Below, piece after piece: positions 1-64,000 of a DNA stretch of 64,000 nucleotides. Origin of the DNA: Imbricaverruca yamaguchii (Eukaryota > Arthropoda > Thecostraca > Neoverrucidae); the NCBI GenBank assembly GCA_034440575.1, contig JAOTOL010001196.1:1-64000 (forward strand). The letters run 5' to 3'. The notes below the pieces were generated by a model. It was not told the DNA's origin, ran no database searches, and saw only the letters and a program-made list of their open reading frames with translations. The number at the start of each line of letters is the position of its first letter. Positions within the stretch are counted from its first letter, which is position 1. The position numbers were made by a program, and so were the translations under genes.

Positions 1-620
1 CGAGGTTTCGATTCCTCGTGATGCACTTCTGCATCTCTGCTCCAGGGTAAGAAGTGGGCAAGAACATTGGTTTTCAGCCCCACCAAAACAAGGTTAATTG
101 TCAACAAGTTCCATAAGTATTTTTTTGCACTCAGCTCAAAATTGTGTCCTCCCACTACCAATGGAAAACATAAATCATACCGAGCTGCAGTGTTTAATTT
201 AGGCTTTGCACACTTTATCATGACCTGATCGCGGACCACTCCATGCAGGTCAAGCAAATTGGATAAGGAACTTGCGATGTTTTGCATGTGTACCAAAGTA
301 ACAAGTAGTTTGAAGAATATGTGTATCATGAAAATATGAAAATGGATCAAATTTGGCTGTGACTTCAGGTCACTACCATGTCATCAGTGAAAAAATAATA
401 AACCCATTTTTGGGCACTGCCAAATTGTGTTCATGTAGGAAGTTTTGTTTCAATATTTATGTGTGAGTCATTGTCACATAAAGCATCACATGAAGGAGGT
501 TCTCTTTAACCCGAGCTAGGTCAATGACCTTGCATGACCCGAGGTTAACATTTTCACATCAGATACAAACAGCATAACAGAAAAGGCACTGAGGTTTTGC
601 AGCACTGCAATCTTCCCTTT
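1..620. repeat. Old dispersed repeat, related copy at 28880-29560
   Basis: Several blocks recur in the same order near 29 kb: AAATTGGAT..GAACTT, GCATGT.TACCAA, CACTGCCAAATTGTG, CATGTAGGAAG and GAGCTAGGTCAATG (partly shuffled). Similarity is moderate and interrupted. No ORF of note. The element contains several AGGTCA/TGACCT hexamers. No gene is seen in 1-2100. Confidence 0.4.
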
Positions 621-2100
621 TTCCACTTGTGTGGAAAAGCCTCAGGGGGAATGGGTGTAAAAACATCCCTACCCAAGGCCCTCCTTGTAAAAGTCCTTGC
701 CTTATATACTTACAGTGTCACCTTTACATGTATTATGTGCTATCATTATTGAACTCTATTCTACATGTTCCTTGTAAGTAATTCTTGACATTTGTTGAGA
801 TTCCAACCCTACTAGACTCAGTCTTAGTCATGTTGTAGTCATGCACTGCTAGTGTACTACATGTTGGAGTGTCTGCTCATCCGGTAGACAGTACTAATGC
901 TCTGATTAGTGCCATTTACAGGGGTGTTCAGCACCAGATGCTCCCTTTAATCGCTGGTTGTTTTGCTTGTTTCCAACATATGTGTCAATATGTCGTGATT
1001 TAATATTCTTTATTTTTGCGTGCAGGATCCAGGGAAGTAATTCAGCCTTAAAGTGCTGGTCTAGTGGATCTCCATGGTACCAATTTTCAAGCCAGACATT
1101 TGACGATGGCAGAGGCGTCTTGATTTTAATTGATTTGTTACGATATATTGCAGCTTGGATGCAGTGCATTATGAGCTTTCCCTCCTGGTCACAGTCTTTG
1201 AGGATCTTTGTTATGGAAGCTAATCGACCTATCCTGGTCGATGAGCACAAAACCCTAAGCATGATAACATAGCAGTTCTTTAAAGAGCAGTTGCACTCTG
1301 CCATGTCATTGTCAAGCCAGCATGCTTGTTTGAAGTCACTTGAAGACTGGTGGACAGGCCTGGTTGCTTGAGGTAACTTAGTCAGGGCACATAATGGGTT
1401 TTAAAATATCATTCAAATTCATAAAATGAAAATTTAAATTCATGGTCCATGATACATGTCCTCATCATGACAAAATTGAATAATTTGAGAAACATTGATA
1501 CAAAATAGCTGTCCTGCTCTACCCTGCCCTTCCTGCCTTTCCTCTACTTGCCCTGCCCAGCCCTTTCCTTCCCAGTTATATCTTTTCCGGGGTTGGGAAA
1601 ATGGGCTATTCCTCAATTTTGGGAATCCAGAACATCCTCTGCATATAACTATGCTCTCATCTTTCTCATTTGGAGGTAGGATAGTGCTGATTGACAATAA
1701 ACTGTTTTTTTTTAAGTGGTTGAGATTCACTTGAAGTGCAAGCTGAATTTCTGGTGTCAAAGATTTGAAGAAAATTATTATCTCTGCCATACAACTTTTC
1801 TTTTCTCATCCAGTACCTCGAAATAACCAAATCATGATCATATATTAGAGGCATCATTTTCTGAAAATCATGAGGGATAGTGCATGGAGGCAATGCATAG
1901 GCTGAAATCCATCCAGAAAATGGTGTAACATGCACCACATTGGGTCTCATGCTAAAATTATATTTATTGTGGGAGGAAATAATGGGTCCAAGTCCCCGAG
2001 AGGTATGCAAACCGTACCATTGTATATTACCCCATCTCACCCCATCAACATTTGATACAATGTGCCTGTCATCCAAATCGGTGTCGTTTATCACCAGAAG

Positions 2101-2232
2101 TCATATTGTCCAGCTCCATGTTGTCATATTGTCCAGCTCCACGTTGTCATATTGTCCAGCTCCATGATGTCATATTGTCCAGCTCCATGATGTCATATTG
2201 TCCAGCTCCATGTTGTCACATTGTGCAGCTCA
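2101..2232. repeat. 23-bp tandem repeat before the first visible TDRD5-like exon
   Basis: About six units of TCATATTGTCCAGCTCCATG+TTG. Ends some 20 bp before the exon acceptor. The unit contains CAGCT, similar to the acceptor-exon border GCAGCTGAC. Confidence 0.85.
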
Positions 2233-2256
2233 ATTTCGTGTTGTTGGCGCAGGCAG

Positions 2257-2588
2257 CTGACAAACGAGCCGCTGCCGTACCGTCGACTGGGCTTCCCGAC
2301 CGTCGAGGAGTTCCTGCTGTCGGCCACGGACGTGTGCCAGTGTCGGCGTCTGCCGACCGGCCAGCTCCTGCTGCTGCCGTCTGCGACCCCACCACCGCGC
2401 ACGTGCGCAAGATGGTGGAGCGCAGTCGGAGGCCGCGCCAGACGGCCGGCGGCCGCGCCAGTCGCGTCAGTGGCGGCGCCAGTCGCGTCAGTGGCGGCGC
2501 CAGTCGCGCCGGTCGGCCGTGCGCGTCGCCCTGCCTGCCGCCCGACGCCCGCGCGTCCGTGCTGGCCTTGCTGGCGCTCCACCCGGGG
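2257..2588 (+). CDS. TDRD5: TDRD5-like exon: LOTUS1, repeat linker, start of LOTUS2
   Basis: The acceptor lies in GGCGCAGGCAG at 2247-2256. The frame reads [19 protein letters not shown], the characteristic core of a LOTUS (OST-HTH) domain. After a one-base frame shift near 2370-2385 it continues as [18 protein letters not shown], the end of LOTUS1. A linker with a 21-bp in-frame repeat (SRVSGGA) follows, then the first LOTUS2 helix ([14 protein letters not shown]) up to a donor at 2589 (GTGGGT). The exon ends in phase 0, as the next exon needs. The frame shift is either an assembly indel or decay. Confidence 0.72.
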
Positions 2589-4462
2589 GTGGGTGCGGTG
2601 GCGGCTCGACTGTCGGGCTCGGTGGTGCGTGAGTCGGACTGCCGCTGGTCTGTGCTCTGTTCTGCTGGTTTCCGTGGCCGGTGTTGGCTCCTGCCGCGGT
2701 TGTGTCGCGCTTTTTGGCCGTCGCAGGTTGGTGTCGTGTTCTCTAGCCCGGCCCAGTGTAATGTCATATCCTCTTGTCTGTTCCTTGCCGGAATTTCGTA
2801 CTGTCAGCTGCTCTAGGTCAGCGCCGTGTTTTCGCCTAAGTTCCTTTTTTGCTTAAATACCTTCCGCTTTGCCGATTCTTAATAGTCCATGACTTAAATT
2901 TGAGTGGAAGATTATTTGGTCACTGAGGTGACCGGTTCTTGCGACTCATTGGACATGCCATTCATGTCTCATTGGTTCATGCCATCAAGCGTCGCCAGAA
3001 TTTCGCGCTGATTGCTCCTTGAGGCAAGCGCGTAGAATATAGGTAAAACGATGACATATTAACCCGGACAACCGAGACAACACTTTGCCAGACTACCCAT
3101 CTAAGGAGAGTCGCCACCCTGTCCACAATTGAAATGGAGCAGCATGGTTATAAGCAAGGCACGTGTATTCTCATGCCTAAATAATGAGCGCAGTATGTAA
3201 CAGGACGAATCCGTGGTGTTAGATTTCGGGCTTTCGATCAACCTTACATTTCCTGTCACATTTGAAATATTTTGTGGGAATTTTGCTCATAATTTGTGGG
3301 GTCTTTTCTGTACGATCTTTTGACATGTTGTTACTTTGAGCATTTGTAAAAAATAATTACGTCATTTGCTGTCTTTTGTTTTTCACGATTTTATTGGCCC
3401 GATTTCTACCATGTTTTCATGACTTGCGTACAACTTGCTCACGATGTTTTGTCCTATGCCATCTTGATCTTATTATTGTCTGTCTGCAATTTTGTCCGGC
3501 ACGATCCTACAATAAGCGACCTTTCCTTGCGGTGGTATGTGCTGTAATCGTAGCCCGCATACTTCCGGAAAATCAGTCGAATTTTTCTTCGTTGTTCATT
3601 GTTTCTTAATTCTTCCAGAGTTGTGTGTCTGTGTGTGTGTGTGTGTTGGTATGGTGACGATGCCGTCCGCTATGCAGTGGTAATCTGCACGAACCGTAAG
3701 CCCGGATGCTTGTGCGCTAGTAGAACATGGTTTCCACAATTTCTCTGACCAATCTTTTATCGCAGGGCATTCATCTGGACGAATTCAACGTCAAGCACAA
3801 GGAGCAGTTCGGTTCCCCGATTCTGTTTGTGAACCTGGGCTTTTCTCGATGCAACACACGCTCGAGAGTTTGTCCAGTCTTGTGCGGATAAAGCAAACCG
3901 CCACCGGCACCAAGGCATTCCCGGTGCCGACGGCGGGTTAGCAAGGCGGTTCGGTGAGTCTGGTCATGGCGTCATACGTCGTCTCTGGATTCCACAGCCT
4001 CGGTTGTGTAATGTGGTTTTCATAGACTATCGTTTCAGGTCGTAGGTCAATGGTTAGATGCGGTCGAATAGTTGAACTCGGCATGGGAGCTTCCAAAGTA
4101 GTGACCAAAATACAGTATTGCCTGGAACCGAGGGATAAGGAAGTGGACATCAAGTTAGCCCCCCCAGAGTGACTCAGAAGCTAAAAGATCATCTAGCAGT
4201 GGGTAACCGACCTTGTTTGAGCCGATCCGCTTTGAAGAAGCCTGTGCTGCAATGTCCTGGAATTCCGATTTTGTGTGGAAAACGACACCTATGAGATGTT
4301 TTCGTGTTGACCTCCAGTGAACAGTTTCGACATCCTGAATTTTTTTTTCAGTGAAGCTCACAATGCACAGCTGTACTATCTGTTACCTTTTTATTTACGA
4401 TACATGATTCCAGGCATCAGCGCATAGTCTTGTCACCAGGTGCCGCGTGCATTTGTCAATAT

Positions 4463-4526
<64 letters not shown>

Positions 4527-4542
4527 ATATTTGACAAATGCA

Positions 4543-4605
<63 letters not shown>

Positions 4606-7600
4606 ATTATATATATTATATATACTGTTGTGCACCGAACTGAGCCTCCCACAGTGTCGTGACCGAGTTGTCAGTAAGTGCCAGTGCCGGTGCCGGGGGC
4701 AGCAGTTGTGTGTCTGACTAAGCCTCCCACTGTGTCGTGGCTGAGTTGTCAGTAAGTGCCAGTGCCGGTGCCGGCGGCTGCAGTTATGTGTCTGACTAAG
4801 CCTCCCACTGTGTCGTGGCTGAGCTATCGGTCAGTGCCGGTGCCGGGGGCAGCAGTTGTGTGTCTGACTGAGCCTCCCACTGTGTTGTGACTGAGCTATC
4901 GGCCAGTGCCGGTGCCGGGGGCAGCAGTTGTGTGCCTGGCTGAGTCGCTGTGCCTAAGGTGTCGCAGTGACAGTCAGTGACAACGTCTGCGTCGAGTGGA
5001 GTTGCATGATTTCGACTCTCCCGGAGCGTTCGACACTGGCGCATGCACCTTGGTCAGCCGCCATATCAGACAAGAAAGATCCTACTTGTGCAAGAATAGA
5101 CGTGCGCGATACCTATGCAATGTAATAGTTGGTGCTATCGGGGTTTATGGGCAAGCTGTATGAGTTAATCAGCGCCCACATGTAATGTGATAATGTGCAC
5201 CACACTATTGTTATATGTACGTTATTTATTAAAGTAGTCTAGTTAGTTAGTTATTAGGGATTTATGGCGCATTGACTATTTTTGTTATGTAGCGCCCATA
5301 AAGTATGGTCTAGAAATAAGGTGACCTGTGGCCAGATGTGTAGTGGTCAGAGTCTAACCCGCGGCTCGCGGTGACGCAGGCGCCGGCGCTGACCGCTCAG
5401 CTGCGACCCGACCGGCAACAAATAACCGGACGACAGGAGATGCGCCGCCCTCCCGACCGCCCACACAGACGTTTGTATCCTGTGAGTGCCCCTGCCGGTC
5501 CACCCGACCGTTCAAAGCACAGGAATACGCGCCCAGATCCAGGGTGCGTGCCGATCACCAGCATATGTAGACCGATATCAAACCGTATGCTAATTGTCAT
5601 GCCCGTGAGCAATGATGCGGAAAATTGAGTCGTGTGAAGTTGTCGGATAATTAATGCAGAAGGATTGTGGAACTGGAAAGTCGTGCCAACATGTTCTTGC
5701 TGCGTTAAGACGCTTCAGTAGTTGCCTTCAGCGGTTTAAAGAAAACGAAAAAAAACTGATTATGGGCGCTTGGTCGAATCCCAGTCATTTCATGTTATTT
5801 TATCGCCATTTCAGAACATGAATTATAAATGGGCGCTGTATGACCGAAGCAGTCGATGCGCCCCTAAGCCCAAATAACCAACCAACATGGATTCGAAAAG
5901 TAAAAAAATGTTCGGCATTTCTCACGTCTTCCAGTGTCCTTTGACGAGGCGTCATGTCGGCGCATATTGTCGTATGCGTCCTGCTCGCCTGACCGGCGAC
6001 TGGGTAGATGCCGAGTGCACCCGCTGACCCACGCTGTTGCTTCCAGATGAAGACTGCGTGGAAGAGTTGACCCAAGCCTTGCGAGCGGTGCTGCAGAAGC
6101 AGGAGGATCCTGTGAAGGCCACCGAAGTCATGGAGCTATACCGGGTAGGAAGCACAAGGATGAAGCCTGTCACTATGCAATGAGCTTACACTTAATCAAG
6201 TGGGCTTGCAGCGGGGGAGGGTGCGGTAGCTCAGTTGGTAGAGCGTCGGACTCTTGATCGCAAGATTGTGGGTTCGAATCTCGCAACTGGCGGCATCCAC
6301 CGAGTCCACCCGCGACCAATCGGTGTGAGAGGTTGGCGACGCTATATGACCTTACGGTTGAATGCATCGTAAAAGAGCCCAAGGTTAATAACCCAAGGGT
6401 TTGCAGTGGGAAAATGTTAAATCCCGTGCGCACTAATGACCGGGATACGTAACTCTCTGCATGAACACAAATTTGATTATCATGGTGACGGGGTTTTGGT
6501 TTTGGAATTGTGCAGTGGTCTTAGGTCATTTTGTTTCTGACTAACTGCTTTCAGCTATATAACATGTGGTACTGAAAACAACTGAAACCACCACGACGAC
6601 TGCTATGCTGTGTTTCATTTTGTATTGTGTTTCCTGTCAAAACTGAAAGTGCTGCTGCACGTTAATTTGTGTTGATGTTGGCGGATAGTATTGTATGTGT
6701 CGTGTAGCAAGGCTCTTGGCCACCTCCAAAGACTCCAACCCTGACCACCTCCATGGGCGCTAAATGACCTCGTAGCCGGCGCGCCCCTTAAGGCCAAGTC
6801 ATCAATCAATCATGCGTGTCCAACTATATAATTAGTTGCACCGCACCGTGGCAGAGTCGTTTCAAGTCAGCAATGAGGAGAGTTCAGGGTGGCGCCATGT
6901 TCTGTAGCTGTATGTAGCGCAGGGTTGGATATGTGCTTTGGCCCAAAGTATTTTGTTAGTATAGTTGTTTCAGTTCCCAGCTCGAATAATTTTACTTTTC
7001 AGGTTTTTCATACTCTCTCAGTAGTTTTAGGTTAAACCAGTCGGCTTGCGAGAGAAGTAGGTCGGGCGGAGTTCGTCGTCGAGCAGCACCATTCAGCCGG
7101 CAGGGGGTATGCGGCGGCAGCTCTCACACAGCCGTGGTGTAACCCAACGTCTGGTGCGGCAGCGGCAGCACGGCCGCAACCTTGACCTGGCCGCCTACGG
7201 CTTCACGGGCGTGCTGGGCGCGCTGGCGTCGCTGGGCCCTCCGTTCCAAATGGAGAAGCGAAACGACGAGTGGCACGTGTCGCTGCAGCGGGAGGATGCC
7301 GAGTCATCGCCCGACGGCCAACTTCCAGCTGGTCTCCGTCCCAGCCAGCCTGGCACAGGTCAGCGGGCCAGCCAGCCCACCACAGGTCAGTGGGCCAGCC
7401 AGCCTGGCACAGGTCAGTGGGCCAGCCAGCCTGCCACAGGTCAGTGGGCCAGCCAGCCCGCCACAGGTCAGTGGGCCAGCCAGCCTGGCACAGGTCAGTG
7501 GGCCAGCCAGCCTGGCACAGGTCAGTGGGCCAGCCAGCCCGCCACAGGTCAGTGGGCCAGCCAGCCCGGCCACAGGTCAGTGGGCCGACCAGCCTGTCAC

Positions 7601-10600
7601 AGGTCAGTGGGCCAGCCAGCCCGCCACAGGTCAGTGGGCCAGCCAGCCCGCCACAGGTCAGTGGGCCAGCCAGCCTGTCACAGGTCAGTGGGCCAGCCAG
7701 CCTGTCACAGGTCAGTGGGCCAGCCAGCCTGTCACAGGTCAGTGGGCCAGCCAGCCCGCCACAGGTCAGTGGGCTGACCCGTACCTCTCACACCCGACTG
7801 GTCTCTGTCCCAGCCCAGCCCGCCACAGGTCAGCGGGCCAGCCAGCCTGTCACAGGTCAGTGGGCCGACCCGTACCTGCCGTGGTGCTCTCGCACTGGCT
7901 GCCGCTGCTGACCACTGCAGTCGATGCGTCCTTAAGCCCCTCGAAATAAATACCTGATCAGCTGTGGTGGTCATGTTGCACGTCTGTCGTGGTCGGACTG
8001 GGCGGCAGATACCCCACCACACCATCACTCCGTCATACCCTGACACCACGGACATGAAGTCGCCTAGCACCATGTCCTTTTGTCTTCTTTTTGTTTTATT
8101 TCACTGCGCACCAAATCGCCTGATGTTCCTGCATTCAATAATTGTATGCCGTTGTTTTTGTCAACTTGTCTATTTTGTCTACTTTTAAAAAGTTCATGGA
8201 GCACTGCAAAGTCATCCAGCCATGCCAGACATCCTTCTTTATGCTCTTAAGAAAACAGGGGTTACGCCAAGAGGTTAATCAGGGTTACTCCGAATAGATG
8301 TTGCTCTCTACGCGACCCGCCATGACTTTCCTTGGGTTCTCTATGTTTGGCTTAGTTATATGAAATGAGCACATTTATTGATGAAGGAGAGCACGACAGT
8401 TATTCCGAGCATACGCTAAGCCTTTGCACCTCTTGTGGATTTCGTGTTTACGTTTTTTGTAGCATTCAATTGTTTTACAAGGCATGTTGCTCTGAGCTGA
8501 TAAGAACCGACTCATTGGCTGCGGAAGCACATTTCTACCCCGGTTGATATCAATGATCAGAATCCTTGATTATTCCGACTTATTCTGGGTAAAGCGAGAA
8601 AAAAAGTGGCAAGTACTTCGACATTTATTGATGGGTCTTATGAAGGGCTATGAACTAAATGAGACGAAGCAAAATCCACCTAGCATGTCAATCACGTGAG
8701 AAAGCCTAAAGTTGGACCGCTGTCATATTTGTCATAGTTTTTGCTTTACCCAGAGTGAGTCCGAATAATTAAGCATTTTGATCATTGACTCATTATCGTT
8801 GAATTATTTTTCCACTGTTTGGTTCTTGAAATATTATCGAGGAATATGTTTCAAAGACCAGGCGTTTATAGGTGAATCAACCAATCGGGAACTATGTCAA
8901 GACGTTAGTGTTCAGTGCTGGCCATGTCAAGTGTGACCATGTCAAGTGTGGCCAAATGGGCGCTAAATGACCTTGTAGTCGGCGCGCCCTTAAGCCAAAA
9001 TCAATCAATAAATCAGTCAAGTGTGGCCTGTCTGATGCCCTGATGTCAGGTGTGGTCTGCCTGATGCCCTGGTGTCGTCGGGTGTGGTCTGCCTGATGCC
9101 CTGTGTCGTCGGGTGTGGTCTGCCTGATACCCTGGTGTCGTCGGGCGTGGTCTGCCTGATGCCCTGGTGTCGTCGGGTGTGCCCTGTTTAATGTCCTGGC
9201 GTCCGATGTAACCCTTGGTGCCTGTTGTCAGGCGTGCCCTGTTTAATGCCGTGTTGTCGTCAGGCGTTGCCGTGTTGGTGCGCGCTGGTGACGCGGGATG
9301 CGGCCTGTTCCAGCTGTTGCTGTGGAGAAGGCCGATGAGGCGGCTGACACCCCCGACGTCGACTGTGCCGGCGGGGCCGAGCCGACCGGCGACGACCAGC
9401 CGCTGCGCTACACCGTGCAGCGGCTGCAGTGGCTGGAGGGGGGAGCGCAGGTGGCCACCGAGGCCGGCTACCCGCTGCTGGAGGTGGTCGTCACGCACGT
9501 GAGTGTCGACCGCTGCTGGTGGCACTGCCGTGTGCACTCTGTCGCTGTTGTGCCGGACACTTCGTATGGGCGCTAAGTGACCTGGTAGTCGGCGCGCCCT
9601 TAAGCCCAAATAATCAATCAACCGGACACTTCGTGCGTCGCCTGTGGGGTGAGTGGGTGCGATGGCGTGGGGAGGTGAAGGCGAAGGACGTTGTGGCTAG
9701 CCTTGATGTGGACGTCCAATGACTTCAGCGTCCTGTGATTCCAAGATTTGAGTGAGAGCCAGCACGTGATAGAAGTTTGTTTGAACCTACTGGAAAAGGT
9801 TTAGATTCCTTGCATTGGTTTCCATGAAATATGCCAGTAGTCATATGTAGTTGTTGATGGCAATCTTAACACACCCCACGTTTGCATATTTTCGTGACTT
9901 ATTTTGTGTTTTTCACAGTTCAATGCCATTATATAACAAGTTGTCGGCTTCTTTCGACGCCATTGCGGTTTATGACGTCTTGAATTCTCCCGACTAAGCA
10001 TTCATTGAACCCTCCACAGGCTAATTGAAATAGTTGTCGACGCGTCCTAAAGCCCAAATAACTAACTAACTAACAGGCTAATTGGACCCTTGGAACCTCC
10101 ACTACAAAGGATGGATGCCAGGCACTGCATGCCTACTGCCGTGCACAGTGGTTGTAATGCACTGCAGGTGTATATTACGCTCGCCAGATCCCATGTCGTG
10201 ATGTCAGTCTGGAGCCAGTGCTGGCGTTCACACGTGCTGTGGCCTGCACGGTGTTCAGGTGGTGTCTCCGAGCGAGTTCTACTTCATCGTGTCGCCGGCG
10301 CCGGAGCAGCTGAGCCGGCTGGACGAGCGGATGGCCGAGGTGTACGGCTGCCGTCCGCCGCCGTCCGACCGGCAGCCGACCGTCGGCCGCCCGCTGGCCG
10401 CCCGTACCGCTGCTGGGTGGAGACGCGCCCTGCTGCTGGGCGTGGTCGTCAGCCAGGCCAAGGTGAGAGGCGAAAGCGGGCGGCTGACTATCGGCCGCCC
10501 GTGTACCGCTGTCGGCTGGAGCGCCACGCGCCCTCCTTCTGGGCGTGGTCGTCAGCCAGGCCAATGTGAGAGGCGAGACGGCTGACTATCGGCCACCCGT

Positions 10601-13600
10601 ACCGCTGTCGGCTGGAGACGCGCCCTCCTTCCTGGGCGTGGTCGTCAGCCAGGCCAAGGTGAGAGACGGACGACTGCGATGCCTGGTGGGACTGAAGACA
10701 AGCTGCACGGCGAGCCTGTCGGGTGGGGTTACAGACAGGCCCGTCAGAACCAGAAGTGGGGTGTGATCAGTGATCAGGACCAGGAGACGGGGAGGTGGGG
10801 AGAAGGTTCGGTCAGTGATCACGTCATGGCTGGTGTGGCGAGGGGCGCCTCTCCGTTGATTGTGCACCAGTGCATTGTATGGCGTCGTGGGTGATGGCTT
10901 TTCAGATGTGACGGATTCTGATATGTGGTGAAAATGCATTGTCATTTGGAACGTCAAGCGAGCCCGAGTCTGTAAGGTGTGCTTCGGTACATTGTACCGA
11001 CTCGGGGCACCGTGGGCTAGATATGTGGTGCATCAGCCTGTTACCTCCAGCTTGTTCCAGAACTTGAATATTACGACCTTCTTCTTTCAGGCGCTACATA
11101 GTCGATGTAGTCGATGCGCCCTAAAGCCCTAATGACTAACTAACTAACTAGCAACATTTCCGGCATCAGGCCCGTGTGTTCTCCGATTATGTCTATAGTC
11201 CGAACGGCCATGCAGTTGAAGCTGTGCAGGCACGAGGTGATGCTCGTCGTTCTGTGCAGGTGTACCTGGTGGACACGGGCGCCACGCTCATGCTGCCGCT
11301 CACCCTCGATCCACCCGCTCAAGCCGAGCCTCATCGAGCCTCCGGTCATGTGTCATCTGGTGAGTCAATTGCAACACAAGGCTCTGTTCTCCGCCACCGT
11401 CGTGCCGCCGGCTATGAGCGGGAACGTTTTTTGGTCCTGTCACACATTCCACTCAGGTTCGTTTTATTAGTGCTTTGTGAGCATAGCAGCAGTCGTTGCG
11501 TACTACAGACGATGTGACTAATTTCTCCGTCGAATAGGATGCTTACATTTTTAGCTGTGAGTGGCACCGCTCTGGTGCTCCCTGACGATTAGCCACGCCT
11601 TGTTGCCCCCCACCCCCAACCCCACCCCAGGAGTTCAGATCTGCTAGCACACCCAGTGATGCTCATGGTCATACGCAACGCAGCCCCTCGCAATGACACC
11701 GCTCCTAACGGCACCTGTTCACCCCTTCCCAGCATTGCTACCAATCCCAGTCATCCTGGCTCCTGTTCACCCCTTCCCAGCATTGCTTCCAATCCCAGTC
11801 ATACTGCCTCCCTGTTCACCCCTTCCCAGCATTGCTAGCAATCCCAGTCATGCCGGCCCCCGGCTGCCAGCCGGGACTGAGTACTGCAGCGCGGCTGATG
11901 GTCGCTCCGGCTGGCCTCCGCCGACGGCCGTGTCTGTGAGCCTGGTCAGCGTTGCCGTGTGTTGCAGGGCTCACTGGCGAACATCGAGCCGGCGCTGAAC
12001 CAGTGGAGTGACGCCGCCGGCCGTCTGTTGCGCTCCCTGACCGCCGACGGCGCCGTCCTGATGGCAGTCGTGCTGCGGCAGACCGAGGTCAGTGGTGTAT
12101 ATATATATATATACACACATATGCACTTATGTATGTGTGTATTCATGTAAGCATGTGTATGTATGTATGTGTGTGTGTGTGTATGTATGTATGTACATAT
12201 ACATTTATATACATATACGTTTATATACATTTATATACATATACATTTATATACATATATATACATGTATATCTACATATATATGCATATATACTATATA
12301 TATATATATATCAATACACATAGTTGCACAACATCTATTGTTCCAATCTATAAATATGCTTCTTCATACTACTGCTTTGCATAGGTTGCCATATTGCACT
12401 GGTAAATCAGTCGGCAGTCTATTCCATGCTTCAGTTAGAATATGTTGAAATGATGGCCACAGAGCAGCGGCGGACTGAGTTAGGTCGTCAGCAGCGCCCT
12501 TCTACTCCCCTGTCTGTGGCACTGTAGAGATGGATGGTGCACCCCTTCCGATCCCCTGGCTGTGGCACTGTAGAGATGGAGGGTGCACCCCTTCCGATCC
12601 CCTGGCTGTGGCACTGTAGAGATGGAGGGTGCACCCCTTCCGATCCCCTGGCTGTGGCACTGTAGAGATGGAGGGTGCACCCTTTCCGATCCCCTGGCTG
12701 TGGCACTGTGGAGATACAGGGTGCACCCCTTCCGATCCCCTGGCTGTGGCACTGTAGAGATGGAGGGTGCACCCTTTCCGATCCCCTGGCTGTGGCACTG
12801 TGGAGATACAGGGTGCACCCCTTCCGATACCCTGGCTGTGGCGCTGTAGAGATGAAGAGTACACACATCCCGATCCTCACACAACGGCACTGTAGAGACG
12901 GAAGGGAACACCGAGCACTATTTCCGGTCCACTGCCGACGAAACTGTAGAGATGAAACTTTTTCGCACTTTTTGCACCCGTTCCGGCTCCCTATCGATGA
13001 CACTAGAGCCGGAATGGATACGAACGGCCTCCTGTCTACAGCGCTAAAGGTGCTGACATTGCGCCCATCCCGGTCCCATGCCGACCCACTGCACACACGG
13101 AGGAATCACCCAACACCCTGCCGGTCCCCTGTCAACGGCATTGTGGGGAGGGGACAGCACCCCTTCTGGTCTCACGCCCAGGTCGCTGTGGGGATCAAGG
13201 CGATGCTCGCAGCCCCTTTCCAGTCTTCCGGTGTGGAAGGAAGCCATGACACAATAGCTCCACATGAAGCTTCCGAAGCCAATCGAATGTGCATAAGCAG
13301 CTTTTGTTTTCTTGCTACGGAATGGATTTGCATCTCTATCCTCACAGCTCTACCGACTCTAACGTCACGCCGGCAATACAGCCGTGTCACCACCCCCGGC
13401 TGTCCCGGTCATGCCTCCAGCTCGGCTGTGCACATACCAACCCACCTGGGCCGCTGTCAGACCTGGGTCGACTGATCTGACGGGCGTGACTCGGGGAAGG
13501 ATGGGCGAGGCACGAATACACACGCCCATGGCGATACGTCTTGGCTTGTGTTTGGCTTCAAGCTCCGTTTCCGACGTCCTGGCACTTTGTTGCGGGTCCC

Positions 13601-16600
13601 GCCGCAGTTGCATGGCGGCTTCCCTCACCCGTGAGCGTCGGTAGTGCGCGCTTCCCTGGGCTGTTCGTCAGTTTGTTCGCCTGGTGTTGCGCTGGACCGT
13701 CGAAGGGTCCGGTTGAGGGCAGGGGTGGTGGCGTCCCTCGGTGCGTCTGGCCTGTTGTACTGTACTGCCAGTGGGCGAGGCTGACGGTCCGATGGTGACG
13801 CCTCCCCGGCCTGCCTGTATGGCTCGTTTTACCGACTGTGTGTGTGTGCTCAGTGTTGGAGCGAGCTGCTGCTGTGCGACACGCGCTCGGCGACCGACGT
13901 GCACGTGGCCGACGAGCTGGTGGCGGCCGGACACGCCCGGGTGTCGGACGCGGCCGAGAGCTCGCCGCCGGCGCCGCTCCAGACGCCCCGCCCGCCCGCG
14001 CTGCACAACATGTACGGTCTGCTGGACGACAGGTGGCGGCCGCCGGCTCACCAGAGCCGCCTGCCACCCGACGGCGCCGAGCCGACCTCACCGGCCAGGA
14101 GGTCAGTGGCAGCGTCGGCAGTACTCCCGGGGTCAGCGGCAGCGTCGGCAGTATCCCCGGGTCAGTGGCAGCGTCGGCAGTACTCCCGGGGTCAGCGGCA
14201 GCGTCGGCAGCACCCCCCGGGTCAGTGGCAGCGTCGGCAATACCCCCGGGGTCAGCGGCAGCGCCGGCAGTACCCCGGGGTCAGTGGCAGCGTCGGCAGT
14301 ACCCGGGGTCAGCGGCAGCGTCGGCAGCACCGCTCAGGTCAGTGGCAGCGCCGGCAGTACCCCCGGGTCAGTGGCAGCGCCGGCAGCACCGCTCAGGTCA
14401 GTGGCAGCGCCTCGGTCGCAGCCGGCTACCAGGTTAGTGGCAGCGCCGGCAGCACCGCCTGTGGGGTCAGCGGCAGCGCTCGGTCAGTGGCGCACCGCTC
14501 AGGTTAGTGGCAGCGTCGGCAGTCGGGGTCAGTGGCAGCGCCGGCAGCACCGGCTCAGGTCAGTGGCAGCGCCGGCAGCACCGCCAGGTCAGTGGCAGCG
14601 TCGGCAGTACCCCGGGGTCAGTGGCAGCGCCGGCAGCACCGCTCAGGTCAGTGGCAGCGCCGGCAGCACCGCTCAGGTCAGTGGACAGCGTCGGCAGCAC
14701 CCCCAGGTCAATTCGGCAGCCCGCTGGGGTCAGTGGCAAAACGCTGGCTTAGCACCCTCAGGTCAGTGGCAGGGCGGGGTCAGTAGCGCACAGCCAGTGG
14801 CAGCACCCGGTCACTGGGCAGCCCCGGGGTCAGTCTGACAACACACTCCTGGCCAGTAGCAGCACCCTCACGGTCAACTGGGCAGCGGGGTCAGTCTGAC
14901 AACACACTCCTGGCCAGTAGCAGCACCCTCACGGTCAACTGGGCAGGGTGCAGTCTGACAACACACTCCTGGCCAGGCAGCAGCACCCTCACGGTCAACT
15001 GGGCAGCGGGGTCAGTCTGACACACACCCTGGCCAATAGCAGCACCCTCACGGTCAACTGGGCAGCGGGGTCAGTCTGACAACACACTCCTGGCCAATAG
15101 CAGCACCCTCACGGTCAACTGGGCAGCGGGGTCAGTCTGACAACACACTCCTGGCCAGTAGCAGCACCCTCACGGTCAACTGGGCAGCGGGGTCAGTCTG
15201 ACAACACACTCCTGGCCAGTAGCAGCACCCTCACGGTCAACTGGGCAGCGGGGTCAGTCTGACAACACACTCCTGGCCAGTAGCAGCACCCTCACGGTCA
15301 ACTGGGCAGCGGGGTCAGTCTGACAACACACTCCTGGCCAGTAGCAGCACCCTCACGGTCAACTGGGCAGCGGGGTCAGTCTGACAACACACTCCTGGCC
15401 AGTAGCAACACCCTCACGGTCAACTGGGCAGCGGGGTCAGTCTGACAGCACACTCCTGGCCAATAGCAGCACCCTCACGGTCAACTGGGCAGCGGGGTCA
15501 GTCTGACAACACACTCCTGGCCAGTAGCAGCACCCTCACGGTCAACTGGGCAGCGGGGTCAGTCTGACAACACACTCCTGGCCAGTAGCAGCACCCTCAC
15601 GGTCAACTGGGCAGCGGGGTCAGTCTGACAACACATCCTGGCCAGTAGCAGCACCCTCACGGTCAACTGGGCAGCGGGGTCAGTCTGACAACACACTCCT
15701 GGCCAGTAGCAGCACCCTCACGGTCAACTGGGCAGCGGGGTCAGTCTGACAACACACTCCTGGCCAATAGCAGCACCCTCACGGTCAACTGGGCAGCGGG
15801 GTCAGTCTAACAAAGCACTCCTGGCCAGTAGCAGCACCCTCACGGTCAACTGGGCAGCTGGGTCAGTCTGACAACACACTCCTGGCCAGTAGCAGCACCC
15901 TCACGGTCAACTGGGCAGCGGGGTCAGTCTGACAACACACTCCTGGCCAGTGGCAGCACCCTCACGGTCAACTGGGCAGCGGGTCAGTCTGACAAGAAAA
16001 GGTTGCTTTATGGCCATGAATAATGGCAGTACCCTGGCGGTGCATGGTTATTTTACTGCTGTCGTTTTCGCGTTGTCTCCATGTTCTTGCTCTTCTGGTG
16101 CAGTTTTGTTCCATGTATCCCTTTATTGTAATCTCACCATTGGAGCCTCTATGTCGCTATACGCTCCATAGTTTTCTTGTTGAAGATAATCGAGCGTAAC
16201 CGAGTATCACATTTGGCAGCATTGTTCAATCTGCGCAGGACGTAACTGTTGGTAAATCAATCGCCCGCGATACGCATCGACTAGCATTGTCACGGCATCA
16301 GGTACTTCGACAACAAGCTGGGGGGCGCGAAATTATAGAATTTTCCCTGCGTCCTTGAATAATCGCATGTTTGTGGTGGAAGTGCTCTTAAAGCCAAGCA
16401 ACAAATAACTCAGCTTAATTTTATATAAAGCAAAACCATGTTTGGACAGGTGATGATAATGTTCTGGATCGAATCCTCCTATGACAAAGTTTGAAAAAAA
16501 ATATGCTGTTTCTGGATGTTGTCGTCGGTAATGTTATCCTCTTAAGAAGACTATCACTACATATTTCACTTTTCGTGGCTGCATGGTGCTGCGTAGCAAT

Positions 16601-18095
16601 GAGCTGCCCGATGATCAAGTGTTCAAGATTCACTGCAGTGTGCAAGCAGAGATTCGGGCGCCACGCGTTGGCACAAAGTATCCTTTCCGTATCCGACTAC
16701 CACAAAAAATGTCCCCTCCAAATCCAGGACATCAAAGCACAAATCCAACTCTGCCTATAACACGGCTTTGAGATGAACTGTCTGAATACGTGCACCAAAT
16801 ATTAGTGTCGATATTTGTGGCGCAGTGCTGGTGTTCAAGTGACCACTTAGCAAATGTTGCAAGCACGAATCTTTTCACTTAAGCGTATGGAGTAGTGAAA
16901 GCAGGTATGCGCGATTTGCTGCTGAAACATTGAATCCAAGAGGAACTTATAATTGCCAGGGATCTCCAGGCTCGGGAAAGAGGGCGCCATTTGGGGGAGG
17001 TGCAATATATATTGCGTACCTAAGTACACATCAACATCTGATTCAACTATGACCTGGTCTAGCTATAATTTGACCAACAGACGTCATCCGGGCTTCAGTA
17101 TCTTCACTAGATGGGGTCTCCTTGGCGGTGACTGGACGCCGCCGGCGGCAGGGCTTCGCCTAAGGAATTACCCCCGGGCGGGGAGAGCATGCCCTTTGGC
17201 TCCAGCGGGGAAGCCGTCCATGTCAACCAGACCCGGCTATGTTGTTTGCGCTTTGTTCGGGAGAAAGGGAATACGTCATGTGTTGTGTAACTTTCCGTTC
17301 TGTGAATTCCCTCACCAATATCGATTCCGTGTAGAGGTATTGAGTATGCATTTTGATTTGCCGGTATTTTGGGGCCGTTGCCATGCTTCTATGGATGTTT
17401 GTGGTGGTTGTTTGATTTCAGTTCCTTTGGTTTCAGTCCGACACATTCGACATCCGAGGACGGAAGTTGTCGGAAAGACGAAGATGTTTCGCCTGGTCGT
17501 GAAAAGTTTCTGGAAATCAATCTGCTCAAGGCGCAATGGTCAGTACCCCACATCGTGTTCCTCCTAGCATGCTATGTTCTGCCCTACGTGGGAATTCAGA
17601 GTCCATGTGGGATAATTTAGTATTTTGTGGCACGCCACAGGTGTGACCGATTATTGAAAAGCGGGCAATAGGCCTCTGACAAAGCGACGGGGAGAAGAAC
17701 CGTTTTACTTTGTAGCCCTTATCAGCCGGGCTGTTATACTGGCGGACCCCATATTGTTCTACAAACAATTTTCAGACCAGACAGTATGGAATTATCTGGA
17801 AGATTCCCAATCGTCAGTGAGAGTTGGATAGTGACACTTATGGCATACTTCATCAGGAAAATGGCCCAGTTTCATGTTGTTGAGAGACGCTTTTTGAAAG
17901 CTCTGTGTTCCTGTAGCATGTTTCGTTTCTGTGACGTCCATGGTTTTGTAGCAGCACGCCTTTCGTTTCAGCTACGACACGATGCAGCTGCTGAAGGCAG
18001 CGCCGTCGGTGGCCAAGCGGGCGGCGCTGACGGCAAAAGTGCTGCGCCTGGAGGCAGAGCTGAGCCAGCTGACGACTGGCCAGGCTGCCTGCTGA
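2257..18095 (+). CDS. TDRD5: TDRD5-like LOTUS/Tudor protein gene (11 exons, 5' end missing)
   Basis: Spliced gene assembled by eye from exons 2257-2588, 3766-3936, 6047-6144, 7163-7358, 9314-9498, 10259-10462, 11260-11359, 11968-12087, 13854-14101, 17437-17538 and 17972-18095. Phases fit at all ten junctions once a one-base shift is allowed in exons 1, 2 and 7. Domain order is LOTUS1, LOTUS2, LOTUS3, one extended Tudor domain and a helical tail. Three LOTUS plus one Tudor is the TDRD5 plan; TDRD7 has three Tudor domains. In known family members LOTUS domains bind Vasa-type helicases or RNA, and Tudor domains read methyl-arginine on Piwi proteins in germ granules. About 625 residues are visible; vertebrate TDRD5 is about 1000. 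The start codon and first LOTUS helix are not found and probably lie upstream. TDRD7-like or tejas-like assignment remains possible. Confidence 0.8.
2452..2511 (+). repeat. 21-bp in-frame repeat inside a coding exon
   Basis: GTCAGTGGCGGCGCCAGTCGC repeated, encoding SRVSGGA in the linker between LOTUS1 and LOTUS2. It contains GTCAGTGG, a donor-like sequence, in every copy. Confidence 0.75.
3766..3936 (+). CDS. TDRD5: TDRD5-like exon: LOTUS2 body
   Basis: Follows TTTATCGCAG. It reads [16 protein letters not shown] and then a VNLGF turn, matching the LOTUS pattern 'GI-L--F---Y---FG---lGF'. At about 3850 the frame must move by one base, after which it reads [20 protein letters not shown], the expected strand and helix ending. 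It closes at GCGG|GTTAGC in phase 1; that single G joins AT of the next exon to make GAT. Without the shift the frame hits a stop at about 3890. Confidence 0.68.
4448..4541. repeat. (TA)n flanked by 18-bp inverted arms
   Basis: GCATTTGTCAATATTGAT on the left, and ATCAATATTTGACAAATGC on the right, enclose about 58 bp of TA. The arms are inverted repeats differing by one base, so the whole block can form one hairpin. A second (TA)n/(TG)n tract follows at 4545-4620. Confidence 0.85.
4636..4935. repeat. 72-78 bp tandem repeat, four units
   Basis: Units begin at CCTCCCACTGTGTCGTG near 4646, 4723, 4801 and 4873 and contain CAGTGCCGGTGCCGG. Lies in the intron between LOTUS2 and LOTUS3 exons. The remainder of that intron (4935-6046) holds short SINE tails and no coding signal. 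Confidence 0.85.
5240..5299 (-). mobile_element. Truncated SINE tail, minus strand
   Basis: (GTTA)n start and AGCGCCCATAAAG end: the reverse of the short tails seen elsewhere in this gene. Confidence 0.5.
5831..5885 (+). mobile_element. Truncated SINE tail (55 bp)
   Basis: GGGCGCTGTATGACC, then GTCGATGCGCCCCTAAGCCC and CAAATAACCAACCAAC. Same order as the tail of the family A SINEs (GGCGACGCTGCATGACTT.., GTCGATGTG.., AATAACCAACC). Confidence 0.65.
6047..6144 (+). CDS. TDRD5: TDRD5-like exon: first half of LOTUS3
   Basis: Acceptor TTGCTTCCAG, donor CCGG|GTAGGA. It encodes 32 residues, [16 protein letters not shown] then [16 protein letters not shown], an amphipathic helix pair ending at the LOTUS 'lYr' position. 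Enters with two bases of a split codon and leaves in phase 0. No frame damage is seen. A SINE lies about 75 bp downstream. Confidence 0.72.
6218..6395 (+). mobile_element. tRNA-derived SINE, family A
   Basis: tRNA-like head with box A TAGCTCAGTTGG (6227) and box B GGTTCGAATC (6271), resembling a Lys-type tRNA (loop CTCTTGA). It is followed by a body GTGTGAGAGGTTGGCGACGC and a tail ATGACCTTACGG. Same body as the copies at 41721 and 47744. Not a tRNA gene, since the acceptor stem does not close. Confidence 0.75.
6755..6812 (+). mobile_element. Truncated SINE tail
   Basis: GGGCGCTAAATGACCTCGTA, CGGCGCGCCCCTTAAGGCC and (ATCA)n. Intronic. Confidence 0.65.
7163..7358 (+). CDS. TDRD5: TDRD5-like exon: second half of LOTUS3
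   Basis: The acceptor GTGCGGCAG at 7154-7162 was chosen because the joined frame then reads [16 protein letters not shown], which has the LOTUS spacing Y-x4-G before the YGF turn. [15 protein letters not shown] follows, then WHVSLQ and a polar linker ([10 protein letters not shown]). The likely donor is CACAG|GTCAGCGG at 7359, phase 1, matching the two-base start of the next exon. The donor sits at the edge of a 27-bp array whose unit repeats this same exon end plus donor, so the true exon end could be a later copy. Confidence 0.7.
7340..7872 (+). repeat. 27-bp array grown from an exon end and donor
   Basis: About 17 units of CAGCCTGGCACAG|GTCAGTGGGC-CAGC, plus two more near 7825-7865. The first unit is the end of the LOTUS3 exon with its donor. 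27 bp is nine codons, so all frames stay open (GQWASQPAT and others). Confidence 0.9.
8958..9017 (+). mobile_element. Truncated SINE tail
   Basis: GGGCGCTAAATGACCTTGTA, TCGGCGCGCCCTTAAGCC and (ATCA)n. Confidence 0.65.
9025..9250. repeat. 32-bp array upstream of the Tudor linker exon
   Basis: Six to eight units of GGTGTGGTCTGCCTGATGCC-CTGGTGTCGTCG. Ends about 65 bp before the exon at 9314. No splice junction is visible in the unit. Confidence 0.85.
9314..9498 (+). CDS. TDRD5: TDRD5-like exon: linker and start of Tudor domain
   Basis: Acceptor CTGTTCCAG, strong donor CAC|GTGAGTG. The first two bases complete a codon with the previous exon. It encodes an acidic linker ([20 protein letters not shown]), then [16 protein letters not shown] and [10 protein letters not shown]. 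The last strand leads into 'VVSPSEFYF' of the next exon, the usual opening of an extended Tudor domain. 61 whole codons, no frame break. Confidence 0.68.
9568..9622 (+). mobile_element. Truncated SINE tail
   Basis: GGGCGCTAAGTGACCTGGTA, TCGGCGCGCCCTTAAGCCC and AATAATCAATCAA. Starts only 70 bp after a TDRD5-like exon. Confidence 0.65.
10032..10074 (+). mobile_element. Truncated SINE tail
   Basis: GTTGTCGACGCGTCCTAAAGCCC and AAATAACTAACTAACTAAC. Confidence 0.55.
10259..10462 (+). CDS. TDRD5: TDRD5-like exon: Tudor core, first strands
   Basis: Acceptor GGTGTTCAG, donor AAG|GTGAGAG. 68 intact codons. [18 protein letters not shown] is a typical Tudor opening (V-SP-eFY), followed by a helix ([11 protein letters not shown]), a short linker and [18 protein letters not shown], corresponding to the family pattern 'c-A----g-WyRA-v'. 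Phase 0 at both ends. The last ~65 bp of the exon and its donor are repeated twice just downstream. Confidence 0.78.
10395..10667 (+). repeat. Exon 3' end and donor repeated three times (about 95 bp unit)
   Basis: The last ~65 bp of the Tudor exon with GGCCAAG|GTGAGAG are followed by two copies: one with GGCCAAT|GTGAGAG (10557-10570) and one with GGCCAAG|GTGAGAG (10654-10667). Between them lies GGCGGCTGACTATCGGCC-type intron sequence. Confidence 0.9.
11091..11151 (+). mobile_element. Truncated SINE tail
   Basis: GCGCTACATAGTCGATG, GTCGATGCGCCCTAAAGCCC and (CTAA)n. Confidence 0.6.
11260..11359 (+). CDS. TDRD5: TDRD5-like exon: Tudor core, VDTG strand
   Basis: Acceptor TCTGTGCAG, donor CTG|GTGAGTC. 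It reads [15 protein letters not shown] and, after loss of one C in ACCCTCG (about 11295), [18 protein letters not shown], the standard Tudor closing pattern 'l--lp-----lPp-a--c-L'. The usual F-V-D-Y-G signature is V-D-T-G here, so an aromatic position is missing. The extra base lies in a short C run. Length 100 is 99 coding bases plus that one. Confidence 0.75.
11708..11850. repeat. 48-bp array, three units
   Basis: CCTGTTCACCCCTTCCCAGC-ATTGCTACCAATCCCAGTCA repeated. Intronic, 120 bp before the exon at 11968. Confidence 0.85.
11968..12087 (+). CDS. TDRD5: TDRD5-like exon: extended Tudor helix
   Basis: Acceptor GTGTTGCAG, donor GAG|GTCAGTGG. Forty intact codons: [20 protein letters not shown], then [20 protein letters not shown]. 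'L-nI-P----Ws--A---l--L------l-a-v' is the typical SN-like part of an extended Tudor domain after the 'CHL' of the previous exon. Phase 0 on both sides. Confidence 0.8.
12096..12322. repeat. (TA)n / TATG / ACATATAT compound microsatellite
   Basis: Starts nine bases after the donor of the exon ending at 12087. Mixed TA, GTAT, TG and CATATA runs. Confidence 0.9.
12510..12860. repeat. 46-bp array, about eight units
   Basis: Units of CCGATCCCCTGGCTGTGGCA-CTGTAGAGATGGAGGGTGCA-CCCCTT. Divergent flanks (12860-13220) keep the CTGTAGAGAT and CGGTCCC pieces, suggesting older units. Long minus-strand ORFs here are repeat artefacts. Confidence 0.88.
13854..14101 (+). CDS. TDRD5: TDRD5-like exon: end of Tudor domain and Pro-rich linker
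   Basis: Acceptor TGTGCTCAG, donor GGAG|GTCAGTGG. It reads [20 protein letters not shown] then [10 protein letters not shown], matching the family pattern 'v-LyDt-----v-I---Lv--G-A'. After that comes a proline/alanine-rich linker ([18 protein letters not shown]) with no known fold. Ends in phase 2, which fits the single-base start of the exon at 17437. The donor opens directly into a 730-bp array that repeats GTCAGTGG. Confidence 0.75.
14098..14828 (+). repeat. 30-bp array starting at the donor of the Tudor-end exon
   Basis: About 24 units of GTCAGTGGCAGCGTCGGCAG-TACTCCCGGG and variants (CACCGCTCAG). The first GTCAGTGG is the real donor at 14102. The unit is close to a multiple of three, giving long false ORFs. 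Confidence 0.9.
14829..15990 (+). repeat. 61-bp array, 19 units
   Basis: Units of GTCAGTCTGACAACACACTC-CTGGCCAGTAGCAGCACCCT-CACGGTCAACTGGGCAGCGG-G. Very homogeneous. Continues without a gap from the 30-bp array and keeps its GTCAGT start. The following intron (15990-17436) shows nothing clear. Confidence 0.93.
17437..17538 (+). CDS. TDRD5: TDRD5-like exon: polar C-terminal segment
   Basis: Acceptor CTTTGGTTTCAG, donor AATG|GTCAGTA. The frame allowed by the previous exon reads [20 protein letters not shown] then [13 protein letters not shown] with no stop. No domain recognised. Assigned here because both phases fit and because the strand and order are right; it is over 3 kb from the previous exon, so a separate gene is possible. 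Confidence 0.5.
17972..18095 (+). CDS. TDRD5: TDRD5-like terminal exon: helical tail and stop
   Basis: Acceptor CTTTCGTTTCAG. One base completes a codon, then 40 codons and TGA. It encodes a single long amphipathic helix ([20 protein letters not shown], then [13 protein letters not shown]) and ends TTGQAAC. The heptad-like leucines suggest a short coiled coil. No clear AATAAA is seen close downstream. The stop region is itself copied several times in the following 38-bp array. Confidence 0.52.
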
Positions 18096-18270
18096 CAGCG
18101 CAGCTACGTCCGCTGATCTGGCCCACCTGCTGACGGAACAGCTATGTCTGCTGATATGGCATACCTGCTGATGGCACAGCTACGTCTGCTGATGCTGGGC
18201 ACTAGTATGCTGATGGCACAGCTATGTCTGCTGATGTAGCATACCTGCTGATGGCACCGCCACGTCTGCT
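18085..18270 (+). repeat. 38-bp repeat of the stop-codon region
   Basis: CTGCTGACGGAACAGCTATG-TCTGCTGATATGGCATAC units, first seen at the real GCCTGCTGACAGCGCAGC of the terminal exon. About four copies with CTGCTGA kept. Confidence 0.7.
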
Positions 18271-19529
18271 GCTCCGGCTTCCAGGCCGCACAGGCCTGTT
18301 TATTGTTGACTGGCTCCTTGTGAAGTTGTCTAGGCTCAGTTGGTCCGGAAATACGCCACGGTGACGATGGTTCCACGCCACTTCCTGAGCAGCAGACCAC
18401 CCGGTACTTGGACCTGGACGTGGACCCCGCACCCAAACTCCTTACACGAGTCCAAAATGTCAAATTCGAACCTGAAATTGCAACCAGGATCAGCCTCGAG
18501 TGCATTCGGATCCAGGATACTCTCAGCCCTGCGAATGTATGTTTTACCGCAAACATACGCCAAGATGTTTTGTGTTAACCTTGTGTGTTAACTTTTTCGC
18601 GGGGTTAGACTCATGTCATTTTACGACGATAAGTTTTCGATGGCTTAGCACAGGTTTGCCATTTATCGGTTACACTAGCGATTCAGTGGGGTCCATGCGT
18701 CGTCATCTTCATAGTCATTCCTCCGAAGTTCTACCTGGTTTATTCCAGATTGCCGTGAATCTCCCGTCAAATGAGAAGGCATACCATTGAGAGGACGTGG
18801 AGAGGATGTGTAGAAAAGGCTGTCCTGTTCATCTATTATGGTTCAACGGGTACCTCCAGCATTGCAAATGCAACATATGTATATATGGTATGCCTCGCGA
18901 GATCTGAACATGCAACTTATGAACATGGCATCGGCTGAAATGTTTGTAGCGATTGGAGCAGATTGGTATTTGTTCTTCTTAAGGCTGGAGCCTTCGCCTT
19001 TAACGTGAGCAACACCAATTGCCCAATCTTGCACTTTAAACTTGAAATGCGATGGGAATCCAGTTTTCTGATGATTCAGTTTTGCATTTTCAGCCGTACG
19101 TCGAACTGCCCTGCATGTTCTGAAATTTATCTGAATCCGCCACTACACCCCCACCTGCTTCAGCACAATTTCCCGGTGATGCCCCCTAACCACCCATGAG
19201 CGTCACCACGGATTTCGAATTGGGGGGAACGAGATGCTAGGTCGATTTTTTTTTCATGCGACGCCACAAGTGTAATGCTAAATTTCACGAAGTTTAGGGG
19301 GCACGTTCCCCCGTCCCACATAGTGATGACGCCTGCACCTTCACTGCCTCTGCACATTCATTATTTCAACCCTGGATCCCTCGCTACCCATGCACACTCT
19401 GACGGTAACTCTGAATTGGAACCTTGCCCATCCAGACATATTGGAAGCGTCTATAATGCAGCCTCTATGATGTTGTAAGGCTGGTCCTTGGTGATGCCCG
19501 TGAACTAGTCCTCACTTCGTACCTCCATC

Positions 19530-19571
19530 ACCCCCCTCCCCTCCCCTCCCCCACCCCCTCCACCCTCTCCA
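19530..19571. repeat. Polypyrimidine tract
   Basis: C-rich run of CCCCTCCC type. The spacer 18,280-19,850 otherwise shows no gene that I can support. Confidence 0.7.
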
Positions 19572-19856
19572 TGATAGAAATGTCAGGCGACGTCACTGAA
19601 CAGGCACCTTCGCTACCCCCTCCCCCGGCGAACGTTCCCAGCGACATGCCGTTGAGGTAGTGCCTCCACCTTCTGTTTTGAAGCACATGGCTGGCAATGG
19701 TGGCAGTCTACTAGTTACCTTGCTATCTTCGGAAAGTCTGACTTAGTTTTACCACGAATACTTCGTTTATACATGGAGCAATCCGGTTGGCAAGCCATCA
19801 AAAGATACAGAATATTACCCGCTCACCCCAATGCTGAGTTGTGACGACAAAGAAAG

Positions 19857-20029
<173 letters not shown>

Positions 20030-20219
20030 AAGGCGTGTGTGTATGTGTTTGTATGTATATGTATTTATATGTATGGATATGTATGTATATAGTTATGCTC
20101 GAAACTTATTTGATCTGTTATGAATAATTGGAATGTAAAATCATACGCGCCAAGGTTAGAAAATTGCGAGGTAACGGAGCACGGTTGGCATTGGAAAGTC
20201 GCGTTAACCCGCGCCGTTT

Positions 20220-20247
20220 CGGCGGGGGTCGTCGGCGACCCCCGCCG
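20220..20247. other. Perfect 12-bp GC-rich hairpin
   Basis: CGGCGGGGGTCG, loop TCGG, CGACCCCCGCCG. Twelve of twelve bases pair, all but two being G-C. Lies in an unassigned spacer. Confidence 0.85.
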
Positions 20248-20859
20248 AGGGGTGTCCGCGGACAGTGAAAGAACGGTGCACGGCAGTGCGCTGAAATTTG
20301 GGCATGCCTTTTCCCACATCACCCACATCTGGCTAAAGTAGGAATTTTTATTGGAGAAAGTTGACTTCGAACAACATTTTTCGGTCCGCTCTACCCATTA
20401 GAAAAGGGAAATTAAGGAAAACTTGAAAACTCAATTTTGAAATTTCCACAAAAAATAACTTGATTTTTTTTGTGACCAAAAATTGTATGGTCCTGGTCGA
20501 TTTCGCTTTCCTTTTTATTCCATTTGTTCCATTCCCTTGAAATGAACACCCCAGAGCTGCAAACATGATGTAAGTCGCGAAAACCTACGCCCCCTAGTGA
20601 CGTCACTTTTGGGAAAAAATGGAGGTGGTGTCTGGCCGTGTCTGTCTACCCGTCGAGCACTTTCCGATGGCACCTATTTCGTTTTCGTGCAACGCTTAGT
20701 TTAGATATTAGAGGGGTCCCTATCGATCCCCCCACCCGAGACGGTGTGTAAGGATCTGACATGAGAGAGGGTTAATATCTGGCCCTTGAATAAAACGTTT
20801 TATGGGCCGTACAGCCTAGGGCTATCGTTCGGTGGTCAGTTTCCGCAGTGGCGCCCGTG

Positions 20860-22400
20860 GGGAACCGGCTGCTGCAGTGGTCGCCACAGACTGTGGTAAC
20901 CGGCTGCTGCAGTGGTCGCCACAGACTGTGGTAACCGGCTGCTGCAGTGGTCGCCACAGACTAGGGTGGGCGTCTGCTGCAGTGGTCGCCACAGGCTGGA
21001 GTAACCGGCTGCTGCAGTGGTCGACACAGACTGGGGTGGGCGTCTGTTGCAGTGGTCGCCACAGACTAGGGTAACCGGCTCCTGCAGTGGTCGCCACAGA
21101 CTGGGGTGGGCGTCTGCTTCAGTGGTCGCCACAGACTGGGGTGGGCGTCTGTTGCAGTGGTCGCCAGACGAGTGGGCGTCTGCTGCAGTGGTCGCCACAG
21201 ACTGGGGTGGGCGTCTGTTGCAGTGGTCGCCACAGACTAGGGTGGGCGTCTGTTGCAGTGGTCGCCAGACTGGGGTGGGCGTCTGCTGCAGTGGTCGCCA
21301 CAGACTGGGGTGAGCGTCTGTTGCAGTGGTCGCCACAGACTAGGGTGGGCGTCTGTTGCAGTGGTCGCCACAGACTGGGGTAGGCGTCTGCTGCAGTGGT
21401 CGCCACAGACTGGGGTAGGCGGCTGCTGCAGTGGTCGCCACAGACTGGGGTGGGCGTCTGCTGCAGTGGTCGCCACAGACTGGGGTGTAGCGTCTGTTGC
21501 AGTGGTCGCCACAGACTAGGGTGGGCGTCTGTTGCAGTGGTCGCCACAGACTGGGGTGGGCGTCTGCTGCAGTGGTCGCCACAGACTGGGGTGGGCGTCT
21601 GCTGCAGTGGTCGCCACAGACTGGGGTGGGCGTCTGTTGCAGTGGGGGTCGCTGCATGGGCCAGACTGGGGTGGGCGTCTGCTGCAGTGGTCGCCACAGA
21701 CTGGGGTGAGCGTCTGTTGCAGTGGTCGCCACAGACTGGGGTGGGCGTCTGTTGCAGTGGTCGCACAGACTGGGGTGGGCGTCTGCTGCAGTGGTCGCCA
21801 GACTGGGGTGGGCGTCTGCTGCAGTGGTCGCCAGACTGGGGTGGGCGTCTGTTGCAGTGGTCGCCACAGACTAGGGTAACCGGCTCCTGCAGTGGTCGCC
21901 ACAGACTGGGGTGGGCGTCTGCTGCAGTGGTCGCCACAGACTGGGGTGGGCGTCTGTTGCAGTGGTCGCCACAGACGAGTTGGCGTCTGCTGCAGTGGTC
22001 GCCACAGACTGGGAGTGAGCGTCTGTTGCAGTGGTCGCCACAGACTGGGGTGGGCGTCTGTTGCAGTGGTCGCCAGACTGGGGTGGGCGTCTGCTGCAGT
22101 GGTCGCCACAGACTAGGGTGGGCGTCTGTTGCAGTGGTCGCCACAGACTAGGGTGGGCGTCTGTTGCAGTGGTCGCCACAGACTGGGGTAACCGGCTGCT
22201 GCAGTGGTCGCCACGGACTGGAGTAACCTGCTGCTGCTGTGGTCGCCACAGACTGGGGTGGGCGTCTGCTGCAGTGGTCGCCCAGACTGGGGTGGGCGTC
22301 TGCTGCAGTGGTCGCCACAGACTGCGGTGGGGGTCTGCTGGCAGTGGTCGCCACAGACTGGGGTGGGCGTCTGCTGCAGTGGTCGCCACAGACTGAGGTG
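20860..22400. repeat. 35-bp array, about 44 units
   Basis: Units of GCAGTGGTCGCCACAGACTG-GGGTGGGCGTCTGCT with variants (CTAGGGTAACCGGCTCC). Open in several frames on both strands. Ends 28 bp before a possible acceptor at 22428. Spacer 22,545-23,310 after it shows nothing further. Confidence 0.93.
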
Positions 22401-22428
22401 GGCGGTTGCCGCGGTGGTAGTTTTTCAG

Positions 22429-22544
22429 CTGTCGGCCGAGAACCTGTGTTTCCGGCGCCTCTCGGTGTACGGGGGAATGTCAGTGATAACCGGGGCTTTA
22501 GGATCCAGGTGCGGTCGCCGACCGGAGTTGTGATATCCACATAA
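22429..22544 (+). CDS. Possible terminal exon of an unrecognised gene
   Basis: A good acceptor (TAGTTTTTCAG) directly after the 35-bp array opens a GC-rich frame, LSAENLCFRRLSVYGG. After a one-base change it continues NVSDNRGFRIQVRSPTGVV and stops at TAA (22542-22544). I cannot name the protein or find upstream exons. Base composition resembles the real exons here rather than the spacer. Could also be chance coding. Confidence 0.25.
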
Positions 22545-23309
22545 TGTGGCTGGCGGCGTCGCACGCATTCATCCGGGCAGCTCAGGGGAATGTTCGAAGC
22601 TGCCCGGTTGAAATTTCGTCTGTCGGTGTATAACCTTGTAGTGTCTTTGAAACTCGCCGGCCGTGTTGATGCTGTCTGCTCTCTTCATGCATGACGCGCG
22701 TCCATTATACGCTTGGCGCGGCAAGGGCAGAACTCGGCAGATTTCTGGGTGCGGTTTAGTGTCTGGTTGGTGGCTTCGTTGTGTTCGGGTGGATTTTGTG
22801 TTGGTGTGCATGGTTTTGTACAGTTGCCGTTGTTCGTGTTTCGGTATTACTTCGATATTTGTGGTATAGAATCACCGAAACGTTTCACTATACAGAGGCC
22901 AGCGACATTTGGTATTGTCATGCAAGGCTGTGGCTGTGTTACAGGGAAATGAGCTGGGCTTGATGTCAAAATGTCGCAGCGAAATCTATGCTAACCTGTT
23001 GGCTTCAATACACTGCTTTCTGTCAGAACAGAATCTTGGGGTATTTTCTGACAAGCTGGCGAAGAGCATTCGGTGGTTTCCGATGCTGCTGCATTTTGGC
23101 TACAGTGTGGTCACAAACTGGCCATATATGGTCCCTCCCTTCCCACGAAAACCACTCGCCAGCACCACCACTGTGTGCCAAAGATGAAGTGTGATATTAG
23201 AGATAATGGAGACCTCGAAGTGCACGACGAAAGCCAAAGTGTTGTGGTCGTGTACAGCTTCAGCCACGAGGATACAGATGCGTGTATATTTCCTGCGGTT
23301 GTTCATTGA

Positions 23310-24800
23310 GCGGAGATAACTCGAATACACAGTGTGGGGACACAGGTGCACAATACTGGGCTGCCGTAATGGGTCCCACCACTACGTAGTGCGGGGACGC
23401 AGGTACACAGTACAAGGTTACTAGAACGACCACCACTAAGTGTGGGCACGCAGGTGCACAGTACTGGGTTACCATAACGGGCCCACCACTAAGCAGTGCG
23501 GGGACGCAGTTACATAGTACTGGGTTACCATAACGGGCCCACCACTAAGCAGTGCGGGGACGCAGTTACACAGTACTGGGTTACCATAACGGGCCCACCA
23601 CTAAGCAGTGCGGGGACGCAGTTACATAGTACTGGGTTACCATAACGGGCCCACCACTAAGCAGTGCGGGGACGCAGTTACATAGTATGGGGTTACCAGG
23701 GCGACCGCCACTAAGTAGTGCGGGGACGCAGTTACATAGTATGGGGTTACCAGGGCGACCACCACTAAGTAGTGCGGGGACGCAGTTACATAGTATGGGG
23801 TTACCATAACGGGCCCACCACTAAGCAGTGCGTGGACGCAGTTACATAGTATGGGGTTACCAGGGGCGCCCCCCAAAAAAAGTGGGGGTAAAAGGGTTAC
23901 CATAACGGGCCCACCACTAAGCAGTGCGGGGACGCAGGTACATAGTACGGGGTTACCATAACGGGCCCACCACTAAGCAGTGCGGGGACGCAGGTACATA
24001 GTACGGGGGTTACCATAACGGGCCCACCACTAAGCAGTGCGGGGGGGACGCAGTTACATAGTATGGGGTTACCATAACGGGCCCACCACTAAGCAGTGCG
24101 TGGACGCAGTTACACAGTACTGGGTTACCATAACGGGCCCACCACTAAGCAGTGCGGGGACGCGGTTACATAGTACGGGGTTACCATAACGGGCCCACCA
24201 CTAAGCAGTGCGGGGACGCAGGTACATAGTACTGGGTTACCATAACGGGCCCACCACTAAGCAGGGGACGCAGTTACATAGTATGGGGTTACCATAGCGG
24301 GCCCACCACTAGTGCGGGGACGCAGTTACATAGTACGGGGTTACCATAACGGGCCCACCACTAAGCAGTGCGGGGACGCAGTTACATAGTACGGGGTTAC
24401 CATAACGGGCCCACCACTAAGCAGTGCGGGGACGCAGTTACATAGTACGGGGTTACCATAACGGGCCCACCACTAAGTGTGGGCACGCAGGTACACAGTA
24501 CGGGGTTACCATAACGGGCCCACCACTAAGCAGTACGGGGACGCAGTTACATAGTATGGGGTTACCATAACGGGCCCACCACTAAGCAGTGCGGGGACGC
24601 AGTTACATAGTGCGGGGTTACCAGGGCGACCGCCACTAAGTAGTGCGCGTACAGACGCGCGGTGCAGTGCTGCCAGAACGAGGCCACCACTACGCAATGT
24701 GGGAACGCAGTACAGGGTTGCCAAACTGGACTACCTCCAAGTAGTGCGGGGCCACAGATACACAGTACCCGGCTACCAGAACGGGACCACCACTAAGTAA
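23310..24800. repeat. 56-bp array, about 26 units
   Basis: Units of CCCACCACTAAGCAGTGCGG-GGACGCAGTTACATAGTACG-GGGTTACCATAACGGG. Homogeneous centre, more divergent ends. Spacer 24,800-25,670 shows no gene. Confidence 0.93.
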
Positions 24801-25670
24801 AGGACACTTTAAAACTTCGTGGCATCATTATATTCCACTAAGACAGTTTGCAATGCGAGGACTTTCGTGGTGCAATTACAGCTGGTCTGAACAGTATGTT
24901 GAGTAGTTTCGGCGTTTACATGAAAAGGCGTTAACTCATTTTAATGTTGCAATAGTGATGTCTCTGCGGGAGCTTAATCGGTAAACAAAACAAAAATACT
25001 GCCCGCGAGGAGTGGTAGGCCCTGGTCTGTCCTATAAGCACGGAGGTTAAACAGGCCCCCTTGAGACAAATTCACGCCTCTTACAAGTGTTGACGGGTTC
25101 GCAACAAGTCCCGTCTTCATAAGCCTTTTTTGTAACTGTTAGTTCGAAAGTGGTGAAATGCATTTTTCACTAGCTATCGCACATCACACTTGCACAAACT
25201 GAGAAGGTTTCAACTGACCCAGCTTAAAAGATGCACTTTATGTCAAACAAGAAGACGTCGATGTTTGAAATGCATCGTCTGGAACTGCTGCTGCTGCTGG
25301 ACGTTTTTGCCACAAAAGTCGTAGTCGCCGAAGTAAGGAACAGCCATGCCGGAGGTGTCCAGAGGTGCCACGGACCCTGTGGATTCGCGAGCGGTCGATG
25401 TGCCCCACAGCTCAAATAGTCAACCGACCAGTGCTGGTGCGTGCGAGCAAAATTGTCTAATTCTTTCACGAGCAACATAGCAGGCAAAACATAGATTGCT
25501 AATCGAGACGCTCGTTTTTCGGCGGTGTCCGGCACGCGCTAGCGGGCTTCGGACAGCACCGTAAAGCAGGCGGTCGCTACAAAAACCGAGCGGTCGGAGG
25601 TGCGGCGCTGGCTGGGTAGGCGAAGTTCGGCACTGCTGCCCAGTTCGCGCTGGCCGCTGGTCGCACGACA

Positions 25671-31818
<6,148 letters not shown>

Positions 31819-31956
31819 CGCAACACGGCGCAGACTGGGCGGCCGGTTTGGGTTGCTCCTGTTGGTTTTGTGCGGACACGCCCGCTTTGGTATCGCGTGG
31901 TCTCGCGCCGTCGCAATGCAGTGAGCAATACAAGTTTAAGCAGCCGCATCGTCGGT

Positions 31957-31962
31957 AATAAA
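31957..31962 (+). terminator. Poly(A) signal AATAAA of the secreted gene
   Basis: Canonical AATAAA 139 bp after the stop at 31818, same strand, followed by a TG-containing stretch (TTGTTGACGTG). It marks the likely end of the secreted Thr-rich transcript. Confidence 0.55.
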
Positions 31963-31989
31963 AGCCAAGAATGAATTGTTGACGTGCCG

Positions 31990-33580
31990 GCAGGATTTCT
32001 CGGGTCCCGGGTCTCCAGAGTGATTTATCGGGGTCCCGGTGTGACTACGGGTCCAGGTACGTGCTCCCCCAGGTGGGGGCTCGGGACCAGACGCCAGCTT
32101 TCTGGGCTGAACTCGATTTTTGGGGACATCTTCTGATTAGTTTTTAAGCCCGAGTCCAGGACTGATTCTCGGAACCCAGGCACCATATTTGTGTGTCCCA
32201 CCATGATTTGTCAAGTTCCGATGCGTTTTTTTTTCGGGACCGTACGAGATTTTTGAAGTCATCTGGTGCTGTGTTTGGGGTTCCGAAGCGATTTTCCTGG
32301 ATCGGGAATATATTTTTTCGAATCCCTACTTATTTTGGTTGGCACCGGTTCCATTTGTTTTCTGTTCCCGATGCGATTTCTGGGACCAAGTTGTGCTTGC
32401 TGGAGGCACTCGACGGAAAGTTTTGTGAGCCACGATGGAAATTATTAATTACCCGATCCGAATTTTTGAGACTCTCGACGGGAAATTCAAGTCCCGAGTT
32501 TGAAATTTGGAGGCATCGGCGCGAGTTCGCGGGGCGCGTTGTACTTCGCTGGGCACCAGCGTGATTTTGGTGGCCCCAGCGCAATATCCTAGGCCCGGCG
32601 CACGTTTTCTGGAGATCTGCTGTATTTATTTGGAGCCATCTACGCGAATTCTGGTAGCCAGGCGCGAATTTGTGGGGGCCCAGCGCTATTTTTTGGGCGG
32701 ACCTGTCGCGATTCTTGGGAGCCCACCCCTCACAGGTGAGGTACCATTTGTCCCTTTGATACGCCTCTGCAGCTTTGATACCCCCCACCAATGCGATTTG
32801 CAGTGGCTGCGGCGCGACCTTTTAGGTCCCGGTGTACTTGTATAGGTCCCAGACTTGATTCGTTGGGATCCTTGGTGCGAATGTTTAGAGTTACACACAT
32901 TGTTGTGGTACAACGTGTTTTTTGAAGCTTTTGACGCGGTTGTTGGGCTTCAATGTTATTTTCAATGTCCCGATTGTTTTTTTTTCATTGCGCAGGCATC
33001 ACTATTTGCGAGTCCCGACGACACTTTTGGGGCTCCAGTGTGACCTGCCTAGCCCCTAAGCGTGAATTTCGGAGGTCGGGCGCGACGTTTTGGTGATCCC
33101 AGACTCAGCGTAATTTGAGGGCCCGGCCTGACCTTTTGGATCCCCGTCGTTATTTTTAAGGATACCAGAAGAAATTTTTGAGCCACAGCGTAATTTTTAG
33201 GCACCAGGCTCTAACTTTTGAGGCCCCCAGCATGATTTCAGGCCCCGATCCCATCTTTGAGTCCCCAGCGTAACTTTCATGGGACCCGACGCGACTTTTG
33301 GGTGCCCCAGCAGTGTTTTCAAGAGCCCTTGTTCCATTTTTTAAGTGTTCCGGATCGTTTTTATCGACTCCAGAACGATTTTTGAGCTCAGAATGTGATT
33401 CCCGGTGCCTCTGTGTGATTTTTAGGCCCCTCAAAGGCATTTGCAGGGACCCTGCGCTACTTTTTTAATCCCCAATGTGATTTTATGGGCCTTGGTGCGA
33501 TTTTTATTGTGTCCCAACGCGATTTTTAGGTAGCTTGGCGCAATTTTTCGATCCCTGGCGCGGTTCATGGGGTCCCATAG
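31990..33580. repeat. Strongly decayed ~30-bp satellite
   Basis: Rows of 'GGTCCCAGCGCGATTTTTGGG'-like segments, each with a CC-rich part, a (G/C)CG or GTG(A/C)GA part and a T run of four to eight. Units vary from about 27 to 35 bp and no two neighbours are identical. No gene in this stretch. Confidence 0.65.
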
Positions 33581-35439
33581 CCTCTCTCTCTCTCTCTCAG
33601 GGGAAACTCTCCCCAATTCGGTACGCCACTGAATGTGGGTAATAACGGTATACTTCGGGATGCAAATTAGAGATGTGATAACTGGGTTACCTCAACGATC
33701 TACGAAGACAAAACAACACGATGCCACATGAAGAGCGGCTGGTGTATTCACAAATCGTATGACATACTTCACAAACAATGGGTAATATCGATGGTCTCAT
33801 GAATGTCCAACCGACATGGGCGTAGGAGCATGGGTAAGAGGGAGCCAAATGAGCAACGTTTAGACAACTTTGGACGATTTATCATAGACCTTATGGGTGC
33901 AGCACGACAAGAATTGACTTGAGAGTCGCCATTCCACTGCCTCCAACTTTGAAACAGCTCCTGCGTCCACACCAGCAGCACAGGGGCGGATCCAGAAATT
34001 GTCATGGTAAGCACATGTTCGGAAAGATTCCATTGCGAAAGTACCTGAAGAGGTTTGCCTTTTGATGGACGCCTTTTCCTTGCCTTTTGATGGACGCCTT
34101 CCTCTGGATGAAAAACAAAGTTTGAAAGTGGGGGAGCGCTCGAGCCTTACCAGAGGGGCATCTTCATCCGGTTAGAGGGACGCCACATTCCCATGGGGGG
34201 ATTATTCCTCAGTGTTCCACCTGGTATTCGCCCCTGCAGCTGCATATGAGCGTCAAGCTCTTGCTCCATTCACACACGCTACTCATGCACCACGTGAAGG
34301 CACCAAAACTGCACGCATGCATTCTCTACCAATATCTCCATGTCCGCCGTTAAATGTACAGGGTTGTCTCGAAGTTCGCCCTCAAACGTCTCGAAGACCA
34401 ACCCGCTCTGCACTTTCACCTAGCGTAACCTGGCGGATGTAGTGTAGATATGAGTTTCAACTCTGACACTAGATGGCAGCAGCACATGAAAGGTTGCTGA
34501 CCCTTGGGGAGATGAATCCTGAACGGTATGCTGTCCAAGATGACCAATGCGGACACAGGCGGGCTAAAAACGGCTCAGTTGTCTGACTGAAGCCTCGAGT
34601 GCGGGGAGATCGGCAGCCATTTCACAGGACGCGGTGGCCGACTCCGTGGATATCCAGAGTCGCTTTAGAGGGCTCCCAAACACGGGGATCGGACGGACGG
34701 AGGCGGCTCATTTGCATTGCCGGCTGCATCTCTGCAGGCGGCGCCTCCGGGTGTGCTGGCCTGTCTAGTGCAACTGGCGATGGCGCGACCTGCAGTGTAG
34801 TTCGACCGCGCGAGACGACGACAAAGGACTCGGCAGCGTGAGCTGCCACACTCAACCTACCGTGAGTTCGCACCAGATTATCTGTGACCACGACTGACAT
34901 TACCCTGAGTAGTTCAGGCTAACGTCAGTTGTGATGGAAAACAGATTAGATCCAAGCTGCATCTGATCTGTTTCTCAGCTCTTATGACCTTGCAAAAAAC
35001 CCTCCATGGCTTGATTTCCCTTTTCTCTGTGGATGCCCGGGCACTCGAATCGGGTAGTCTGGAAGAAGGTGGAATCCTCTCGGGAAAGGCGAAGTATCAC
35101 CAGTGTTCACTAATTACGCCGCGCATGAACTGTGGAAGGAGGTAGTTAGCCCATCGGCTAACGGTGACACTAGGAACCCCCCGCCCACTTTTTGGCGGCA
35201 TCGCTCTTACTGGACAGGCATTTCATTCTAAAAAGACGGTTTCGAGTGCAGCTGCCTCCAGAATTTCCAGCCGAAGGTGCCCCTCTCAGCGTAAAATGTG
35301 TTCGCTCAGTAGCACTCCAGTGACCCTCCCCTCGGCCACTAAAATTGCTTCGGCCAGTGCTTGGTGGCGGTCTTCTAGGGAATTGGCGCCCTTCCTGGAA
35401 AAAAATGCGCTTCCCTCAGTGTTACGGCACAATTTTTAT
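33580..35439. other. Spacer without supported gene
   Basis: Contains AGGGGCGGATCCAG at 33984 and some GC-rich open stretches (for example minus strand 34622-34900), but no splice-consistent coding chain or known domain. Confidence 0.5.
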
Positions 35440-35566
35440 ATTGCGCCGTACCCCTAAGGGGATACGGCGCAATGTAGTTGACAGTGCGGCCACAGGAGTC
35501 ACCGTAGGAGTACTCCCCTACGGCTTTTAGTTTACGGTCGCACCCCGAAGAGGAATCCGCCGTAAA
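35440..35566. other. Three adjacent hairpins
   Basis: 35440-35473: ATTGCGCCGTA..TACGGCGCAAT with CCCCT/AGGGG inner arms. 35502-35523: CCGTAGG..CCTACGG. 35531-35566: TTTACGG..CCGTAAA. All three stems use CCGTA or its complement. Possibly a foldback element. Confidence 0.6.
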
Positions 35567-35913
35567 TTAAAGCCTGTGTCGAAGCAGTGGTCGTCGGATC
35601 GGGTGGCTCGTTCGACTCTCCAGTGTCACGAACTGCAGGAGGCCCACCTGAGCTTCCTCACCGGGGCGTCAGTGCTGGACGTGCCGCCTGACATAGCGGG
35701 CCGTCCATCAGACGTGTCTGGCCCAGTGCACAGAGGACCACTCCGGAGGACACGAGACAGGGGACACGTGTTTGGGGCGTGCCGCCGGACTAAAGGACAT
35801 ATACAGGGAGAGCTTGCCGATGGACCCGACGCCGCCGGCGTCGGTCGGTCAGGGTTGGTGCCGTGGCGCGGCGAACACTAGACGTTCATCTCCTAGGTAT
35901 GAGCCGGCCGAGA

Positions 35914-35996
35914 AGAGGTCCGCCGGGGGTCAGACTCGAACCTGGACGGGCCGCACCCTGAGCGGACGCATTAACCGACTACGCAACCGAGAGTTC
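35914..35996 (-). mobile_element. tRNA-like SINE head, minus strand
   Basis: On the minus strand, TGCGTAGTCGGTTAATGCG (box A region) and CCAGGTTCGAGTCTGACC (box B) are spaced as in a tRNA. No closing acceptor stem and no flanking tail that I can define. Probably a 3'-truncated SINE. Confidence 0.45.
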
Positions 35997-36277
35997 AAAT
36001 GCGGGACTTAGCTTCGTTCAGGCACCCTCGTATGTTTAAAGGGAGTGACCACATATTTTCTTTAGTTGCTGGAGACGGGAATGTAAGGGGATGGATAATT
36101 GTCCTACAGTCGCACAATTTTCTGAACGGTCACAATTTTCAAGACAGCTTACGCTCAGTCTAGATAAGCTCTCTCCTCAGTCCGCAGTTAACCTCTCAAA
36201 TCTGCTATAAAACCCGCTTCGAGTTAGGGCGGTAGCTACCAAAGTCATGGCTCTAATGCTGTTGATTCATTGGCATT

Positions 36278-36306
36278 TATATATGTATATATGTATATAT
36301 GTATAC

Positions 36307-36372
<66 letters not shown>
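36278..36372. repeat. (TA)n microsatellite
   Basis: TATATATGTATA then pure TA. The spacer 36,010-38,286 shows only this and a palindrome at 37596. Confidence 0.95.
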
Positions 36373-36373
<1 letters not shown>

Positions 36374-37595
36374 CATATACATACATCATCCAACGGTTGC
36401 TTATTGAAATATATAATAAATATATTGACATCATTAGAACCCAGCAAGATTTAGGTCTAGACTAACCACACCGTAAAACGAGATTGCAGGGATCCCTCCT
36501 CTCCCCTCCCCCCGAATGGACAACGACGGATTAAAATTATCAAAACCTATGAAGAACAAAGCACGGCATGAGAAACCAGTTAGAAGTAGCCTTAGAATTA
36601 AGAACTAAGCATGACATAAGCATGGGAAACATTCATCTGGACCGACGTTTTGGAAGAGTTGTTCGAGGTGCCCGCGCTCAATGTACTGGGACTTCAATGT
36701 GTATTCAATGCTTATTTGTTGCGTTATACTGAGGGTCCTGAGAAATTTGAGTGCGATTGCGTGAAGATAATGTTTTTCATGCGCCTCTCTGAGCGGGCTA
36801 ATCTCTCAGAACTAAAGCAAACAAAGTTGTGTGGGCATTCAGAATTGGCAACGTGGGGTCCTGTGTTAAACCCAAAGTGGAAATCAAGCATTGCAAGAAA
36901 AGGGCTTTGAGGAAGTCCTAGTCGAAGAACAAAAAACTGAGGAATGAAACGCACACATCTGGAGTATGTATGCTGAACGATTTGTCTACGAAATGCAGCA
37001 TGAGATATAAACGAAATCTTCGTTTTCCTATTGTACCTCAAGTCCTTCCTAATAATGCAATTTCAACAGAATGGAGTAGCTGTGATGTTTTCGTACATCG
37101 CCTGCTTCAGGCTCACCGAAGGAGTCACTTTGAATGCGCTAACGGGGTGGGGGCTATTCCCTCCCTCAACTATTAATCCCTCAATCGTTGATCGGCTTCA
37201 CCAATCAGGTCGAAGCTCATCCATTGAGCCTATGAAGGCACCCTTTCAGATTCTCCAGTGCACCCATGCCGCTCGCTAAACGAGTTTTTTCAACTGATGG
37301 CACCTCTGTTCGGATTTTAAAAAATAATGAAGAGCATCAATCCCCCTCACAAATATTTTCACAAAGAAACACCCATGGCCAACCGCACAGTACAAAGCAA
37401 ACGTGGGGTTTTCGTGAACAGATAACGTCCTCTCCCATGCAGTAGCGCGGGAGAGGGGTTTTCCATCCCCTCCTGCCTCCTGCCCCGACCGCCCGGTATA
37501 ACAATGTCTTCCATCTGATTGAGATTATAATCAGAGCCTATCCTGAGCATTCGATGAGAAATGGTCACTAACCTGCCGGTGACCTTTTCTCCAAA

Positions 37596-37628
37596 GCGGA
37601 ATTAATCTCCTACAAAGATTAATTCCGC
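37596..37628. other. Perfect 13-bp inverted repeat
   Basis: GCGGAATTAATCT, seven-base loop CCTACAA, AGATTAATTCCGC. Located 660 bp upstream of the POMGNT1-like start codon. Confidence 0.8.
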
Positions 37629-38286
37629 TCTAGTCAGAATCTAGCGATCATTTAAAAGGTACAAACATTGATAATTGGAAAGTGTTCTTGCAATGTACCG
37701 CTTAGTTATGTCACTCCAATATGATCCCTGCCCACCTACCCGCAGATAGTTCATTCCCACCTTAGCATTTGGTTTCTTGGCGTGTACTGAATCAAATAAT
37801 ATCTTGCACCAACTAGTTTGCGAAGATTTTCGTAAGTGACTCTATGACTTTTGATGATTTTCCGATATTCCCCAGCAAGCCATATCGGGCCGCATTTTAC
37901 GCACACAATGCATATTTTACTTTTAATGTTAGCTCCACCAAGAAGATACGAATGCCCCTTACCCACACAAGACGTGGAGGGAGGAGGAGCCCCCAAACGT
38001 TCCGTATGTTCATCGTCCCCGTCTTCATTGACTGGTAGTGAGAGCCGGCCACGATCAGTTAAACAGTGTGCTCACGGCACTATTGATTGCAGGCTTTGTT
38101 GACAGTTCGCTAAGTCTTCGTTAAGCATGTCCGCCAAGTTTTTTTTCGGAATCCATCGACAGCATGAAGTGGTGACACAGTCCATATGTGTTGCCGTGCA
38201 CGGCTGGTTCGCTCTCAGGTCGCAGCCGCCCCAGTGCGTCAATCCTCTGCAAGGCAAGCGTTGCCGCTGCGCTCATTCCTAGCGTG

Positions 38287-38362
38287 ATGGCGTGGCAACG
38301 AATCCAGCTCCTGGTCTTCACATCAATCATCGCAGCTACCGCGACTGAAGCACTGATCACAA
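38287..38362 (+). CDS. POMGNT1: POMGNT1-like exon 1: signal peptide or anchor
   Basis: ATG at 38287 (GTGATGG context) opens MAWQRIQLLVFTSIIAATAT and EALIT, then donor A|GTGAGTA. A seven-residue start with one Arg leads into a hydrophobic stretch (IQLLVFTSIIAATA). This can be a cleaved signal peptide or a very short signal anchor. Ends in phase 1; the next exon supplies GC, making AGC. A (TA)n tract lies about 100 bp into the intron. Confidence 0.75.
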
Positions 38363-38458
38363 GTGAGTAGTTTGTGACTGGCCACGATACAAGTAGGTGA
38401 CGGCTGGTCTAATTTGGCGGTGCTTACATTTCACAGAAGCACACATAAATTATGTAAC

Positions 38459-38539
<81 letters not shown>

Positions 38540-41500
38540 ATATGTATATGCATATATACACATATTGTTACCGAGCTTCGTGTGCTGCTACTGTCTTCAT
38601 TCATAAACTAGCCTTGCCCTTTACAATCTTGAAACACGAAACTTCATCACAATACGCTGTGTGAAACACTAGTCTTGTGAATGTGAAGGTCCGGTTCAGT
38701 GTCGACGATCCCACACCCCCGGGACGCGTCACCCCTCGTCACGTCTATGACTGTACTGAGCCGAAACACTGTACTGAGCTGGAATACTGTACTGAGCTGG
38801 AACACTGTACTGAGCCGAAACACTGTACTGAGCCGACACACTTTACTGAGCCGAAACACTGTACTGAGTTCTACCACTATACTCACAGCACTGTACTGAG
38901 CTGAAACACTGTACTGAGCCGAAACACTGTACTGAGCCGAAACACTGTACTGAGCCGACACACTTTACTGAGCCGAAACACTGTACTGAGCTGTAACACT
39001 GTACTCAGCCGAAACACTGTACTGAGCTGGAACAGTGTACTGAGCCGAAACACTGTACTGAGCCGAAACACTGTACTGAGCCGAAACACTGTACTGAGCC
39101 GAAACACTGTACTGAGCCGGAACACTGTACTGAGCTGGAACACTGTACTGAGCTGTAACACTGTACTCAGCCGAAACACTGTACTCAGCCGAAACACTGT
39201 ACTGAGCTGAAACAGTGTACTGAGCCGAAACACTGTACTGAGCCGAAACACTGTACTGAGCCGAAACACTGTACTGAGCCGACACACTTTACTGAGCCGA
39301 AACACTGTACTGAGCTGTAACACTGTACTCAGCCGAAACACTGTACTGAGCTGGAACACTGTACTGAGCCGAAACACTGTACTGAGCTGGAACACTGTAC
39401 TGAGCCGAAACACTGTACTGAGCCGGAACACTGCACTGAGCTGGAACACTGTACTGAGCCGGAACTGTCGCCTGCACGGGCTCCCAAGAGAAGGTAGTCG
39501 AGATACGAAACGATCTATTGACACCGTTATCATATCACATTTCGTTCCGCTCCCCCCCCCCCTCCCTCTTGTTCAGTGCTCCTAGCGATATGTTACATCG
39601 ACACACTTCTCCGTCAGTTTCTGTAAACTCGTCAGTCCAGATTGACATCAGCGTACTAGTCTGACTGCACGTTGTTCTTCTTGTCAGGCAATGGCCAGCC
39701 GGCAGGCGGAGTGGACTACAAGGGACCGTCGTCCTTCCGGATCGAAGTGGCTGCGGCGCGCAACTACTCCTACGTGAAGCTCGACGGCAGATACGTGGGT
39801 CACGAATTGCCCCCCGACAACTGAGGATATGTGCGCGTGTCCCTGAACGTGCACCTATGCTGGTTCACACCGGTAGCTCGGATTTCAGGTGTGCCCAGTG
39901 GTGTCCTCAAGTAGATGCTGGGTGGTTTTTGGACGCGAGCAAATTATTCGCCGACGAAGTCCACCGCCTATATATGTCAAATTTATCGAGCAAAGTTGAA
40001 CGGATCCCATGACGATAATGTCAGGTGCAAATATCTCTGGTAGGTTTCATGAGTGAAATACGGCGAACTTACATGGTCATTATTTGCGAAGAAAACATGC
40101 ACCCCACGAAACACTTCATGTTGTTGCAACCATCGCTATGGTCAGTTCATCCCAGTTAAAGCTCGGTTTGCCTTCTTCACTTTTTGTGCTGGTAGCTGAC
40201 TGACGGACATGGTCATGAGCCCGAATCGTGGATAAAACAACTTACTCCAATCGTGAATTAGCCCAGGGCATTCCACTTCACGTGATCCATCACTAGAGCA
40301 CTGCCTTCCAAGATCCTTATTACAACAGGGAGACCTGGTCCCGACCTGAAAGCAACACCCCCCTCGGGACGAGAGGCGATTGCACGGGCGTCGGTGCCAT
40401 TCGTCTCCGTCTGTTTGCTGAAAATGCTCTATCGTAAGAAGTTAAATAAAATTGCAATAAATTTAACGGCATCTTCAGCGGGAGAAACCCAGCTGTTAGT
40501 CTTCGAGATCATAGGGGGCGGAATCTCCCCAGCAGAACCTGGAGATGTTCTGCTGGAGATGTTCAGCAGAACCTGGAGCAGTCTGGAGCGCGTGGTCATG
40601 GATAGTCGCTGTGCGGTTGATCATCACTGGAGCTAGGTGCTTAGAGTTTCCTCCGCGTTTCTTTTAGCAGGAAGTGAGGTTCATAAACTAGTTCGGTTTT
40701 CAAATTGTAGTCTACATTTCCAATGACAAAACCGGTAGCCAGATAGGAGGGCAGGTGGTGATTGGGACCCCGCTTCAATGCTACCGGGGCCGACAAATTA
40801 TGTTTCCAGCGTGCGTATCCTCGCAGTAGGGATAAGATGGTGGTGTAAAATTATTCATTTATATTAATTAATTAATATTAATTATTGCAAGTAAAATAAG
40901 ACAAAAGCTTTTTTGCCCACATTGGCAATAAATACTGCATTTTGCAGAAGAAAAAAAAAATCGTTGGATTGGGGTCTCAGACTTTTCGATCTTGGATCAT
41001 TATCAGCAGTAGCAATATTTCATACACATCAGTTCATGACAAAAGTCATACACCGAAATCACGCTGTGAATTAGAACGACATTTTCGCATATTTCGCCGC
41101 TCCAACAATACGCCAGTTTCACATCTCGCATTCACTAATTAACAACATAGACGGCACGCACATGTACCAATATCACAAGCATCTCACCCTATATGACAAC
41201 CAGTCGTGTGCAGGCAGCATCGGAGCTCCACCTACCTTCGTGCGTCCAGCACCTCCAACGTAGATCCGCTAACTGCGACAAAATCGCCACTGGCTTCCCA
41301 ACAAAAGCGTTTCAAACTGCACGAAGCCGATCGTGCAACTGTGCCCTCGTGACATCCCACCACAGACCCCGCCGCGCGCAGATCCACTACGACGAGCACA
41401 ACGACTTCAGCCGGCGGGGGCTTCAGCTGCTCGTGCTGCACCCGGTCACCGGCGCCACCATGCTGCGCCGCTTCAACCCGGGCCACTACAAGGCCGGCCT

Positions 41501-44500
41501 CACCGACATCATGCAGCTGCTGCAGCGGGTGCAGGCGGGACGCATCGTCGTCTTGTGTACCCAGGTAGGCGTGTCACCCAGGTAGGCGTGTCACAGTCGC
41601 AGTCACAGTCACAGTCGCAGTCGTGTCGCAGTCGTGTCACAGTCGCAGCTGGGCGTGGCACGTGCGGCAACTCAGCCCTGCCGTCCGTGCCGCTCACCTC
41701 TCACCGACAGGACTCCCTGTGGGCGACAAGTAGTCTAGGGGCAAGTTCCCCGGCTCATAATCGAAAGGTTGTGGGTTCGAGTCTCACCTGTCGCTACTCT
41801 TCGCCCGCGCCTTATTGGCGCGAGAGATTGGCGACGCTGCATGACTTAACGGTCGATGTGTCGTAAAATCAATAACCAACCAACTAGGATCCCCTGCTGT
41901 TGTGTGCACGACCATGGAATTTGCTCTGTTCCGGGAGAGAATACTGAATTGCGGCAAGTACAATGAGGAAGTGGAGTTTAGGGGCGCGTCGACTACCATG
42001 GCCATTTTGCACACAATACTGAACTGTAAACAACCTACGACGCTGCTATGATTGCCTGTTATGTATCCTCACGGTTGGCCGTACATCACCACAAACCATG
42101 CTTGTCAAAGGAAGGTAAAAATGTTCACCCAGACACCACGACCTCGGAGTCGTTCCCCATGACCGTAGGTAAAGAAGTGTCGATGTTCAGCCGTCCTAAA
42201 AGCTGGCGTCGTAGAAGTTCCAACAGTATGCAATCTACTAAACATGATACACGGGAAGCGGGTCGTCGCCGGTCAGCATGTAACTGTGTGTCGCGAAGGT
42301 GTAACCTCTTCTCACTCGGCAGAGTATTGCTTCTTCCCGTCGTCAGGTAGGTTCTGTGTGAGGCTCTCCATTGCCCTCGTGTCGGCTTCAAAACCCCCAG
42401 CTTACTGCATCTGGGGTTCCGGGCTCGTTGCCATTCTGATCGCATACTTAGCAATATAGTAGGATATGGTCTCTTGGAGGGAGAAGTAGATGAACCTCAC
42501 GGCCATTGCTGGTAGCGTGCCCGGCAGTTATGTCAGCAGCTTCATTTCCTTTTTTTCTTCAAATTCTGCACTAACGTTTACGCTGCGCCGGAATCCAATA
42601 CCAATGACGGGGTCGCCTTAGCGGAGTGGAGACTAAGCAACTTGTGCTTTCATCTTTTCAAGTATATCCGGTATGCTCTTGAACATGTGGGATAGAACTG
42701 TTAAATGTCATACGCATGCGCCAGTTTCACCCCGGTGCAAAATACCTGGCAGCTTAATTACAAACATTAAAGCAGACTTTCCCTGATAGAACGTTCAGTT
42801 TTCGAGAAGCTGTCGGCATTGCAAACCAGCTTTGTCGGTTTGTAGAGCATCGACGGAACGTCCCTTCTACAAGACTCGATGGTTTGGGGGATTCGGGCGG
42901 GTGGGCACAAAATGAGTGGTTTGGTGCAATGAGAATAGTATTGGCAGGGCCGGTTTTCAAGGGTATTCGGCGTAAGCATGTGTCATATATCTCGACATGA
43001 CATTGTGCCATATTTTGATGAGGTAATGGTGGAAATCTTTCAGTCTGAAGGAGGATAAATTAATTCTGATTCGATGTGTGCCGCCAATTGCACTCAAATG
43101 TCACTTAAAGCAATCATACGTAGGGTATGTGACGTTAGGTGCTGAAGACAGTGGGTGGGGGGGGGGTCAGGACTGTCTCCCATATGGTTGGGGTGGTTAA
43201 GCATAGGTTACTTTACCCCCAACTCTACATGATGATGTGTACTTTGGAGTGGGATGAGAGTTGGGAAGAAGGTTAATTTTGCCAGGGTGCCGGCATTTGT
43301 CTACTCTTGTCGAAGAGCATCGAGGGATCTTTACCATGCGGGCAAGGAGATAATTTCCCGCACCTCCTCTGACGTCCGCTGCTCGTGATAATTAGTAATA
43401 GGTGTCCCAGTACGGGAGACCGGGGCAGATAAGTTTACCCACCCGGGAAGGGCCAGAACCGCCCCTGATTCTTGGCGACATGATGCACAAAATTGCCCAC
43501 GTTCCGTACGACCATCGTAAGCTACATCAGCAAGCATCGTGACATAACCTGACCTGACCTGAGCCCTGCCGTCAGTACGAAGCGTCGTTCAGTCTGGAGG
43601 AGACGACTCGGCGCTCGTGACACGATCTGACCTGTCCTGACCTGACCTGAGCCCTGCCGTCAGTACGAAACACCGTTCAGTCTGGAGGAGACGACTCGGC
43701 GCTCGTGACACGACCTGACCTGACCTGACCTGACCTGACCTGACCTGAGCCCTGCCGCCAGTACGAAGCGTCGTTCAGTCTGGAGGAGACCACCCGGCGC
43801 TACTTCTCGACGATGGCGCCCTACCTGAGCCAGATTGGCGCCATGAGCCGGTACGCCATGGTCGCGCGCAAGGATGGCGGCTCGCTCGCCGAGGGCCACG
43901 TGCCTCGGAACGTGCAGACAGAGCCGTTTGAAGCTGTGGTCCGCTGTTGGTCTCCGCTGTCGTGCCGATCGACCGCAGACTGGGGTACCGCAGACTGGGT
44001 ACGTGTCGGTGTCGGAGTGTCACCGCAGACTGGGTACGTGTCAGTGTCACCGCAGACTGGGTACGTGTCAGTGTCACCGCAGACTGGGTACGTGTCAGTG
44101 TCACCGCAGACTGGGTACGTGTCAGGGTGTCACCGCAGACTGGGTACGTGTCAGTGTCACCGCAGACTGGGTACGTGTCAGTGTCACGCGTGCCACAGGG
44201 GTACGTGTCAGTGTCACCGCAGACTGGGTACTGTCAGTGTCACCGCAGACTGGGTACGTGTCAGGCACCGCAGACTGGACGTGTCGGTGTCACCGCAGAC
44301 TGGGTACGTGTCAGTGTCACCGCAGACTGGGTACGTGTCAGTGTCACCGCAGACTGGGTACGTGGGTCGGTGTCAGCGCAGACTGGGTACGTGTCAGTGT
44401 CACCACAGACTGGGTACGTGTCAGTGTCACCGCAGACTGGGTACGTGTCAGTGTCACCGCAGACTGGGTACGTGTCAGTGTCACCGCAGACTGGGTACGT

Positions 44501-47500
44501 GTCAGTGTCAGCGCAGACTGGGTACGTGTCAGTGTCACCGCAGACTGGGTACGTGTCGGTGTCACCGCAGACTGGATACGTGTCAGTGTCAGCGCAGACT
44601 GGGTACGTGTCAGTGTCACCACAGACTGGGTACGTGTCAGTGTCACCGCAGACTGGGTACGTGTCAGTGTCACCGCAGACTTGGTACGTGTCAGTGTCAC
44701 CGCAGACTTGGTACGTGTCAATGTCACCGCAGACTAGGTATGTGTCGGTGTCACCGCAGACTGGGTACGTGTCAGTGTCACCGCAGACTGGATACGTGTC
44801 AGTGTCACCGCAGACTGGGTACGTGTCGGTGTCACCGCAGACTGGGTACGTGTCAGTGTCACCACCATACTGGGTACATGCCGGTGTCACCGCAGACTGG
44901 GTACGTGTCAGTGTCACCGCAGACTGGGCACGTGTCAGTGTCACCACAGACTTGGTACGTGTCAATGTCACCACAGACTGGGTACGTGTCGATATCACCA
45001 CAGGCTGGGTACGTGTCGGTGTCACCACAGACTGGGTACGTGTCGATATCATCACAGGCTGGGTACGTGTTGATGTCACCGCAGACTGGGTAGGTGTCAG
45101 TGACACTGCATACTGGGTAGGTGTCAGTGCCATCACAGACTGGGTACGTGTCAGTGTCACCGCAGACTGGGTACGTGGCAATGTCACCATAGACTGGGTA
45201 CGTGTCAGTGTCACCATAGACTGGGTACGTGTCAGTGTCACCATAGACTGGGTACGTGTCAGTGTCACCACATACTTCGGGCACGTCAATATCATTGCAG
45301 GTTTGGTGCATGTCGATACCATCCCAGATTTTATGCGCAACAATACCTATACATACTTCATGTCTCATTAACACCATCGATTGGTACGTGAATAGGCGCG
45401 CTTACATGGAAATTCCCTCTCTGTAGGTCTCTGCATTTGTGAACCCGACCATTGCAGACCACGAATGTTCTAGAACATGGCATGCAACTGTGGTGATCTC
45501 TGCCTTGTCCATGTTCAAGAACCTGACGTTGCATTCTGCCTCTGATAGATGACTGATCTTTCTTAAGCCCCCGTAAAATTATTGCATTGATGGTCCTCTT
45601 AACTGACTATATTTTCGAAAACGAGATTTTCCTCCGCTGCATGTTAAAAGCTAAGCCCCTCGACTGCAATTGTTAGAAATGCCACCTACATGAAGAAGAC
45701 AGTATGCATGCAAAGTATTGCATTACATTATGCCATCTATTTAAGCTTAGTGACACTTTTTGTTCCGCGAAACAAGAGCTCGTTCCTCTTTCCAGGGAGG
45801 CCGTGCATCTGGCCAGACGGCACCCGGATGGCTCAACGATCCGCCTTCTGTGACAAGTACGAGGGCTTCGGCAACCTCTGCAACTGCTCCAACCCGGACC
45901 CTGTGGCGCGACCATTCCGACCGGTAGGGGTTCCGAGGTCACTGAACTGCTCTGATCCTGACCCTATGGGGCGACCATTCCGACCGGTAGGGGTCCCGAA
46001 CTCACTGAACTGCTCTGACCCTGGCACTGTGTATCGGCCATTCCGACGGGTAGGGGTTCCGATGTCACTGAACTGCCCTGATCCGCACACCGTGGAGTGA
46101 CCCTGCTTGGTAATAACGGCTCTGGGATCATCCAGTGATTGATGAACATGTGTGAGTGTAGTGCTCGACCCAGCGTTGAGGTGCAATCGCACGACTTTTC
46201 AGACTCGTTTACACGCGCACAATGTGTGGCGGGCGCTTCCTGCGCCTTCTGACGTCACAAGTGTGTGAGTTGAGTCACCATGTCGCGCCGATCGCCATTG
46301 CGGGCGCGCCACCTTGGGTTCGCAATACGCTAGCGTTGCTACGCCAGTCGGCAAAGGCCCCAGTTGCCAACGGGAACAGCCCTCGAACACGCGTCGCGCA
46401 TCTGGTAGAAGTTAAGCTTATCTGTGGTCATGCCTGGATGTGTTCTCCAGAAATAAAAGCCACTGCATGCACTCCGTAAAAAAACTTACTACATTCCTCC
46501 TGTGTTTGGTTACAACTCGACACCTTGATGGACGCCAGTGCCGAGACTTGGAGACATGCTCATAGGCGGATCCAGCATTTTCATGAGAGGCGGGTCAACG
46601 GGTCTTCATGAGGGGCATGAGAGTCTTCGGCTGAAAATCCGTTGAGAGCGCGAAGGGGTGGTGCTGTCTATCATACTGGAGGGTCATCTATTGCTGGTCA
46701 GCGAGGCGCCACCTGTTCATGGAAGTTGGATATGCCCCTAGTGCTCTCTCCTGTATCCGTCCCTGCACGTGCTGTCCCTGCCACCCTGATGCCTATCCTC
46801 GCCCTCACCGATACAAAGCAGCATAAGCGGCCGTCGCCCAACAGGGGCGAAGTCAGTCCACGTGATGGCCACAGCGTCAAATTCGAAATCTGCCCATCAC
46901 CGCTAAAATGACAGATGCCAGCACCACAGAGACCAAACACGGCTGATGTCATCACAACAGAGGCCAAACACGGCTGATGCCATCACAACAGAGACCAAAT
47001 ACGACTGATGCCATCACAACAGAGACCAAACACGGCTGATGTCATCACAACAGAGGCCAAACACGTCTGATGCCATCACCACAGATGCAAAACACGGCTG
47101 ATGCCATCACCACAGATGCAAAACACGGCTGATGCCATCACAACAGAGACCAAACACAGCACGGCTGATGCTATCACTGCTCACGACATACTTAAGAAGT
47201 TTTGTTTTGCTACAATCTTAGCTTATCAAGCTTATCGCATCGTTCGCAACTCCACTCTTCCTTGCAATGCGTCGGACATTCCTTCCAATCACTCACTCGC
47301 TGAATTTGAATTCCCTAAACATATTGCAGGCGACGGTTTTTCGCGTCAGGATTCGATCAGCCTGCTTTTCATCTCATAACACAATCTCAGTGGGAGTAAG
47401 AAACGCTTACTTCTGAAAATATGTCGCTCAGTTATTTTTTAGCATCGTGGCTGTCAGTGTACCGTTGTGTTCGAACGAAATGGAAGTGGGTGCCCAAGGT

Positions 47501-50500
47501 CGACTTTTCCGTGTCCAATTTGCCCTGCCGGCGCTGCTGTGTCGTAACGTCCTGGGATGCATTTTTCAGCTTCCGCACAACCGGACGTTCCCGTACCCGA
47601 TCGCGGTGTTGGGAGGCGACAGAGGCACATATCTGTACCGGTCAGTGCTTAGTAGCCTGTGCACAGCATCGCACACGCTGATACTTGACCGTCTTATCTC
47701 ACAATTACTAATTGAGCGTCGCGTGTGACTCAACGTAGCACATGGGGACAAGTAGTCTTGTGGTAAGTTATTCGTCTCGCAATCGAAAGGTTGTGGGTTC
47801 GCGTCTCACCTGTCGCTACTCTTCGCCCGCGACCAATCGGCATGAGAGATCGGCGACGTTGCATGGCTCAACGGTCGATGTGTCGGTCGATGATGTGTAA
47901 AGCCAATAACCAACCAATCAACGTAACACATAACCTTGGGCGGGGGGGGGGGGACCATGTGCCCAGGACTTTTTTCCGTGTGGGACATCCGCGCGGATAA
48001 ACTCCGAAGCTGAGACGTGAGAACCTTCTTTGCCATCTTGTGTACATCCTGTGCGATACATGAGTTATAGCACGGCCGAAGGTGCGGCCAGAACAGGTAC
48101 TGGATGGGAGTGTTCCGACCGCTCGTCAGCGTCCTGAATACCGCGTTCAGCAGGCCGCCGATAAATACAAAATATTTGGTGGGCACAATGCATAAAAGCA
48201 GTGGACGGGCGCAGATGGATTGGGTGCACACTCCGTAGGGTCCCATGTTGAAAGTTTAAATTAGTGGGGAGAAACCCAGCAGTGAAGGGGGCCTTCCGCC
48301 CCTTTAATTCATTCACTCCCTCAAACGTATTTAAACTAACACCTATGGCGTTCAGTGATGGGGGAGTTATGTTTCGTTATCACGTTGTTTGTAAATGCAG
48401 CATGCACATACCAAACTGGTGATCCGGATTTTACACACCAAGCTTTTGCTGTTGAAATATTAATAACAAAAGGAGATACCCAATCAGAGGCACAAGGAGA
48501 GTAACTTAAAACTCCTGGTGAGTTGGAGTGCCAAACATAGTAAAGTTGGCACGTGACATGCACTATGCGGAGTTTTGGTGTGACTTTATGATCAATGACG
48601 GCCAATCAGGTGAATGTTTAAGGATGGGCCGACATCGAATTGGTTCGGCATGACTGACAGCTGGTCTCTCTTAGTGGAAGCGTCAGGGTTGACGGCTGCC
48701 TCAGGTTTGCGGCCTGTTAGTTTTGTGGGTATCATAGGGCGACAGAGTCGGCGCCCCACAATAATTGTGACGGTTTCAGCATGCATGTATCATGATTATA
48801 TTGGTTTCGTTTGCCTTTTCGAGCATTGGTAGTGTACAATAAATTGGCATAGGGACAGAAGCTCTGGGGAAATTATTCACCCTGTCAAAACCAATTTTAC
48901 GTCAATACCGATATTAGTGTACTATTGTAACAGTGCAATACACAATTTCCGTGCTTCATTTTAACAACCCCACACTTCTAAATTTGTTGGACGAATGTTC
49001 TGTCGCTGCCGGGTCTGGGGCCTAAGCTGAGGAATGCTCACTGCAGGGGAATCTGACAATGTCCAGAGGCATAAGCATGCCTTGGGGTAGGAGTTATGTT
49101 TGTCTGTTGTTGCTGCTTTAGGGCGGGCCGACTACTGGATCATTTTGTGAGCGGAAGCTTAGGTGTTCCATAGGGTACAAACCCAATAGACGAGCATGGA
49201 AAAGAAGCAGTTGCAAAGTAGCTGACGTGAATGTCTTTTATGCACATTCGCTCTCGATTTTTACCAAACGTCACGAAATCCTCTGGCTGTAAGGTACCAA
49301 AATTTTAGTCCTGTAAGCTTATAGAGCTAAAACTGCAAGCAAACATTTGGCGGTTGGGTCGGAATTGCATGACAGTGCAGAACCTGGCAATGATCTTGCA
49401 TAAGTTGAATCGTTTGCCACTCAGCATGCTGCAGACGCTGCTGCCCAACCGGGGTCTGGACAAGACTCGGGTGACCATCTTCCTGCAGGACTACCACGAC
49501 CACGTGATGGAGCTGGCTGACCTGCTCGGCATCAGAGTGGTTGTGAAAACATCGGACGACGGTGAAGAGGTCAGTAGCGGTCACCCCCTGCAGCCCATCG
49601 AAGACAAACGCACAAACGTGGTGCCATGTATTTTCAAGTGGAATGCTTACATGCATGAAATGTTATTCCAATGGTGATTACTTGTGATGCCTTTCACGAT
49701 TACACTTCAAACTTTGACACGCACAGAATTCAACGCAATGCGCAATACCGGTCGAAGCCTGAAAAGACATAAAGAAGATTGCGTTTCTGATGTCGCTCGG
49801 TTTGTGCTGTGGTAATAGGTGGGCAATGGGCTCAGCAGGGATAGATTTAACCCTTCAAATTTTGTTGTATTCAATACCGCGTTCACATCCGTTGCAGCGG
49901 CACTTGACCGGAAATCCAACTGTCCATTTTTATCCTTCCAAGCCCTTCCCAAATATTGCATCGCGATGGAGTCCCCGAGTGTAATTTACAACGTAATCTG
50001 GTTCCCTTCAAGCAGAAATGCGATTATCGATCTTGTTGCCTTGTTTTTCCTGCATCTCGAGATTCAGTGATGCAATATTTCGCGATTTGTACAGAATCAC
50101 CATGTTGCATATCCGTTGGCACAGAGTCTGCAGGTAGTTAAAGATAATTATATAAATCAAACACCCGTCGAATACAATTACATCAATGTGGTATGGATAA
50201 GTTAAGCATGAGCCAGATAAGCACCACATGCTGTGCTAAATGGCACGCGCTCTCCTGTCGGTCGGGAGGTCACGAGCAGACTGACAGCCGTGTCTCCCCC
50301 GGCGGCCAACACGTCACAGGACAACACGTCACAGTACAACACTGGAGCAGACTGGCAGACATGTCTACCCCCGACGGCCAACACGTCACAGGACAACACG
50401 TCACAGGACATCACGTCACAGGACAACACGTCACAGGACAACACGTCACAGGACAACACTGGAGCAGAATGACAGCGGCACACCTCACAGGAAGTGCGCC

Positions 50501-53500
50501 CTCACCGTACAGCTCCGCGTGATGGAGTCCACCGTCCGCAGGCCCGGTCACCACATACCACCGCACAACGTCGTGGCAGGACTTACACCCGCACAGAGCG
50601 AGCGCAATCAGTGATGCTGTCCGCGTCCGTTTTCCATGTCAAAACCAGTCTGACCACCGGGACTCCTGTTAGCTTTTCCGTGACTAAAACCAGGAAGTGT
50701 TTCTTGTCCGTTTCCGGCAAGCGGTGTGGCGAAGTGGGTGGGAAGGAAGGAACGGCAATATATCCCGGACGCCACTGTTCTTCATGCTCTAGGTGCCGTT
50801 CACTTGTCGACACAAGGTTTTTGCATTTCAAAGCCGTGGAACAAGAGCTACGGAAGGAATAGTGGCTTCCGTTTCCACAGCTTTTTCACCGTCATTGTTC
50901 TCTGTATCACCAGTACAAGGCGCCTGCAGGGGCGCTGGTCGGGCGAGGACAAACGTTAGAGGCACAGTGCAGTCGAAACTCTGTGTATGTCATTCATAGG
51001 CACAAGGCCTTCGGTGTTTCTGGAGTAACGTGCCTTCAGGCAGATATGCAGAATACAAGTTATTTCAGGTGCCACGCATTCACTAATTTGTATAACTAAA
51101 GGCAGAAATGTCAAGCGGAATTCCTTCCCGGGACTGAACTGGTGACCCTGGACTGCCAGCCAACTACTTTACCAATTCGCCATTTGGGACGAATTGAGGC
51201 CGCCGGCTGCGAGAAATGGCGGGAGCTGAGCCGACGGATGGCGGGAGCCGATCGCGAGATGGCGGGAGCCGATGGCGGATGGATGGCGGATCGCAGATGG
51301 CGGGAATGAGATGGCGGGAGCTGAGCCGACGGATGGCGGGAGCCCAGCGGGAGAGGCGGGAGCTGAACCGACGGATGGCGGGAACCGATCGCGGGAAATG
51401 GTGGGAGCCGAACTGACGGATGGCGGGAGCCCACCGGGAGAGGCGGGAGCTGAACCGACGGATGGCGGGAACCGATGGCGGGAAATGGTGGGGGCCGAAC
51501 TGACGGATGGCGGGAACCCACCGGGAGAGGCGGGAGCTGAACCGACGGATGGCGGGAGCTGGCTGAGCTGCGAATTGCGTTGTAAACTGCCCCTAATTAA
51601 TCGAATGCCGCCGCAAGCTTCTTTCTTCAAAAGACACTAAGAGCACTTTATGAAGAATGCTTGAGTATGAAATTCGTTTCTACAAAAGACGTTTTGTACC
51701 ATATTCACGGGAGTAAAACGGATAACGCTTCGCACTCGCTGGCTATCGTCGTGGCCGTCGTCGGACTCCGGCCACCGTCGCCTCAGGGTTACCGTTGGCG
51801 TGGTTGGCTTCAGTTGCCTTAGGGACTTGTCCTGCCTTGGAGGGTTGGGGAGTGAGGGAGGAGCTCGTTCACCCTTCTCTCATTGCATATTACATGCGAA
51901 GATCCTCCGCTGCGTGAGCTAATCTGCTGTCTCTCTTTATCTGGTGCGTGCAACTGATGTACAGATACAACACTTTTCGCAATTCTTCTATTCTTTCCGC
52001 AGGGCAACAAGATCACCATAAACATGAAAAATGCCATACAAACATCGTTCGAGTTGTTCCCGGAAGCAGACAAATTAATCGTTCTCGAAGATGACTTGTA
52101 CGTCTCTCCAGATTTCATAAGGTGATGATTCCATTATGCAGCATTGTTTTAAGCATTACTCAGTCAGTGAGAAGTTATTAATTATTGCACATGTTGTCAC
52201 CAAAGTAATGCACTTGTCGACGTCTTCCTGGTGGTATCGGAAACGTCTCCAGCGATGAATTTAGGGAGACATTTGTTGTCGTATATGCCGTTCCTGCCAA
52301 GCTTGAGGTTCGCGCCTGGCTTTGAAGGCTTCTTAACGAAGGTAGGATTGGATAAAATCTATTTCAAATTTGGGTCTAGTTTTGCATGATCGATGCCAGT
52401 TGCAGGAAGATATTTTGGAGGAACACAGCATGTTGCTGCTGTGGTCAAAGTTGACGCTAACACCACAATATAGAAAAGAAGCACTCAGTTGTTTTAGGTT
52501 TTAGTGGGAAGCGGTAGTTTTAGGTTTTACTGGGAGACGAATTGTGCACCTTGCCTTCCCACATTTTTTTGCGTCTCTATGCCCGCCATTGTCACGATTC
52601 ATGCATTAACAAGGAGTAAAGTACATTTTAGGAACACATTGCATGTCTCAGATATCGCATTAAGATGATAAGTTCATCACACATAAAATGGCACAAACTC
52701 TTCCATTTCCAGTGCATAATTACGCCGCTGACACAATATACAGATATCGCAGGAGGAAACTAAGGATACACTGGTACTTTCTTTAGCATACGCGGCTGGT
52801 AGACGGCACAATAACTAGTACGGTACACTTCCCTGGTGTATACTTCTGGTGCTGGTGTCAAGTCATGCCGCCCCGGTAGCTCAGTTGGTTAGGGCGCAGG
52901 CCTGCACTGGTCCCACCTGTCCTGGCAACACAGGGTTCGAGTCGCTTCGCGCGCTCGCATTTAGCCACCGGCCGGGAGTGTCATTAGGTAGCTGACCCGA
53001 TAAGGCCGGGGACCCAGCTACCAGGCGGCCGTTTCGGTGCATTGACGGCACGCTAAACTTTCGGTCTAAATTCTGCCGGTGAACTGGAATTCATGGATCG
53101 GGTGGTGGGGCCAGGGTTTACGCAGCAAGCTCTGCTTAGCAATAGAACCCTGGTTCTAAAAGCTACCCCAGCAACAACTCGGGTTGCTTTTTTAAATTGT
53201 CATACGGGACTGGCCAGCACCGCAAGCCCGGATTGTCGTTGGACTCATGTGCATATAGGACGTTTTGGAAGCAAAGCGGCAGCAATCTGAGGAGTTTGGA
53301 ACAGTGAAGGAGAATGGCACGGGTGGTGACCGCCCACTGGATGAAATTCCGTCTATGCCATTCTTCTTATGTAGAACATCAACTCGTAAATTCCACCGGT
53401 TGTGCAACTTGGCAGTTTTTTCGCCAATTCTCGCGAACTTGCACTGTGTATAATTTTCAAAGCTGGGGCCTGAGATAGCTGGAAATTCGTGAAAATTGCG

Positions 53501-56500
53501 CATGAAATAGCAATGTTGACATTAACCTGCCACATTCCGACATGGATGCTGCTTCTGGGGTCAGTTACTTCGAGCAAACTGCCCCGCTGCTGGATGAGGA
53601 CATCACACTCTACTGCATCTCCGCCTGGAACGACAACAGCTACAAGCACAGCTCACAAGACCCGGCTCTGCTCTACAGGTGGGTAGCGGTATTGTCCAAT
53701 TATCGTAAGAATTTGGATTCCATCAAACAAAATTGCACAAGTCTGGAAATTCGGCGAATATGCTACATTTCGCCGAATACCTTCCACTTTTCACATCACG
53801 TAACTACCAGCGAATGCACTTTCACAAGTGCTTTCAATCGCATTCATGAATCATTAAAAAGACATCTGAAGGCATTTTGCCACTAAGCGTACGTAAAAAC
53901 TAATATGCATTCTCCAAACCTAGCGATTTTCTCTCACGGACATCTTGTTATTTGAAGCAGTCGTCTTACATTATGCTTGTATTCAATGCCACTCTTATTT
54001 ATCTCTCAATGACTAAAAAAGCATTAATTCCCTTCAATTTTTGGTCCGCAAGTCTCAATGCGACGATATAGTTATTGAAAACAACCAAATTAAAGCGATA
54101 CGAAGTGCATGTATGCGTTGGTGAATCATTTCACATATACACAAGTGATTAAAAATGGAGTTTTTCTTCCTATTAATGGTGATGAATTCCCCAGTAGTCA
54201 GGGTCACACACTGCTTCCTTACGTGTCTCAGAGATATGGGAGTAAACGGAAGGTGTTAATGCAGATAAAGAGCGATGTTTTTTAGTACCTATTTCATTTT
54301 ATTTGGTTGCGCCGCCCATCTGGTGACGAAGTCCCAGCAATGAGTGGCACATCAACCATTTGCTATGTATCATGTCATCTTGTTTGCTTTTAAAACAATA
54401 TTAGGCAAAGCAGCTCATACATGCTCAGTTTCACTCTCCCCGAAGTGAAATGTGAAAACTAAATTACTTCTTTGAACTGGTGGTTGTTATCTATGTAGTT
54501 GTTTCAAGAATAGGGCTCTCTACTTTAATATGAACCGACACCAAAGCAGAATAATTTGCATGTTTGCGCCGAGAGACATAAACGCAAGGGAGTTTGTTTT
54601 CTAGATTCATTGCTGAGAGTAATTCCATGTGTTCGGATTCGATTTCAGAACGTCGTTTTTCCCCGGCCTTGGATGGATGATGAAGAAGTCCACGCTTATC
54701 GATGAGATGATGCCAATCTGGAGGCCAGAATGGGAGGTAAGAGCAACTTGCACGCAATTATTTTTTTTTTGTATCAAATAGATACTGATTCACCCTCATG
54801 GAAGCATTACACATCATGTCAAGATTCCTATCACAATGGTCTGTATCGAATAGATATACAACTATTCAAACACCGTTTCGTTGCTTCTTTTATACCAGTT
54901 TGGTAAAGTGAACTGCTTGGGTTGCTCATTACTGGAGTGTATTAGTTAGGTTCTAGGACGCGATTAGGGGATTCCGGGATAGTTTTTGATCATGCATATC
55001 TGCTGTTGAATGTTTATTTAATTCGAACATTCTTGAACCTTCACTCGATTGAGAACTTGCTCTATCTTATTACTACGACGATCGATAATTTTTCTACCGT
55101 CAAAGGCGTGCAGCATGTTTGGCAATACCGCACAATATTTTCCAACTGGAAGAACTAAGAAGACATAGTCTTCAGTTGACGACTGTTGACGTTCGCTGCC
55201 GTGATAGACCACGACTGACGCTGAACTCGGAACACGCTCCCGGGAGTGCACGACCCAGTCCAGTACGCGCTCTCGCTGCAAAGATCCGGGACCGGGCCGT
55301 GTCTCTGCCTGCAGGTCTGGGACTGGGACATGTGGTTCCGCACCGACGACGTGGCGCTGTACCGCGAGTGCATCGTACCGGACGTGTCCCGCACGTACCA
55401 CTTCGCCTACCTGGGCGGTCACGGTACAGCTTCATGCAGTACCAGTACTACAGCGACAAGTCGCTCAACACCTTGGCCGACGTACAGCCTCGACGTCAGC
55501 AGTGAGTGGGCCACGGCTGACGTGAGCTGTTCAGGGCTCCGCCACCATAACAGCTGTGGACTTCCCGTGACATATCGGGGCAACCCGCACACGCACAAAC
55601 ATACACACACACACATCATGTCCGAACCAACGCGCAAGGTGGGGATCAACAATCACATTGCAAAATGAACGTTTCCGGTTTACCATGCATTTCATCGTTA
55701 AGAGTAAAGCATATCAAGCAGGTAATATATTTTTCCATTTATGTACATGAAAGAAACTAACAGGATGAACATTTCGCTTCTGGAAACCTTTTATCGAGAA
55801 AAGGATGCCCTTGAATTTGTTACTGGTAACAGTCTGTAGCTGTGAACTATTGTTCAATGTCATGAACTTCAAAATGGAACAACTTTGAAGATACCCTTAA
55901 AAATACACTTTGCTACAACATAATACGCATCATTTAAACGGGAAAAAAATGAGGCTAGAATATGCTAGACAGAGTACGCTGGAATGCAATACTATATAAT
56001 GCATGTGACTAACGTGCATGGTGAGAATGCTTCACCTGCTCGTCACCCCGGTATACGCTCCATCTGCACGTCAGACCTGCGCCACGGTGCTGGTGTTTAT
56101 TGATTCACTTCTTACCACTTATTAGCAACTTACAGCAATTCGAGAAGCAATTTAGATTTTCATCTAAAAGCATTCATCACCATCATTTTCATTATCATCA
56201 AGACGCAGCCCTTAATCAATTTTGCAGGCTACTGCGAAAACGTGACCGAAATGTGAACAAGTGTGCAGGTCTGAAGAGTCACTGAGTTGCCAAAACTTCG
56301 ACCCACAAAACTGATTATCCGCGTTTAGCATAATAAGTAAGATTAGTGCAACTATGAGCCACAAGGGCCCTTCCTTGGATGGAGCATGACCAGCAATGCA
56401 TGATGGTATGTGTATATGGCGAATGAAATAACTAAGGCTGCATGGAAATTGTGTTTCAGCATGACGTTTAAGGACTACACCGGAAGCATCTACCGCCTGA

Positions 56501-59500
56501 TGCGCAACTCGCGCCTTCCACTCCGGCTGCCGTACTACACCTCGTGTTTCGATATGCTCCCCCTACGGACGACCCGGAGGTGGGCGCGGTGACGTCGGGT
56601 GGGGGGCTGGGGCTGTGTCAACTTCCGACCCGGGTCAAATGTCTCCCACGGAGACTAGCGCATGCCCAGCATGCTGCCGACTGGGCACTTCCACTTCTCG
56701 TCAGCCACAATGGTTGTGTTTAACATACAACGCGCATTCGTTGATTCCAGTGTAGCGCAATAAAACCGTACATGCGAATACACAGCAACCAAGAAGGATA
56801 CCCACTTCACCGAGGAAGTCTAGGTGGGACATTCCCAGGCTAATGCACTGGTCGCCGTTGATTACCATTGGCACCGTTGGTTACCACTGGCCGCCGTTGG
56901 TTACCATTGACGCCTCATGGCCAAGCATGCATTTTCAGGAGAGGAAGAAGCCATACGTGGTGATACTTGAGGTAAAACACGCCTACAAATAAGGTTGCTA
57001 TGCAGAACCTTTTGACGGTGAGTGCCATCTGCCAGTACACAAATAGACGGACGGACCTTCATGCATGCATACATAATACGTAAATCAATGCATATATATA
57101 TACATATATTTATGTGCATATATATATATATTTAAATTTATGTTCATTATTTTATTTATTTCTTAATCAATCCTACTACTCACATACCAGACAGACATAC
57201 AGACATGCATTCATTCATACATACATATGTATGTACGTGAATATATCAGCACAGGGAATACCAGGTTTATCCCAATAGCCATATGTTTAGATGCCAAAAG
57301 CTTTATGTGGATAATTGTTAATTTGATCGATTTCTGTAAGGTCTGGTGTGTTGCATTGCATGGTATGCTTTGGAAGAATCCAATTTTAACCGTAAACATG
57401 GCCTTTGGAAAGGTTATGCAATGAGATGCGGTTGTGGATGATGTGTGATGTTAGTTAGTTATTTTAGCTTTAGGGCGCGTCGACCATGTTGATCATATAG
57501 CGCCCATGATGTGCTATGTGATAATATGACGTGCAGTGGTGAATAATGTGTGATGCGATGATGCTTGACGTGCAGTTGTGAATGATGCATGATGTGACGG
57601 GGAAGTGGTGAATGATGTGTGATGTGACGTGCAGTGGTGAATGATGTGTAATGTGACGTGCAGTGGTGAATGATGCCGGATGGCCGGCCAGCTACGATGG
57701 TGAATGATGCATGATGTGACGTGCAGTGGTGAATGATGTGTGATGTGACTTGCAGTGGTGAATTATGCGTGATGTGATGATGTGACGTGTATCGTCTATT
57801 ATGCTCCCTTAGTGCTTCCAATGTTAGACAGAGTACGCTGAATGCAATACTATAATGCATGTGACTAACGTGTGCATGAGAATGCTTCACCTGCTCGTCA
57901 CCCCCGGTATACGCTCCATCTACACGTCAGGACTCCAGCCACGGTGCTATGCTGGTGATTCACTTCTTACCACTTATTAGCAACGCACAGCAATTCGAGA
58001 AGCAACTTAGATTTTCATATAAAAGCATTCATCACCATCATTTTCATTAATCATCAAGACGCAGCCTTAATCAATTTTGCAGGCTACTGCGAAACGTGAC
58101 CGAAATGTGAAACAAGTGTGCGAAGGTTCGAAGAGTCACGAGTTGCCAAAACTTCGACCCACAAAACTGATTATCCGCGTTTAGCATAATAAGTAAGATT
58201 AGTGCAACTATGAGGCACAAGGGCCCTTTCTTGGATGGAGCATGACCAGCAATGCATGATGGTATGTGTATATGGCGAATGAAATAACTAAGGCTGCATG
58301 GAAATTGTGTTTCAGCATGACGTTTAGCGACTACACCGGAAGCATCTACCGCCTGATGCGCACCTCGCGCCTTCCACTCCGGGCTGCCGTACTACACCTC
58401 GTGTTTCGATATGCTCCCCCTACGGACGACCCAGAGGTGGGCGCGGTGACGTCGGGTGGGGCCGGGGCTGTGTCAACTTCCGACTCCGGGTCAAATGTCT
58501 CCCACGGGAGACTAGCGCATGCCCAGCATGCTGCCGACTGGGCACTTCCACTTCTCGTCAGCCACAATGGTTGTGTTTAACATACAAGCGCATTCGTTGA
58601 TTCCAGTAGCGCAATAAAAACCGTACATGCGAATACACAGCAACCAAGAAGGATACCCACTTCACCGAGGAAGTCTAGGTGGGACATTCCCAGGCTAATG
58701 CACTGGTCGCCGTTGATTACCATTGGCACCGTTGGTTACCACTGGCCGCCGTTGGTTACCATTGACGCCTCATGGCCAAGCATGTATTTTCAGGAGAGGA
58801 AGAAGCCATACGTGGTGATACTTGAGGTAAAACACGCCTACAACAAGGTTGCAATGCAGAACCTTTTGACGGTGAGTGCCATCTGCCAGTACACAAATAG
58901 ACGGACGGACCTTCATGCATGCATACATAATACGTAAATCATTGCTATATATATATACATATATTTATGTGCATATATATATATATTTAAATTTATGTTC
59001 ATTTATTTATTTATTTCTTAATCAATCCTACTACTCACATACCAGACAGACATACAGACATGTATTCATTCGTACATACATATGTATGTACGTGAATATA
59101 TCAGCACAGGGAATACCGGGTTTATCCCAATACGCCCATGTTTAGATGCAAAAGCTTTATGTGGATAATTGTTAATTTGATCGATTTCTGTAAGGTCTGG
59201 TGTGTTGCATTGCATGGTATGCTTTGGAAGAATCGAATTTTAACCGTAAACATGGCCTTTGGAAGGTTATGCAATGAGATGCGGTTGTGGATGATGTGTG
59301 ATGTTAGTTAGTTATTTTTAGCTTTAGGGCGCGTCGACCATGTTGATCATATAGCGCCCATGATGTGCTATGTGGATAATATGACGTGCAGTGGTGAATA
59401 ATGTGTGATGCGATGATGTGACTGCAGTTGTGAATGATGCATGATGTGACGGGAAGTGGTGAATGATGTGTGATGTGACGCAGTGGTGAATGATGTGTAA

Positions 59501-62500
59501 TGTGACGTGCAGTGGTGAATGATGCATGATGTGACGTGCAGTGGTGGAATGATGCATGATGTGACGTGCAGTGGTGAATGATGTGTGATGTGACTTGCAG
59601 TGGTGAATTATGCGTGATGTGATGATGTGACGTGTATCGTCTATTATCCCCTTAGTGCTTCCAATGTACAAGTCGGCGAGTTAATTAGGGTTGTGGTGTA
59701 AATCATTGTCCAGCGTTGTTGAACTATACCTGGTAGTTGTTACCACTAGACCTTTGCTTCCACTGTACGGAACGTGCGTGCACCTTATCAGTGACCTTGA
59801 CCGATTCTGGCAATTTAGCATAATTAGTGCATTCAGGCAGAGGCGCATACAAGGACCCTCCCACTCATCATCCACCAATATACGAGATCAAAGAGGAAAT
59901 TCTGAGATGTTCAACACGCAAAACAATGCATTTTCGGCGCGTTTCGCGCGCCGGAAGCTTTCTGTTTTATCACATTGTTTTGGCGTCCCCCCCCGCACAA
60001 GAAAAACCTGGCTACGCCACTACAGTTAGGTCGGGGCCATGCGCCCATATTCGACGGAGAAACCCACTATAGACGACTGTAATCTGTTCCGGTTGTGGTT
60101 CAACCACGTCTGCAAAACCTCTGCGGACAGCCATAAACACTGGGGTTCAATTCAATTGCAGTGCTTACGGTGCCTCACCCTACGGGGGGTCTGCCAGCTG
60201 TTCCTCAGGTGTGCCATGGATGAGCTCACACGTCTTATCGGAGGTCGTCAGTTGTTCCTCAGTGTGTGCCATGGATGAGTCTCACGTGTTTTATGGATGA
60301 GCTGTTCCTCAGTGTGCTAAGGATGAGCTCACAGTTGGTCCCATGGGAGTCTGTCTCCGCCCCATGGGAGGTCTGTCAGCTGTTCCTCAGTGTGTGCCAT
60401 GGATGAGCTCACAGTGCCTCGGCCCATGGGAGGTCTGTCAGCTGTTCCTCAGTGTGTGCCATGGATGAGCTCACAGTGCCTCGGCCCATGGGAGGTCTGT
60501 CAGCTGTTCCTCGTCGCCATGTCAGTGTGTGCCATGGATGAGCTCGCAGTGCCTCGTCTTATGGGAGGGTCTGTCAGCTGTTCCTCAGTCACTCCGCCAG
60601 TGTCAGTGTGTGCCATGGATGAGCTCACAGTGCCTCGGCTCATGGGAGGTCTGTCAGCTGTTCCTCAGTGTGTGCCATGGATGCGCTCACAGTGCCTCGG
60701 CTGGGTTTTTTTTCAGTGTGTGCCCATGGGATGGTCTCGCAGCTGTTCCTCAGTGTGTGCCATGGATGAGCTCACAGTGCCTCGGCCCATGGGAGGTCTG
60801 TCAGCTGTTCCTCAGTGTGTGCCACGGATGAGCTCACAGTGCCTCGGCCCCATGGGAGGTCTGTCAGCTGTTCCTCAGTGTGTGCCATGGATGAGCTCAC
60901 AGTGCCTCGGCCCATGGGAGGTTTGTCAGCTGTTCCTCAGTGTGTGCCATGGATGAGCTCACAGTGCCTCGGCCCAGGTCTGTAGCTGTTCCTAGTGTGT
61001 GCCATGGATAAAGATTCACAGTTCCTGGGAGGTCTGTCAGCTGTTCCTCAGTGTGTGCCATGGATGAGCTCACGGTGCCTCGGCCCATGGGAGGTCTGTC
61101 AGCTGTTCCTCAGTGTGTGCCATGGATAAGCTCACAGTGCCTGGCCCATGGGGTCTTCTTTTTTTGCAGTGCCGCGGCCCATGGGAGGTCTGTTCCTCAG
61201 TGTGTGCCACGGATGAGCTCCAGTGCCTCGGGCCCAGGGGGATTTTTTCTCTGTTTTTCTCTCTCCGCCAGTGTCAGTGTGTGACATGGATGTGCTCGCC
61301 GTGCCTTGGTCTATGGGAGTTCTGTCGGCCACTCCCTAATTGTGTGTGCCACGGATCTGTGTACAGTGCCCCGGTCTGCAGGAAACCTGTCGTCCCTCCT
61401 AATGTGTGTGCCACGGATCTGTGTACAGTGCCCCGGGTCTGTCATCCTCATTGTGTGTGCCAAGGATCTGTGTACAGTGCCCGATCTGCGGGAAATCTGT
61501 CGTCCACTCCTCATTGTGTGTGCCAGGATCTGTGTACAGTGCTCTGGTCTGCAGGAAACCTGTTCGTCCATTCCTCATTGTGTGTGCCACGGATCTGTGT
61601 ATGGTGCCCCGGTCTGCGGAAACCTGTCGTCAACTCCTCATTGTGTGTGCCACGGATCTGTGTACAGTTGCCCCCGGTCTGCAGGAAACCTGTTCGTCCA
61701 TTCCTCATTTTGTGTGCCACGGATCTGTGTCAGTGCCGGTCCAGGAAACCTGTTCCTCATTGTGTGTGCCACGGATCTGTGTACAGTGCCCCGGTCTGCA
61801 GGAAACCTGTCGTCCACTCCTCATTGTGTGTGCCACGGATCTGTGTACAGTGCCCCGGTCTGCAGGAAACCTGTCGTCCACTCCTAATTGTGTGTGCCAC
61901 GGATCTGTGTACAGTGCTCTGGTCTGCAGGAAACCCTGTTGGTCTTTTGTTGGGGGTGCCACGGATCTGTTACAGTGCCTCGGTCTGCAGAAACCTGTCG
62001 TCCACTCCTCATTGTGTGTGCCACGGATCTGTGTACAGTGCCCCGGACTGCAGGAAACCTGTTCGTCCACTCCTAATTGTGTGTGCCACGGATCTGTGTA
62101 CAGTGCCCCGGTCTGCGGGAAACCTGTCGTCCACTCCTAATGGTGTGTGCCACGGATCGTGTCAGTGCCCCGGACTGCAGGAAAGCCTGTTCGTCCATTC
62201 CTCATTGTGTGTGCCACGTATCTGTGTACAGTGCTCTGGTCTGCAGGAAATCTGTCGTCCACTCATTGTGTGTGCCACGGATCTGTGTACAGTGCCCCGG
62301 ACTGTGTCGTCCATTCCTCATTGTGTGTTTGTCTCTGAAGTGTTTTCTGGGCTACCACAAAATCACTCGGAAGTCCTTAATATTCTTACCATATTTCTGT
62401 GTACAGTGCCCCGGACTGCGGGAAACCTGTCGTCCATTCCTCATTGTGTGTGTCCGCCCCGAATTTGTTTCAAGTGCTCGGTCTGCAGGAAACCTGTCGT

Positions 62501-62844
62501 CCACTCCCTAATTGTGTGTGCCACGGATCTGTGTACAGTGCCCCGGTCTGCAGGAAACCTGTCGTCCATTCTTCATTATGTGTGCCATGTATCTGTGTAC
62601 AGTGCCTCGGTCTGCGGGAAATCTGTCGTCCTCTTCATTGTGTGTGTGCCACGGATCTGTGTATAGTGCCCCGGTCTGCAGGAAATCTGTCGTCTACTCT
62701 TCATTGTGTGTGCCACGGATGTGCTTCCAGTGCCTCGGCCTCTGGGACTTGGACGTGCGTGGTGAACACAAAGGAATCTGGAGATTCTTCATAAACGGCA
62801 ACCCGGTGCTGGTAGTGGGCGTACCGTACTCGGAGTACTCGTAA
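38287..62844 (+). CDS. POMGNT1: POMGNT1-like O-mannose beta-1,2-GlcNAc-transferase gene (about 14 exons)
   Basis: Exons 38287-38362, 39688-39794, 41382-41564, 43762-43984, 45796-45923, 47570-47640, 49425-49569, 52003-52121, 53565-53678, 54649-54736, 55315-55501, a duplicated pair (56460-56579 with 56939-57017, and 58316-58435 with 58794-58873), and 62731-62844. Phases fit throughout apart from a few one-base breaks. Family GT13: the Golgi enzyme adds GlcNAc beta-1,2 to O-mannose, as on alpha-dystroglycan, using UDP-GlcNAc and Mn2+. Landmarks in family order: a FAM3/ILEI-like stem with YSYVKLDG and GLQLLVLHPVTGATML, a Cys-rich link (CDKYEGFGNLCNC), AVLGGDRGTYLYRMLQTLL, LIVLEDDL (metal-binding DxD equivalent), [32 protein letters not shown], and the C-terminal GLWDLDVRGEHKGIWRFF. 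About 585 residues against 660 in human. Unlike the human type II protein, it starts almost directly with a hydrophobic segment. Confidence 0.88.
38460..38536. repeat. (TA)n microsatellite
   Basis: TA tract with one TATGTATGTTTT break, in intron 1 of the POMGNT1-like gene. Confidence 0.95.
38752..39468. repeat. 18-bp array, about 40 units
   Basis: Units of ACTGTACTGAGCCGAAAC with variants (GAGCTGGAAC, GAGCTGTAAC, CAGCCGAAAC). Eighteen bases is six codons, so frames stay open on both strands. Intron 1 of the POMGNT1-like gene. Confidence 0.93.
39688..39794 (+). CDS. POMGNT1: POMGNT1-like exon 2: start of stem domain
   Basis: Acceptor TTCTTGTCAG, donor TAC|GTGGGT. Reads NGQPAGGVDYKG and SSFRIEVAAARNYSYVKLDG, aligning with the 'vev-s----vyVavDG' strand pair at the start of the POMGNT1 stem domain. 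35 codons plus two bases; phase 0 end. Confidence 0.8.
39795..41381 (+). other. POMGNT1: Intron 2 of the POMGNT1-like gene
   Basis: No repeat array or gene recognised; ordinary AT-leaning intron with a TTAATTAATATTAATTA block near 40865. Confidence 0.6.
41382..41564 (+). CDS. POMGNT1: POMGNT1-like exon 3: stem domain
   Basis: Acceptor GCCGCGCGCAG, donor CAG|GTAGGC. 61 intact codons: IHYDEHNDFSRRGLQLLVLH, PVTGATMLRRFNPGHY, KAGLTDIMQLLQRVQAG and RIVVLCTQ. Matches the stem-domain pattern 'rGihv-VLnq-TG-vm--r-Fdty' and 'gRvLic-v'. The donor and the preceding ACCCAG are duplicated 17 bp on. Confidence 0.87.
41553..41650 (+). repeat. Duplicated donor followed by (CAGTCG)n
   Basis: ACCCAG|GTAGGCGTGTC occurs twice 17 bp apart (real donor at 41565), then GTCACAGTCGCAGTCACAG-type hexamers. 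Confidence 0.85.
41721..41886 (+). mobile_element. tRNA-derived SINE, family A
   Basis: GGCGACAAGTAGTCTAGGGG head, box B GGTTCGAGTCTC at 41774, body CTACTCTTCGCCCGCG and GAGAGATTGGCGACGC, tail CAATAACCAACCAACT. Lies in the intron after POMGNT1-like exon 3. About 80% like the copy at 47744 by eye. Confidence 0.8.
43545..43780 (+). repeat. POMGNT1: Acceptor and exon start of POMGNT1-like exon 4, copied twice upstream
   Basis: CCCTGCCGTCAG|TACGAAGCGT-CGTTCAGTCTGGAGGAGACG appears with exon borders at 43576, 43664 (TACGAAACACC) and at the real exon 43762. The first two go out of coding after GGCGCTCGTGACACG. (TGACC)n fills the gaps. Intron 41,890-43,545 before it shows nothing clear. Confidence 0.92.
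43762..43984 (+). CDS. POMGNT1: POMGNT1-like exon 4: end of stem domain
   Basis: Acceptor CCTGCCGCCAG. YEASFSLEETTRRYFSTMAP, YLSQIGAMSRYAMVARKDGG and SLAEGHVPRNVQTEPFEAVV match the family's 'DEGsFhLkdtAk--L--lGs----g-RdtwafvgrKGG'. The end is set by phase: the next exon needs phase 1, which GACTGGG|GTACCG at 43985 gives, and residue spacing to the next Cys-Trp then agrees with human. An earlier weak donor at 43946 also fits. The exon is flanked by copies of its own acceptor upstream and its own end downstream. Confidence 0.82.
43970..45270 (+). repeat. 27-bp array grown from the end of POMGNT1-like exon 4
   Basis: About 48 units of CCGCAGACTGGGTACGTGTC-AGTGTCA. The first partial units are the exon end GACCGCAGACTGGG|GTACCG. 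Open in all three forward frames. The remaining intron to 45795 shows nothing. Confidence 0.92.
45796..45923 (+). CDS. POMGNT1: POMGNT1-like exon 5: Cys-rich link to catalytic domain
   Basis: Acceptor CTTTCCAG. Reads RPCIWPDGTRMAQRSAFCDK and YEGFGNLCNCSNPDPVARPF, matching human '[32 protein letters not shown]' in cysteine spacing (four Cys). Donor ACCG|GTAGGG, phase 0. The frame remains open for two further 63-bp copies of the exon end, so a longer protein is possible if later donors are used. Confidence 0.88.
45881..46098 (+). repeat. 63-bp repeat of the end of POMGNT1-like exon 5 with its donor
   Basis: AACTGCTC-AACCCGGACCCT..CGACCATTCCGACCG|GTAGGGG occurs at the true exon end and twice more (GTAGGGG at 45987 and 46050). 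63 bp is 21 codons, and the frame is open until TGA at 46098. Confidence 0.92.
46905..47170. repeat. 31-bp array, about eight units
   Basis: CTGATGCCATCACAACAGAG-ACCAAACACGG units in the intron before exon 6. The stretch 46,100-46,900 holds a GGCGGATCCAGCATTTTC motif at 46565 and no gene. Confidence 0.88.
47570..47640 (+). CDS. POMGNT1: POMGNT1-like exon 6: first catalytic strand
   Basis: Acceptor GCATTTTTCAG, donor ACCG|GTCAGT. LPHNRTFPYPIAVLGGDRGT and YLY followed by a split Arg codon. This is the nucleotide-binding opening strand, 'vPVaViAgNRPnYLYRmLrsLL' in POMGNT1. NRT is a possible glycosylation site. Phase 2 end, completed by the first C of exon 7. Confidence 0.87.
47744..47922 (+). 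mobile_element. tRNA-derived SINE, family A
   Basis: GGGGACAAGTAGTCTTGTGG head, box B GGTTCGCGTCTC, body CTACTCTTCGCCCGCG and GAGAGATCGGCGACG, tail CCAATAACCAACCAATC. Intron after exon 6. The tail carries a small internal duplication (GTCGATG). Confidence 0.8.
47923..49424 (+). other. POMGNT1: Intron 6 of the POMGNT1-like gene, distal part
   Basis: A G10 run at 47943 and no other clear structure; no gene seen. Confidence 0.55.
49425..49569 (+). CDS. POMGNT1: POMGNT1-like exon 7: catalytic Rossmann-like core
   Basis: Acceptor TTGCCACTCAG, donor GAG|GTCAGT. The first base completes CGC (Arg), then MLQTLLPNRGLDKTRVTIFL, QDYHDHVMELADLLG and IRVVVKTSDDGEE. Aligns with '[20 protein letters not shown]' onward in POMGNT1. 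48 intact codons and phase 0 end. Confidence 0.9.
50308..50462. repeat. 15-bp array ACGTCACAGGACAAC
   Basis: About ten units, with CACTGGAGCAGA pieces at both ends. ACGTCA resembles a CRE half-site, but this is intronic. 49,570-50,300 shows nothing else. Confidence 0.88.
51205..51560. repeat. 87-bp array built from GGCGGGAGC pieces
   Basis: GGCGGGAGCTGAACCGACGG occurs at 87-bp spacing (51361, 51448, 51535), with inner ATGGCGGGA repeats. A possible minus-strand tRNA-like remnant lies at 51115-51190. Confidence 0.8.
52003..52121 (+). CDS. POMGNT1: POMGNT1-like exon 8: EDD metal-binding strand
   Basis: Acceptor TCTTTCCGCAG. Reads GNKITINMKNAIQTSFELFP, then EADKLIVLEDDLYVSPDFI. LEDDL is the GT13 equivalent of the DxD motif that holds Mn2+ and UDP-GlcNAc. 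Donor AG|GTGATG, phase 2. No frame damage, so the active-site exon is intact. Confidence 0.92.
52868..53187 (+). mobile_element. tRNA-derived SINE, family B
   Basis: GCCCCGGTAGCTCAGTTGG head, box B GGGTTCGAGTCGC, then a long body (GGCCGGGGACCCAGCTACC, GGATCGGGTGGTGGGGCC, CTTAGCAATAGAACCCTGG). The same body is found at 63611. Intron after exon 8. Confidence 0.82.
53565..53678 (+). CDS. POMGNT1: POMGNT1-like exon 9: LYCISAWND segment
   Basis: Acceptor TGGGGTCAG, donor ACAG|GTGGGT. YFEQTAPLLDEDITLYCISA and WNDNSYKHSSQDPALLY match '[20 protein letters not shown]' and 'TAEDPALLYR', one of the most conserved stretches of the family. One-base start, two-base end, both compatible with the neighbours. 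Confidence 0.92.
53679..54648 (+). other. POMGNT1: Intron 9 of the POMGNT1-like gene
   Basis: AT-rich, no repeat array, no coding signal. Confidence 0.6.
54649..54736 (+). CDS. POMGNT1: POMGNT1-like exon 10: PGLGW segment
   Basis: Acceptor TCGATTTCAG, donor GAG|GTAAGA. One base completes the Arg codon, then [20 protein letters not shown] and MPIWRPEWE. Matches '[20 protein letters not shown]' then 'W---e' in POMGNT1. Phase 0 end, 29 codons intact. Confidence 0.92.
55315..55501 (+). CDS. POMGNT1: POMGNT1-like exon 11: DWDMW and acceptor-binding segment
   Basis: Acceptor CTGCCTGCAG, donor CA|GTGAGT. VWDWDMWFRTDDVALYREC and IVPDVSRTYHFAYLGGHG are intact and nearly identical in pattern to human 'LWDWDMWMR' and 'RECIIPDVSRSYHFGI'. 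A base is missing near 55423 (CACGGTACAGC), after which YSFMQYQYYSDKSLNTLADV continues in the next frame. With that base restored the exon ends in phase 2 and joins exon 12. Confidence 0.87.
56460..56579 (+). CDS. POMGNT1: POMGNT1-like exon 12, first copy (frame broken)
   Basis: Acceptor TGTGTTTCAG, donor GAG|GTGGGC. MTFKDYTGSIYRLMRNSRLP, then YYTSCFDMLP, aligns with '[20 protein letters not shown]' and 'PCEDSFLPDTEG' of human. The frame fails at GCTCCCCCTACGG (about 56557-56568): a run of five C would need to be six to reach the expected PPTDDPE and end in phase 0. A homopolymer error is a simple explanation. Confidence 0.75.
56939..57017 (+). CDS. POMGNT1: POMGNT1-like exon 13, first copy (in-frame stop)
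   Basis: Acceptor GCATTTTCAG, donor ACG|GTGAGTG. Starts ERKKPYVVILEVKHAYK and then meets TAA (TACAAATAAGG), where the second copy has TACAACAAGG. One inserted base plus a substitution separate the two. The rest (MQNLLT) is readable in another frame. If the copies are real, this one is dead; if they are misassembled alleles, it is an error. Confidence 0.7.
57451..57507 (-). mobile_element. Truncated SINE tail, minus strand, duplication copy 1
   Basis: TTAGTTAGTTATTTTAGC, TTTAGGGCGCGTCGACCATG and CATATAGCGCCCATGATG. Reverse of the family A tail; duplicated at 59303-59360 as part of the segmental duplication. Confidence 0.6.
57500..57780. repeat. 29-bp array (duplication copy 1)
   Basis: GTGCAGTGGTGAATGATGTG-TGATGTGAC units. 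Copy 1 contains an extra GCCGGATGGCCGGCCAGC block near 57676, absent from copy 2. Confidence 0.85.
58316..58435 (+). CDS. POMGNT1: POMGNT1-like exon 12, second copy
   Basis: Acceptor TGTGTTTCAG, donor GAG|GTGGGC. MTFSDYTGSIYRLMRTSRLP, then a stretch read through to PPTDDPE without a stop. An extra G at CTCCGGGCTG is balanced by the same short C run as in copy one, so the exon is formally open, but about 14 residues in the middle are off-frame and the conserved Cys (CFDM) is lost. Confidence 0.75.
58794..58873 (+). CDS. POMGNT1: POMGNT1-like exon 13, second copy (intact)
   Basis: Acceptor GTATTTTCAG, donor ACG|GTGAGTG. ERKKPYVVILEVKHAYNKVA and MQNLLT with no break. Aligns with '[25 protein letters not shown]' of human. 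Phase 0 end joins TGC CTC GGC of the last exon to give NLLT|CLGLWDLDV. Confidence 0.78.
59303..59360 (-). mobile_element. Truncated SINE tail, minus strand, duplication copy 2
   Basis: Same sequence and place as the copy at 57451-57507. Confidence 0.6.
59370..59635. repeat. 29-bp array (duplication copy 2)
   Basis: Same unit as at 57500, with several one-base deletions. Confidence 0.85.
59835..60027. mobile_element. Possible short non-autonomous DNA element
   Basis: Starts GGCAGAGGCGCATACAAGGA and ends AACCTGGCTACGCCACTACA, an imperfect inverted pair of the kind found on small hAT-like elements. The interior has ATTTTCGGCGCGTTTCGCGCGCCGG. A related interior (TTTTCGCTACG, TTTCGGCGCGCTGAAAGG) follows a GAGGCGCAGCCAGGG motif at 26246-26370. 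Confidence 0.35.
60190..61300 (+). repeat. 62-bp array with copies of the last-exon acceptor
   Basis: About 17 units of GCCATGGATGAGCTCACAG|T-GCCTCGGCCCATGGGAGGTC-TGTCAGCTGTTCCTCAGTGT-GT. CACAG|TGCCTCGGCC matches the border of the real last exon, CCAG|TGCCTCGGCC at 62731. Confidence 0.92.
61300..62730 (+). repeat. 64-bp array running into the last exon
   Basis: About 22 units of GCCACGGATCTGTGTACAG|T-GCCCCGGTCTGCAGGAAACC-TGTCGTCCACTCCTCATTGT-GTGT. The final unit, GCCACGGATGTGCTTCCAG|T, carries the acceptor of the terminal exon. Confidence 0.93.
62731..62844 (+). CDS. POMGNT1: POMGNT1-like terminal exon
   Basis: Acceptor TGTGCTTCCAG, 37 codons and TAA at 62842-62844. CLGLWDLDVRGEHKGIWRFF, then INGNPVLVVGVPYSEYS, against human '[20 protein letters not shown]' and 'VVGVPASPYS'. 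It ends sooner than human, which has a Pro-rich tail. Its acceptor and first 20 bases are the seed-like unit of a 2.5-kb array immediately upstream. ATTAAA at about 63208 could serve as a poly(A) signal. Confidence 0.92.
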   Translation, partial: CLGLWDLDVRGEHKGIWRFFINGNPVLVVGVPYSEYS

Positions 62845-63610
62845 GCACTCTTGCTCCTGGCCACGTGAGCGGGTATGTACGGTGGCGCGTCTGCAGGGGG
62901 CAGGGGCGTCGGGGAGGGAAGGAGGGGGAGGGGGCGGGGGCGGGGGGCGGGGGGGAGGAGGGGCGGCTGTGGCAGCGGCACTGTGCCACCACACACGTCA
63001 TCCTGCATGCGGCACTGTATCATGTGTGTGTATGTATGCATAGATGGATGAATGAATGCATGCGTTGACGCTAAACACTTCCCGTCTGTAAATATGAGTA
63101 CAGATTCGACTTATGATAGATGGCTCGTCAGTCTAGGGGTGGATCCAGGGGACAAAGGGGTCATTCTCCTCTCTCCACCCCAGTGAGATTTCTTCTCGGA
63201 AATTGTGCATTAAAATGATATTTTCTCGAAATCTACGAGCATTTTATCAGATAGTCTTCAACATACTAGACGAATGTTACTTGTTCAAATCGGATGAGTT
63301 TTCACCGACATTTGAACATTTGCTTTGAGTTTCACCTCAGTCAGGATTATGGGTCCGGCCCTGCGTCAGTAACACAAATGAGAGACGGAGCGGGATTCTT
63401 CGACTACTTCAACTGATCATTTTGCGCACGTTACGAAAGAATGGGAACACTCCGTTGACTTATTCACCTCCAGACTAATAGCCAAGTTGCTCATTTTCAA
63501 GGTCCCGGAACTCTAGGGTTCTACTTTCACGGGCAGAGCGACTGCCATCATCGTTCGAGATCCCGGGTGGGTCGCAGGAGGGGTCTCGACCCATCCTGGT
63601 CGTCGACTTC
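62845..63610. other. 3' flank of the POMGNT1-like gene
   Basis: Contains a G-rich block (62890-62960), a TGTGTGTATGTATG run, a GGGGTGGATCCAGGGG motif at 63137 and ATTAAA at about 63208. No further gene is seen before the SINE at 63611. Confidence 0.55.
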
Positions 63611-63911
63611 CCGCCCCGGTAGCTCGTGGTTGGCTGGCCTGCACTGTCTCCCTGTGCTGCAACAGGGTTCGAGTCGCTCCGCGCGCTCGCATTTGCCCCG
63701 GCCGGGTGTCAGTTGGCAGCTGGCCTGATAAGGCCGGGGACGAGCTACCGGGCGGCCGTGTCTCATTGCGGCACGTAAACTTTTGGTCTAAATTCCGTTG
63801 AACTGGAGTTCATGGATCGGGTGGTGGGGCCAGGGTTCAGCAGAAGCTCTGCTTAGCAATAGAACCCTGGTTCCTCGCACCAGCAACAATTCGGATTAAA
63901 TTTTTTTTATT
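63611..63911 (+). mobile_element. tRNA-derived SINE, family B
   Basis: CCGCCCCGGTAGCTCGTGG head, GGGTTCGAGTCGC box B, GATAAGGCCGGGGACGAGC, GGATCGGGTGGTGGGGCC and CTTAGCAATAGAACCCTGG, ending in an A/T-rich tail. Second copy of the element at 52868, with several short deletions. Located 3' of the POMGNT1-like gene. Confidence 0.82.
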
Positions 63912-64000
63912 AAAAAATTAATTTTAAAAATCCTGGTTTGGCACCCTACCAATGCTAATTTGCCATTTTCCGTATTTGTCAGTGTCGCCACAAACTTTGG

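What the first reader, a model, noticed from the sequence alone, without database searches (positions are those of the whole stretch)
2101..62844. Minisatellites seeded by splice junctions in two unrelated genes
At least eight arrays contain a real exon border in their unit or start exactly at one: donors at 7359, 10463, 14102, 41565, 43985 and 45924, and acceptors at 43762 and 62731; the stop region at 18093 is similar. The unit includes exon bases, the GT or AG, and intron bases. This is hard to explain by random slippage and leaves rows of decoy splice sites beside the true one. Either a mechanism starts duplication at splice junctions, or selection tolerates arrays only when each unit still splices. 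I know of no described system that does this.
Basis: partly seen in the sequence, partly recalled or inferred. Interest (0 to 1): 0.88.

Follow-up and report, generated by a model that had tools for sequence, protein, structure and literature searches.

The report
Mirage-type repeats copying exon borders
In this stretch of an unidentified animal genome, eight repeat arrays run across predicted exon-intron borders of two genes, more than chance placement gives; such "mirage" repeats are already described in amphioxus, and they likely arise because local duplications at an exon edge leave the original splice site and reading frame intact.

Summary
The observation largely holds. The window carries a TDRD5/7-like (LOTUS-Tudor) gene and a POMGNT1 gene. 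Eight minisatellites cross their predicted borders: donors 7359, 10463, 14102, 41565, about 43985, 45924; acceptors 43762, 62731. Four borders are gapless against human POMGNT1; 10463 lies in a Tudor domain aligned to TDRD1. At 6 of 43 borders, exon-edge letters are copied into the adjacent intron beyond shuffles. At 14102 exon copying is not demonstrable. At 7359 eight donor copies fit equally.

With related arrays merged, 8 of 22 intronic arrays cross a border against 1.6 expected, or 1.8-2.3 weighted for GC. The window was picked for this pattern, so these odds flatter it.

Novelty fails: minisatellites spanning exon-intron borders are described in amphioxus as "mirages" (PMC3087553, PMC3902484; passages). 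A junction-directed mechanism is not needed: unit breakpoints scatter relative to the junction (KS p = 0.27, low power), one array straddles a stop codon, and the two arrays found inside coding sequence have units divisible by three. Frequent duplication of GC-rich exon-edge DNA filtered by selection fits best, but does not explain the whole excess. The species was not identified.

The parts
7341..7866 (+). 27-bp array at the donor of exon A4 of the TDRD5/7-like gene; first copy carries 18 exon letters plus GTCAGCGGG
   Evidence: TRF; 18 near-matching cores, GT intact in 18; exon 20-mer copied (0 of 200 shuffles); first 8 of 18 donor copies in phase, so exact donor ambiguous
10396..10676 (+). 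103-bp array at the donor of the Tudor exon A6 (intron starts 10463); about 67 exon letters per unit, 3 copies
   Evidence: junction lies in a Tudor domain
14100..15995 (+). about 30-bp array starting at the donor of exon A9 (14102), continuing into a 61-bp array that looks like a degenerate derivative
   Evidence: border by phase only; exon copying not significant; derivation of the 61-bp part read by eye
41555..41648 (+). 17-bp array (2.4 copies) with the donor of POMGNT1 exon B3 (intron starts 41565), followed by short GTCGCA-type repeats
   Evidence: border gapless against human POMGNT1
43547..43801 (+). 88-bp array with the acceptor of POMGNT1 exon B4 (exon starts 43762), 40 exon letters per unit, 3 copies
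   Evidence: border gapless
43972..45276 (+). 27-bp array at the donor region of exon B4 (about 43985), more than 40 copies of ACTGG|GTACGT; start extended from TRF's 44016 by eye
   Evidence: exact donor uncertain
45882..46102 (+). 63-bp array at the donor of exon B5 (intron starts 45924), 42 exon letters per unit
   Evidence: border gapless
60180..62738 (+). 62/64-bp arrays ending at the acceptor of exon B14 (exon starts 62731); 28 near-matching cores, AG intact in 25; two TRF arrays joined and start extended by eye
   Evidence: border gapless
18088..18278 (+). 38-bp array whose first 8 nt end with the stop codon of the TDRD5/7-like gene
2100..2231 (+). 23-bp array just upstream of LOTUS exon A1; possible ninth case, candidate acceptor at 2229
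   Evidence: acceptor choice by eye, not verified
2451..2508 (+). 21-bp (in-frame) array inside coding exon A1
   Evidence: reading frame chosen by eye
31296..31507 (+). 27-bp (in-frame, HTNCSGTGP) array inside an open reading frame of a third gene candidate
   Evidence: that the frame is a gene is not verified

Best explanation
These are mirage-type minisatellites: arrays whose repeat unit contains a predicted exon-intron border, likely born by ordinary local tandem duplication at GC-rich exon edges and kept because the exon-abutting copy of the splice site would still serve. Shown: the arrays, exon-edge letters copied in six of them, and their excess over shuffled placement in this window. 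Inferred: a duplication that straddles a donor, an acceptor or a stop codon leaves the original reading frame whole, so it passes selection and can then grow in the intron or 3' region. Duplications wholly inside coding sequence would survive mainly when their unit is a multiple of three. Inferred: splicing uses the first donor or the last acceptor, and the other copies are ignored decoys.
For: Borders supported by homology and phase. Exon letters copied at 6 of 43 borders. 8 of 22 intronic arrays cross a border against 1.55-2.31 expected. GC is 0.63 in exons and 0.48 in array-free introns, and 18 of 21 arrays lie at 0.51-0.73, so weighting for GC raises the expectation. Exon overhang scatters (KS p = 0.27). 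The same behaviour at a stop codon; both arrays found in coding sequence have units of 21 and 27 bp. Published precedent in amphioxus, with RT-PCR said to suggest normal splicing (PMC3087553, passages; PMC3902484, passages).
Against: GC weighting explains only part of the excess (expected at most 2.5 against 8; 3.7 in the most generous shuffle). In two donor arrays (7341, 14100) the donor motif is the best-conserved stretch of the unit, which could hint at selection on splicing; in the other three border profiles it is not (percentiles 0.78, 0.81, 0.29), and the anchors used there favour the motif. The true acceptor at 62731 is richer in pyrimidines than 23 of 26 exact copies. One stop-codon case and two coding arrays are few. 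No RNA was available.
Confidence: 0.68

Rival explanations
1. A junction-directed process (for example breaks or replication stalling tied to splicing or U1 binding) would start duplication at splice sites.
For: Excess of border arrays remains after GC weighting: 8 against 1.84-2.31 expected; six of eight are donors, and the TRF array at 14100 starts 2 nt before its donor.
Against: Breakpoints are not fixed to the junction (KS p = 0.27 with hand-read and with TRF overhangs; n = 8); the stop-codon array has no splice site; 14 of 15 non-border units, intronic and intergenic, show no sense-strand donor excess over shuffles (the exception, 14808 at 0.02, may itself derive from a donor).
Confidence: 0.12
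2. Selection would maintain the arrays because redundant splice sites or long repeats help splicing or allow variable protein lengths (for example the first eight in-frame units at 7341).
For: GT intact in 18 of 18 cores at 7341 and 20 of 20 at 14100, AG in 25 of 28 at 62731 (which counts only near-matching cores); donor motif is the most conserved part of two units.
Against: The other three border profiles show no such focus; units of 103, 17, 88 and 64 bp would shift the frame if one decoy were used; homogenisation alone also keeps letters intact.
Confidence: 0.1
3. Chance plus choice of window: a repeat-rich genome (arrays cover 22% of the window) will now and then show a cluster of border arrays.
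For: Arrays cover 26% of intron bases, and only 8 of 50 borders (16%; 7 by TRF alone) are covered, below that rate; the window was selected for this pattern.
Against: Placement nulls that respect coding sequence give 0.9-3.7 expected, and exon letters are copied at six borders.
Confidence: 0.1

Closest known systems
Amphioxus 'mirage' minisatellites (Adh3, globins BflGb6 and BflGb9, troponin C, PGBD5)
   Same: Tandem units of tens to about 160 bp that span an exon-intron border, at donors or acceptors, leaving copies of AG/GT signals beside the true one (PMC3087553, PMC3902484; passages).
   Different: Here eight lie in two genes of one 64-kb window with up to 40 or more copies; species unknown; splicing, instability and haplotypes not tested.
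Intron gain by tandem duplication of AGGT proto-splice sites (Rogers model as cited in PMC3087553; potato RdRp case PMC4974935, search listing only)
   Same: Local duplication that carries splice signals.
   Different: There a duplicated segment yields a new intron; here existing introns hold the copies and no new intron is shown.
Ordinary intronic and coding minisatellites
   Same: Unit lengths, GC richness and degeneracy look ordinary (from general knowledge).
   Different: Arrays placed without regard to borders would include them less often than here.

Membership tests
Mirage minisatellites | Repeat unit spans an exon-intron border and copies exon letters into the intron | tested here: met
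   6 of 43 borders by exon 20-mer test; 7 of 50 borders inside TRF spans
Mirage minisatellites | Both donor and acceptor borders can be duplicated | tested here: met
   acceptors 43762 and 62731, donors 10463 and 45924
Mirage minisatellites | Copies retain GT/AG signals but splicing is normal | not testable with these tools
   near-matching copies retain signals; no RNA data
Mirage minisatellites | Length instability between haplotypes or somatically | not testable with these tools
   one assembled sequence only
Mirage minisatellites | Host is a cephalochordate (the published cases I saw) | tested here: inconclusive
   protein searches timed out; genome search did not complete
Junction-directed duplication system | Breakpoints fixed relative to the splice site | tested here: not met
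   overhang fractions fit uniform, KS p = 0.27, n = 8; low power

The most novel reading that the evidence does not exclude
Outside cephalochordates, an animal genome duplicates its splice junctions into minisatellites through a process biased to junctions themselves, making decoy splice-site rows a general genomic habit and a live source of new introns.
Probability: 0.12. Interest if true: 0.75.

Novelty: new member of a known kind. Interest (0 to 1): 0.42.

Why it matters
If the host is not an amphioxus, mirages are not a cephalochordate oddity, and a genome this dense in them (eight in two genes) would let one test how spliceosomes choose among like donor or acceptor copies and whether such arrays seed new introns.

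Tried and rejected
A general donor motif in non-border arrays was tested on 15 units and found in one. Uniform selection on GT/AG was tested on five border profiles and seen in two. Pyrimidine content: the three copies at 43762 are equal; the true acceptor at 62731 (0.59) exceeds 23 of 26 exact copies, equals one and is below two, a weak hint that decoys there are poorer sites. The core search for the 43985 donor found only itself, so it says nothing about that array. Three of six protein pieces given to Pfam (exons A2, A3, A4) had no match.

Rows dropped or merged before the counts: microsatellites; AT-rich rows at 12182-12318 (periods 10, 16, 26) and 57092/58946 (period 28); arrays outside the introns of the two genes (2100, 2451, 18088, 20040, 20869, 23330, 27788, 29128, 31296); one copy of the duplicated block (56846 and 57551 rows); 14100 merged with 14808; 41555 with the rows beside it; 60361 merged with 61335, start moved to 60180. 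One search puts the AT-rich rows back (one copy of the duplicated one), giving 22 arrays. Exon A1's end and exon A4's start are estimates. Three border coordinates in the earlier scripts (3952, 9316, 56580) are off by 1-2 nt, which puts two of the 17 donors behind the donor scores out of register; one search uses the corrected coordinates with the same outcome.

Full report
What the window is. The + strand carries two multi-exon animal genes. Gene A (about 2229/2257 to 18095) encodes LOTUS and Tudor domains (OST-HTH E 2.3e-5, TUDOR E 4.3e-11; exons A2, A3 and A4 gave no Pfam match) and is TDRD5/7-like (the name is recalled from domain order; the nearest solved chain is TDRD1). Gene B (38287 to beyond 62840) is POMGNT1: its joined exons match human POMGNT1 at E 1.4e-86 over query residues 16-427, with Pfam ILEI and GNT-I. 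A third gene candidate lies between them (signal-peptide-like exon at 25671, reading frame ending 31818).

Are the borders real? Exon phases close across most introns used (and my reading of them; the end of A1 and start of A4 are unknown). Across B3/B4 (41565 and 43762) and B5/B6 (45924) the alignment to human POMGNT1 has no gap; the same holds at B14 (62731). The A6/A7 border (10463) sits inside a Tudor domain that aligns to TDRD1 with a one-residue gap close by. The B4 donor (about 43985) is less certain: a 5-residue gap lies there, and the phase-fitting GT scores -2.3 against a mean of 6.9 for 17 non-array donors, while the stronger TGG|GTACGT copies begin 14 nt later. At A4 (7359) phase fits, but so do the next seven copies: the first 8 of 18 exact donor copies are in one phase and the coding frame stays open to 7777. 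14102 fits by phase only.

Do the arrays carry the border? TRF spans include 7 of 50 listed borders; the B4 donor is the eighth when partial units are counted by eye. An independent test asked whether the last or first 20 exon letters recur within 1.5 kb of the adjacent intron. At 6 of 43 borders they do, beyond all or all but one of 200 shuffles (7358, 10462, 43984, 45923, 43762, 62731); the next best are at 8 of 200. At 14101 they do not (30 of 200; 52 of 500 in a second test), and at 41564 the 10 copied letters are too few. So exon letters are shown in six arrays, a small TRF array covers a seventh border, and the eighth array starts 2 nt before its donor.

Is it more than chance? Covered borders (8 of 50) are fewer than expected from intron coverage (26%), so raw coverage is no evidence. 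The right question is how often an array tolerated in an intron reaches a border. With each array shuffled in its own intron, 0.9 crossings are expected with a 20-nt overhang (0 of 20000 shuffles reach 8), 1.6 with one unit (1 of 20000), 2.7 with 70 nt (48 of 20000) and 3.7 with 103 nt (372 of 20000); placing arrays in any intron gives 1.7 and 2.6 (0 and 12 of 4000), and a one-unit seed gives 1.3 (0 of 20000). With related arrays merged and a one-unit seed placed on the collapsed sequence, three versions agree: 21 arrays, expected 1.55-2.51; 20 arrays, 1.46-2.37; 22 arrays with AT-rich rows put back and coordinates corrected, 1.55 uniform and 1.84-2.31 weighted by GC. In the last, P for 8 or more is 4e-5 to 8e-4, and for 6 or more 0.003 to 0.02. 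The window was chosen because of the pattern, so these figures overstate the surprise.

Mechanism. Three things speak against a process that starts at the splice site. Unit breakpoints scatter through the unit and fit a uniform spread (KS p = 0.27, n = 8, low power). That holds with overhangs of 28-67% of a unit, three of them read by eye, and equally with TRF's own starts at 14100 and 62731, which give 7% and 13% (the 43972 start stays by eye). An array of the same style straddles the stop codon at 18088-18278, where there is no splice site. And the two arrays I found wholly inside coding sequence have units of 21 and 27 bp, both multiples of three. This is what a filter predicts: duplications arise often, more in GC-rich exon-like DNA (exons 0.63 GC, array-free introns 0.48), and survive where the coding message is left whole. 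The filter and GC together still do not explain the full excess; I leave that open.

Decoys. Near-matching copies keep their signals: GT in 18 of 18 cores at 7341, 20 of 20 at 14100, 3 of 3 at 10463 and at 45924, 2 of 2 at 41565; AG in 25 of 28 at the B14 acceptor and 3 of 3 at 43762 (which counts only cores with up to four mismatches; the 43985 probe found only itself). Full-unit profiles show the signal as the best-conserved stretch in two arrays (7341, 14100) but not in the other three border profiles (percentiles 0.78, 0.81, 0.29), so a general selection on the copies is not shown. The true acceptor at 62731 is richer in pyrimidines than 23 of 26 exact copies. Which copy is spliced cannot be told from DNA.

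Compared with what is known. Ebner et al. 2010 (PMC3087553; [quoted passage not shown] floridae and B. lanceolatum as "mirages" with units of 10-72 bp and two further loci, note AG/GT signals in many copies, RT-PCR suggesting regular splicing, length instability and an unclear mechanism, and propose intron gain from them. The PGBD5 paper (PMC3902484; passages) adds PGBD5 and troponin C. The original Adh report is not held. The structures here match that description in anatomy. In the paper searches I noticed no such report outside amphioxus; I read the listings (cut at 15 and 10 rows) and opened only the two papers named, so that is a limited search.

Species. Not identified. GC near 0.5 and several GTCAGT donors do not look to me like amphioxus, but that is recollection, not a test. 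If it is amphioxus the finding is already known; if not, it is a new host for a known kind.

Noticed in passing
55962-57824 and 57821-59667: Head-to-tail duplication of 1.85 kb at 95.3% identity holding POMGNT1 exons 12 and 13; the first copy of exon 13 carries an in-frame stop. Real duplication or a false haplotype duplication in the assembly.
   Followed up: partly
31296-31507: In-frame 27-bp array (HTNCSGTGP repeats) in a third gene candidate with a signal-peptide-like first exon at 25671.
   Followed up: partly
6766-6786, 8969-8989, 9579-9599: Copies of a SINE-like element (GACCTYGTAGYCGGCGCGCCC core); other tRNA-like SINEs seem to lie near 6220, 41730, 47740, 52870 and 63600 (by eye).
   Followed up: partly
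20869-22418, 23330-24623, 27788-28286: Large minisatellites outside the two genes; their relation to any exon of the third gene candidate is unknown.
   Followed up: no
exons near 2400, 3840, 11310, 55430, 56560: Apparent single-base frameshifts in conserved exons (by eye), suggesting a long-read assembly with uncorrected indels.
   Followed up: no
donor sites of both genes: GTCAGT is a common donor hexamer here (5 of the 23 listed, plus one GTCAGC), unusual for animals as far as I recall.
   Followed up: no
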